Shown piece by piece: positions 1 through 64,000 of a DNA stretch of 64,000 bases. Numbering within the stretch: the stretch's first letter is position 1; each line of letters starts with the position of its first letter. The notes below the pieces were generated by a model. It saw nothing but the letters and a program-made list of their open reading frames with translations, made no database searches and was not told where the DNA came from. A program made the position numbers and the translations under genes. Source of the stretch: Owenia fusiformis (taxonomy: Eukaryota > Annelida > Polychaeta > Sabellida > Oweniidae); contig CAIIXF020000012.1 in assembly GCA_903813345.2 (NCBI GenBank), positions 909,318 through 973,317 on the forward strand, in the 5' to 3' direction.

Positions 1-240
1 GAACTATATTGATATAAATAAGAGTAATTTCAAGTGTTTTAACAAATATGTTCATGTATATGCATAAAAAATCGTATAAAAACAATACCATCAGAATATT
101 GGCATCATTTTTGTGGTGATTTTAATTCTTATCTTTGTTCATCAAACGGTTGAGTTATATGACATACAATATGGAAGCTGATTTATATTTCATTTTATGG
201 TAAATTCAACATTATTTTATCAAATGTCTAATAAGGATTA

Positions 241-577
241 GTCCACCCGTATAGCTCAGTGGTAGCGCAGGTACCTCTTACGCAATAGGTCCCGGATTCG
301 ATCCCCTGTTCAGGCAAGACTAAATTTGCTTGTTTGCGTGAGGTACTTCAGGGTGTTTGACTGAGTTGTCCGCAACTCATACAAAAGGCTGTGGTGTGTA
401 CTTACATAGTATGTATATGTCTATGTATAAGTGCACATAAAAGGGCTCCTTCAAGGAGGGGTTTCTGGGTCTATCTTCCATGTTAATTACGTAAATTACG
501 ACCGTATATATGGGACATACCCAAGAGGTATTGCTCACCTTCATTGGTGGTAAACAAAATACAATACAATACAATTA
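241..577 (+). mobile_element. tRNA-derived SINE
   Basis: It opens with a tRNA-like head: an A box in TAGCTCAGTGGTAGCGC (252-268) and a B box in GGATTCGATCC. The acceptor and T stems do not pair properly. A roughly 230-bp tRNA-unrelated body follows and the element ends in repeated ACAAT (about 558-577). Head, body and short A-rich tandem tail are the SINE layout. Target-site repeats are not convincing. Confidence 0.75.
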
Positions 578-1229
578 GAGTCAGCCATAAGAAGGAAATC
601 TGACTTGAAAAGGCTGATTTTATATTTCATTTTGTGATAAATTTCATCGTCACTTTCCACTGGGTCTAGAGACAGGAACAATCGAAACCTTGTAAATCAA
701 GATGGGTAAATTTAGCATCACTTATCAAGTTATCATTAGCCATATATGGATAACTACGATTGATAACATTGGAGCAAGCCATACAATGTCAAACAATGGA
801 AAACATCAATAACTCAATAGAGAAAGCAGATAATATGTTTTATAACAGGATCTCGAACAGAATAGGATTATAGTTATCATTAGAATAAATTGAAGCATTC
901 TTGTAATAATACCAATTGTCGATGTCCTTATAAAGAAACTATAAAACTGTGTGCTTCTTGATCACATTCATCAAGATCATTACGATTATTATTACCTTCA
1001 ACATCATTACTTTATATGGGCATTGCCATATATGGCCAATGAACCTTCAGTGATTTCCCATGGTGCATTTTTCATTGTTCACCATTTGTTCGAATCCAAT
1101 AATAATTTGAAAAATGTAATGCATATCTCCAAACATGATATTAGCAAGAATGACAAATTCTAAATATATTGAGCATTTGAGCTCATGTTTGAACCTTAGA
1201 TTGTGCTTTTGTTTATTTTCAGTGTAACC
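578..1229. other. Region upstream of the first coding exon
   Basis: This is AT-rich DNA with no recognisable gene. It probably contains intron and perhaps promoter sequence, since an acceptor-like site ends at 1222. I see no clear TATA box, repeat or RNA gene. Confidence 0.4.
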
Positions 1230-1389
1230 ATGATGAGGGTATTGCTGTCCTGTTGCTTGGTTGCCATGGTGATGTCAGACATTGACTTTGGTTACCATGA
1301 CTACGATGCATTGACAGCAGCAATGAGAGCTATTGAACAAAACAACTCTGGGATTGCCTACATGTACTCAGCAGGGAAATCTGTGCAAG
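1230..1389 (+). CDS. Carboxypeptidase exon 1 (first coding exon)
   Basis: It encodes the signal peptide and the N-terminal segment ending SAGKSVQ, which matches the SIGKSV-type segment of the family. Two adjacent ATGs (1230 and 1233) are possible starts. An acceptor-like tract ending AG at 1221-1222 suggests a spliced 5' untranslated exon farther upstream. The donor CAAG|GTATGT at 1389/1390 is the seed of the 30-bp array that follows. The exon ends in phase 1. Confidence 0.85.
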
Positions 1390-4300
1390 GTATGTGGCAA
1401 GTGCAAAGTCAGGAGCAAGGAGTTTGCAAGAGGGAATTCAGGTACAAAGGAGATTGTAAGCAGGAATTTGGGTGCAAGGGAGGTAGCAAGTAGGAATTCA
1501 AGTGCAAGGGATTTTGTAAGTGGGAATTTGGGTGCAAGGAAGTGTGCAAGTTGGTATTCTGGTGCAAGGGAGGTTGCAAGTGGGAATTCAGGTGCAAGGA
1601 GGCTACAGATCTTATATCACTGAATAGAGAAGATGTATCATGAAATAGAGAAAATGTATCATAGAAGAGAAGAAGTATTAGGGAATAGAGAAGATGTATC
1701 ATGGATTAGAGAAGGTTATCATGGAATAGAGAATATGTATCATGGAAAAGAGAAGATATATCATGAAATAGAAAAATGTATCATGGAAAAGAGAAGATGT
1801 ATCATGGAATAGAGAATATGTATCATGGAATAGAGATGATGTATCATGAAATAAAGAATTATCATGGAATAGAGAAGATGTATCATGAAATAAAGAAGAT
1901 GAATCATAAATAGAGAAGATGTATCATGGATTAGAGAAGATGTATCATGAAATAGAGAAGATTTATCATGGAATAAAGAAGATGTATCATGGAATAGAGA
2001 AGATGTATCATGGAATAGAGATGATGCATCATGGAATAGAGAAGATGTATAATGGAATAGAGAAGATGTATCATGGAATAGAGAATATGTATCATGGAAT
2101 AGAGAAGATGTATCATGGAATAGAGAAGATGTATCATGGAATAGAGATGATGCATCATGGAATAGAGAAGATGTATCATGGAATAGAGAAGATGTATCAT
2201 TGAATAGAGAAGATGTATCATGGAATAGAAAAGATGTATCATGAAATAGAGAATATGTATCATGGAATAGAGAAGATGTATCATTGAATAGAGAAGATGT
2301 ATCATGAAATAAAGAAGATGAATCATAAATAGAGAAGATGTATCATGGATTAGAGAAGATGTATCATGGAATAGAGAAGATGTATCATGAAATAAAGAAG
2401 ATGAATCATAAATAGAGAAGATGTATCATGGATTAGAGAAGATGTATCATGAAATAGAGAAGATTTATCATGGAATAAAGAAGATGTATAATGGAATAGA
2501 GAATATGTATCATGGAATAGAGAAGATGTATCATGGAATAGAGAAGATGAATCATAAATAGAGAAGATGTATCATGGAAAAGAGAAGATGTATAATGGAA
2601 TAGAGAAGATTTATCATGGAATAAAGAAGATGTATAATGGAATAGAGAATATGTATCATTGAATAGAGAAGATATATCATGGAATAGAGAAGATGTATCA
2701 TGGAATAGAGAAGATGTATAACGGAATAGAGAAGATGTATAATGGAATAGAGAAGATGTTTCATGGAATAGAGAAGATGTATAACGGAATAGAGAAGATG
2801 TATCATGGAATAGAGAATATGTATCATGGAATAGAGAAGATGTATCATGGAATAGAGAAGATGTATCATGGAATAGAGAAGATGTATCATGGAATAGAGA
2901 ATATGTATCATGGAATAGAGATGATGCATCATGGAATAGAGAAGATGTATCATGGAATAGAAAAGATGTATCATGGAATGTAGAAGATGTATCATGGAAT
3001 TGAGAATATGTATCATGGAATAGAGAATGTGTATCATGGAATAGAGAAGATGTATCATGGAATAGAGAAGATGTATCATGGAATGGAGAATATGTATCAT
3101 GGAATAGAGAAGATGTATCATGGAATAGAGAAGATGCATCATGGAATAGAGAATATGTATCATGGAATAGAGAAGATGTATCATGGAATAGAGATGATGC
3201 ATCATGGAATAGAGAAGATGTATCATGGAATAGAAAAGATGTATCATGGAATGTAGAAGATGTATCATGGAATTGAGAATATGTATCATGGAATAGAGAA
3301 TGTGTATCATGGAATAGAGAAGATGTATCATGGAATAGAGAAGATGTATCATGGAATGGAGAATATGTATCATGGAATAGAGAAGATGTATCATGGAATA
3401 GAGAAGATGCATCATGGAATAGAGAAGATGTATCATGGAATAGAGAAGATGTATCATGGAATAGAGAAGATGTATCATGGAATAGAGAAGATGTATCATG
3501 GAATAAAGAAGATGAATCATAAATAGAGAAGATGTATCATGGATTAGAGAAGATGTATCATGAAATAGAGAAGATTTATCATGGAATAAAGAAGATGTAT
3601 CATGGAATAGAGAAGATGTATCATGGAATAGAGAAGATGTATCATGGAATAGAGAAGATGTATCATGGAATAGAGAAGATGTATCATGGAATAGAGAATG
3701 TGTATCATGGAATGTAGAAGATGTATCATGGAATTGAGAATATGTATCATGGAATAGAGAAGATGCATCATGGAATAGAGAAGATGTATCATGGAATAGA
3801 GAAGATGTATCATGGAATAGAGAAAATGTATCATTGAATAGAGAAAATATATCATGGAATAGAGAAGATGCATCATGGAATAGAGAATGTGTATCATGGA
3901 ATAGAGAAGATGTATCATGGAATAGAGAAGATGTATCATGGAATAGAGAAGATGCATCATGGAATAGAGAAAATGTATCATTGAATAGAGAAAATATATC
4001 ATGGAATAGAGAAGATGCATCATGGAATAGAGAAGATGTATCATGGAATAGAGAATGTGTATCATGGAATAGAGAATGTGTATCATGGAATAGAGAAAAT
4101 ATATCATGGAATAGAGAAGATGTATCATGGAATAGAGAAGATGTATCATGGAATGTAGGAGATGTATCATGAAAGAGAAGATGTATCATGGAATAAAGAA
4201 TGTGAATCATGGAATAGAGAAGATGGGAGACACACTTTTACTGTATTGCACATTGACAATAGTGATGTCTCACAGTCTAGATCTACTATATAATTATTTT

Positions 4301-7300
4301 ATTTGCACATTGTATAATCTGAGTTGCATTTTTTAGGGCGTGACCTCTGGGTGATGACCTTGGGAGAGAAACCACTTCAGCACCTCCCCCTCAGGCCAGA
4401 AGTGAAATATGTTGGCAATATGCATGGGAATGAGGTATGCTTCCTAAATGTTGAGATTGTTCCAAAAAACATAACAGTATTTAATTCATGTAAGCCTTTG
4501 ATAAATAGAGGATATTTACTGGGATGAATTTAATATGGGTTTTACACCAAGGGCAGGCCCGTAGCCAGGGGGGTTCGGGGGTTCGGGCGAACCCCCCTTG
4601 GCCAAAATTTCTTTCAAAATCATGCAGTTTTTCACCATTCTGACTTATTTTTTGAGTGATTTTTGGCCAAATTTGCTAAAGTGAACCCCCCCTAGAATTT
4701 TTTGGAAAAGTGAACCCCCTTGGAAAATTCTGGCTACGTGCCTGAAGGGCCAATATGATTTTTCTGGTGTTATATTCACCTGGAGTATCCTTGTATGAAC
4801 ATGTAATTATGTGTGAACTGAAAAAAGGTTCAAAAAACTTAAAACAAAACATGAAAAATGTACATTTCTTTCAAAAATATACTCTTGTGTTCCAGGTTGT
4901 AGGCAGAGAAATGTTGCTCCATCTGATCGATTACCTAGCAACTGGTTACGGCACAAACGATACCATAACAACGATGTTTAGAGAGTCCCGCATTCACATT
5001 ATGCCTACAATGAACCCGGATGGCTTTGAGTATGCCTACCATAACCAAAGTCAGGAAGGGAATTGTGGGGGCATTGTAGGGAGGTTGGTACATTGCCATT
5101 CATTTAATGTAATGACCTATTACATGTATATGCCTACCATAACCAAAGCCAGGAAGGACATGTGGTGGTATTGTAGGGAGGTTGGTACACTACCATTAAT
5201 TATTGTAATGACCTATTACATGTATATGCCTACCATAACCAAAGCCAGGAAGGGAATTGTGGGGGCATTGTAGGGAGGTTGGTACATTGCCATTCATTTA
5301 ATGTAATGACCTATTACATGTATATGCCTACCATAACCAAAGCCAGGAAGGGAATTGTGGGGGCATTGTAGGGAGGTTGGTACATTGCCATTCATTTAAT
5401 GTAATGACCTATTACATGTATATGCCTACCATAACCAAAGCCAGGAAGGGAATTGTGGGGGCATTGTAGGGAGGTTGGTACAGTACCATTCATTTAATGT
5501 AATGACCTATTACATGTATATGCCTACCATAACCAAAGCCAGGAAGGGAATAGTGGGGGCATTGTAGGGAGGTTGGTACACTGCCATTCATTTAATGTAA
5601 TGACCTATTACATGTATATGCCTACCATAACCAAAGCCAGGAAGGGAATTGTGGGGGCATTGTAGGGAGGTTGGTACATTGCCATTCATTTAATGTAATG
5701 ACCTATTACATGTATATGCCTACCATAACCAAAGCCAGGAAGGGAATTGTGGGGGCATTGTAGGGAGGTTGGTACAGTACCATTCATTTAATGTAATGGC
5801 CTATTACATGTATATGCCTACCATAACCAAAGTCAGGAAGGGAATTGTGGGGGAATTGTAGGGAGGTTGGTACACTGCCATTCATTTAATGTAATGACCT
5901 ATTACATGTATATGCCTACCATAACCAAAGTCAGGAAGGGAATTGTGGGGGCATTGTAGGGAGGTTGGTACAGTACCATTCATTTAATGTAATAACCTAT
6001 TACATGTATATGCCTACCATAACCAAAGCCAGGAAGGGAATTGTGGGGGCATTGTAGGGAGGTTGGTACATTGCCATTCATTTAATGTAATGACCTATTA
6101 CATGTATATGCCTACCATAACCAAAGCCAGGAAGGGAATTGTGGGGGCATTGTAGGGAGGTTGGTACAGTACCATTCATTTAATGTAATAACCTATTACA
6201 TGTATATGCCTACCATAACCAAAGCCAGGAAGGGAATTGTGGGGGCATTGTAGGGAGGTTGGTACAGTACCATTCATTTAATGTAATAACCTATTACATG
6301 TATATGCCTACCATAACCAAAGCCAGGAAGGGAATTGTGGGGGCATTGTAGGGAGGTTGGTACACTGCCATTCATTTAATGTAATGACCTATTACATGTA
6401 TATGCCTACCATAACCAAAGCCAGGAAGGGAATTGTGGGGGCATTGTAGGGAGGTTGGTACAGTACCATTCATTTAATGTAATGACCTATTACATGTATA
6501 TGCCTACCATAACCAAAGCCAGGAAGGGAATTGTGGGGGCATTGTAGGGAGGTTGGTACATTGCCATTCATTTAATGTAATGACCTATTACATGTATATG
6601 CCTACCATAACCAAAGCCAGGAAGGGAATTGTGGGGGCATTGTAGGGAGGTTGGTACACTGACATTCATTTAATGTAATGACCTATTACATGTATATGCC
6701 TACCATAACCAAAGCCAGGAAGGGAATAGTGGGGGCATTGTAGGGAGGTTGGTACATTGCCATTCATTTAATGTAATGACCTATTACATGTATATGCCTA
6801 CCATAACCAAAGCCAGGAAGGGAATTGTGGGGGCATTGTAGGGAGGTTGGTACACTGCCATTCATTTAATGTAATGACCTATTACATGTATATGCCTACC
6901 ATAACCAAAGCCAGGAAGGGAATAGTGGGGGCATTGTAGGGAGGTTGGTACATTGCCATTCATTTAATGGAATGACCTATTACATGTATATGCCTACCAT
7001 AACCAAAGCCAGGAAGGGAATAGTGGGGGCATTGTAGGGAGGTTGGTACAGTACCATTCATTTAATGTAATGACCTATTACATGTATATGCCTACCATAA
7101 CCAAAGTCAGGAAGGGAATTGTGGGGGCATTGTAGGGAGGTTGGTACAGTACCATTCATTTAATGTAATGACCTATTACATGTATATGCCTACCATAACC
7201 AAAGTCAGGAAGGGAAATGTGGGGGCATTGTAGGGAGGTTGGTACATTGCCATTCATTTAATGTAATGACCTATTACATGTATATGCCTACCATAACCAA

Positions 7301-10300
7301 AGCCAGGAAGGGAATTGTGGGGGCATTGTAGGGAGGTTGGTACATTGCCATTCATTTAATGTAATAACCTATTACATGTATATGCCTACCATAACCAAAG
7401 TCAGGAAGGGAATTGTGGGGGCATTGTAGGGAGGTTGGTACATTGCCATTCATTTAATGTAATGACCTATTACATGTATATGCCTACCATAACCAAAGCC
7501 AGGAAGGGAATAGTGGGGGCATTGTAGGGAGGTTGGTACACTGCCATTCATTTAATGTAATGACCTATTACATGTATATGCCTACCATAACCAAAGCCAG
7601 GAAGGGAATTGTGGGGGCATTGTAGGGAGGTTGGTACATTGCCATTCATTTAATGTAATGACCTATTACATGTATATGCCTACCATAACCAAAGCCAGGA
7701 AGGGAATTGTGGGGGCATTGTAGGGAGGTTGGTACACTACCATTCATTTAATGTAATGACCTATTACATGTATATGCCTACCATAACCAAAGCCAGGAAG
7801 GGAATTGTGGGGGCATTGTAGGGAGGTTGGTACAGTACCATTCATTTAATGTAATGACCTATAACATGTATAGGCCTACCATAACCAAAGCCAAGAAGGG
7901 AATTGTGGGGGCATTGTAGGGAGGTTGGTACAGTACCATTCATTTAATGTAATGACCTATTACATGTATATGCCTACCATAACCAAAGTCAGGAAGGGAA
8001 TTGTGGGGGCATTGTAGGGATGTTGGTACAGTTCCATTCATTTAATTTAATGACCTATTACATGTATATGCCTACCATAACCAAAGCCAAGAAGGGAATT
8101 GTGGGGGCATTGTAGGGAGGTTGGTACAGTACCATTCATTTAATGTAATGACCTATTACATGTATATGCCTACCATAACCAAAGCCAAGAAGGGAATTGT
8201 GGGGGCATTGTAGGGAGGTTGGTACAGTACCATTCATTTAATGTAATGACCTATTACATGTACATGCCTACCATAACCAAAGTCAGGAAGGGAATTGTGG
8301 GGGCATTGTAGGGAGGTTGGTACACTGACATTCATTTAATGTAATGACCTATTACATGTATATTCCTACCATAACCAAAGCCAGGAAGGGAATTGTGGGG
8401 GCGTTGTAGGGAGGTTGGTACACTGACATTCATTTAATGTAATGACCTATTACATGTATATGCCTACCATTACCAAAGTCAGGGAGGTAATTGTGGGGGC
8501 ATTGTAGGGAGGTTGGTACAGTACCATTCATTTAATGTAATGACCTATTACATGTATATGCCTACCATAACCAAAGTCAGGAAGGGAATTGTGGGGGCAT
8601 TGTAGGGAGGTTGGTATACTGCCATTCATTTAATGTAATGACCTATTACATGTATATGCCTACCATAACCAAAGCCAGGAAGGGAATTGTGGGGGCATTG
8701 TAGGGAGGTTGGTACACTGCCATTCATTTAATGTAATGACCTATTACATGTATATGCCTACCATAACCAAAGTCAGGAAGGGAATTGTGGGGGCATTGTA
8801 GGGAGGTTGGTACAGTACCATTCATTTAATGTAATGACCTATTACATGTATATGCCTACCATAACCAAAGTCAGGAAGGGAATTGTGGGGGCATTGTAGG
8901 GAGGTTGGTACATTGCCATTCATTTAATATACTGGCCTATTACATGTATATGCCTACGATAACCAAAGTCAGGAGGTGACATGTGGGGGCATTGTAGGGA
9001 GGTTGGTACAGTACCATTCATTTAATGTAATGACCTATTACATGTATATGCCTACCATAACCAAAGCCAGGAAGGGAAGTGTGGGGGCATTGTAGGGAGG
9101 CTGGTACAGTACCATTCATTTAATGTAATGACCTATTACATGTATATGCCTACCATAACCAAAGCCAGGAAGGGAATTGTGGGGGCATTGTAGGGAGGTT
9201 GGTACATTGCCATTCATTTGATGTAATGACCTATTACATCTATATGCCTACCATGACCAAAACCAAGAAGGGAATTGTGGGGGCATTGTAGGGAGGTTGG
9301 TACAGTACCATTCATTTAATGTAATGACCTATTATGTGTATATGCCTACCATAACCAAAGCCAGGAAGGGAATTGTCGGGGCATTGTAGGGAGGTTGGTA
9401 CATTGCCATTCATTTAATGTAATGACCTATTACATGTATATGCCTACCATAACCAAAATCAGGAAGGGAATTGTGGGGGCATTGTAGGGAGGTTGGTACA
9501 TTGCCATTCATTTAATGTAATGACCTATTACATGTATATGCCTACCATAACCAAAGTCAGGAAGGGAATTGTGGGGGCATTGTAGGGAGGTTGGTACACT
9601 GCCATTCATTTAATGTAATGACCTATTACATGTATATGCCTACCATAACCAAAGCCAGGAAGGGAATTGTGGGGGCATTGTAGGGAGGTTGGTACATTGC
9701 CATTCATTTAATGTAATGACCTATTACATGTATATGCCTACCATAACCAAAGCCAGGAAGGGAATTGTGGGGGCATTGTAGGGAGGTTGGTACAGTACCA
9801 TTCATTTAATGTAATGACCTATTACATGTATATGCCTACCATAACCAAAGCCAGGAAGGGAATTGTGGGGGCATTGTAGGGAGGTTGGTACATTGCCATT
9901 CATTTAATGTAATGACCTATTACATGTATATGCCTACCATAACCAAAGCCAGGAAGGGAATTGTGGGGGCATTGTAGGGAGGTTGGTACAGTACCATTCA
10001 TTTAATGTAATGACCTATTACATGTATATGCCTACCATAACCAAAGCCAGGAAGGGAATTGTGGGGGCATTGTAGGGAGGTTGGTACAGTACCATTCATT
10101 TAATGTAATGACCCATTACATGTATATGCCTACCATAACCAAAGCCAGGAGGGAATAGTGGGGGCATTGTAGGGAGGTTGGTACATTGCCATTCATTTAA
10201 TGTAATGACCTATTACATGTATATGCCTACCATGACCAAAGCCAGGAAGGGAATTGTGGGGGCATTGTAGGGAGGTTGGTACAGTACCATTCATTTAATG

Positions 10301-13300
10301 TAATGACCTATTACATGTATATGCCTACCATAACCAAAGCCAGGAAGATAATAGTGGGGGCATTGTAGGGAGGTTGGTACATTGCTATTCATTTAATGTA
10401 ATGACCTATTACATGTATATGCCTACCATGACCAAAGCCATGAAGGGAATTGTGGGGGCATTGTAGGGAGGTTGGTACATTGCTATTCATTTAATGTAAT
10501 GACCTATTACATGTATATGCCTACCATAACCAAAGCCATGAAGGGAATTGTGGGGGCATTGTAGGGAGGTTGGTACATTGCCATTCATTTAATGTAATGA
10601 CCTATTACATGTATATGCCTACCATAACCAAAGTCAGGAAGGGAATTGTGGGGGCATTGTAGGGAGGTTGGTACAGTACCATTCATTTAATGTAATGACC
10701 TATTATGTGTATATGCCTACCATAACCAAAGTCAGGAAGGGAATTGTGGGGGCATTGTAGGGAGGTTGGTACATTGCTATTCATTTAATGTAATGACCTA
10801 TTACATGTATATGCCTACCATAACCTAAGCCAGGAAGGGAATTGTGGGGGCATTGTAGGGAGGTTGGTACATTGCCATTCATTTAATGTAATGACCTATT
10901 ACATGTACATGCCTACCATAACCAAAGTCAGGAAGGGAATTGTGGGGGCATTGTAGGGAGGTTGGTACAGTACCATTCATTTAATGTAATGACCTATTAC
11001 ATGTATATGCCTACCATAACCAAAGTCAGGAAGGGAATTGTGGGGCATTGTAGGGAGGTTGGTACAGTACCATTCATTTAATGTAATGACCTATTACATG
11101 TATATGCCTACCATAACCAAAGTCAGGAAGGGAATTGTGGGGGCATTGTAGGGAGGTTGGTACATTGCCATTCATTTAATGTAATGACCTATTACATGTA
11201 TATGCCTACCATGACCAAAGCCAAGAAGGGAATTGTGGGGGCATTGTAGGGAGGTTGGTACATTGCCATTCATTTAATGTAATGACCTATTACATGTATA
11301 TGCCTACCATAACCAAAGCCAGGAAGGGAATTGTGGGGGCATTGTAGGGAGGTTGGTACAGTACCATTCATTTAATGTAATGACCTATTACATGTATATG
11401 CCTACCATAATCAAAGTCAGGAAGGGAATTGTGGGGGCATTGTAGGGAGGTTGGTACAGTACTATTCATTTAATGTAATGACCTATTACATGTATATGCC
11501 TACCATAACCAAAGCCAGGAAGGGAATTGTGGAGGCATTGTAGGGAGGTTGGTACATTGCCATTCTTTTAATGTAATGACCTATTACATGTATATGCCTA
11601 CCATAACCAAAGCCAGGAAGGGAATTGTGGGGGCATTGTAGGGAGGTTGGTACAGTACCATTCATTTAATGTAATGACCTATTACATGTATATGCCTACC
11701 ATAACCAAAGCCAGGAAGGGAATTGTGGGGGAATTGTAGGGAGGTTGGTACACTGCTATTCATTTAATGTAATGACCTATTACATGTATATGCCTACCAT
11801 AACCAAAGCCAGGAAGGGAATTGTGGGGGCTTTGTAGGGAGGTTGGTACATTGCCATTCATTTTATGTAATGACCTATTACATGTACATGCCTACCATAA
11901 CCAAAGCCAGGAATGGAAGTGTGGGGGCATTGTAGGGAGGTTGGTACAGTACCATTCATTTTATGTAATGACCTATTACATGTACATGCCTACCATAACC
12001 AAAGCCAGGATGGAATTGTGGGGGCATTGTAGGGAGGTTGGTACAGCACCATTCATTTTATGTAATGACCTATTACATGTACATGCCTAACATACCCAAA
12101 GCCAGGAAGGGAATTGTGGGGGCATTGTAGGGAGGTTGGTACATTGCCATTCATTTAATGTAATGACCTATTACATGTATATGCCTACCATAACCAAAGT
12201 CAGGAAGGGAATTGTGGGGGCATTGTAGGGAGGTTGGTACAGTACCATTCATTTAATGTAATGACCTATTACATGTACATGCCTACCATACCCAAAGCCA
12301 GGAAGGGAATTGTGGGGGCATTGTAGGGAGGTTGGTACACTGCCATTCATTTTATGTAATGACCTATTACATGTACATGCCTACCATAACCAAAGCCAGG
12401 AATGGAAGTGTGGGGGCATTGTAGGGAGGTTGGTACAGTACCATTCATTTTATGTAATGACCTATTACATGTACATGCCTACCATAACCAAAGCCAGGAG
12501 GGAATTGTGGGGGCATTGTAGGGAGGTTGGTACAGCACCATTCATTTTATGTAATGACCTATTACATGTACATGCTTACCATAACCAAAGCCAGGAGGGG
12601 AATTGTGGGGGCATTGTAGGGAGGTTGGTACAGTACCATTCATTTTATGTAATGACCTATTACATGTATATGCCTACCATAACCAAAGTCAGGAAGGGAA
12701 TTGTGGGGGCATTGTAGGGAGGTTGGTACAGTACCATTCATTTTATGTAATGACCTATTACATGTACATGCCTACCATACCCAAAGCCAGGAGGGAATTG
12801 TGGGGGCATTGTAGGGAGGTTGGTACAGCACCATTCATTTTATGTAATGACCTATTACATGTACATGCTTACTATAACCAAAGTCAGGAAGGGAATTGTG
12901 GTGGTATTGTAGGGAGGTTGGTACACTACCATTCATTTAATGTAATGACCTATTACATGTATATGCCTACCATAACCAAAGCCAGGAAGGGAATTGTGGG
13001 GGCATTGTAGGGAGGTTGGTACACTACCATTCATTTAATGTAATGACCTATTACATGTATATGCCTACCATAACCAAAGTCAGGAAGGGAATTGTGGGGG
13101 CATTGTAGGGAGGTTGGTACAGTACCATTCATTTTATGTAATGACCTATTACATGTACATGCCTACCATACCCAAAGCCAGGAGGGAATAGTGGGGGCAT
13201 TGTAGGGAGGTTGGTACAGTACCATTCATTTTATGTAATGACCTATTACATGTATATGCCTACCATAACCAAAGCCAGGAAGGGAATTGTGGGGGCATTG

Positions 13301-16300
13301 TAGGGAGGTTGGTACATTGCCATTCATTTAATGTAATAACATATTACATGTATATGCCTACCATAACCAAAGTCAGGAAGGGAATTGTGGGGGCATTGTA
13401 GGGAGGTTGGTACAGCACCATTCATTTAATGTAATGACCTATTACATGTATATGCCTACCATAACCAAAGCCAGGAAGGGAATAGTGGGGGCATTGTAGG
13501 GAGGTTGGTACACTGCCATTCATTTAATGTAATGACCTATTACATGTATATGCCTACCATAACCAAAGCCAGGAAGGGAATTGTGGGGGCATTGTAGGGA
13601 GGTTGGTACATTGCCATTCATTTAATGTAATGACCTATTACATGTATATGCCTACCATAACCAAAGCCAGGAAGGGAATTGTGGGGGAATTGTAGGGAGG
13701 TTGGTACACTGCCATTCATTTAATGTAATGACCTATTACATGTATATGCCTACCATAACCAAAGCCAGGAGGGAATAGTGGGGGCATTGTAGGGAGGTTG
13801 GTACATTGCCATTCATTTAATGTAATGACCTATTACATGTATATGCCTACCATAACCAAAGCCAGGAAGGGAATTGTGGGGGCATTGTAGGGAGGTTGGT
13901 ACACTACCATTCATTTAATGTAATGACCTATTACATGTATATGCCTACCATAACCAAAGCCAGGAAGGGAATTGTGGAGGCATTGTAGGGAGGTTGGTAC
14001 ATTGCCATTCATTTAATGTAATGACCTATTACATGTATATGCCTACCATAACCAAAGCCAGGAAGGGAATTGTGGGGGCATTGTAGGGAGGTTGGTACAT
14101 TGCCATTCATTTAATGTAATGACCTATTACATGTATATGCCTACCATAACCAAAGCCAGGAAGGGAATTGTGGGGGCATTGTAGGGAGGTTGGTACAGTA
14201 CCATTCATTTAATGTAATAACCTATTACATGTATATGCCTACCATAACCAAAGCCAGGAAGGGAATTGTGGGGGTATTGTAGGGAGGTTGGTACAGTACC
14301 ATTCATTTTATGTAATGACCTATTACATGTACATGCCTACCATACCCAAAGCCAGGAAGGGAATTGTGGGGGCATTGTAGGGAGGTTTGTACAGTACCAT
14401 TCATTTAATGTAATGACCTATTACATGTATATGCCTACCATACCCAAAGCCAGGAAGGGAATTGTGGGGGCATTGTAGGGAGGTTTGTACAGTACCATTC
14501 ATTTAATGTAATGACCTATTACATGTACATGCCTACCATAACCAAAGCCAGGAAGGGAATTGTGGGGCATTGTAGGGAGGTTGGTACAGTACCATTCATT
14601 TAATGTAATGACCTATTACATGTATATGCCTACCATAACCAAAGCCAGGAAGGGAATTGTGGTGGTATTGTAGGGAGGTTGGTACATTGCCATTCATTTA
14701 ATGTAATGACCTATTACATGTATATGCCTACCATAACCAAAGCCAGGAAGGGAATTGTGGGGGCATTGTAGGGAGGTTGGTACAGTACCATTCATTTAAT
14801 GTAATGACCTATTACATGTATATGCCTACCATAACCAAAGTCAGGAAGGGAATTGTGGGGGCATTGTAGGGAGGTTGGTACAGTACCATTCATTTAATGT
14901 AATGACCTATTACATGTATATGCCTACCATAACCAAAGTCAGGAAGGGAATTGTGGGGGCATTGTAGGGAGGTTGGTACAGTACCATTCATTTAATGTAA
15001 TGACCTATTACATGTATATGCTTACCATAACCAAAGTCAGGAAGGGAATTGTGGGGGCATTGTAGGGAGGTTGGTACATTGCCATTCATTTAATGTAATG
15101 ACCTATTACATGTATATGCCTACCATAACCAAAGCCAGGAAGGGAATTGTGGGGGCATTGTAGGGAGGTTGGTACACTGCCATTCATTTAATGTAATGAC
15201 CTATTACATGTATATGCCTACCATAACCAAAGCCAGGAAGGGAATTGTGGGGGCATTGTAGGGCCTAGGGAGGTTGGTACAGTACCATTCATTTAATGTA
15301 ATGACCTATTACATGTATATGCCTACCATAACCAAAGTCAGGAAGGGAATTGTGGTGGTATTGTAGGGAGGTTGGTACAGTACCATTCATTTAATGTAAT
15401 GACCTATTACATGTATATGCCTACCATAACCAAAGCCAGGAATGGAAGTGTGGGGGCATTGTAGGGAGGTTGGTACAGTACCATTCATTTTATGTAATGA
15501 CCTATTACATGTACATGCCTACCATAACCAAAGCCAGGAGGGAATTGTGGGGGCATTGTAGGGAGGTTGGTACATTGCCATTCATTTAATGTAATGACCT
15601 ATTACATGTATATGCCTACCATAACCAAAGCCAGGAAGGGAATTGTGGGGGCATTGTAGGGAGGTTGGTACATTGCCATTCATTTAATGTAATGACCTAT
15701 TACATGTACATGCCTACCATAACCAAAGTCAGGAAGGGAATTGTGGGGGAATTGTAGGGAGGTTGGTACATTGCTATTCATTTAATGTAATGACCTATTA
15801 CATGTATATGCCTACCATAACCAAAGTCAGGAAGGGAATTGTGGGGGCATTGTAGGGAGGTTGGTACAGTACCATTCATTTAATGTAATGACCTATTACA
15901 TGTACATGCCTACCATACCCAAAGCCAGGAAGGGAATTGTGGGGGCATTGTAGGGAGGTTGGTACACTGCCATTCATTTTATGTAATGACCTATTACATG
16001 TACATGCCTACCATAACCAAAGCCAGGAATGGAAGTGTGGGGGCATTGTAGGGAGGTTGGTACAGTACCATTCATTTTATGTAATGACCTATTACATGTA
16101 CATGCCTACCATAACCAAAGCCAGGAGGGAATTGTGGGGGCATTGTAGGGAGGTTGGTACAGCACCATTCATTTTATGTAATGACCTATTACATGTACAT
16201 GCTTACCATAACCAAAGCCAGGAGGGGAATTGTGGGGGCATTGTAGGGAGGTTGGTACAGTACCATTCATTTAATGTAATGACCTATTACATGTATATGC

Positions 16301-19300
16301 CTACCATAACCAAAGTCAGGAAGGGAATTGTGGGGGCATTGTAGGGAGGTTGGTACACTGCCATTCATTTAATGTAATGACCTATTACATGTATATGCCT
16401 ACCATAACCAAAGCCAGGAAGGGAATTGTGGGGGCATTGTAGGGTGGTTGGTACAGTACCATTCATTTTATGTAATGACCTATTACATGTATATGCCTAC
16501 CATAACCAAAGCCAGGAAGGGAATTGTGGGGGCATTGTAGGGAGGTTGGTACAGTACCATTCATTTTATGTAATGACCTATTACATGTATATACCTACCA
16601 TAACCAAAGTCAGGAAGGGAATTGTGGGGGAATTGTAGGGAGGTTGGTACACTGCCATTCATTTAATGTAATGACCTATTACATGTATATGCCTACCATA
16701 ACCAAAGTCAGGAGGGGACATGTGGGGGCATTGTAGGGAGGTTTGTACAGTACCATTCATTTAATGTAATGACCTATTACATGTATATGCCTACCATAAC
16801 CAAAGTCAGGAAGGGAATTGTGGGGGCATTGTAGGAGGTTGGTACAGTACCATTCATTTAATGTAATGACCTATTACATGTATATGCCTACCATAACCAA
16901 AGCCAGGAAGGGAATTGTGGGGGCATTGTAGGGAGGTTGGTACACTGACATTCATTTAATGTAATGACCTATTACATGTACATGCCTACCATAACCAAAG
17001 TCAGGAAGGGAATTGTGGGGGCATTGTAGGGAGGTTGGTACAGCACCATTCATTTTATGTAATGACCTATTACATGTACATGCTTACCATAACCAAAGCC
17101 AGGAAGGGAATTGTGGGGGCATTGTAGGGAGGTTGGTACACTGCCATTCATTTAATGTAATGACCTATTACATGTATATGCCTACCATAACCAAAGCCAG
17201 GAAAGGAATTGTGGTGGCATTGTAGGGAGGTTGGTACAGTACCATTCATTTAATGTAATGACCTATTACATGTATATGCCTACCATAACCAAAGCCAGGA
17301 AGGGAATTGTGGGGGAATTGTAGGGAGGTTGGTACACTGCCATTCATTTAATGTAATGACCTATTACATGTATATGCCTACCATAACCAAAGTCAGTAAG
17401 GGAATTGTGGGGGCGTTGTAGGGAGGTTGGTACACTGTCATTCATTTAATGTAATGACCTATTACATGTATATGCCTACCATGACCAAAGCCAGGAAGGG
17501 AATTGTGGGGGCATTGTAGGGAGGTTGGTACATTGCCATTCATTTAATGTAATGACGTATTACATGTATATGTCAACCATAACCAAAGCCAGGAAGGGAA
17601 TTGTGGGGGCATTGTAGGGAGGTTGGTACAGTACCATTCATTTAATGTAATGACCTATTACATGTATATGCCTACCATAACCAAAGCCAGGAAGGGAATT
17701 GTGGGGGAATTGTAGGGAGGTTGGTACACTGCCATTCATTTAATGTAATGACCTATTACATGTATATGCCTACCATAACCAAAGTCAGTAAGGGAATTGT
17801 GGGGGCGTTGTAGGGAGGTTGGTACACTGTCATTCATTTAATGTAATGACCTATTACATGTATATGCCTACCATGACCAAAGCCAGGAAGGGAATTGTGG
17901 GGGCATTGTAGGGAGGTTTGATACACTGACATTCATTTAATGTAATGACCTATTACATGTATATGCCTACCATAACCAAAGCCAGGAAGGGAATTGTGGG
18001 GGCATTGTAGGGTGGTTGGTACAGTACCATTCATTTAATGTAATGACCTATTACATGTATATGTCAACCATAACCAAAGCCAGGAAGGGAATTGTGGGGG
18101 CATTGTAGGGAGGTTTGATACACTGACATTCATTTAATGTAATGACCTATTACATGTATATGCCTACCATAACCAAAGCCAAGAAGGGAATTGTGGGGGC
18201 ATTGTAGGGAGGTTGGTACACTGACATTCATTTAATGTAATGACCTATTACATGTATATGCCTACCATAACCAAAGCCAGGAAGGACATGTGGTGGTATT
18301 GTAGGGAGGTTGGTACACTACCATTAATTATTGTAATGACCTATTACATGTATATGCCTACCATAACCAAAGCCAGGAAGGGAATTGTGGGGGCATTGTA
18401 GGGTGGTTGGTACAGTACCATTCATTTAATGTAATGACCTATTACATGTATATGCCTACCATAACCAAAGCCAGGAAGGGAATTGTGGGGGCATTGTAGG
18501 GAGGTTGGTACATTGCCATTCATTTAATGTAATAACCTATTACATGTATATGCCTACCATACCCAAAGCCAGGAAGGGAATTGTGGGGGCATTGTAGGGA
18601 GGTTGGTACACTGCCATTCATTTAATGTAATGACCTATTACATGTATATGCCTACCATAACCAAAGCCAGGAAGGGAATTGTGGGGGCGTTGTAGGGAGG
18701 TTGGTACACTGCCATTCATTTAATGTAATGACCTATTACATGTATATGCCTACCATTACCAAAGTCAGGAAGGGAATTGTGGGGGCATTGTAGGGCCTAG
18801 GGAGGTTGGTACAGTACCATTCATTTAATGTAATGACCTATTACATGTATATGCCTACCATAACCAAAGTCAGGAAGGGAATTGTGGGGGCATTGTAGGG
18901 AGGTTGGTACACTGCCATTCATTTAATGTAATGACCTATTACATGTATATGCCTACCATAACCAAAGCCAGGAAGGGAATTGTGGGGGAATTGTAGGGAG
19001 GTTGGTACACTGCCATTCATTTAATGTAATGACCTATTACATGTATATGCCTACCATAACCAAAGTCAGGAAGGGAATTGTGGGGGCATTGTAGGGAGGT
19101 TGGTACAGTACCATTCATTTAATGTAATGACCTATTACATGTATATGCCTACCATAACCAAAGCCAGGAAGGGAAGTGTGGGGGTATTGTAGGGAGGTTG
19201 GTACATTGCCTTTCATTTAATGTAATGACCTATATACCTACCATGACCAAAGCCAGGAAGGGAATTGTGGGGGCATTGTAGGGTGGTTGGTACAGTACCA

Positions 19301-22300
19301 TTCATTTAATGTAATGTTACGTTCGAAAATAACAGAAAGTAAAAACAGCAATTAAAATATGATAACAATATATTTATATTTTGAAAAACTAAATAATATA
19401 ACAATAATATAAAGGAGGTTTAATACTTAAGTGATGTCCAATCAATGATACGGCTTATTCTTGATGTCGATAAATGTCGTTGACGATCCTTGAGAAAGTT
19501 CCAGATCACGAAATGTTTCAATAATCGTTAATAGTTCTCCAATGTTTGTAATAATCCAATAATGTTTGTTGTAATCCTATAATGTTTGTATCCAATAATG
19601 TTTGATGATAATCCACAAATGTTTGATGATAATCCACAAATGTTTATGAAAATCCACGATTGTATATGATAATCCGTATATAGTGTGTGTTGTAATATAT
19701 ATCCATGTAAAGTCCTCAGGTTGTAGGTTTGTAGTGTTATAAATGTTCCCACAGTAATTATCTGCTAAGAAGATGTCCTTTTGATAAACTTTGAAATTCT
19801 GCTGACAGCCCAAATCAGCTCTCTCATTATATAGTGCAAAGGCATAGTCCAGATGTTTCAAGAAGTTACGATTTCTAGAAAATAACACTGATTGGACATC
19901 TTAAGTCACATGATTCAATCTTGATTAAATGATTACAGTTCCAGTACTTTCTAGAAGGCCAAGAGTTAATGAGTCATTCAGTTCAGTTATGTTTACAAGA
20001 TATAATGTCATTGTGACCTTGACTTGACCTAAGATCTCTAATGAAGATCAGTTACAGTATGCATATTGATAAACTAAACTTAATGTGAATATAATAGAAT
20101 ATAATACTGTAACAGTAATGACCTATTACATGTATATGCCTACCATACCCAAAGCCAGGAAGGGAATTGTGGGGGCATTGTAGGGAGGTTTGTACAGTAC
20201 CATTCATTTAATGTAATGACCTATTACATGTACATGCCTACCATAACCAAAGTCAGGAAGTGAATTGTGGGGGCATTGTAGGGAGGTTGGTACACTGCCA
20301 TTCATTTAATGTAATGACCTATTACATGTATATGCTTACCATAACCAAAGCTAGGAAGGGAATTGTGGGGGCATTGTAGGGAGGTTTTTACAGTACCATT
20401 CATTTAATGTAATGACCTATTACATGTATATGCCTACCATAACCAAAGTCAGGAAGTGAATTGTGGGGGCATTGTAGGGAGGTTGGTACACTGCCATTCA
20501 TTTAATGTAATGACCTATTACATGTATATGCTTACCATAACCAAAGTCAGGAAGGGAATTGTGGGGGCATTGTAGGTAGGTTGGTACACTGCCATTCATT
20601 TAATGTAATGACCTATTACATGTATATGCCTACCATAACCAAAGCCAGGAAGGGAATTGTGGGGGCATTGTAGGGTGGTTGGTACAGTACCATTCATTTA
20701 ATGTAATGACCTATTACATGTATATGCCTACCATAACCAAAGCCAGGAAGGGAATTGTGGGGGCATTGTAGGGAGGTTGGTACAGTACCATTCATTTAAT
20801 GTAATGACCTATTACATGTATATGCCTACCATAACCAAAGTCAGGAAGGGAATTGTGGGGGCATTGTAGGGAGGTTGGTACACTGCCATTCATTTAATGT
20901 AATGACCTATTACATGTATATGCCTACCATAACCAAAGCCAGGAAGGGAATTGTGGGGGCGTTGTAGGGAGGTTGGTACAGTACCATTCATTTAATGTAA
21001 TGACCTATTACATGTATATGCCTACCATAACCAAAGTCAGGAAGGGAATTGTGGGGGCATTGTAGGGAGGTTGGTACCGTACCATTCATTTAATGTAATG
21101 ACCTATTACATGTATATGCCTACCATAACCAAAGCCAGGAAGGGAATTGTGGGGGCATTGTAGGGAGGTTGGTACATTGCCATTCATTTCATGTAATGAC
21201 CTATTACATGTATATGCCTACCATAACCAAAGTCAGGAAGGGAATTGTGGGGGCATTGTAGGGAGGTTGGTACACTGCCATTCATTTAATGTAATGACCT
21301 ATTACATGTATATGCCTACCATAACCAAAGTCAGGAAGGGAACTGTGGGGGCATTGTAGGGAGGTTGGTACACTGCCATTCATTTAATGTAATGACCTAT
21401 TACATGTATATGCCTACCATAACCAAAGTCAGGAAGGGAATTGTGGGGGCATTGTAGGGAGGTTGGTACAGTACCATTCATTTAATGTAATGACCTATTT
21501 CATGTATATGCCTACCATTACCAAAGTCAGGAAGGGAATTGTGGGGGCATTGTAGGGAGGTTGGTACACTGCCATTCATTTAATGTAATGACCTATTACA
21601 TGTATATGCCTACCATAACCAAAGTCAGGAAGGGAATTGTGGGGGCTTTGTAGGGAGGTTGGTACACTGCCATTCATTTAATGTAATGACCTACTATAGT
21701 GTTATCATTATCAGATCAGTTGCAGGCCTAGTTTTGTAATTTTTCATTTTTGAACTTATATGCTTGTACTATTTTCTTCTGTACCATCAGTTGGGATTTT
21801 GTTATCCATATCGAATTGTTTCACTTTTGTGATCTGTAACAAATTGTTTCACTTTTGTAATCGGTAACAAATCATTACACTTTTTGTTACCATTTGCAAT
21901 AACTTACCATATATTATCACTTTGTCATGTTATCCCTTTTAATTATTTGAATGTCAGAATATAATGGCAATACAGATGTACTGTAAAATGTAAAAATAGG
22001 ATACCACCTGTGCATTATAAATAAATGACCCTCACAATGTTAAGGGAGCATACATTATACTATTTCCAGAGCCAATGCCAATGGATATGACCTGAACAGA
22101 AATTTCCCTGATTATTTTGAAAACAATCCCAATCCACTTCAGCCTGAGACGCAGGTCATCATGGACTGGTTAAGAGAACTCCAGTTTGTTCTCTCCGCAA
22201 ATCTGCATGGTGGCGCCCTCGTGGCAAACTATCCCTACGATAACTATGCTGGAGGTATGTACCCAATTGGCAATTGAGTAGTGTTTAGCTCTTAGCAGTC

Positions 22301-25300
22301 ATAGGGGCGTAGCCGGAATCTAAAATTTGGCTTGAGGCAATTTTATTTGCCAAATTTGATTTAAAATTAAAAGTGAAATAATGCTATCATATTTTTATTT
22401 TTCATTTTTAGATTTTCTATTTAATAATACATCTGAATTAATATTTTTCTGTAAAACTCTGCCTCGTGACTAGCTACGCCCGTGAGTAAGAGTATTTCAC
22501 CTGATTTGCCCAATTTCCGATAACATATGCATTGATAGTTTCAAAATCTTATCACATTTTTTCAAGATATTTTAGATTTTAACATATTTCTCATAAAACT
22601 CATTGTAAATTTGGAATTTTCAACTAAACATTTCAAAATTGTAAAACTTTGAAAGTTTGCTAATGGAGTTGTGAATTAACAGATGTTTAAAATGTGATTC
22701 ATAGCACTAAGAAATCCCAAAAAGCTACACAACTATCTCTTAAAAAATGTGACAATGAAATAATGTTTATTGAAGTGGAGAAAATAATGTAAGGATAATG
22801 ATAAAAAGTAAGTGGTCTCATGCAGAAAATACAAAATAATTGTAAAAGTGAATGCAACTTTATTAAATGTAAACTTTCACTGAATTTTCGTAAACTTATT
22901 TATTTATTTTATGATATATTTTTAATAAAACTTCAATGGTGACTGCTTGCTATTGAAATAATATTCTTATCTCTTGTAGTAAATACATATTAAAGGCGGG
23001 ATAGATTAGGAGGACCCCCACTCAGAACTACAAATGAAATCAATCCAATTAATGACAGTATAACGTATACCATTATGATACATACACTGTACATTATGCC
23101 CATATTTAGGTAGCTCTCCAAAAGAGGCTAAGGAGAGTTACGCACCAGATGACGATTTCCTCAAACATATCTGCAAAGTCTATAGTTTTAGTCATAGGAC
23201 CATGCACCAGGGGGCAGCATGTGATGGAGACCCATCTGGTTTCCCCGATGGCATCACAAATGGTGCAGCGTGGTACCCCTTAACAGGTATCACACAAACC
23301 CGTAACTTACAGAATCTACCCATACCTCACAGTATCGACCCATACCCTATTATATTGACCCATGTCTTACAGTATTGATTTGTTAAGTACAGTATCGACC
23401 CATACCCTACAGTATTGCCCCCTACCCTATTGTATCAATTTAATGCCTTACAGTATCGCCCAGTATCCTATTTTATCAACCCATATCTTATAGTATAGAC
23501 CCATAAGGCCATATCCAACAGTATTGACCCATACCCTATTTTATCAACCCATATCTTACAGTATCGACCATAACCTATGGTATCGACCCATATCCTACAG
23601 TAACAACCCATATCTTACAGTATCAACCCATATCCTATAGTATCGACCCATACCCTAACATTAGCCCAATCATGTGGGGGCAGTGGGGCACCCTCTGAGC
23701 GTCATCAATTTCTTCCTTATTAAGCTCTGTTTCAACTTTTAGAATATGAGTATTGTTTTATGCAACCCATTTTCAAAATGAATTCTTCAATGTTCGGACT
23801 CTGACAGACCTGGATGGACATCTCTTTTGCATTATGCATGAACAAAGTCTTTCACTGCATTGACCATCGTGGTAAGGCACACCTTTTCCATATCTGTAGT
23901 TCGGCACATCTTCGATTCAGCAGAAATAGTTGCTGTGAGTATGAGAATGTGTTTGAACAAGGTATGCAGTTTGGAGAACATCTTGATGAGACTCTCCATG
24001 AACTGTTTCAGAGAAATACATACTCAATAATGTACAGCTTATATACCATGCTTTAGGTGGCCCTCCCAAGGATAGTATTTCCCCAGATGATGACATCTTG
24101 CAACATATCTCCAAAGTCTATAGTTTTGGTCACAAGACCATGCACCAGGGGGCGCCATGTCCAGGTCGCTCATCTGGTTTCGCCGATGGTATCACAAATG
24201 GCGCAGCTTGGTACACCGCAAGAGGTATAACACACACCATTGACTGGCCTGCTAAGTAGCACGGACTACTGATGACGCAAGAATGATTATTGATAAATAG
24301 ATTCTACTTTCTTCTTTGTCGGAAATCAATAGTTTGATAGAAAATCCATTTGAATATGACTTTTTATTCTCCTTTTTATTTCTACATTGCCTGGACTATA
24401 TCTTTCACTGCATTGGCAACATATCTTTCATTCATTGTAAAGACATTGTTTTTATTGCATGAGCAATGTCTTTCATTGCATTGAAAATATCTTTTACTGC
24501 AATGGCCTTTCATTACACTCATTATCTACACTCATCATGCAATCCTACACTGACAGTATATTTGTTACTAAATTGCACCTTTTTAGTTAAGTATGCTTAG
24601 GTTAACAATCTTCCCATATTTGGGCTTTTTGGATGTATGCTACATCTTTATTAATTATTAGTTGTATGGTCCTGCACGTGACTCTGTTTCCAAAAATCCC
24701 ATTCCTTACACCATGTGAATGTGGGGAAGGGGAGGGGGGTGAAAAAAGGGTATTGGATCGCGAGAAAGCTTGAAAAACAAACACAACTCCGAAGATTACC
24801 TATTTTGGATTTTCTTATAATTTATATACTTTCTGTTTTAGGTACTAAAACATAGGGAAGTTTGGTGGACAGATACACGCACAGTAAAATATTCACATAA
24901 GTTTAGATAAATTTCTGTCAATTTTAGCGAGCAGAATTTATAAACCGAGATACACTATTTCTGCTGACGATGATACATTTCGATTCCTCACCAAAACATA
25001 TTCATTCAGTCACCATCACATGTGGGACAAGCCACGTAATATTTGTCCAGATGATTCCGGGTTTACAGATGGGATTAGTAACGGGGCAGCCTGGTATCCG
25101 TTACGGGGTATGAAAAGAGTAAAAGTTGATGCATGTTATGTGTATAATGCATGCTTTGAGTTGCTGTTCTCGAGAGCGCAAAAATATTTTATATTGTGAA
25201 TATAGACTTTAGAACAAGAGTCACGATGTAAGATTTTTTGAGTAACAGGTCACTGGCCTCAATTGTGTGTTGTATGATGTAACCCTGTTACGGATGCTGT

Positions 25301-28300
25301 CCAATCATCAACAGTTGTTGAATAATGAAGTTAGTTTCATTAGAGGGAAGAGCATCATGATAAACCATGACATCTCAAATCTTCTCAGCCCTGAGATGTT
25401 TCACGTGAAACAGAAAGATGCTATGAGTATCAGAATGGGGGAAGATGGTTAAATGATTATTTTGTCAGAGAATACTGTTTTGTTATATTCAAGTAAATGA
25501 CCAAAATCAAATCAAAATTTGGTTAGATTAGGGGTGGGGCTCGAACCATAACAAAGTTAACTTTCTTTTTCAATGACTTTTGTTAATTGGACACCACCCC
25601 TTAATACCTGAGTGATTTGAATGTGAAGCAAAGTTGTATTCCATTTAAATACATGGACTGCAGTAACTACAGGGTGGACCCATGAAAGCCCATGGTGGAC
25701 CAAACCATCAATGAAAAAATGAAGTGGCCAATTTTGATTTTAATGCTTCAGGTTTGAATTAACAATTTTAATCAACCACAAATGAAAATGTGACATAACA
25801 AGAATTAAAAAATACAAACACAGTAATTACAGACCTTTCATTTGATATACCCATTTAAAGCCAGTGAGCTAGTAAAGGAGAAGCCCCGATTAGCTGCACA
25901 GACGAGTAAATCTGATGACGATGACATTCTCAAGCATATATCTAAAGTGTATTCGTATTCACATAAGATAATGTGGGATACAGAAGAGAATAAGGCGTGT
26001 TCATATGGCCCTCCATTTACCGATGGCATCTCTAACGGTGCCAAATGGTACCCAGTGCTAGGTAACAATACTTGCTAACATACCATGGAAACAACATATT
26101 TCACTTTTTTCATTGACTCTGTAGAGGAAGTCCATGGTTTTTAACTCCATTTTTCAAAAATAAATACAATGTCATATAGTGTACTTACACAACTGTGTTT
26201 AAGTTAAGATCTTGATACTACCATCATGATAACCACTTGTGTATGTACATTCAGGCCTGTAGCCAGAATTTTCCAAGGGGGGTTCGTTTTTCCAAAAATT
26301 CTAGGGGGGTTCACTTTGGCAAATTTGTCCAAAGATCACTCAAAAAATAGTCAGAATGGTGAAAAACTGCATGATTTTGAAAGAAATTTTGGCCAGGTGG
26401 GGGTTCACCCGAACCCCTTGAACCCCCCCCCTGGCTACGGGCCTGAGATTGTAAAAACTCTCATTTGATAGGGTCATTACTTTTTAACTAACCTTTTTTG
26501 CTAAAGTAGACTTGAGTAGAATTATGCCTCAAACTAGACTTGAGTAGTATATGCCTCCAAATAGACTTGAGTAGTTGTGAGTAACTTTTTATTAACTTAT
26601 TCGCGTAGAGTTGAGTATGTATAGATGTAAACATATTACCATTTTAAAGTAGAATCGAGGTGGGAGACATTATTGAGTATATTATTCACTTGCTTAGGAT
26701 ATGGATAAATAATATTCCTTATGTTGTATTTGCAATTTAATACAAATGAGACTTGGACGTCCTTTTTTGGCACAGTCATAACTTACATATCCTGTATTAT
26801 TCTACTGTCACACGAACATTGACTTACAACAAGATTGTAAGTTAAGACAGAACAAAACTGAAGTAAATGATAACCCCCTATAACTCCCTATATTTGTGAT
26901 TTAAGACATGAAAATAAACCCAAGCCCTATAATTGAAAAACATGCCCGCAAGAGGTTTTAATAAACCTAGTACATATATATGAAAAACATGCATGCAAGA
27001 GGCTTTACAATTAAATTAAAACTCTGATTATTGCAGATATAGGGACATTTAAACATGTAATTTGAGCTAATATTTTTTTTATTTATTTGCATGGCTTATT
27101 ACGTCAGTGAATTTAACATAGGCACCATGGGCTATCAGATTTTTCTTCAGATGTGTGGACTGTCTAATTATTGTACTTTTATTGTAATTGTTCATTTTTA
27201 CCATAGTTTAATAATATTTAGCTACAGTAAATCTTGTGTATGTGGATACCTCGACATGTGAAACACTTTTTGACTCCCATGTTATCTGAACATGTTAATG
27301 TGAAAACCCTGAACTATTTTCAGCTGGTATCGAGTGTATTCACCTGGACAGATTTTACTGTTTCAGTTCTAATTTACCTTTTTGTACATGTAATGTGTAT
27401 GTGTTTGTTTTTAAACCGACCCTGGGTATTTTCATATATTACATGGTTATTTGGCATTCTGCTTTCTTCTAACTTAATTAACTCTCTGACTTGCTTTCTT
27501 TACATCCTCTTTCCATTGCTTTAAGCCAGGGTGGCAACAATTCTTTAATTGATCTGGTTTGTACTCCTTGTTATAGAGGTATTCTTGAAAATAAACATAT
27601 TAAAAATAAACACAAAGGTGTTTAATAAAATTGCCAATTTCAAATTTTAATTTTCCTGAAAATAAGGTCTTCCCAAAAAGGCCCATTTTTAAGGCCCAAT
27701 TAAAAAATTGCCCCCCCCCCCCAGTTTTTTTGCAGGTAACTCGAACACACTTCAGTCAGTTCAAGTTCCCTGCAAAGGATACCAAGACTGAGTATACTGT
27801 GCATATTCATATTCAATGTTGTAAATGTTGAAAGGAATTATTGTTTTATAAAATTACAAAATAAGATTTTAGAATTTAAAAAATGTCAATAAAAGATATA
27901 ATAATAATAATAATACTTATTTTGAATCATAATGATCAGATTATAAAATCTCTATGTAAATTATTTATTTGTTTAAAGACAGTTGAATATGATTTATTTA
28001 TTTATTTATTTTATTCCAATGTTCAAAATTTGTAAATAAACTGTTCTGTCAAATTATGTATTAATAACTCTCTTGTTGAACTATAGGTGGCATGCAAGAC
28101 TACAATTATATCACTGAAGGCTGCATGGAGGTTACACTAGGTAAGAGAAAAACAATTGTGATTATCTGAAAGTCCACAAAACCCATACATGTATTCTTAA
28201 TATTAAAGTTATTTATTCAAAATAAACACATAACACAAACAGTATTTGAATCAGTAAAACTATAAAAACACAAAAAGTTCTATACGTTATACCCTAGATT

Positions 28301-31300
28301 AGACCGTATGAGTAGATGGAGAGGCTTCTGCAATTATTCTGACACATAGGGCTGCTATGATTATCATTATCCCATCAAACTTATCCCATCGAATGAAGTT
28401 CGGAGGGATATAGGGAACGCCTCCGTCCGTCCGTCCGTCCGTCCGGGCAATAACTCAAATACCGTTGGCCCGATTTTGTTCATATTTTGTACACATATAC
28501 CCTATGGGGGTAGAAGTTCTGCTCGAAAGCTGATTTTCAAAATGGCTGCTCATTTAAAAATGGTGCCCATTTTAGTGCCGATTTTACAGTAATTAAGTGC
28601 AATATGTAAAACTGTAATAGCAATATGTTTTGTAGGACATTAATAAAACTAGAAATGTAAATATTAAAAAAGTACATGGCAGCCATCTTGAAAAATGGCG
28701 GCCTTTACTCGTTATTTTACGATTTTTGCTGTAACTCGAAAAGTAGTGGAGCGATTTTGTTCATATTTGGTATATGAATACTAAAAGCATGGCACACTGT
28801 ATAATGACACTTTTGGTAGAAGGCGGCCATTTTGAAAAATGGCGGACATTTTTGAAAAATGGCGGCCATTTTAACATATTTTACTATAACTCAAAAAGTT
28901 AGGGAGTGATTTTGTTCATATTTGGTATGTGAATACTATAAGCATGGCACACTGACTAATGATACTTTTGGTAGAAGGTGGCTATTTTGAAAAATGGCTG
29001 CCATTTTTGCTATATACTTTGTTTGTAAAAATGCCAGCCATGGCTGTTCGATGGGATTCGCTACGTTTTGGTGTTGCCGTTGTTCTGGTTATATTCCCAA
29101 ACACTCCAAAAATCATCACCATGAACAACAATGTTGCCTCTGTGTGATTTAAGTAGAATTTCTCACATTTGCGCTCCATTTATGGAGAAATTATAGTCCA
29201 AAGGTTCTCATTAGTACACAGAAAGATGGCGCCCCATGTATATAAGAACACTTAAAAATTGAAATTGAACATTTATACAATAAAAGGGATGATCAAAATT
29301 ATGTATCTGGATAAAAGTGTTGTCAATTTTTCTAATCAAAAACTCAAAAATGAGAGCATTTAATTGACAGAATACATGTACAATACATGTATCAACAACT
29401 GTTTACATAAAGAAGGTATAATCACCAAATGTATACTGTTGTTACAGAGATAGGATGTTGCAAGTTCCCCAATGCGTCAACTCTACCTGACTACTGGGTG
29501 GAAAACAAGGATGCTCTTGTAAACTACCTCATGACTGCTCAAATGGGTAAGAAAAATCTAAAGAAAAACGTTATTCTTGTACCTGGTGACACAAAAAATG
29601 TTTAATGTAAGGTGGGTGTCATTGTTTGTGTCACCTCGTATATGGGTCAGTATGTTAGCACAGTAAAACCTGTATATCTGAACACATCTGTAGTGTGAAC
29701 AGCTCTCAAGATTAACACTAAATTCCACATGTAACTCTTGTTATCATATCTTCTGGTTTCATTTTGAAATACATGTATAGGGTGATCCCAAAAAGCTGAA
29801 TTTTCAGCTCACCCAGTACCTGCTTTCATACTTTATCCACATAATGGGATCTTCTTAATGCATTGATTATGTTTTCTACTTTTAGGTGTGAAAGGCTACG
29901 TTTCTCAAAATAACACAGATCCCGTAAGCAATGCTAAGATCTACATTGATGACAGAGATCGTTACGTGAACTCAACTCGTAATGGAGAATACTGGAAACT
30001 TGTACTGCCTGGAACATACAAAGTCAAGGTGGGGATATAAATATTACAAAGTCAAGGTGGGGATATAAAATGTTGCAAAGTCAAGGTGGGGATATAAAAT
30101 GTTGCAAAGTCAAGGTGGGGATATAAAATGTTGCAAAGTCAAGGTGGGGATATAAAATGTTGCAAAGTCAAGGTGGGGATATAAAATGTTGCAAAGTCAA
30201 GGTGGGGATATAAAATGTTGCAAAGTCAAGTTGGGAATACAAAATGTTCTAAAGTCAAGGTGGGGATATAAATGTTTCAAAGTCAAGGTGGGAATACAAA
30301 ATTTTACAAAGTCAAGGTGGAGATATAAATGCTCCAAAGTCAAGGGGGATATAAATATTACAAAGTCAAGGTGGGGATATAAAATGTTGCAAAGTCAAGG
30401 TAGAAACATAAAATGTTGCAAAGTCAAGGTGAGGATATAAATATTCGGAAGTCAAGATGGGGATAAAAAATGTTGCAAAGTCAATGTGGGAATATAAAAT
30501 GTTGCATTTTCTATTGGTGAATGTATGCTTGTAATATTCCATTCTTAGGATAGACATTCATTTTTGATTACCACTCTCATCCTGGAATTTCCCTTTGACT
30601 TTGAAATAGTAAAAACAACACTAAAATATGGTTTATTTGAGTTAAAGTAAATGTTTGGCAGTTTATATCAAAATAACTAATATATGTATGTGGCAAACTG
30701 TATGAGCCAGGGGTCTATTTCTCCAAACTCCGTAAAGTTACGGACCCGTAGAGTTACGATTTCCATAAAATTTAAAAAGTTACGAGAAAGATGCGGAGTT
30801 TCAAATTGCATTTCTCCAAACTCCGTATCGTAATCGTATCTTAGTCCGCAAAGTTACGGAGGTATGACGTCATTGTGCATTGTACTCAATAGCAATGTAA
30901 AGACATTTTATTTAAAAACAATATTTTCATAAAAAATCAAAATGGAGTTGCAAAATCCAGCACTGAGCATATTCTGTCGTCCATTTTTGGACGTTCTATG
31001 CGTTACACTTAATTTCTCAGTATGTGGACGTTCATATAGGGTAAAATACAAAGAAAAACAAGTAAAAGTAATTAAACTTAATTAGTGAAATCATTGAATC
31101 TTGGTGAGTATGAAAACTCTAAAAATGAAAGAGACGAAGAATTCTCGCGTCGGTGATATCTTCCTCCCCCTGGGAATAATTGATCCTATTCGCTATTGAA
31201 TAATACAAATGCTGTTTTGAATAAGTTTCAGTTGTATGCCAATAATTTCTCAAATTGTGTATGGAGTTTGGTCGGGTCTGTGAATAAGATGTCTACTTCG

Positions 31301-32806
31301 ACGTTTGAAACACTAGTTATAATGATTTACTTGATGAAAAAACTCAGACTTTACTCAGTAGCAATGTAAAGAAATTTTTTATAAAAAATAGAAATATTCT
31401 CATAAAAATCAAAATGGAATTGCAACATCCAGCAGTTAGTAGAAGCGTTGTATATTATGGTATTTCTAGATCATTTAAAGATAATACATGGAAGATACGT
31501 TAGTTTTCCAGTGGTGTGTGGGATTAAACCTTTTTCAAGTCAGAACACAACTGTGCGTTATATTGATTGCTAGTCTGTGAACATATTCTGTCATCCAATT
31601 TTGACGTTAAAAATACATACCGGTCCAATTTTTGACTAAATTAAAAACATGTTGAAATTTGGATTTTATTGTGGTATGATTAAAGAATAATGAAAGAAAG
31701 AAAATGAAGTGCTGATTATGCACCCAGCTATTTAATATTCACAAATATATACGTTACCGTAATGCCATCAATCTGGGTAAATATTTTGTCATCTGTCATT
31801 AAAATTAAATTCAATGCGTTCTGAGACCCCGAAAGATTTGTTTCAAGGAGAAACACTGTAATTGAGATTTTCAAGTTGACGTTATCAAAATTAGTAGTAA
31901 AATCCCTGCGACCTGCACTGAAAGTTATCTTTTAATTTGGTGCAGCTCGAAGGGATTTTACTACCACCATCCGACCTCTCTGCCTCAAGTTGAAGGGTTG
32001 ACCCAATAAGTTTGTCTACTTCCTTATGCGTTTTCGGAGACGGCTCCCAATTACCCACGGATATTATAGCGATTCGCGAACTCTTCTCACCCTACTTAAT
32101 CGGTTTTGATTTCTATATACCTCCTAAGAGCTGCCATTTTGGTATAGCAGGTACGTGGTACTGATGCAGGTAACCATAGTAATCATTATGCAATAGAATG
32201 GAAATTCATCCGTAAATAGTTATGGACAGGGTCTGAGGTGCCTATAAAGTTACGGAAAAAGAAGGCTATGACGTCATGAATATCGTAAACTTACGGAAAT
32301 CCAACTAAATTTCGTAAATCTACGATTGTTTCGAGAAATGCAATCTTTCCGTAAGTTTGGGAAAGAACAATGGACTTACGGATCCGTAATTTTACGGAGT
32401 TTGGAGAAATAGACCCCAGAGCCTAAAATACCATACCATACATTACGATGTTATTAGATTAGAAGAATTGATATTACTTTTAAAAATGAAGATCCATATT
32501 TAATTTTGTATACCTAAAAATCTGAAGAAAAATACAATATGGAAATTGCATCAACTCATTATTTAAGCAATTTTATAAAAATCTATAATTAGTGAAAATA
32601 ACAAGTGTAATACATTCTACTTTCAGGCCCAAGCTGATGGCTTCCGCTCATCTGAGCAAACTGTGACAGTTCCTGAATCAGGTCCTATTGTCGTAAACTT
32701 CACCTTATTCCCAGGGCAGGATCCAACAGGTGGCGCTACTAGCATTCCAGTCATTTCTAGCCTCGTTCTGACTCTGTTAACATTACTTAGTCAAATATTA
32801 TCATGA
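1230..32806 (+). CDS. Carboxypeptidase M-like, GPI-anchored metallocarboxypeptidase (M14), whole gene span
   Basis: Joining exons 1230-1389, 4337-4434, 4896-5083, 22070-22254, one of four exon 5 versions, 28087-28140, 29448-29546, 29886-30028 and 32627-32806 gives one open frame (427 residues with exon 5A; human CPM is 443). All junctions are GT-AG and all phases agree. The first residues [16 protein letters not shown] look like a signal peptide. Zinc-site HGNE sits at the end of exon 2 and the third ligand His in ANLHGG in exon 4; DLNRNF carries the substrate-binding Arg; GGMQDYNY and EVTLE carry the expected Tyr and catalytic Glu. Exons 7-9 encode the transthyretin-like domain. The C-terminus (GGATS followed by a hydrophobic tail with no basic end) resembles a GPI signal. 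The family removes C-terminal Arg/Lys from peptides at the cell surface. The M subtype is inferred from length, order and the tail; a secreted N/E-type relative is the alternative. Confidence 0.93.
1384..1611 (+). repeat. 30-bp tandem array seeded at exon 1 donor
   Basis: About seven units of 30 bp with consensus GTGCAAGG-AG-TTGCAAG-GGGAATTCAG. The first unit begins at the exon end GTGCAAG|GTATGTGGCAAG, so the copied segment includes the exon edge and the donor junction. Several copies keep CAAGG but lose the following T. Copies are visibly diverged, which suggests an older array. Confidence 0.85.
1622..4220. repeat. 21-bp satellite (AGAGAAGATGTATCATGGAAT)n minus one base type
   Basis: About 120 units of 21 bp, with consensus GAAGATGTATCATGGAATAG plus A. 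Because 21 is a multiple of three and the unit lacks stops in several frames, long spurious open frames appear on both strands. A 273-bp higher-order block (13 units) is duplicated around 2987-3256 and 3260-3526. It lies in intron 1 of the carboxypeptidase gene. No link to an exon edge is seen. Confidence 0.95.
4337..4434 (+). CDS. Carboxypeptidase exon 2 (zinc ligands HxxE)
   Basis: It follows acceptor TTTTTTAG and encodes [10 protein letters not shown] through [11 protein letters not shown], the most recognisable block of the M14 B/N/E family. The His and Glu of HGNE are the first two zinc ligands. The donor GAG|GTATGC is at 4434/4435, phase 0. Confidence 0.92.
4554..4744 (+). mobile_element. 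Short TIR element (CAGGCCCGTAGCCAG ends), copy 1
   Basis: This 191-bp element starts CAGGCCCGTAGCCAG and ends CTGGCTACGTGCCTG. Its interior is a G-run/C-run foldable region with repeated GAACCCCC. AAGGG flanks both ends and may be a target-site repeat. An inverted copy lies at 26252-26445. CAG...CTG ends would suit a hAT-type MITE, but the family is not certain. Confidence 0.75.
4896..5083 (+). CDS. Carboxypeptidase exon 3
   Basis: It follows acceptor TTCCAG and encodes [19 protein letters not shown] through [16 protein letters not shown] and ends in CGGIVG plus two bases of an Arg codon. Joined to exon 4 it reads [15 protein letters not shown], matching the family without gap. The donor is GGGAG|GTTGGT. 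The last 53 exon bases (5031-5083) are the exonic part of the 98-bp satellite unit that fills the next intron. Confidence 0.92.
5031..21694 (+). repeat. 98-bp satellite array seeded at exon 3 donor
   Basis: About 160 units of 98 bp fill the intron between exons 3 and 4, interrupted once by the insertion at 19315-20114. Each unit has 53 bases identical or nearly so to the end of exon 3 (from TATGCCTACC to GTAGGGAG), then the donor GTTGGTAC, then 45 intronic bases ending ACCTATTACATGTA. The first unit is the real exon end. Copies differ at a few recurring positions (CATTGCC/CAGTACC/CACTGCC; TTTAATG/TTTTATG; GCC/GTC), which shows patchy homogenisation. Two units have a 5-bp CCTAG-type insertion (near 15263 and 18796). 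Confidence 0.97.
19315..20114. mobile_element. Solo LTR-like insertion inside the 98-bp array
   Basis: Exactly 800 bp begins TGTTAC and ends GTAACA, flanked by GTAA on both sides (19311-19314 and 20115-20118); a single GTAA is present in uninterrupted units. TG...CA ends with a short inverted repeat and a 4-bp target repeat fit a solo LTR of a retrotransposon fossil. No internal retroelement coding region is present. The insertion is younger than the surrounding array units. A MITE with short ends is the alternative. Confidence 0.6.
22070..22254 (+). CDS. Carboxypeptidase exon 4
   Basis: It follows acceptor TATTTCCAG and encodes [16 protein letters not shown], then [21 protein letters not shown]. 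It carries the substrate-binding NR pair and the third zinc His. It ends phase 1 at G|GTATGT. It is separated from exon 3 by about 17 kb, nearly all of it the 98-bp array. Confidence 0.93.
22304..22482. mobile_element. Short TIR element (GGGCGTAGC ends)
   Basis: It begins GGGGCGTAGCC and ends GCTACGCCC, about 180 bp, AT-rich inside, without coding potential. It lies in the intron after exon 4. The ends resemble the 'cgtagcc' ends of the 4554 family, so the two may be related. Confidence 0.45.
22483..23109. other. Intron between exon 4 and exon 5A
   Basis: AT-rich intron sequence upstream of alternative exon 5A. I see no exon, repeat or RNA gene in it. Confidence 0.4.
23110..23286 (+). CDS. 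Carboxypeptidase alternative exon 5A
   Basis: This 177-nt phase 1-1 exon encodes 59 residues: [15 protein letters not shown], then YSFSHRTM, one Cys in AACDG, then [16 protein letters not shown]. It aligns to the human CPM segment with TPDDDVFQYLAHTY and FPNGVTNGYSWYPLQG. It is flanked by TTTAG and G|GTATCA and is the first of four homologous versions. It carries an extra Cys (HICKV) not seen in the others. Confidence 0.9.
23287..23660 (+). repeat. About 21-bp tandem array next to exon 5A donor
   Basis: Roughly 16 diverged units of CCCATAYCYTACAGTATCGA type start directly after exon 5A. The exon end and donor, TACCCCTTAACAG|GTATCAC, read like a gapped version of the unit (TACCC-TACAG-TATCGACCC). 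The units have ACAGT rather than ACAGGT, so the junction link is weaker than for the other arrays. Confidence 0.75.
23838..23863 (+). promoter_or_regulatory. Repeated intronic motif between exons 5A and 5B
   Basis: A stretch with core TCTTTCACTGCATTG is repeated with about three differences over 27-28 bases in the next intron (24458-24484). A further partial copy is at 24401-24415. It could be a splicing element or a relic of exon-intron duplication. Confidence 0.35.
24057..24224 (+). CDS. Carboxypeptidase alternative exon 5B
   Basis: This 168-nt phase 1-1 exon encodes 56 residues: [46 protein letters not shown]. It is clearly closest to 5A (shared TMHQGA) and the two look like the youngest duplicates. 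The usual WYPL is WYTA here. Confidence 0.9.
24225..24927. other. Intron between exons 5B and 5C
   Basis: It holds three related motif copies, TCTTTCAYTGCATTG at 24401-24415 and 24469-24483 and TCTTTTACTGCAATG at 24490-24503. The rest is AT-rich with no exon seen. Confidence 0.4.
24928..25107 (+). CDS. Carboxypeptidase alternative exon 5C
   Basis: This 180-nt phase 1-1 exon encodes 60 residues: [44 protein letters not shown]. It lies between ATTTTAG and G|GTATGA. It shares MWD and GISNGA with 5D, so the four exons fall into an A/B pair and a C/D pair. Confidence 0.9.
25861..26061 (+). CDS. Carboxypeptidase alternative exon 5D
   Basis: This 201-nt phase 1-1 exon encodes 67 residues. It is the longest version, with an extended basic N-terminal part ([18 protein letters not shown]) before [19 protein letters not shown], and [16 protein letters not shown]. 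Acceptor TTTAAAG is weak in pyrimidines compared with the other three. It is followed by 2.0 kb of intron before exon 6. Confidence 0.88.
26252..26445 (-). mobile_element. Short TIR element (CAGGCCCGTAGCCAG ends), copy 2 inverted
   Basis: This is the reverse complement of the element at 4554-4744, with the same ends (CAGGCCTGTAGCCAG and CTGGCTACGGGCCTG) and the same interior, including GAACCCC runs. Two copies in opposite orientation in one gene show an interspersed family. Confidence 0.75.
26446..28086. other. Intron between exons 5D and 6
   Basis: AT-rich intron. It holds a small degenerate repeat of 'tagacttgagtag' (about 26505-26575), a run of 12 C (27711-27722) and ATTT tracts near 27990. 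I find no supported exon. Confidence 0.4.
28087..28140 (+). CDS. Carboxypeptidase exon 6 (catalytic Glu)
   Basis: This 54-nt exon encodes [18 protein letters not shown] and, with exon 7, [12 protein letters not shown]. The DYNY Tyr and the EVTLE Glu match the S1' Tyr and the general base Glu of the family. It is phase 1 at both ends, so it joins any of the four exon 5 versions. Confidence 0.92.
   Translation: MACKTTIISLKAAWRLH
28381..29090 (+). mobile_element. CCGT-microsatellite/core-repeat element (pearl/HINE-like), copy 1
   Basis: It starts TTATCCCATCGAATGAAGTTC, has five CCGT tetramers, a conserved stretch (ACTCAAATACCGTTGGCCCG), two tandem core units of about 130 bp containing GGCGGCCATTTTGAAAAATG, and ends after GTTCGATGGGATTCGCTACG. 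The start and end share an inverted CCCATCGAA. A longer copy lies at 53277-54863. A tetranucleotide tract plus tandem core repeats is the structure of bivalve 'pearl' and other Helentron-derived elements. Assignment is by architecture only. Confidence 0.7.
29091..29447. other. Intron 6 remainder
   Basis: AT-rich intron sequence before exon 7. No feature is seen. Confidence 0.35.
29448..29546 (+). CDS. Carboxypeptidase exon 7
   Basis: This 99-nt phase 1-1 exon encodes [17 protein letters not shown], then NYLMTAQMG. It covers the end of the catalytic domain and the linker to the transthyretin-like domain. The acceptor is TTACAG and the donor is ATGG|GTAAGA. Confidence 0.9.
29661..29730. mobile_element. 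Fragment of a CAGTAAAACCT-type MITE
   Basis: CAGTAAAACCTGTATATCTG followed by GAACAC-type sequence resembles the left end of the MITE at 34041-34217. No right end is seen. Confidence 0.35.
29886..30028 (+). CDS. Carboxypeptidase exon 8 (transthyretin-like domain)
   Basis: It encodes [18 protein letters not shown], then [19 protein letters not shown], the first strands of the regulatory-like subdomain typical of the N/E carboxypeptidases. The donor AAG|GTGGGG is the seed of the 29-bp array starting at once downstream. Confidence 0.92.
30014..30510 (+). repeat. 29-bp tandem array seeded at exon 8 donor
   Basis: About 17 units of TACAAAGTCAAGGTGGGGATATAAATATT type (written here as ACAAAGTCAAG then GTGGGGATATAAA). 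The first unit is the true exon end ACATACAAAGTCAAG|GTGGGGAT. Most copies keep the AAG|GTGGGG junction. Later copies are more diverged. Confidence 0.93.
30709..32418. mobile_element. 1.7-kb non-autonomous TIR DNA transposon
   Basis: The ends are inverted copies: GGGGTCTATTTCTCCAAACT from 30710 and its complement ending at 32417, with similarity continuing through CCGTAA and GGATCCGTAA. GAGCC flanks both sides (30704-30708 and 32419-32423), a probable 5-bp target repeat. Inside are subterminal TTACGGA repeats and a direct repeat of AAATCAAAATGGA (about 30936 and 31405). No transposase frame is present. It sits in intron 8 of the carboxypeptidase gene. Confidence 0.85.
32627..32806 (+). CDS. 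Carboxypeptidase exon 9 (C-terminal exon, probable GPI signal)
   Basis: It follows acceptor TTTCAG and encodes [29 protein letters not shown], then GGATS and a hydrophobic tail ending LLSQILS and TGA at 32804-32806. Small residues followed by a short hydrophobic C-terminus is the usual GPI-attachment layout, as in CPM. Confidence 0.9.
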   Translation, partial: AQADGFRSSEQTVTVPESGPIVVNFTLFPGQDPTGGATSIPVISSLVLTLLTLLSQILS

Positions 32807-32821
32807 AGCTGTATCTGTAAG

Positions 32822-33437
32822 CACTAGCGTAGCCAGAATGAGGCAGACGAGGCGCTTTTTTACATCCTTTGAGAAATATTCTTCTTTCTTTGAAGTTTTA
32901 CTGATTTCGGAACCCAGAAGGATGAAAATTATTCTCATAAGACGATTTTCCAATCAGGCAGTCGAGGTGTTTGCCCCGTCACTTTTGAACAAGTTGGGGA
33001 AAAAATTTCGCCTCATCACTTTTTCCTTCACGCCACTGGTATATAAAGGACGATTCTCGGTTTGGAGAACAGCCTCCTGGGCTAAAAAAAAATTCATGAA
33101 AAATATAGAAATATTACCCAAATTAAACTATGAATATTCAAAAGAGGACAATTAAATCTACAAGATGTAAAAATAACAAATTGGTCTGAAGCAGGGATAA
33201 TGCTCAAATAGACCGATTCAATAAAATACAAGTCTCGATTTGGGGAAAGAAGTTCATCAGTGTACTGCGCTAATAGTTTTTTGCGAAAAATCTAGAAATA
33301 TTACCCAAATTAAATTATGACTATTCAAAAGAAGACATTCAAATCTATATTATGTAAAAAAATCAAATTTGTCCGAAGCAGGGATAATGCTCATTTAGAT
33401 TGATGAACTTCGTTCTCCAAACCGAGAATCGTCCTTT
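32822..33437. repeat. Repetitive element with 26-bp inverted pair and 120-bp direct pair
   Basis: AAAGGACGATTCTCGGTTTG and six further bases (33045-33070) recur as a perfect complement at 33412-33437. Between them a unit of about 120 bp containing AGAAATATTACCCAAATTAA and GAAGCAGGGATAATGCTCA occurs twice (from about 33092 and 33290). The element begins soon after the carboxypeptidase stop, in its 3' region. Outer limits are uncertain. Confidence 0.6.
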
Positions 33438-34040
33438 GGATTTAGTTTGAGGATATTTTGTATCATGTCGATGTACCCATAGTATATTTTATGGTGCAAA
33501 ACAATATTACAATATTGTAACTATGGGTCCATTTTGTCTCATTATGGAGCCTACTTCAGGGGCAAAACTAGACTCACCATTATTTTATAAAAACATATAT
33601 ATACAGATGATATTGTCAATCAAAACTGTGGACAAGTCAAAATTATGTTATCATATTTCATCCTTTGCCTTGCCAATTCAAAATTATTTTGAAATTCACT
33701 AAAGTTGCTTTAGATTTTACAATTTATGCAGATTTTACAAGAGTATGCTTGAGAATATGTTTTTGTTAGTCTACACTACTTAATACCAGAATGTACAACT
33801 TGAATAATACGATAAAAATAGTAAAATCCCTGCAAAAGATGCTCTTGCATTTAATGAGGTTACTGAAACGCCATCTATAGAAATGTGCCTTTTTATATTT
33901 TGTGCCTTTGCTCCACATTGTGTAATAATGTTAAACACATTTCTTGTTGGCCAATGTTGGATTTAATCAAGTTGAGATTTTTTAATTTCAGTCATATTGT
34001 GTATTCCACATACACTCAATTCATTTCATAATTTTATATA
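33438..34040. other. 3' flank of the carboxypeptidase gene
   Basis: AT-rich non-coding sequence, probably 3' untranslated or intergenic. No gene is seen. Confidence 0.35.
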
Positions 34041-34217
34041 CAGTAAAACCTACGTAAAGTGAAGACCTGTGGAGCAACAAAAATTAGTTCACTTTATGGA
34101 AGTGTTCACTGCAGAGAGACAATTTACATAGCACTCAGTAGAGTATGTGCTGAGAAGAGGTGTTCACTAGACACAAGTGTTCACTAGAAAGAGGTGTTCA
34201 CTAAGACAGGTTTTCTG
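34041..34217. mobile_element. Mariner-type MITE
   Basis: The ends CAGTAAAACCT (34041-34051) and AGGTTTTCTG (34208-34217) are inverted and TA flanks both. The 177-bp interior has repeated GTGTTCACT motifs and no coding region. TA target and CAGTAAAACCT ends fit Tc1/mariner-derived MITEs. Confidence 0.65.
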
Positions 34218-34742
34218 TAATATGCACATATCAGACCACTCCAAGAGGCATATGTTGCAGTTAACAGAAATTGATTTTAATAACTACATATAAAATATAT
34301 ACTTTAAAAGGAAATATTAGAGATTGTGTTTGAATAAAATGTCACATACGCACATGTAGTAGCACATGTAATGAAAATGTCAACTATTCTGATATTTTCT
34401 AAAACTGAACTGAAGAACTGAAGTCGATTTGTGTATTTTAGCTAAAATAACAACAGGCTTTCAGCTCCCACCAACTTAATTGTGATTATCAACTTTATTA
34501 TATTAAACTACATTGTTTGTAGCATTTTATATCAAATGTATATTTTACAGTTTTAATGATATGAAATTCATATTGTTAAGAGATAGATTTGAAAATGTTA
34601 TTGTTATTAGTACTTCTTATATGTATTAGTACTTCTTATATGTATATATTTGTACCAATGAATAGTTCTAAAATATACACAGATATTTTAATGATAAGCA
34701 TTAATATATATTTACATAGTGATCTACTCTATAAAGATGTAC

Positions 34743-34757
34743 AATAAATTCAATAAA
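34743..34757 (+). promoter_or_regulatory. Possible polyadenylation signals of the carboxypeptidase gene
   Basis: Two AATAAA hexamers (34743-34748 and 34752-34757) are followed by a T/GT-rich stretch. They lie about 1.9 kb past the stop codon. An earlier AATAAA at 33220-33225 lies inside a repeat, so the choice is uncertain. Confidence 0.35.
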
Positions 34758-35199
34758 CAAAATGTGATTTTGTTCTAGTTTTTCTGAAATCAAACTTCAA
34801 TGGATGTTATGCCATAATTTCCCTAGATTAAATAACCTTGATCTTTATTACTGTTCAATACTCAAAATGTAGTCAACGGTGATATCATATTTAAAATCTA
34901 CTCCACCAATATAATTTGACATTGATATAGCGTCCATACAATTCGACTCGAAGGTTTCTGATCAAATGACGTTGACGTAATTCCACCCACATAATTGACC
35001 AGTTGGAAAATGCTATTTTTCTCTTGGAAGCCCGTGGTTATATTCACAATCACATGGACGTGGTTGGAATTACCTAGAAGAAACTCATGCTCTGCTTGAG
35101 AATCTGTTCACGTAATTAGAAAGTTAAAAATTTTGCCAAGAGCATGCACATGACATTAAGCATGAACTACTTCCTTGAATAAATAATCGGCATCACAAT

Positions 35200-35282
35200 T
35201 TTTGCTTCAAACATGACAACGTACAGCTAAAGTATACACCAGTATATTTTGTCACTGTACGTTGTCGTTGGTTAGGCGTGTC
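35200..35282. repeat. Interspersed repeat (copy with GTCACTGTACGTTGTCG), copy 1
   Basis: TTTTTGCTTCAAA...CAACGTAC...TTTTGTCACTGTACGTTGTCG.TGGTTAGGCGTGTC is shared with 55709-55800. Family and ends are unknown. Confidence 0.5.
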
Positions 35283-35580
35283 CATCCTTTAAATAATCAA
35301 GCTGCCATGAAAAATCAAGCTACAATGACGTTTAATATACCCTGGGATCTAATTTCTCCTTGGTAACACGTTCTCATTGGTCAGTGAGTATACCATATAC
35401 CACAGGTGAATCCTGTCACCTACCGCTAGTGAATCTGCACTTGCAAAATATGGCATTTACCTGCAGCGTTTTCGCAACATGCACCACAATTTTCCTCAAT
35501 GAAATCTTTGAACCCAGTGTAGCATTTTATCTATCACAACAAAGTCTATATGGACGCCATTTTTGTAATTGTGCTGTTTA

Positions 35581-35650
35581 TTTAAGGTGTTCATATTTTG
35601 TGAGGTGTTCACTTAAAAGAGGTGTACACATAAATGGATTACTGTATGTA
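35581..35650. mobile_element. Truncated MITE related to 34041-34217
   Basis: GGTGTTCACTTAAAAGAGGT and GGATTACTGTA resemble the right part of the mariner-type MITE upstream. The left end is missing. Confidence 0.3.
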
Positions 35651-35723
35651 ATAGTATATACAATGTTAGGAATTATGTCATCAGTTAACGTACATTTAGC
35701 TACAGAGAGTATAACCACGCGGT

Positions 35724-36126
35724 ACTAACTTCGACCGTTAATTTGAATTTTTGACCTACCAGATGCTTGAAAATCAAGGATTGCGAGTCTCATACAGCAC
35801 CGTTTTTCTTCAAACTTATACCATTAAATGCAAAACAAAGATGCCTTTCTGTCGGTGCATTACTTTATTGTAAAGAGTCCCTCGTTCTGGCAGCGTTTTG
35901 GTCCCTAGCTGTTAGAAGGCCTTCTTACAGCTGGGGACCAAAATGCCGCTGGAAATAGGGACTCTGTTTAAGAGAATAATGTTCCAACAGAAAGGGATTT
36001 TTGTTATGCTTTGAATGGAATAGAACAAGTTTGAAGAAAAACGGTGCAGTATGAGACTCGTAATCCTTGATTTTCAAACATCTGGTAGGTCAAAAATTCC
36101 AATTAACGGTACCGGTCGAAGTTAGT
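35724..36126. mobile_element. Long palindromic fold-back element
   Basis: The left arm starts ACTAACTTCGACCG and the right arm ends CGGTCGAAGTTAGT. The arms stay complementary almost to the middle, where TTAGAAGGCCTTCTTACAG forms the centre. The whole 403 bp would fold into one long hairpin with few mismatches. No coding sequence is present. It lies between the two tail-to-tail genes. Confidence 0.8.
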
Positions 36127-36763
36127 GGAGAGGTTAAGCTAACGATGTTTTTCACAACGTAACCGTGAACGCAAAGTACAAAAATTAACAAAGGAATGTA
36201 TCGAGCGCTCACAGTTTTATGCGCGCTTAGTCTACTTCAGATACTCTTTCAGCTTCATAGTTTCGGGTTTAGAACGGGAGATTTTGAAATTTGACGTTGG
36301 GTCAACGGGAACCATTTTACTCGTGTCTATTGAACACTATGCTGTCAATTTTGATTTCGATGCACAGTTGAATTCTTGCTGAACACGATGATGTATGTCA
36401 TGCATGATTTAGCGCCAAAAATCTTACGAAACGAGCTCGTTTAAAATATGTATTAGAAAACCAGCTATAAAACCGCATCAATGACATACTATAGAATCAT
36501 TACACGCTATGGTGTAGTCTAAACAAACACTGGATTTGAACGGCTATTTATATGAGAAGGCTACATGAATTGTATATGGTCGAGTGATACGTACAGGTTC
36601 AGTTTCGATTATATATGCAAAGCTTAACCTCTCAAATACCGCGTGATAACGTGAATAATATATTATTAGATATTATAATGTCCAAATGCCGTTCAACGTA
36701 GCTGTTGTTTGGTATATGTTTTGTTAATATCAATATGATATTTGTATTATAGTGTCCCATAGT
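36127..36763. other. Intergenic sequence before the sulfotransferase stop
   Basis: No repeat or gene recognised. It should contain the 3' untranslated region of the sulfotransferase on the minus strand; no clear AATAAA is seen close to the stop. Confidence 0.35.
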
Positions 36764-36873
36764 CTATTCATATTGAAACTCCAGACCAATTTCCTGAAGT
36801 TTAGGACGAAGATAATCATCAATTCTCTCACTTTGAGCTACAGTTATTTTATCTTTCCAGTCACCAATGGCAC
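36764..36873 (-). CDS. Sulfotransferase exon 7 (C-terminal signature)
   Basis: It completes RKGAIGDWKDKITVAQSERI, the PAPS-binding and dimer-region signature (RKGxxGDWKxxFT in most members, with Ile for Phe here), then DDYLRPKLQEIGLEFQYE and TAG at 36766-36764. Acceptor TTCATAG. Confidence 0.92.
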
Positions 36874-39800
36874 CTATGAAAATAGAGCGAAAATGTCAGA
36901 TAATCAACAAGAATAAAAGCCATGGGAAGCGTGATATGTTTTCAGTTTGTTTCTGTCGGTCATCTTAGCATACACAGACATATTCTCAAATAATCAACTA
37001 GAAGTATGGGATGCCTACCTTTACGCATGTGGGCAGCGTGATATGTGGTTCAGTTTGTTTCTGTCGGTCATCTTAGCATACACAGACATGTTCTCAAATA
37101 ATCAACTAGAAGTATGGGATGCTTACCTTTACGCATGTGGGCAGCGTGATATGTCTTCAGTTTGTTTGTATCAGTCACCTTAGCATATACAGACATGTTT
37201 TCAAATGCTTTTCCGGTCTTTGGATTATTTTTCATGTTTCTAAATTGTAGATATTCTGCAATTTTTTTGATTTTACCCTCCGAAAGATCTTTATTCAGGA
37301 ACTTAGCAAGTTTCGTCACCACTGATGTGATGTCCTGAAATGTATACACATCAGTTGTTTTCTCGAATGTCCATTATATTTTATTTATTGAAAGTTAAAT
37401 TCACATTATCTCCCTCCTATTTATTAATTGTTTTCATTGCTAATCTTGACGAAACGCTTTTAACCCAATCCTTGTCAAGATTATCCTTGTGATGACCACC
37501 GCGCATGTTTAAACCGAATGAGGAATAAAGCATGTTAAGAGGAGTGGAAAGCCCAAGAGTTTTAAAGATGACAGACATAAATACGTCTCTTGCTTACCAC
37601 CTTCGTTCGTTCGAATTTTCATTGGCTAATTTTCAAATACTACACTTCGTATGTCATCTCAATACAGGTTTACATTATAAGCGTATGTCATCTTTGGACT
37701 CTGGTGTTATTCCCCCTCTGAAGCATGTTCTTTATTAGACAGTACCTTGATCATGTCTTCATAATAGATGAAGTGGATGTTTCCATTCATTCTGTCTCTG
37801 TTCTGCCACCAACCACTGACGTGATTCAACCACGTGCCATATGATACTATAGGGGTAAACATAACTGTTGTTCATGAGCAAAGTTAAAAAAGGTGGGTAG
37901 TTAATATTCTTCATATAATCGTTTGGCTCAACCAGGAAATTAGTATATGTAATTGCCCATTCTTGCTGGTTCACCTACTCTTTGCATTCATGTAAGAACT
38001 GTTTAATTTGTTTAAAAATGTTCTTTTACAAAACGGTCGCCATAATTAAGTCAAACATAATGAAAGGTAAACGAATATACTGCAAATTATAAATGCTTCC
38101 TGTTCACTATGTGAAACCAACAAAAAGTGCCATTTTATTGGCACCATTTTACATATTTCGCAACAAGGTAAAAGAAAATATGGTATTTTGTATGCGTTTT
38201 TGGTTGATATCTCCAGGTAATAACCACTCTCTGTGAATTACCTCTGTGTATTACTATGTAGATGTATTACCTAGATCTTGTGCCTCAGTCAAATGACTAT
38301 TAAGATACCCATCAAATGTTAGAGGTTTTTGGTACTTCTCTGGAATCAGAATCTCATACTGGTACTTGCTGTTTAGTACTGATTTGGGGTTCCTTAGGAC
38401 TACGACTACCTAAAATAGAGCACATAGAAATATTATAGCCCCCAGTTTTGTTGCTGTCAAGATCAGCCGTTTTTTTTAAATTCTACGATTTGGGAGTTGT
38501 TTACAATCGGAACTTAAACTGTTTGCTTGTAAAAATATTTGGAATCGAAATTGTACTCGAAATTGAAGGTTTATCGATATCAAAATAAGTTTTGTCCACC
38601 GTCTTGTTTACCTTGCAACATATCTTGTCACGCAATCCAGTTGTTAACCTGGCAAAATATGTGGTCAAGCAGTCCAGTTGTTTACCTTGCAATATATCTG
38701 GTCATGCAGTCCATTGTTTACATTGCAATATATCTTGTCATGCAGTCCAGTTGTTTACATTGCAATATATCTTGTCATGCAGTCCAGTTGTTTACTTTGC
38801 AATATATCTTGTCATGCAGTCCAGTTGTTTACATTGAAATATATACTGTCAAGCAGTCCATTGTTTACCTTGCAACATATCTTGTCATGCAGTCCAGTTG
38901 TTTACCTTGCAATATATCTGGTCATGCAGTCCAGTTGTTTACATTGCAATATATCTGGTCATGTAGTCCAGTTGTTTACCTTGCAATATATCTGGTCATG
39001 CAGTCCAGTTGTTTACATTGCAATATATCTGGTCATGTAGTCCAGTTGTTTACCTTGCAATATATCTGGTCATGCAGTCCAGTTGTTTACATTGCAATAT
39101 ATCTGGTCATGCAGTCCAGTTGTTTGCCTTGCAATATATCTGGTCATGCAGTCCAGTTGTTCACACTGCAATATATCTGGTCATGCAGTCCAGTTGTTTA
39201 CTTTCCAATATATCTTGTCATGCAGTCCAATTGTTAACATTGCAATATATCTTGTCATGCAGCCCAGTTGTTTACTTTGCAATATATCTTGTCATGCAGT
39301 CCAGTTGTTTACTTTGCAATATATCTGGTCATGCAGTCCAGTTGTTTACTTTGCAATATATCTGGTCATGTAGTCCAGTTGTTTACCTTGCAATATATCT
39401 GGTCATGCAGTCCAGTTGTTTACTTTGCAATATATCTGGTCACGCAGTCCAGTTGTTTACATTGCAATATATCTGGCCATGCAGTCCAGTTGTTTACTTT
39501 GCAATATATCTGGTCATGTAGTCCAGTTGTTTACCTCGCAATATATCTGGTCATGCAGTCCAGTTGTTTACCTCGCAATATATCTGGTCATGCAGTCCAG
39601 TTGTTTACCTTGCAATATATCTTGTCATGCAGTCCAGTTGTTTACCTTGCAACATATCTGGTCATGCAGTCCAGTTGTTTACATTGCAATATATCTGGTC
39701 GAGCAGTCCAGTTGTTTACATTGCAATATATCTCGTCATGCAGTCCAGTTGTTTACCTAGCAATATATCTGGTCATGCAGTCCAGTTGTTTACTTTGCAA

Positions 39801-42800
39801 TATATCTGGTCATGCAGTCCAATTGTTTACCTAAGTTGCAATATATCTTGTCATGCAGTCCAGTTGTTTACTTTGCAATATATCTGGTCATGCAGTCCAA
39901 TTGTTAACATTGCAATATATCTTGTCATGCAGTCCAGTTGTTTACCTTGCGATATATCTCATCATGCAGTCCAGTTGTTTACCTTATAATATGTCTGGTC
40001 CAGTTGTTTACCTCATGATATATCTGGTCATGCAGTCGATGTTTAACTTTCTATTTATCTTGTCATTCAGTGTAGCTAATATATGTACAGAGCACTTGTT
40101 TTACCTTACATATACCCCGTCGGACAGATTCAGGCATTGCCTCCAAACAAAGATGGCTACAGAGTAGTCGTGGAGAAGGCCACATTTCTGCTTCAGTCAT
40201 TGGATTAATGCCATCCGCTGCCATAGATACTTCTCCATTCCATACTTCAAAATAAAATAAACAATCACACTTCTTGACAGTTATAACATTTCCCATCTGA
40301 TGTGCTCAGATCACAGAATATGCCTCTTATATCAGAGCTTGTTTCAGGTTAAACAGAGAGATGCTATGAGTATCACAATGAATGATAAGATAAGTTACTT
40401 GACTTTATAACTCCAAATAACGTCCCATATAAGTATCTATTACAGATCGTGCAGACCATTGTTGCTTGCTTTATAGCAAAAACATCACGAATTTAGGACT
40501 TTCCAGGGAATTAGTTCATCCATTTTATATCATGTCACCATGAATAAGCCAATGAGCATCATGATATGGGGTATATGATATATGTTTTAACATTGAAATC
40601 TAATATAAATGACTTACTTTGTTGTGACATATGCATCCATATACTTCTCTGATTGATGTGTATCTTATCTGCAGCCTCTATATCTCCATTCCTCATCACT
40701 AAGTCTACCAACGCTATGGACAAGTGAGTACCTATATTATATGAGACCATTCTTCAGTAAAAAGCAATGGGAGAGATCAAGTCTACCATGGCTATGGAAA
40801 AGTGAGTACCTATATTATATGAGACCATTCTTAAGTAAAAAGCAATGAGACAGATCAAGTTTAATAAGGCTATGGTCAAGTGAGTACCTATATAAATGAG
40901 ACCATTCTTCAGTAAAAAGCAATGAAAGAGATCAAGTCTACTAAGGCTATGGTCAAGTGAGTACCTATATTAATGAGACCATTCTTCAGTAAAAAGCAAT
41001 GAGAGAGATCAAGTCTACCATGGCTATGGGCAAGTGGGTACTTATATTATATGAGACCATTCTTCAGTAGAAAGCAATGAGAGAGATCAAGTCTACCAAG
41101 GCTATGGACAAGTGAGTACCTATATTAATGAGACCATTCTTCAGTAAAAAGCAATGAGAGAGATCAAGTCTACTAAGGCTATGGACAAGTGGGTACCTAT
41201 ATATTATGAGACCATTCTTCAGTAAAAAGCAATGAGAGAGATCAAGTCTATTAAGGCTATGGTCAAGTGAGTACCTATATTATGAGACCATTCTTCAGTA
41301 AAAAGCAATGAGAGAGATCAAGTCTACTAAGGCTATGGTCAAGTGAGTACCTATATTATATGAGACCATTCTTCAGTAAAAAGCAATGAGAGAGATCAAG
41401 TCTACCAAGGCTATGGACAAGTGAGTACCTATATTAATGAGACCATTCTTAAGTAAAAAGCAATGAGAGAGATCAAGTCTACTAAGGCTATGGACAAGTG
41501 AGTACCTGTATTAATGAGACCATTCTTCAGTAAAAAGCAATGAGAGAGATCAAGTCTACTAAGGCTATGGTCAAGTAAGTACCTATATTAATGAGACCAT
41601 TCTTCAGTAAAAAGCAATGAGAGAGATCAAGTCTACTAAGGCTATGGACAAGTGGGTACCTATATATTATGAGACCATTCTTCAGTAAAAAGCAATGAGA
41701 GAGATCAAGTCTATTAAGGCTATGGTCAAGTGAGTACCTATATTATGAGACCATTCTTCAGTAAAAAGCAATGTGAGAGATCAAGTCTACCAAGGCTATG
41801 GTCAAGTGATTACCTATATTATATGAGACCATTCTTCAGTAAAAAGCAATGTGAGAGATCAAGTCTACCAAGGCTATGGTCAAGTGAGTACCTATATTAA
41901 TGAGACCATTCTTCAGTAAAAAGCAATGAGAGACATCAAGTCTACCAAGGCTATGGTCAAGTGATTACCTATATTATATGAGACCATTCTTCAGTAAAAA
42001 GCAATGTGAGAGATCAAGTCTACCAAGGCTATGGTCAAGTGAGTACCTATATTATATGAGACCATTCTTCAGTAAAAAGCAATGTGAGAGATCAAGTCTA
42101 CCAAGGCTATGGTCAAGTGAGTACCTATATTATATGAGACCATTCTTAAGTAAAAAGCAATGTGAGAGATCAAGTCTACCAAGGCTATGGTCAAGTGAGT
42201 ACCTATATTATATGAGACCATTCTTAAGTAAAAAGCAATGTGAGAGATCAAGTCTACCAAGGCTATGGTGAAGTGAGTACCTATATTAATGAGACCATTC
42301 TTCAGTAAAAAGCAATGAGAGAGATCAAGTCTACTAAGGCTATGGACAAGTGAGTACCTATATTAATGAGACCATTCTTAAGTAAAAAGCAATGTGAGAG
42401 ATCAAGTCTACCAAGGCTATGGTCAAGTGAGTACCTATATTATATGAGACCATTCTTAAGTAAAAAGCAATGTGAGAGATCAAGTCTACCAAGGCTATGG
42501 TCAAGTGAGTACCTATATTATATGAGACCATTCTTAAGTAAAAAGCAATGTGAGAGATCAAGTCTACCAAGGCTATGGTCAAGTGAGTACCTATATTAAT
42601 GAGACCATTCTCCAGTAAAAAGCAATGAGAGAGATCAAGTCTACCAAGGCTATGGTCAAGTGAGTACCTATATTATGTGAGACCATTCTTAAGTAAAAAG
42701 CAATGTGAGAGATCAAGTCTACCAAGGCTATGGTGAAGTGAGTACCTATATTAATGAGACCATTCTTCAGTAAAAAGCAATGAGAGAGATCAAGTCTACC

Positions 42801-45800
42801 AAGGCTATGGACAAGTGAGTACCTATATTATATGAGACCATTCTTCAGTAAAAAGCAATAAGAGAGATCAAGCCTACCAAGGCTATGGACAAGTGAGTAC
42901 CTATATTATGAGACCATTCTCCAGTAAAAAGCAATGAGAGAGATCAAGTCTACTAAGGCTATGGTCAAGTGAGTACCTATATTATATGAGACCATTCTTC
43001 AGTAAAAAGCAATGAGAGAGATCAAGTCTACCAAGGCTATGGACAAGTGAGTACCTATATTAATGAGACCATTCTTAAGTAAAAAGCAATGAGAGAGATC
43101 AAGTCTACTAAGGCTATGGACAAGTGAGTACCTGTATTAATGAGACCATTCTTCAGTAAAAAGCAATGAGAGAGATCAAGTCTACTAAGGCTATGGTCAA
43201 GTAAGTACCTATATTAATGAGACCATTCTTCAGTAAAAAGCAATGAGAGAGATCAAGTCTACTAAGGCTATGGACAAGTGGGTACCTATATATTATGAGA
43301 CCATTCTTCAGTAAAAAGCAATGAGAGAGATCAAGTCTATTAAGGCTATGGTCAAGTGAGTACCTATATTATGAGACCATTCTTCAGTAAAAAGCAATGT
43401 GAGAGATCAAGTCTACCAAGGCTATGGTCAAGTGATTACCTATATTATATGAGACCATTCTTCAGTAAAAAGCAATGTGAGAGATCAAGTCTACCAAGGC
43501 TATGGTCAAGTGAGTACCTATATTAATGAGACCATTCTTCAGTAAAAAGCAATGAGAGACATCAAGTCTACCAAGGCTATGGTCAAGTGATTACCTATAT
43601 TATATGAGACCATTCTTCAGTAAAAAGCAATGTGAGAGATCAAGTCTACCAAGGCTATGGTCAAGTGAGTACCTAAATTATATGAGACCATTCTTCAGTA
43701 AAAAGCAATGTGAGAGATCAAGTCTACCAAGGCTATGGTCAAGTGAGTACCTATATTATATGAGACCATTCTTAAGTAAAAAGCAATGTGAGAGATCAAG
43801 TCTACCAAGGCTATGGTCAAGTGAGTACCTATATTATATGAGACCATTCTTAAGTAAAAAGCAATGTGAGAGATCAAGTCTACCAAGGCTATGGTGAAGT
43901 GAGTACCTATATTAATGAGACCATTCTTCAGTAAAAAGCAATGAGAGAGATCAAGTCTACTAAGGCTATGGACAAGTGAGTACCTATATTAATGAGACCA
44001 TTCTTAAGTAAAAAGCAATGTGAGAGATCAAGTCTACCAAGGCTATGGTCAAGTGAGTACCTATATTATATGAGACCATTCTTAAGTAAAAAGCAATGTG
44101 AGAGATCAAGTCTACCAAGGCTATGGTCAAGTGAGTACCTATATTATATGAGACCATTCTTAAGTAAAAAGCAATGTGAGAGATCAAGTCTACCAAGGCT
44201 ATGGTCAAGTGAGTACCTATATTAATGAGACCATTCTCCAGTAAAAAGCAATGAGAGAGATCAAGTCTACCAAGGCTATGGTCAAGTGAGTACCTATATT
44301 ATATGAGACCATTCTTAAGTAAAAAGCAATGTGAGAGATCAAGTCTACCAAGGCTATGGTGAAGTGAGTACCTATATTAATGAGACCATTCTTCAGTAAA
44401 AAGCAATGAGAGAGATCAAGTCTACTAAGGCTATGGACAAGTGGGTACCTATATATTATGAGACCATTCTTCAGTAAAAAGCAATGAGAGAGATCAAGTC
44501 TACCAAGGCTATGGTGAAGTGAGTACCTATATTAATGAGACCATTCTTCAGTAAAAAGCAATGAGAGAGATCAAGTCTACTAAGGCTATGGACAAGTGAG
44601 TACCTATATTAATGAGACCATTTTTAGTAAAAAGCAATGAGAGAGATCAAGTCTACTAAGGCTATGGACAAGTGAGTACCTATATTAATGAGACCATTTT
44701 TAGTAAAAAGCAATGAGAGAGATCAAGTCTACTAAGGCTATGGTGAAGTGAGTACCTATATTAATGAGACCATTCTTAAGTAAAAAGCAATGTGAGAGAT
44801 CAAGTCTACCAAGGCTATGGACAAGTGAGTACCTATATTAATGAGACCATTCTTCAGTAAAAAGCAATAAGAGAGATCAAGTCTACCATGGCTATGGTGA
44901 AGTGAGTACCTATATTAATGAGACCATTCTTCAGTAAAAAGCAATGAGAGAGATCAAGTCTACTAAGGCTATGGTGAAGTGAGTACCTATATTATGAGAC
45001 CATTCTTCAGTAAAAAGCAATAAGAGAGATCAAGTCTACCAAGGCTATGGACAAGTGAGTACCTGTATTAATGAGACCATTCTTCAGTAAAAAGCAATAA
45101 GAGAGATCAAGTCTACCAAGGCTATGGACAAGTGAGTACCTATATTAATGAGACCATTCTTCAGTAAAAAGCAATGAGAGAGATCAAGTCTACCATGGCT
45201 ATGGACAAGTGAGTACCTATATTATATGAGACCATTCTTCAGTAAAAAGCAATGAAAGAGATCAAGTCTACCAAGGCTATGGTCAAGTGAGTACCTGTAT
45301 TAATGAGACCATTCTTCAGTAAAAAGCAATGAGACAGATCAAGTCTAGCAAGGCTATGGACAAGTGAGTACCTATATTAATGAGACCATTCTTCAGTAAA
45401 AAGCAATGAAAGAGATCAAGTCTACCAAGGCTATGGACAAGTGAGTACCTATATTAATGAGACCATTCTTCAGTAAAAAGCAATGAGAGAGATCAAGTCT
45501 ACCATGGCTATGGTCAAGTGAGTACCTATATTAATGAGACCATTCTTCAGTAAAAAGCAATGAGACAGATCAAGTCTAGCAAGGCTATGGACAAGTGAGT
45601 ACCTGTATTAATGAGACCATTCTTCAGTAAAAAGCAATGAGAGAGATCAAGTCTACTAAGGCTATGGTGAAGTGAGTACCTATATTATGAGACCATTCTT
45701 CAGTAAAAAGCAATGTGAAAGATCAAGTCTACCTGTACCAAGGCTATGGTCAAGTGAGTACCTACATTATGAGATCATTCTTCAGTAAAAAGCAATGAGA

Positions 45801-48800
45801 AAGATCAAGTCTACCAAGGCTATGGTCAAGTGAGTACCTATATTATGAGACCATTCTTCAGTAAAAAGCAATGAGAGAGATCAAGTCTACCAAGGCTATC
45901 GTGAAGTGAGTACCTATATTATGAGACCATTCTTCAGTAAAAAGCAATGAGAAAGATCAAGTCTACTAAGGCTATGGTCAAGTGAGTACCTATATTATAT
46001 GAGACCATTCTTCAGTAAAAAGCAATGAGAGAGATCAAGTCTACCAAGGCTATGGACAAGTGAGTACCTGTATTAATGAGACCATTCTTCAGTAAAAAGC
46101 AATGAGAAAGATCGAGTCTACCAAGGCTATGGACAAGTGAGTACCTATATTATATGAGACCATTCTTCAGTTAAAAACAATAAGAGAGATCAAGTCTACT
46201 AAGGCTATGGTCAAGTGAGTACCTATATTATGAGATCATTCTTCAGTAAAAAGCAATGAGAGAGATCACGTCTACTAAGCCTATGGTCAAGTGAGTACCT
46301 ACATTATGAGACCATTCTTCAGTAAAAAGCAATGAGACAGATCAAGTCTACTAAGGCTATGGTGAAGTGAGTACCTATATTATGAGACCATTCTTCAGTA
46401 AAAAGCAATGAGACAGATCAAGTCTACTAAGGCTATGGTGAAGTGAGTACCTATATTATGAGACCATTCTTCAGTAAAAAGCAATGAGAGAGATCAAGTC
46501 TACCAAGGCTATGGTGAAGTAAGTACCTATATTATGAGACCATTCTTCAGTAAAAAGCAATGAGAAAGATCAAGTCTACCAAGGCTATGGTCAAGTGAGT
46601 ACCTATATTATGAGATCATTCTTCAGTAAAAAGCAATGAGAAAGATCAAGTCTACCAACGCTATGGTCAAGTGAGTACCTATATTATGAGACCATTCTTC
46701 AGTAAAAAGCAATGAGAGAGATCAAGTCTACCAAGGCTATGGTGAAGTGAGTACCTATATTATGAGACCATTCTTCAGTAAAAAGCAATGAGAAAGATCA
46801 AGTCTACTAAGGCTATGGTCAAGTGAGTACCTATATTATATGAGACCATTCTTCAGTAAAAAGCAATGAGAGAGATCAAGTCTACCAAGGCTATGGTGAA
46901 GTGAGTACCTATATTATGAGACCATTCTTCAGTAAAAAGAAATGAGAGAGATCAAGTCTACTAAGGCTATGGTGAAGTGAGTACCTATATTAATGAGACC
47001 ATTCTTTAGTAAAAAGCAATGAGAGAGATCAAGTCTACCAAGGCTATGGTCAAGTGAGTACCTATATTATGAGATCATTCTTCAGTAAAAAGCAATGAGA
47101 AAGATCAAGTCTACCAAGGCTATGGTCAAGTGAGTACCTATATTATGAGACCATTCTTCAGTAAAAAGCAATGAGAGAGATCAAGTCTACCAAGGCTATG
47201 GTCAAGTGAGTACCTATATTATGAGACCATTCTTCAGTAAAAAGCAATGAGAAAGATCAAGTCTACTAAGGCTATGGTCAAGTGAGTACCTATATTATAT
47301 GAGACCATTCTTCAGTAAAAAGCAATGAGAGAGATCAAGTCTACCAAGGCTATGGTGAAGTGAGTACCTATATTATGAGACCATTCTTCAGTAAAAAGAA
47401 ATGAGAGAGATCAAGTCTACTAAGGCTATGGTGAAGTGAGTACCTATATTAATGAGACCATTCTTTAGTAAAAAGCAATGAGAGAGATCAAGTCTACCAA
47501 GGCTATGGTCAAGTGAGTACCTATATTATGAGATCATTCTTCAGTAAAAAGCAATGAGAAAGATCAAGTCTACCAAGGCTATGGTCAAGTGAGTACCTAT
47601 ATTATGAGACCATTCTTCAGTAAAAAGCAATGAGAGAGATCAAGTCTACCAAGGCTATGGTCAAGTGAGTACCTATATTATTTTCAGAATTATTTTCCAA
47701 TTTAAACTTTGAAAATAATGTTCAAAGGTAATAATAATTGGTTCATTGCTTCTTTAAGCTACGTTCACACCAACGGCGCTTTGATGGCGCTTTAAAGCGG
47801 CTTGTAAAGCGGCACCAAAGTGTAACAAAGCTTGATTAAAGCGTCGGGGTCGTAATAGGTCGTAGAAAAGCTCGGAGTAAAGCGGGATATTCGGCAAGAG
47901 CGCCAAACATTTTTAAAGCTACGTCACACCAACGGCGAATGCCACGCTTTAAATCGGCGAGCAAAGCGCCGTCATTTTTGTTTACTTTTCCAAAAATATC
48001 ACGATCTCCTAAGTAATGTTACGCTCTGATAAGCTCTGATACGCTCTAGTTTCCGGACTTGTTACTTTGTTACGCTTATAATCACGCTTTGATAAGCTTT
48101 GGTAAGCATTATTACGCTTTGATGCGATTATGACGCTTTAATCAGGCTCTGATACGAACGCCAAGCTCTGTTGTGCATTTTCGAGATCGCCTTTATCATG
48201 ACGCTTTTGATCAAGTGGCTGTATAAAGATGCAGTGGATCCATAAAACCATTGCATCTTTGACTCGAGAAGACGATGACAGAACAACAAGATCCAGAAAT
48301 TCCAGATGGACCAGATCATGACCTATCTCAAGAAGACATGATGTTTGTCGCACGGCGTGAAAGAGCGTGAGGAAGCTTGTCAAGCGTAACAAAGTTAAAA
48401 CAAAGCGTTTCAATCCTTGATTAAAGCGTCTCAATTCGTTAAAAAGCTTGGGAGTCCTTCACGAAAGCGTAACAAAGAGTGTCAGATATTGATGAAAGCG
48501 TCCGACCTCATGTCAGATCTTCATGCCAGATCGTAGCAAAGCTTGAGACATCTAAACGAAGCGTGTCAAGTGGTAACAGACCCTGAAGAGACTGGGGTCC
48601 CCGCTTTGAACCAAGCTCTGTTAAGCTTTCCTACGCTTTGGGTCAAGCTTTGCTGAGCTTTGTTACGGTTTGTTAAGCTTTGATACGCTCTCGGCGCTTT
48701 AATCAATTCTTAACGGAGCGCCCAAAATTATTAAACAGTTTAAAAATTTTTGGCGCTCTTGCCGAACATCCCGCTTTACTCCGAGCTTTTCTACGACCTA

Positions 48801-51800
48801 TTACGACCCCGACGCTTTAATCAAGCTTTGTTACGCTTTGGTGCCGCTTTACAAGTTGCTTTAAAGCGCCATGCTTTGGTGCCGCTTTGCTCGCCGATTT
48901 AAAGCGTGGCATTCGCCGTTGGTGTGAACGTAGCTTAAAAGCTACGTTCACATCAACGGCGCTTTGATGGCGCTTTAAAGCGGCTTGTAAAGCGGCATCA
49001 AAGCGTAACAAAGTTTGATTAAAGCGTCGGGGTCGTAATAGGTCGTAGAAAGGCTCTGACTAAAGCGGGATATTCGGCAAGAGCGCCAAACATTTTTAAA
49101 GCTACGTTCACACCAACGGCGAATGCCACGCTTTAAATCGGCGAGCAAAGTGCCGTCATTTTTGTTTACTTTTCCAAAATATCACGATCTCCTAAGTAAT
49201 GTTATGCTCTGATAAGCTCTGATACGCTCAGATTTCCCGACTTGTTACGGTTCCTCACGCTATGACCCCGCTTCGACCAGGCTTTGTTACGCTTAAAATT
49301 ACTCTTTGATAAGCTTTGGTAAGCATTATTACGCTTTGATGCGATTATGACGCTCTAGCCCCCCTATCACACCAAACTAGTTCTTACCCGTTCTTGCCAG
49401 TCCTACGAAAACGTCGTAAAACGGACTCAATCTGGCTGTGGTCGGGAAATATATCTGAAATAATTAGCTTTTTCGTTCTTAAACAGTCTTCAATACGTCC
49501 ATCTCGTTCGCAGTTCGTTCAGGTCCCCGGGTTCAGGTCGCACCACGTCGGTGTGCAACGTCGTAGAATGCGTCCCTTAGTCTAGAAGGTCAACATGACC
49601 TGATTACAGAATGGTATGGTCGTTCATAAAGTTCGTAAATATACCTTAGAAAGTTGCAGCTACGTTCATTCCGTTCACACCAAACTAGTTCTTACCCGTT
49701 CTTGCCAGTCCTACGAAAACGGTATGGTCGCCATCGAATTTTGAATCGATTCAAAATTCTAGAATCACCTTCCCGTCTGAGAACGTTCATGAAGTTCGTA
49801 AATAGACCTTAGAAAGTTGCAGCTAGGTTCATTCTATTCCGTTCGCACACAGTTTAAAACCAGTTTTGAAGAACGCAGTGGCAACTTGTTTGGTGTGATA
49901 GCTATATTTTTGCTAACTCGTTCATAAGCAGTGTTAAATACGTTCTTAATCAGTTTAAACCCGTTTGCAATTAGTTCTACCTCGGTCTCAACACGTCCTC
50001 AGACAGTTCAACTCGTTGTTAAAAACGTCTCTAGTAGGATTGAAGTACGACGGTTCCGTTTGTAGTACGTCAAGATCGTCGTTAGTACGTTGTCACTCGT
50101 TCTAATTGTAGAACGTTACGACAACGAGAACATTTGAGCATTGTCTAAGTTCTAGAGGACCTACTCGTTCGAGTACGTTCGATGAAGTTTGTAAATAGAT
50201 CCCAAACGGTTCTTATCCAGTCCGTTCGTACACAGTTGAAGCCCGTTTTTGAGAACGTAGTGAGAACTAGTTTGGTGTGATAGTAGGGTAAACGAAGCGT
50301 GTCAAGTGGTAACAGACCGTGAAGAGACTGGGGTCCCCGCTTTGAACCAAGCTCTGTTAAAGGTGCAACAATTAGTGCAGAGGGGCCATTCAACGATCAT
50401 GGACCAGTGCCAAAATATATTTAAGTTTGGATATTTCATCAAGACTAACATCTATTTTTATTATCTACAAAGAAACCCCCTAGATAAACATTATTTCAGC
50501 TGATATTCCTCTTGAAACATGGTGGATCTTAAAAATATAAAAGTGGATTTCCCCTTTTTCAAGCTTTGAACTGAATTTACACTTCTTAAGGCTGAAATTG
50601 ATAGTTTATCCATACATTTTAAGAAAATAGGTATGTCAAAGAAGATGTTAAGCCAAATGTTGCCTTGATAGCTCAGAATTTTTTTTGATTTTCCTATTTT
50701 CTCCCTACAGGCCTTGTTGCCCCTTTAAGCTTTCCTACACTTTGGGTCAAGCTTTTGCTGAGCTTTGTTACGGTTTGTTTTAGCTTTGATACGCTCTCGG
50801 CGCTTTAATCAATTCGTAACGGAGCACCCAAAATTATTAAACAGTTTAGCTTTGTTACGCTTTGGTGCCGCTTTACAAGTCGCTTTAAAGCGCCATGCTT
50901 TGGTGCCGCTTTGCTCGCCGATTTAAAGCGTGGCATTCGACGTTGGTGTGAACGTAGCTTTAATATCACTTAGTCTTATTAACTTAATTATCATTTTACA
51001 CTATATAAACTTTTCTTGAAGATAATGAATGGGTATAAAATAACCACCCGTATTCATAATCAGAGAGCAATTCAAGTTAGAACAGTCTGAAATTGTTTGC
51101 GAATGTACGTGCTCTTTTGCGACGCCTACTATATAGATCATGGCTACGCCCTTGTATGGTATTTTGTTACATTTTTTGATAAATCATATTTCTGTTGTTC
51201 GATCAAACGGTGAATACAAACAAAAACTAACCATTCAAGTAAGGTAAAATATGAAATCTGAATTTGTTCATCGGTCAAACATAAAACATTCGATTTTACA
51301 TGTAGCTGATTGAACGCCTTTTCAACATTTTGTGAATGAGTATTGCCTGTCGATAAACCAATTCAAATGTAAAGAATGCTATCTGAAAAGGGTGACATTT
51401 AGGGATATATGTGGAATAGAAATGTAAAAGAAAACATGCTTTTTCAATATTTTTCTGTCAATTGCTTTATAATTTCAATAACAACAACTGTGTGGCTTTA
51501 CCGACAAACAGGTTCATAATTATGATGTTTGAGATCAGTGGTTTTGTTAACATTTTCTGTTTGGAATTTCCACCCAAATATATTGAAAACAATACCAGTT
51601 TTCTTTTTTAGATTGTAATATTTTTCGTAACCCTGGGCGCAGTCTAGTTATCAACTACGGAGACGAAGCTCTCTTTCTAAAGAGATATAGTCGAACGAAT
51701 GCAAAGGGTATTTTTAATCTAAAACAAGTGAAGATTCTTTAATGGGATAAAGAAAATTGTGTCATTCTATATGATCAATTGAGTGCTTTTGCTTCTCTCC

Positions 51801-52837
51801 TCAGTTTATTTGAGGGTGGGTGGGTAATTGTATGTGAAAATGTATGGTTTCAGAATGCCTATATGGACTGTTATGTTTGAGAAACTGTTCATTGGAATCA
51901 CTCCATTAGACTTTATGCATGCTTGAGATTAAACTCTGCATTATCTGGAGTGAAATAGATCCTGAATGAGTAAAGAGGTGTGACAATAGACACGGCTGTC
52001 ATCGAAATTTGTCCAGCTTGAGGGAGCATGCTAATTTTCATAAAAACACTAAGAAAAGTTCACAAATTATTTTTTGACTCATTATTCCAAAGAAAATTAA
52101 CTTCTCCATGCAATGAGTATATCATTTGCGGATCACTTTCACTTCTGGTTGAAGTCAAATAACACAGGGAGTAAAACCTATTGAAAATTGCGCCAGAGTA
52201 TCTATAACTCTATAATGTCCCATTTCTGTTTTAATGGAACGATACAGTACAGTTGCAATACAGTTTGGATATACATGATATATCATCAAGACTAATATAT
52301 ATTTTTATTATCTTCAAAGAAACCCCCTGGATGAATATTATTTCAGCTGATATTCTTCTATAAACGTGGTGGATCATAAAAATCTATAAGTGGGACTCCC
52401 TTTAAATAACCTCTGAACTGAATTTACACTTATTAATGCTGAAATTGATAGTTTATCCATACAAATTAAGAAAATAGGTATGTCAAAGAAGATGTTAAGC
52501 CAAATATTGACCTGATAGCTTAGAAAAATGAAAAAATTCGAATTTTTTCTCTACAGTCCTTGTTGCCTCTTTAAACAAAAAAATTGATCTCACCACTTTT
52601 TATATAGAAATATAAGCGAAAAATGTTCATTTTTAGGTAACTGACATCCAACCTGACAACAGTTTATGCCCACTTACCTGACCGTGGATAAGAACAAACA
52701 ATGACGTCATCGGGTCTCATTTTGTCATATTTGGGCATCTGCCGAATGGCATCAGTGTGATCATACGTTGTAGGATAAGCTATACCATCTACGATCACGC
52801 GATATTTGTCATCCAAACAGTCGTAATATGAAGACAT
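36764..52837 (-). CDS. Cytosolic sulfotransferase (SULT family), whole gene span
   Basis: Seven minus-strand exons (52837-52678, 40731-40618, 40244-40105, 38409-38271, 37846-37746, 37334-37127, 36873-36764) join in frame to 323 residues, slightly longer than the usual 285-300. Enzymes of this family transfer sulfate from PAPS to small hydroxyl or amine acceptors in the cytosol. The 5'-phosphosulfate loop reads SYPRSGTHL (family: YPKSGTTW), so Lys is replaced by Arg. SPRLLCSHL holds the catalytic His but has Cys where KTH has Lys. VVLRNPKSVLNS holds the 3'-phosphate Arg and Ser, SYGTWLNHVSGWW matches YGSWFDHVKGWW, IHFIYYEDM follows, and RKGAIGDWKDKITV is the C-terminal signature. The gene is tail to tail with the carboxypeptidase. 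The acceptor substrate cannot be told. Confidence 0.93.
36925..37199 (-). repeat. 107-bp triplication at sulfotransferase exon 6 donor
   Basis: Three copies at 107-108-bp spacing (marker GCGTGATATG at 36929, 37036 and 37144). The right copy is the real end of exon 6 with donor AAAG|GTAAGC. The other two lie in intron 6 and carry about 75 exon-like bases; the middle one also has a donor-like junction (GTAGGC). Both extra copies are more like each other than the real exon. Confidence 0.88.
37127..37334 (-). CDS. Sulfotransferase exon 6
   Basis: It encodes DITSVVTKLAKFLNKDLSEG, then IAEYLQFRNMKNNP and YHAAHMRKG. The acceptor is TTTCAG and the donor is AAAG|GTAAGC. Its last ~75 bases with the donor are present in two additional copies just downstream (36925-37109). 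Confidence 0.9.
37746..37846 (-). CDS. Sulfotransferase exon 5
   Basis: It encodes SYGTWLNHVSGWWQNRDRM, then NIHFIYYEDMIK, matching the GSWxxHVxGWW and LFLFYEDM blocks of the family. It uses acceptor CTATAG and donor AAG|GTACTG. Confidence 0.9.
38271..38409 (-). CDS. Sulfotransferase exon 4 (3'-phosphate site)
   Basis: It encodes VVVVLRNPKSVLNSKYQYE, then KPLTFDGYLNSHLTEAQDL. RNPK...S corresponds to the PAPS 3'-phosphate-binding Arg and Ser. Acceptor TTTTAG, donor CTAG|GTAATA, phase 1. Confidence 0.9.
38620..40060 (-). repeat. 37-bp tandem array in sulfotransferase intron 3
   Basis: About 39 units of 37 bp. On the minus strand the unit contains TTGCAAGGTAAACAACTGG, a good donor-like site. 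The true exon 3 junction, TATATGTAAG|GTAAAACAAGTG, lies just upstream and matches the unit around the junction with small gaps. Long open frames here are artefacts of the repeat. Confidence 0.93.
40105..40244 (-). CDS. Sulfotransferase exon 3 (catalytic His)
   Basis: It encodes IWNGEVSMAADGINPMTEAE, then MWPSPRLLCSHLCLEAMPES and RRGICK. The His of CSHL aligns to the catalytic His of the family KTHLP motif. The donor is TGTAAG|GTAAAA. Confidence 0.88.
40618..40731 (-). CDS. Sulfotransferase exon 2
   Basis: The acceptor ATATAG|GTACTC starts at 40731. It encodes GTHLSIALVDLVMRNGDIEA, then INQRSIWMHMSQQ and ends CAAA|GTAAGT. Its first ~30 bases and the preceding intron are the unit copied about 90 times in the upstream 78-bp array. 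Confidence 0.88.
40703..47680 (-). repeat. 78-bp satellite array copying the sulfotransferase exon 2 acceptor
   Basis: About 90 units of 74-79 bp. On the minus strand each unit contains the intron end (ACTGAAGAATGGTCTCATA.TATAG), then about 30 bases of the exon 2 start (GTACTCACTTG.CCATAGC.TTGG), then a short spacer. The unit nearest the gene (lowest coordinates) is the true acceptor. A near-identical duplication of about 1.5 kb (offset 1626 bp) covers about 41290-42797 and 42916-44423. A 459-bp six-unit block repeats near 46600-47520. Confidence 0.96.
47758..48934. mobile_element. TTAA-flanked TIR element, copy 1
   Basis: The ends GCTACGTTCACACCAACGGCG and CGCCGTTGGTGTGAACGTAGC are perfect inverted copies. 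TTAA flanks both sides (47754-47757, 48935-48938). The interior is rich in AAGCG/CGCTTT words that fold on each other, without a transposase frame. TTAA targets fit a piggyBac-like mover, by inference. Confidence 0.8.
49358..50288. mobile_element. Nested TIR element (TATCACACCAAACTAGTTCT ends)
   Basis: The ends CTATCACACCAAACTAGTTC and its complement GAACTAGTTTGGTGTGATAG are inverted, just inside C-rich and G-rich termini, with TA on both sides. An internal copy of the left end is found from about 49674. The 931-bp interior is full of ACGTTC/GTTCG words and has no transposase. Confidence 0.75.
50361..50724. mobile_element. piggyBac-like MITE, nested copy
   Basis: TTAA lies at 50357-50360 and 50725-50728. 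The ends AGGTGCAACAA and TTGTTGCCCCT are imperfect inverted repeats. The host element at the same point in copy 1 reads uninterrupted TTAA, which proves insertion. A second copy is at 52235-52570. Confidence 0.8.
50961..52230. other. Sulfotransferase intron 1, unique part
   Basis: AT-rich sequence within the 11.9-kb intron. One stretch (about 51480-51640) is related to 57180-57340, sharing GTTAACATTTTCT.TTTGGAATT. Otherwise I see nothing. Confidence 0.4.
52235..52570. mobile_element. piggyBac-like MITE, second copy
   Basis: It shares its body with 50361-50724 (for example AAAGAAACCCCCT and GTATGTCAAAGAAGATGTTA) and its right end TTGTTGCCTCT. TTAA lies on both sides (52231-52234, 52571-52574). 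The left end has diverged. Confidence 0.7.
52678..52837 (-). CDS. Sulfotransferase exon 1 (PAPS 5'-phosphosulfate loop)
   Basis: Start ATG is at 52837-52835. It encodes MSSYYDCLDDKYRVIVDGIA, then MRPDDVIVCSYPRSG and ends CGGTCAG|GTAAGT. Joined to exon 2 it gives PRSGTHLSIALVDL. An upstream untranslated exon is possible but not seen. Confidence 0.87.
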
Positions 52838-53197
52838 TTTGCATGCAATTTTCGAGACTTGTGGGTCCTGTGCCAGCTTCTCGTGTGAATGAAATGGTAG
52901 CTATAACTAGTGCCTGTTTGCTATTCATATAAAGCACAATGCCAATGTGCAATTGACCCCAGATAGGGTTAGATATATGTGTTCTCCACCTCAATTTCAA
53001 AAGTATGAACTTTTGTACAACTTTTTTCTTTTAGAATATTCAGTTCTTAGAACTTAAAACTTCAGTTTTTATCAATTCTTTAATAGTCAATGGCCCCGTC
53101 ATCTGCCACATTTATGACGACATTTTATGCAAATTATGTTTCCAGAAACAGTTATTTTGCATTTGTAAAGCACCAAAGGGCCTTCTTAATACACCTC

Positions 53198-53216
53198 GGG
53201 GGGGGGGGGGGGGGGG
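53198..53216 (+). repeat. G19 homopolymer
   Basis: A run of 19 G, just before the larger core-repeat element. Length may be inexact because such runs are prone to sequencing error. Confidence 0.8.
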
Positions 53217-53276
53217 TTCATAGGAATAATGAGTTCCACCATAGTCTCTTTCCAGTAGGAAATCAACCTATTCTTA

Positions 53277-54863
53277 TTATCCCATCGAACGAAGTTCGAA
53301 GGGATATAGGGAACGCCTCCGTCCGTCCGTCCGTCCGTCCGTCCGTCCGTCCGTCTGTCCATCCGGGCAATAACTCAAATACCTTTGGCCCGATTTTGAT
53401 CATATTTTGTACACATATACCCTATGGGGCTAGAAGTTCTGCTCGAAAGCCGATTTTCAAAATGGCCGCTCATTTCAAAATGGCGGCCATTTTAGTGTCG
53501 ATTTTACAGTAATTTAGGTGCAATATGTAAAACTGTAATAGCAATATGTTTTAAATGTAAAAAAATTATAAAGGACATTAATAAAGCTACAAATGTAGAT
53601 ATTAAAGAAGCACATGGCAGCCATCTTGAAAAATGGCGGCCTTTACTTGTTATTTTACGATTTTTACTGTAACTCGAAAAGTAGTGGAGCGATTTTGTTC
53701 ATATTTGGTATGTGAATACTATAAGCATTGGACACTGTCTAAAGACATTTTTGGTAGAAGGCGGCCATTTTGAAAAATGGCCGCCATTTTAACGTATTTT
53801 ACTATAACTCGAAAAGTAGTGGAGCGATTTTGTTCATATTTGGTATGTGAATACTATAAGCATGGCACACTGTCCCATGACAATTTTGGTAGAAGGCGGC
53901 CATTTTGAAAAAAAATTTGAAAAATGGCCACCATTTTAACATATTTTACTATAACTCGAAAAGTAGTGAAGCGATTTTGTTCATATTTGGTATGTGAATA
54001 CTATAAGCATGACACACTGTCCAATGACACTTTTGGTAGAAGGTGGCCATTTTGAAAAATGGCCGCCATTTTAAGGTATTTTACTATAACTCGAAAAGGA
54101 GTGGAGCGATTTTGTTTATATTTGGTATGTGAATACTAAAAGCATGGTACACTGTCTAATGACACTTTTGGTAGAAGGTGGCCATTTTGAAAAATGGCCC
54201 CATTTTAACGTAATTCACTATAACTTTAAAAGTAGTGGAGCGATTTTGTTCATATTTGGTATGTTTCATATTTTATATGTGAATACTATAAGCATGGCAC
54301 ACTGTCTAATGACACTTTGGGTAGTAGGCGGCCATTTTGAAAAATGGCCACCATTTTTACGTTTTTTACTATAACTTGAAAAGTAGAGAAGTGATTTTGT
54401 TCATATTTGATATGTGAATACTTATGAGCCTTGCATACTGTCTCATGACACTTCAGATAGTAGGCGGCCATTTTAAAAAATGGCTGTCATTTTTACATTT
54501 TTTACTATAACTCGAAAAGTAGTGGAGCGATTTTGTTCATATTTGATATGTGAATACTTTAAGCATGGCACATTGGCTCATAAATCTTTGGGGAGTAGTC
54601 GGCCATTTTGAAAAATGGCCACCATTTTTATGTGTGTTATTTTACAAGTACATTTGTGTGATTTTTCAAAAATTTTATAGGTGGCTACTTAAAAGCATAT
54701 TATTTCTTCTGATGACAACTTGGCTAGTGAGCAACCATTTTGAAAATGGTGGCCTTTCTGGTGTGTTGTTTTATGATATTTGCTATATATTTCGTTTGTA
54801 AAAATGCCAGTCATTTCTGTTCGATGGGATTCGCTACGCTTTGGCGTTGCCGTTGTTCTGGTT
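53277..54863 (+). mobile_element. CCGT-microsatellite/core-repeat element (pearl/HINE-like), copy 2
   Basis: Same start (TTATCCCATCGAACGAAGTTC, less its last base as a hairpin loop), same CCGT tract (about eight tetramers), same end (CTGTTCGATGGGATTCGCTA then GTTGTTCTGGTT) as 28381-29090, but with about seven core units of 110-140 bp carrying GTGGAGCGATTTTGTTCATA. The copy-number difference shows the core expands or contracts between copies. Confidence 0.72.
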
Positions 54864-57800
54864 TGATTTAATACTCTGTGATTTTGATGTTAAAATACAT
54901 GGCGCTCCAGGATTTGACTACAATCCAGTCCTCTAAAACCCCATTTCCATCGATTTTGGACAAACAATGCCATCAATTTCATTTGTGATCCATTTTAAAA
55001 GATAAAGTTTGTCCGAGCGTGCATACTATTCCATAGCTTCCCATTGGATACTGCCAATATATATCTAATTGAATCGATTGACTTTTTATTTGAAGATAAC
55101 TGTCATCAAAAGTAGCAAAATGTAGGTGGCTTACCAATATCCATAAGTTTATATTGCAAACTTTCAATTTTTCTTTCAAGTTATACTTTTTGATTCGGTT
55201 TAGTTCATTATTCAAATTTTGTAGGTGCTCTAACACCTCAATGGGGATTAATTTTGAATATAACATGTGGGACATTATGTCTTTATGTTAAAGATAAGGG
55301 GGAGAACATATTTATTTGACACCCTGTAGACACGTTTCCACCGTAAGAAAAAATAATATTCACTGGTGATTCACTCGATTTCGTTTCGGTAACAAAATGT
55401 CGGAACACCGAAGCTACGATTTTTCTTTTTTCCTTATTTCACACCTTGTAGGCAGAATTCTCACGATATTTTTTAACACAAACGTGTATCAGTAACATAT
55501 GTTTAAGAACATGTACAGATTTGCGAACGAATAGCTCAGAAGACAACAGAATCGTCGATACAATTCCTCACTTAAGTTACAGAAACGGTATTTCGAAAAA
55601 CAGTTAAGATCTGCACTTTTAACCCAAACCGTCATATTTGAACGAGGTTCGCGTAACCGTCCATTAATTTTTTAAAACCTCCATCAAACCCTTATGATGC
55701 ATCGTCATTTTTGCTTCAAATCAGTTATAACCTTGCTAACGTACATCAAAGCGCACGACGGTATTTTTGTCACTGTACGTTGTCGATGGTTAGGCGTGTC
55801 GTAATAATTCAATTAATTAGGCATAGTAAACGTTACGTGATCAATTAATGGGGCTCAACATATAACCAAGCCATCGTGTCGGATGTGGTATTATATTTTG
55901 TTTCTTAATTTAAATTATTTTATTGTAAGATTTCCCCACAATCGTAAGCGTATAGACGGCGTTCGATCAACGTATTCGAAATCAACCGAACGATATGTTT
56001 GCCCGTGAATAAAAATATGACATGTAATGTTTATGTGTTGGATGCTTTATAGTTGATTATATGAAAACTTGACAGGCATCCAGAAATATAAGTCCGCCTC
56101 GGGACTACTCACCCTAAGCATAGGACATAGTCTTTAGGAAAATATGTCCGACGGACTTATTTTCCTAGATATGAAAGTCCCTGGACTTATTTTTCGAGGA
56201 CATAAAAAGGTAGGTGGTCCTATCAAAGTTTGGTCTTACTCTCTACTGATTTATATGGTGACCTAATTACAATTATTTTCCTTATCATTTATACACAGTC
56301 AGGGACAGTAATGGCCGTAAGGAAAGGGGACCATAATCCCTTTCCAGTTTCTTTTACACCGGCATTGAGATAGTTAGATAACGAGCAGTTAGATAATTTG
56401 TCGTGATCCTTTGCCCATACTTCAATTATACTCCGAGCAGGTCATTCATACCGTTGCACTATGGAGGCTTTTTTCGAAAAGTTGACCTCACCTTGCCTTT
56501 CGTCTTAGTTTTACTTTTATCTCATAATTCATTCAAGTGACAGCGGGATGTCCAATTAAATATCCAAGTATACCAAAATATACCTATACCTACCTCTAAA
56601 ATTTATAAAAAATGGACATGTTTTATATATAATGGTCAAAATGTGCAAAGATACGTTTTGTTGAACACAGAATGATTGATCATCATCTCTGGTTCAACTC
56701 AAAGCCCTATATACTAGAACAGTATACATGCATTTACTTTCGACTCCACTTCTACCCATTATACATCAGAATGCTACCAACTGTAGTAATTGGTATTCTA
56801 CAAGGATGCATGCATGACGTCACAAATGACCAAATTACCTCAAAATATCGATATATATAGACCGTTACATGACCCCCCAAGTTAATGCTCTTTGTAACGA
56901 GCTGTGGAACGTGCTCGGTGCAATTTCATTGTTTTACAAAAAGTAGAACCAACTTCACTCATAAAATAGGGTAGGAAAACATAGGAAAACAATATACCTC
57001 TTCTGTACTAAGGTTCCAATACACCGTGTGGAAGCTGATAGTGTCAGCTTTATGAATCTAACCTCCATTTGAATTTTAACTGAATGCAAAATTAGATATT
57101 AACCCTTTCATCACCAAGGGGTAAAATTAACAAACCAATCATGTTTTTTTCAATCAAAAAATGTTTTAACAATCGCTTTCTATTTTCAATATATAAGTCC
57201 ATAACAACAAAGGTTGTAGTCTGCGCAGTACATTAAGATATCATTTTGATGTTTCAACTTAGTGGTTATGTTAACATTTTCTCTTTGGAATTACCACCCA
57301 AATATCCATGAAAAAATGGCAAGTTTCTTTTTCACATCATAATTTTTCATTGATTTTTGTATAAGACACGAGAATGTACTTCACTTCACTAGTTAAAGCG
57401 ACGTTGTTTTGTTCTCTCAAGTTAAAGTTATGCCTTCCAAAATGGTGGCTGTTGGAATTCGAATTTCGTGGAACGACACCCCCGTATGTGGGACAGAATA
57501 TCGATGTTGCAGTCTGGGAGCCAATCCTCCTTGTAATGATATAATAATAAATAAATGATATGAAAATACAAAAGTCGTATTTGTTGTACATTACATATCT
57601 ACACTTTATTTGACAATAGTATTACTCTGCAGTCTACAATGACAGTGTTCTACATTACAATATTTACAATAAGCTAATATGTTTGTATTTCAGTTAATAA
57701 GCCACGATTTAATGACAAAGTCGTACATACAAATATACTCCAAAACAACAATGGGAACTCCTCAATACAGGAGAGACCCAACACGTATTGTACACAATTC

Positions 57801-58320
57801 CAATCAACTTCATTTTGAGTCACCAACTGAAAAATATTTGGCAGTTAATTCACTCGTTCAATAAATGGTGAAGCTATACGTATAACGTTAATGCAGAGAG
57901 ACTCACAAAGGAGACCACTATACTTACAACAAAGGAGCCTGAGAGCTTTCTCCCTAAGGAGAAACAAGATATTTGTAACTATGCCACCTTTCCAAATTCA
58001 TACACTTGACAAAGATCACATGCAAATTCTTTGAACAAGTCATATGCTTAACAATTAATTTACAAATAGGCTATATCTCGTTTGTTATATGAATAATAGT
58101 CCAGTCCTTAATTCAATCATGATTCGATTTTAATTTTGAATAAAAAATAGATATTTCATATAATTTTGATAATTATGAAATAGATAATACACCAACAATA
58201 GAAATGCTAATTAATACAAGTTTATCATATTCACTCAATACCTTCTAAATCTATATATGTCTATGTAAAAACCTAACTAGAGATTTTTAGACAGGTTTTC
58301 CTGTAGTTCACTATAATAAC
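54864..58320. other. Intergenic region upstream of the sulfotransferase
   Basis: No gene recognised on either strand. It contains an interspersed repeat copy at 55709-55800, a small inverted repeat near 56140-56175 (GGAAAATA.GTCCG with CGGAC.TATTTTCC), and the second copy of a repeat shared with 51480-51640 (about 57180-57340). The sulfotransferase promoter should lie in or before this region. Confidence 0.4.
55709..55800. repeat. Interspersed repeat (GTCACTGTACGTTGTCG), copy 2
   Basis: It matches 35200-35282 over TTTTTGCTTCAAA, AACGTAC and TTTTTGTCACTGTACGTTGT, with GGTTAGGCGTGTC at the right. Unknown family. Confidence 0.5.
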
Positions 58321-58321
58321 T

Positions 58322-59810
58322 AGACTTTGGAAATTGAACGAAGTTCAATTTCAGACTCCAGATCTAGACTTTTTTAAGCCCAGTCATCTAAAATAAGCCA
58401 ACTCATCCAGAATAAGCTGAGTCATCCAGAATAAGATGGGTGGATAAAATAGGAAGGTAGGATAGGATAGAATGGGAAGGAACGATAGGATAGAATAAGA
58501 AAGAAGGATAGGATAGAACAGAATAGGAAGAAAGGATATGATAGGAGAGGATAGGAAAGATAGGAAGGGAAGGATACGAAGGAAGGATAGATAGGAAGGA
58601 TAGGATCAGATAGGAAGGATAGGATCAGATAGGAAGGATGGATGGATGAATTTTTCAATATTTTCTTCTCTACTCTTGATTTTCTATAAGGATACCATCA
58701 GATCAATTTTCCGAAATTTCAAAACGCCATAACTTCCGAACCGGAAGTCGGATAGAAATTTGATTTAAAGATTCGGATTCCTGACAAAATTCTACCCCTA
58801 ATTCATAACTCATACGTTAAATTTGGCGAATTTTTATTTTGACCTACTTTTTGGACACGCCATAACTTTGGAACCGGAAGTCGGATCGAAATTTGGTTTG
58901 CAGATTCGGATTTCTGAGAAAATTCTATTCTTAATTAATAACTCAAACGTTAAATTTGGAGAACTTTTTATTTTGACCTACTTTTCGGACACCATATCTC
59001 AAAAGTGGGTCAAAATACTTTCTGACGGCAAAAGGCTAACGCTATTAGCACACTCTTGGCTACATGTATACACAATTTGAAGAATATAATTAAAGTGTAG
59101 TGTCAGAATCGCAAAAACCAGAAAAAACTTTGAATTTGACCTAGATTTTGACCTAGGCATTTTGGTGTCCAAATTTTGAAGCTATGTGGCTTTTGAGGTC
59201 CCCTTCTTTTAAAGGCTTTGATTATATGAAGCTGAACTCAGTCTACATTTGGTATTCTTCACTTTAAAAAAATCTTTTTTCCCATTGACTTAACATAGGC
59301 ACCAAATTTAGCAATTTTTGAGCTTTCAAAACGCCATTACTTCCGAACCGGTAGTCGGATCGAAATTTGGTTTGCAGATTCAGATTCCTGACAAAATTCT
59401 ACCCCTAATTCATAACTCATACCCTGAATTTGGAGAACTTTTGTTTTGACCTACTTTCTGGATGCCATATTTCAAAATCGGTCAGAGTAATTAAGAAAAA
59501 ACAGGGACACTTATGAAAGGGCTTTCTCTAAGCTACATGATGAAAAAAAGACGAAGACGTTTCGATAAATAACGACGAAGAAAATTGATAGAATGTTGAA
59601 AATGTAAGATTTGACCTAGTTCTTGACTTTTGACCTAGATAAAAAATTGACCCAATTTCCGAGAAACTAGATACTGGACCTAAATTGACCATATACAGGA
59701 CTTGACTCAATGTCTTCTAGTTAAGGAGAAAACGTGGGTAGAAGAATAATAATAAAGAAGAAGAATACTGGCAAAAACAATAGACTCCAGATTGACATCT
59801 GGAGTCTAAC
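58322..59810. mobile_element. Helentron-like non-autonomous element with core repeats and terminal hairpin
   Basis: The left part has the palindrome GAAATTGAAC-GAA-GTTCAATTTC (about 58331-58353) followed by AGACTCCAGAT. The right part has a perfect hairpin AGACTCCAGAT-TGAC-ATCTGGAGTCT (59782-59807). Inside are a GGAAGGATAG minisatellite (about 58440-58640) and three core units of about 130 bp with CCGAACCGGAAGTCGGAT-type sequence (from about 58735, 58855 and 59342). Subterminal inverted repeats, a 3' hairpin and core repeats suit Helentron/HINE elements. Confidence 0.6.
58440..58645. repeat. GGATAG/GGAAGG minisatellite
   Basis: Irregular purine-only tandem repeats of AGGATAGGAAGG type, about 200 bp, inside the element above. 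Confidence 0.85.
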
Positions 59811-60098
59811 AAATACAAAAGAAACACTTGTACAATCTTCAGTTTCAGTACATCTACAATATGTACAATCATACATACATGATTCTGTATACTTTCAGGT
59901 ACATCGTGTGTATTTGTAGGGAGTGATCTCAAATGGATACTTAATCCTGCCTAATAACCCTACAACCCATACCTGTATATGTACAGTCAAATATCATCGA
60001 TTTATGTTCAAAAGAGTAACTCTGTTTTAATGAAGTATTTAGATAGCCCAAGATAACTTTTCAATTTGGCATAATCATGCAAATCAAGCCACAATATT
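59811..60098. other. 3' flank of the heptad-repeat gene
   Basis: Short AT-rich stretch that probably holds the 3' untranslated region of the minus-strand gene. No other feature is seen. Confidence 0.4.
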
Positions 60099-60104
60099 TT
60101 TATT
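60099..60104 (-). promoter_or_regulatory. AATAAA overlapping the stop codon of the heptad-repeat gene
   Basis: On the minus strand the last base of TGA is the first base of AATAAA. If used, the 3' untranslated region would be only about 20-40 nt. Use is unproven. Confidence 0.3.
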
Positions 60105-63100
60105 CAATGTCCTTTCTCCTGTTTTGATTCAGCTTCTCGAGACACATTTGATTGGCTATCGATATCTCCCATAGTTCCTTGTTGCATGCTTGACGATGAC
60201 ATGCTTCCCGATGACTCTCCATAACGAGCCAATGAGGAGCTGACTTCTGAGTCAGGTGATTTATTATGGGATGGATTCTCACCAGTGGCTCCATCTTTAG
60301 AAGTGGATATATCAGGTTGGTCTGAGCTGTCAACTCCCGCTGTTTCATCAATAACCATGCGGTCAGATCCTGCACTGTCTATACTCAGACTACGATCAGG
60401 CATCGGATTAGCATCCATTGTTGGTTCAGAGTCAGCAACTGATTTAGGTGTTTCTCCTTTTTTGGGTTTGTGTCCAAATCTCATGCTATCTCTTGGTTCT
60501 CTGGGACCCTCGTCATCAGCAAAGTCATAGGGGTCCGGTTTACCTTTAACTTCAGATGGCGCTGCCATCGCCTCTGATGTATTCAACTCAGCTGATTGGC
60601 CAGGACTTTTAGTATGGGCAGAGCTAATACCAAAGTCTTGACGTGTGGCAGAGCTGGTTGGAGAAGTAGAGGAGAATCTCCCAGGGGATGACATGGGTTT
60701 AGACTGGCCAGGACTGTGGGCAGAGGAGCTGGGGGCACTACCTGGCGACCCAGGGTGTCCCGAAGACCTGGGAGACAGCTGACCGCTACTAGACCCTGGT
60801 TTTCTCTCAGCCAGGTTCCTGAACTTATCAAATTTGGACTTATACATTATCTCTAATGAGCTTGAACCTGGGGAATAACCGGGACTTAAGCGTGAAGCCT
60901 GCCCAGAAGTTGGGCTAGATGACACAACTGTACTAGATCGGGGCTCATTCCCAAATGATTTTCCCGCACCACCCTGAGGCTGACCAGACTGTGATATGAT
61001 GCCTGATGTCGGGGTTGACCTCTGGGACGAAGATGAACTCTGAGAGCTAGCTCCTGATTGGCCTCGTCTCGCTTGCTGCTCAAAGTACGCCCCATAGCTC
61101 CCTTGTGACGTCGCCATAGATGCTGTCGTTGACACTTGGTGTTTCTGACTAGGGCTTGTTCTGTGCTGAGTGCTTTCCTGAACCCCAGTCCTATAGTAAC
61201 CACCCTCCACTGGGCGCTGCGCACCCCCTGAGTAGCTCCCCTCAGCTGACCTCTGTGCACCCCCAGGATAACTAGTTGGCATCTTATTCTGCTGGGGATT
61301 GCTAGGTTTCGCCTCATTAGCCCTACTGTACATATCTGCCTGTCGCTGGTATTGAGGTCTAATATAGCCCTGGGGATCTGAGTTTTTACTGGGGTAGCCT
61401 GTGTATCCTCTATAGTCACTATGTGGGTCACCCTGACGTTGCTGGTGCATATCAGTTGACCGTGAATGTGGATCGCTTGGGCGGGGATGTGAATCACTTG
61501 GACGAGGATGTAAGTCACTCTGTCTACCATATGGATCATTAGGTCGTGGGCTTGTGCGTGAATCACTCGATCTGGGATATGGGTCACTGGTTCTAGGATA
61601 AGGATCACTTGAACGAGGGCTAGGCTGTGATTCGTTTGGTCTGACTGGGCTTGCTCGAGAATTACTAGCTCGAGATAGAGAGACTTTAGATCTGAACTGT
61701 GAATCACCAGGTCTCATTTGTGAATCACCAGGTCTCAATTGTGAATCACCAGGTCGCATTTGTGTATCACTTGGTCTCATTTTTGAATCTCCTGGTCGCA
61801 TTTGTGAATCGCCAGGTCTAATTTGTGAATCCCCAGGTCTCATTTGTGGATCACCTGGTCGCATTTGTGAATCACCAGGTCTCATTTGTGAATCAACTGG
61901 TCTCATTTGTGAATCACCAGGTCTCATTTGTGAATCACCAGGTCTCATTTGTGAATCAACTGGTCTCATTTGTGAATCACCAGGTCTCATTTGTGAATCA
62001 CCAGGTCGCGATTGTGAATCCCCCAGTCTCATTTGTGAATCGCCAGGTCTCATTTGAGATTCACTTGGTCTTGAAAGTTGATTACCAGCCCTTGAATATG
62101 AATCGCTCTGTCTTGAGTAGGAATCAACTTGTCTTGGATATGGATCACTCCCCATACGTGCCTGTGAATCAGCAGCTCTACTGACTTCTGCTCTACGTTG
62201 GGGGTCTGTTACTCTGGAGGGATAGGTGTCAGAACTGACCCTACTGGACTGCTCTGCTGGTCTAGACTGTACTCCATGGTATGAATGACCACTGGGGTGG
62301 GGGTACACATCATTCATTCTGGGGTGCATGTTGCTTTGCCTGGGATAAGCCTCACTGGATCTCTGGGGTTCAGAAGGTCTCTGGGGCTGAGTTTGGGATT
62401 CAGAAGGTCTAGACTGCGAGTCTGGAGGTCTGGAGTATCCCATGTGTGATTCAGCAGTCCTTTGGTAGGAGGGCTCCATTGTTCTAGGTGGGTAATTAGC
62501 TCTTGCCTCTGAGGATGCCCCACGATTGTATGGGTCAGAAGGCCTGGAGCTGGAGGGACTCATTCTGTTTTCCTTAGCAGCCTGCTGTGTATCAGCCACC
62601 CACCTGGCTACCCCTGATCCTGGGAAGTTACCCTCGTTTGGTGCCCTCTGTGAAGTAGAACTTGCCTCCCCAGGGCGTATGACACTGTCAGCAGCCCTCA
62701 TCCTAACATCTCCACCTCCACCTCGTATGTAGGCCTCTTGTCTGGAATACGGATCTGTTGGTTTAGACTGAGACTGGGCATCACCAGGTCTTGTTCGGGA
62801 GTCAGTAGGTCTCATAGGGTAATCTCTTGATGCCCTCATTTGATTTTCTCCAGCTCTCATGTAAGTTTCATTTGTTCTCATTTGGGAATCCCCTGGGCCT
62901 GTTTTGGAATCTCCTGGTCTCATTTGAGAGTCACTTGGTCTCATGTGGGAATTTCCTTGTCTCATTTGTGATTCTGAAGGTCTCATTTGGGAATCCCCAG
63001 GCCTAGATTGGGAATCTCCTGGTCTATGATAGGGTTCTCCTGGTCTCATTTGGGAATCTACTGGCCTCATTTGGGAATCTCCTGGTCTCATTTGGGAATC

Positions 63101-63465
63101 TCTTGGTCGGATTTGGGAATCTCCTGGCCTCATTTGGGTATCCCCATGTCTCATTTGTGATTCACCAGGTCTCATCTCTCCCAATCTTGAATCACCAGAA
63201 CTTGGTCTTGGATAAGCAGCAGACTCCTGGGATCTTAACGGATCCATAATCCCTGGGCGTGAGATATCGCCACCCCCAGAACGTCCAGTTTCTGTAACCC
63301 CGGGACGTGCACCATCAGAAGCTCCTCTCATTACTTCAGCAATCTTATTCTTCACATAATCCAGAGGAGAAAGTCCCATCTGTATAGGGAGGACTGATGC
63401 CTCTTGTGTGCCAGGTGGGGCAGGACTTCCAACACTGCTACTGTCCGGTTGGCTACCTGAGCTAC
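60104..63465 (-). CDS. Last coding exon of a large disordered, heptad-repeat protein (partial gene)
   Basis: An uninterrupted 3.36-kb frame runs from acceptor GATTGCAG|GTAGC at 63466/63465 to TGA at 60106-60104, coding about 1,119 residues. The rest of the gene lies beyond the right edge. Near the start is a helix-like segment, LDYVKNKIAEVMRG. Two blocks of seven-residue repeats (QMRPGDS and variants, about 63180-62870 and 62065-61680) flank a Ser/Arg/Pro-rich region with DPYPR and RPSDSH motifs. Later come Ser/Gly-rich sequence, YKSKFDKFRNLAERKP and an acidic C-terminal part with PYDFADDEG. There are no catalytic motifs or membrane segments. The composition suggests a nuclear scaffold or co-regulator. 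The LDYVKNKIAEVMR segment faintly recalls nuclear receptor co-repressors, but I cannot confirm that and give no name. Confidence 0.82.
61680..62065 (-). repeat. Coding 21-bp repeats (QMRPGDS), block 2
   Basis: About 18 in-frame heptads QMRPGDS with variants (QSRPGDS, QMRPVDS, QIRPGDS, QFRSKVS). DNA copies are very alike, with an 'RPGDS QMRPGDS QMRPVDS' triplet repeated, which indicates recent expansion within the exon. Confidence 0.9.
62870..63180 (-). repeat. Coding 21-bp repeats (QMRPGDS), block 1
   Basis: About 14 heptads of the same family nearer the N-terminal side, more varied (QMRHGDT, QIRPRDS, YHRPGDS, HMRPSDS). It is probably the older block. Confidence 0.85.
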
Positions 63466-63687
63466 CTGCAATCAATGAACACACAAAGTAAGGCCCCTTC
63501 TCTATGAAATTGTTCTTTCCTCTAAACCACTCTGTTAGTTATTTTTCGCATTCACTTTCAAAATTTCCTGTACAATAACAATATACAGTAATGTAATTAA
63601 ATTGTTTTTTAAATGTAATTAAACAGTAATCTAAACTTTAATATTTCATGAAAAATAATTCTAGGCTTTATTTTCTAATTATCAATG
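63466..63687 (-). other. Intron upstream of the last exon of the heptad-repeat gene
   Basis: AT-rich intron (minus strand) leading to acceptor TTGATTGCAG. No exon is seen before the satellite at the window edge. Confidence 0.5.
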
Positions 63688-64000
63688 AGAAATTTCAGGC
63701 TCTATTCATAAGGAATCTATTCTATTCACTGAACAATTTCAGACTCTATTCATAAGGAATCTATTCTATTCACTGAACGATTCCAGACTCTATTCATAAG
63801 GAATCTATTCTATTCACTGAACGATTTCAGACTCTATTCATAAGGAATCTATTCTATTCACTGAACGATTTCAGACTCTATTCATAAGGAATCTATTCTA
63901 TTCACTGAACGATTTCAGACTCTATTCATAAGGAATCTATTGTATTCACTGAACGATTTCAGAATCTATTCATAAGGAATCTATTCTATTCACTGAACAA
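63688..64000. repeat. 44-bp tandem array at the right edge
   Basis: About seven nearly identical 44-bp units containing TCTATTCATAAGGAATCTAT and CACTGAACGATTTCAGAC, continuing past the window. It lies in an intron of the minus-strand gene. Confidence 0.93.

Follow-up and report, generated by a model that had tools for sequence, protein, structure and literature searches.

Gene structure and junction-copying arrays

The 64-kb window (the whole stretch of DNA that was analysed) contains two intact neighbouring animal genes with 17 introns in total. On the forward strand lies a carboxypeptidase M-like gene, for which we built a gene model running from the first coding exon E1 (1230..1389, +) to the last exon E9 (32627-32806, +). 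Its complete spliced ORF of 427 aa matches Pfam Peptidase_M14 and PDB 1uwy (E 9e-109). A cytosolic sulfotransferase gene occupies 36764..52837 on the reverse strand, with seven coding exons from S1 (52837-52678) to S7 (36873-36764). Here too, the gene model that we built gives a complete spliced ORF (323 aa), matching Pfam Sulfotransfer_1 and PDB 3bfx (E 8e-43). Exon 5 of the sulfotransferase had looked frame-shifted, as in a pseudogene; correct placement of the S4/S5 junction removed the frameshift and this reading was rejected. Searches of the window returned no Rfam match and, with ARAGORN, no tRNA, and the GC content of its DNA outside arrays and exons is 0.346.

In seven of the 17 introns a tandem array copies a splice junction, six times a donor and once an acceptor. 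All seven are detected by TRF, and their summed spans amount to 26.5 kb of the 64 kb. The E1 donor (junction 1389|1390) is copied by a 30-bp array (1383..1599, +) with 7 nt of exon and 23 nt of intron per unit and 7.3 copies, which is old (81.7% mean identity to the unit). It shares intron 1 with a 21-bp array of 125 copies found by TRF (1615..4225, +), in which no junction is copied. The largest array copies the E3 donor (junction 5083|5084) and has a 98-bp unit made of 53 nt of exon and 45 nt of intron; with 162 genuine copies, 161 of them full, it spans 5031..21693 (+) and occupies almost the entire intron 3, with an insert of unrelated DNA of about 0.8 kb (19328..20131, ends approximate, no strand assigned). 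At the E8 donor (junction 30028|30029) we found approximately 17 copies of a 29-bp unit (12 nt exon, 17 nt intron; 30017..30506, +).

The sulfotransferase gene carries a 107-bp array at the S6 donor (36923..37206, −; last exon base 37127), with 73 nt of exon and 34 nt of intron per unit and about 2.6 copies. The acceptor array, at S2 (40701..47681, −; first exon base 40731), comprises 90 full copies of a 78-bp unit (47 nt intron, 31 nt exon). Two cases are weaker. The degenerate 20/21-bp array at the E5A donor (23278..23657, +; junction 23286|23287) has a unit that reads ACAGTATC and includes 9 nt of exon; TRF places its start at 23308, and register alignment extends it back across the junction. 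The 37-bp array at the S3 donor (38604..40130, −; last exon base 40105), with 26 nt of exon per unit, has a TRF span of 38604-40071 and reaches the junction in register alignment through diverged exon-side copies. Introns S6-S7, S3-S4, E1-E2 and E3-E4 retain only 49-376 nt outside arrays.

Correspondence between units and junctions

The first-pass annotation had described five arrays as beginning exactly at a splice junction and copying it. The copying stands but the exact start does not, as the units reach 7-73 nt into the exon. When each unit was scored in fixed register against its own junction and against AGGT sites outside arrays (210-211 controls per junction), every one of the seven junctions outscored all controls (0/210 or 0/211 each), the S3 donor narrowly so (13 vs a control maximum of 12). 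Local alignment of the units to the window made the E1, E3, E8, S6 and S2 junctions stand out. In free local alignment, the E5A junction scored best among 34 junctions for the E5A unit; the S3 junction was likewise best among 34 for its unit, yet windows elsewhere scored higher (27 vs 22). The two arrays earlier called only likely, 37 bp at the S3 donor and 21 bp at the E5A donor, are thus supported by the fixed-register test, weakly for S3. A scan with 24-nt junction words failed to distinguish junctions from controls when at least one match was required (6/34 vs 152/600), and at least three matches were obtained for 3/34 junctions vs 12/600 controls. Where the duplications break, possible microhomology of a few nt was visible by eye, which we judged uninformative.

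The protein aligns ungapped to solved relatives across each of the seven array junctions, for instance at E3/E4 against gp180 (1h8l), at S6/S7 (MRK|G) and at E8 (GTYKV). Judged by this homology and by the open frames, the exon-side copy is the predicted working splice junction at all seven arrays. The ungapped homology therefore indicates that the arrays derive from exon ends and not the reverse.

Resemblance to amphioxus mirages and proposed origin

Minisatellites spanning splice junctions have been described in amphioxus under the name "mirages" and proposed to seed introns (PMC3087553, PMC3902484). The loci described include Adh3, the globins BflGb6 and BflGb9, PGBD5 and troponin C, among others; splicing was reported as normal despite the extra splice signals, and the arrays as polymorphic in length, even somatically (PMC3087553, PMC3902484). 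The mirage hosts reported in these two papers are cephalochordates. The arrays in our window resemble the mirages so described in that the units span the exon-intron boundary (all seven here, two of them by weaker matches), in that donor as well as acceptor ends are affected (six and one here), in that many units keep AG/GT, and in their minisatellite-like copies. Mirage copies evolve in concert inside the array with the edges left out; diverged edges are clear here for S3 and not for E3 or S2. They are larger than the amphioxus arrays described, with 162 and about 90 copies compared with 3-6 units in BflGb6 and at most seven in PGBD5. They differ further in that seven arrays lie in two adjacent genes, here read from the DNA sequence of one haplotype. 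The phenomenon itself is already published; what stands out here is the density and the size of the arrays.

The arrays are very probably mirage-type minisatellites, in which a junction segment was duplicated and its copies multiplied as neutral passengers of the intron. A short segment spanning the junction (7-73 nt of exon and 11-47 nt of intron) would once have been duplicated in tandem. The exon-side copy would have stayed functional as a splice site, and the extra copies would therefore have fallen within the intron. There they may have multiplied like any minisatellite, by unequal exchange or slippage, until they made up most of several introns. Splicing would then have to choose the exon-side copy among up to about 160 look-alikes; this site is presumably used because exon definition probably favours the nearest pair of sites.

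Enrichment of arrays at splice junctions

We compared array positions with random placement for the eight main arrays. These are the TRF arrays inside the spans of the two genes that have five or more copies or score 200 or higher, minus a 155-bp dispersed element. A junction is spanned by seven of the eight, whereas random placement would give 0.82 such arrays if the introns are pooled (P 2.7e-7) and 2.59 if each array is kept within its own intron (P 1.0e-4). Counting E5A and S3 as misses gives P 2.9e-4 (pooled) and 0.035 (own introns). The enrichment persists when the 155-bp element (1.8 copies) is added (7/9, P 3.6e-6) and when three short arrays are added as well (7/12, P 4.0e-5). With all 19 array rows of the gene spans, 7/19 lie at most 40 nt from a junction, compared with 1.63 expected (P 6.8e-4; overlapping TRF rows merged, E5A entered at its best overlapping score of 207, its own 20-bp row scoring 183). 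Arrays are found at 6/17 donors vs 1/17 acceptors (Fisher P 0.085). The earlier argument that two unrelated genes on opposite strands speak against a single accident is borne out insofar as junction copying exceeds random placement. As the sample is one window with two adjacent genes, picked for its striking look, these numbers suggest, rather than show, a junction-biased process.

It had also been proposed that selection merely keeps those duplications that leave one junction intact. This does not by itself predict an enrichment over deep intron, because wholly intronic duplications would be at least as harmless. What remains is that either the start or the retention of duplications is biased towards junctions.

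A biased start would mean that a distinct process seeds duplications at splice junctions, for example through breakage or re-replication at sites of change in transcription and base composition. Such seeding is compatible with a mirage-type origin, and both can hold. We consider it a serious candidate, if somewhat short of probable. It would account for the excess of spanning arrays and for six of the seven lying at donors, and mirages have been published at independent amphioxus loci (PMC3087553, PMC3902484). The P value within introns rises to 0.035 without the two weak cases of this single selected window, however, and no sequence signature of such a process was found; array donors are neither stronger nor weaker than the others (P 0.73, with an approximate weight matrix). 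The same comparison gives no indication that the arrays rescue weak donors.

Biased retention, which we regard as possible but doubtful, would let duplications begin anywhere and exon-anchored arrays persist longer, because the exon copy is undeletable and stays recognisable. Selection does hold the exon-side copies, and the introns that are nearly all array fit this reading. Against it, a 125-copy array sits deep in an intron of the carboxypeptidase M-like gene, and the exon-side copies of the S3 array are its most diverged, not a source of homogenisation. Coincidence, in which ordinary intronic minisatellites happen to touch junctions in a window selected for its appearance, is improbable. 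The sample is small and short introns make contact likely (chance p of touching a junction 0.41 for E1 and E3, 1.0 for S6). However, the E8 and S2 arrays lie in long introns (p 0.03 each), and both the junction and exon sequence are part of the units, which goes beyond mere proximity.

We tentatively raise the idea that in this animal tandem duplications start preferentially at splice junctions, most of all at donors, and that a large part of its introns would have acquired kilobase arrays of decoy sites in this way. If so, introns would evolve in length from their exon borders inward, and the spliceosome would have to ignore the decoys. Should the junction bias hold genome-wide, introns would have a way of growing that depends on their own ends, and there would be natural tests of spliceosome choice among dozens to about 160 near-identical sites in cis. 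Under exon-definition models, the exon-proximal site should always be chosen. The E3 and S2 arrays would be ready test objects, offering a weak donor (GTTGGT), numerous equivalent decoys and a clear read-out through the reading frame.

Decay and probable turnover of the copies

AGGT had been proposed as a component of the repeat unit. It is present in five of the seven arrays, kept in register in 154/161 E3, 13/17 E8, 2/2 full S6, 89/90 S2 and 17/41 S3 copies, but is absent in register from the E1 and E5A units, where even GT is kept in only 1/8 and 0/18 copies. AGGT does not characterise the units in general, and AG|GT is the splice consensus anyway. Among the 4-mers of each unit, mean AG|GT conservation stands at the 63rd percentile in E1, the 72nd in E3 (cleaned), the 89th in E5A, the 58th in E8, the 12th in S3, the 95th in S2 and the 100th in S6 (two full copies). 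The high values in S2 and S6 leave room for weak constraint on some copies. Exon- and intron-derived parts decay alike (0.974/0.963 in E3, 0.912/0.913 in E8, 0.961/0.956 in S2). The exon-derived part of the E3 copies carries an in-frame stop in 18/161 and a deletion in 14/161, and the excess divergence at third codon positions, which coding constraint would leave, is slight and not significant (E3 P 0.069, S2 P 0.15). The reading frame would be broken by 305/306 decoy splice sites (158 in E3, 148 in the other arrays).

As AG|GT shows no clear excess of conservation and nearly all decoys would break the frame, the copies look like neutral passengers. That the decoys slow, buffer or regulate splicing, or that the arrays serve as regulatory introns, is quite unlikely: the retention of AG|GT in nearly all copies of the S2 array would agree with such a selected function, but its indifferent conservation elsewhere, its loss from the E1 and E5A units and the frame-breaking decoys argue against it. 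The least likely reading, that the arrays came first and gave rise to exon ends or introns by intron gain or exonisation, follows a model published for the amphioxus globins (PMC3087553) and a related tandem-duplication case in the potato RdRp gene (PMC4974935), but is disfavoured by exon ends that align ungapped to distant homologues, by the intronic position of the arrays and by the lack of any new intron.

The suggested link to new introns was not supported: the arrays lengthen introns lying between exons that are old and conserved, and in neither gene was a new intron found between duplicated copies, the conserved protein aligning without gaps over the junctions already present. What our arrays share with intron gain by tandem duplication is a duplication crossing the intron-exon boundary; here, however, existing introns grow, and AGGT is absent from some units. 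The intron-creating repeat expansion described in Cryptococcus (PMC2395259) likewise acts on intron-bearing units, but there whole introns multiply in a repetitive gene, whereas here junction pieces multiply within one intron.

Within the arrays, divergence of edge copies is clear in S3 (0.30, 0.41 and 0.32 vs 0.05 inside), and not in E3 or S2. Recurring runs of identical units show duplication in blocks. They are weaker in the E3 array, at a lag of 37 units in a calculation that includes eight forced copies over the 0.8-kb insert; in the S2 array they recur at a lag of 21 units, as a higher-order period.

Array-bearing junctions in two genes

Exon coordinates of both genes were reconstructed from the window sequence. 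On the plus strand, the spliced reading frame of the carboxypeptidase M-like gene ran from E1 (1230-1389) to E9 (32627-32806) and, with exon 5A included, read stop-free through 427 amino acids; its product matched Peptidase_M14 in Pfam (E 1.6e-68) and, among solved structures, carboxypeptidase M (1uwy, E 9e-109). The minus-strand sulfotransferase gene, from S1 (52837-52678) to S7 (36873-36764), gave a 323-amino-acid frame matching Sulfotransfer_1 in Pfam (E 1.2e-54) and the solved sulfotransferase 1C2 (3bfx, E 8e-43). Exon 5 of the plus-strand gene came in four homologous alternative versions between 23110 and 26061, namely 5A (23110-23286), 5B (24057-24224), 5C (24928-25107) and 5D (25861-26061), with lengths all divisible by three. 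Because any one of them yields an open M14 carboxypeptidase frame, their sequences suggest mutually exclusive splicing.

The first-pass annotation had placed tandem arrays at splice junctions in both genes, and TRF bore this out with seven arrays, the unit of each containing both exon and intron sequence. On the plus strand, arrays lay at the E1 donor (30 bp; 7 exon and 23 intron nt per unit), the E3 donor (98 bp; 53 and 45) and the E8 donor (29 bp; 12 and 17), and one lay near the E5A donor (20 bp; 9 and 12). On the minus strand they were a 107-bp array at the S6 donor (73 and 34), a 37-bp array near the S3 donor (26 and 11) and a 78-bp array at the S2 acceptor (47 intron and 31 exon nt). Their TRF spans summed to 26,451 bases, including approximately 0.8 kb of unrelated DNA (19328-20131) that interrupts the 98-bp array; this insert carries its own small repeat of approximately 20 bp and is possibly a mobile element. 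Immediately downstream of the E1 junction array, intron 1 of the carboxypeptidase gene holds a further array (1615-4225; 21-bp unit, 125 copies) that copies no junction.

Alignments to solved relatives crossed all seven array-bearing junctions ungapped, so the junctions as modelled are judged sound. When the register of each unit was fixed at the splice site, every junction scored higher for its own unit than all 210-211 control AGGT sites outside arrays, with z-scores of 4.9 (S3), 6.3 (E5A) and up to 24.6 (S6). S3 was marginal (13 versus a control maximum of 12), and alignment of its unit to the window with the register left free did not return the S3 junction as the best-scoring place.

Enrichment over chance

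A junction was spanned by seven of the eight main intronic arrays of the two genes. Because the window was selected for junction arrays, the enrichment P values are descriptive of this one window and no genome-wide proof: random placement of unit-length segments across all array-free intron sequence combined (15,896 nt) predicted 0.82 junction-spanning arrays (P 2.7e-7), placement within each array's own array-free intron predicted 2.59 (P 1.0e-4), and scoring E5A and S3 as misses gave P 2.9e-4 and 0.035, respectively. By nearest distance, 7/9 arrays lay ≤40 nt from a junction versus 0.77 expected (P 1.1e-6), or 7 versus 1.63 across all 19 entered rows (P 6.8e-4). The donor excess over acceptors among array junctions (6 versus 1) was not significant (P 0.085).

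The annotation had also proposed a process that starts duplications at junctions. Enrichment in the window suggests a bias; one window does not separate a bias in start from one in retention. A junction-tolerance filter leaves the lack of deep-intron arrays unexplained, and a bias in the start or the retention of junction duplications is therefore likely. These arrays sharpen the question of whether duplications start preferentially at junctions.

Origin, growth and fate of the copies

The copied exon ends fall in old protein sequence (at E3, SQEG..GG.VGR ahead of the junction; at S6, MRK|G; at E8, GTYKV); the exons were the source of the arrays. The 161 full genuine copies of the 98-bp array agreed with the unit at 96.9% (97.4% in the exon-derived part, 96.3% in the intron-derived part); AGGT was intact in 154 and GT in 160, and 18 contained an in-frame stop. 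Across arrays, AG|GT was not clearly better conserved than other unit 4-mers (12th percentile in S3 to 95th in S2), the 107-bp array with its two full copies being too small to judge. GT in register was found in one of eight E1 copies, the real one, and in none of 18 at E5A.

We considered 306 decoys, the extra splice-site copies within arrays (158 at E3, 68 other donors and 80 acceptors). Used singly in place of the real site, 305 would lose the normal frame, the lone exception being an E5A decoy (+45 nt). On this reading-frame evidence, splicing must therefore pick the exon-side copy, or the products would be lost.

Exact block repeats lay 21 units apart in the 78-bp array; the 98-bp array showed a weaker recurrence of this kind at 37 units. 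These repeats point to growth of the arrays through block duplication by unequal exchange. In the S3 array, the exon-nearest copies were the most diverged (0.30, 0.41 and 0.32 versus 0.05 inside), as expected if array edges escape homogenization.

Relation to amphioxus mirages

In published work, boundary-spanning minisatellites of the amphioxus Adh3 and globin genes are named mirages, affect both ends, appear from RT-PCR to permit normal splicing and are already put forward as intron seeds (PMC3087553); in amphioxus PGBD5, splice sites carry repeats of 60 and 108 bp (PMC3902484). As described there, mirages have the same anatomy as the junction arrays of this window. Apart from edge divergence, which was clear in S3 but not in E3 or S2, the mirage features checkable from sequence were present in the window arrays. 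The arrays are genuine: a known phenomenon in dense and large form, best classed as mirage-type minisatellites. No wider genomic surveys of boundary-spanning arrays were found in the open-licence papers searched.

Other elements in the window

A tRNA-like stretch (249-320; GTATAGCTCAGTGGTAGCGC...GGTTCGA-like box), in which ARAGORN found no tRNA, is perhaps a SINE. A 44-bp array of seven copies (63692-63998), cut off by the window end, matched none of the 34 tested junctions; the upstream exons of its own gene fall outside the window. The minus strand holds a 1144-aa open frame (60104-63538) with a degenerate seven-residue repeat (RPGDSQM-like) and no match in Pfam. Just outside the 78-bp array, on its far side, lies an apparent DNA element (47755-50960, judged by eye, ends approximate) with inverted ends (GCTACGTTCACACCAACG). 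One dispersed repeat occurs in two places (28724-29009 and 53662-54628), with internal tandem units of approximately 135-155 bp, near CCGT microsatellites.
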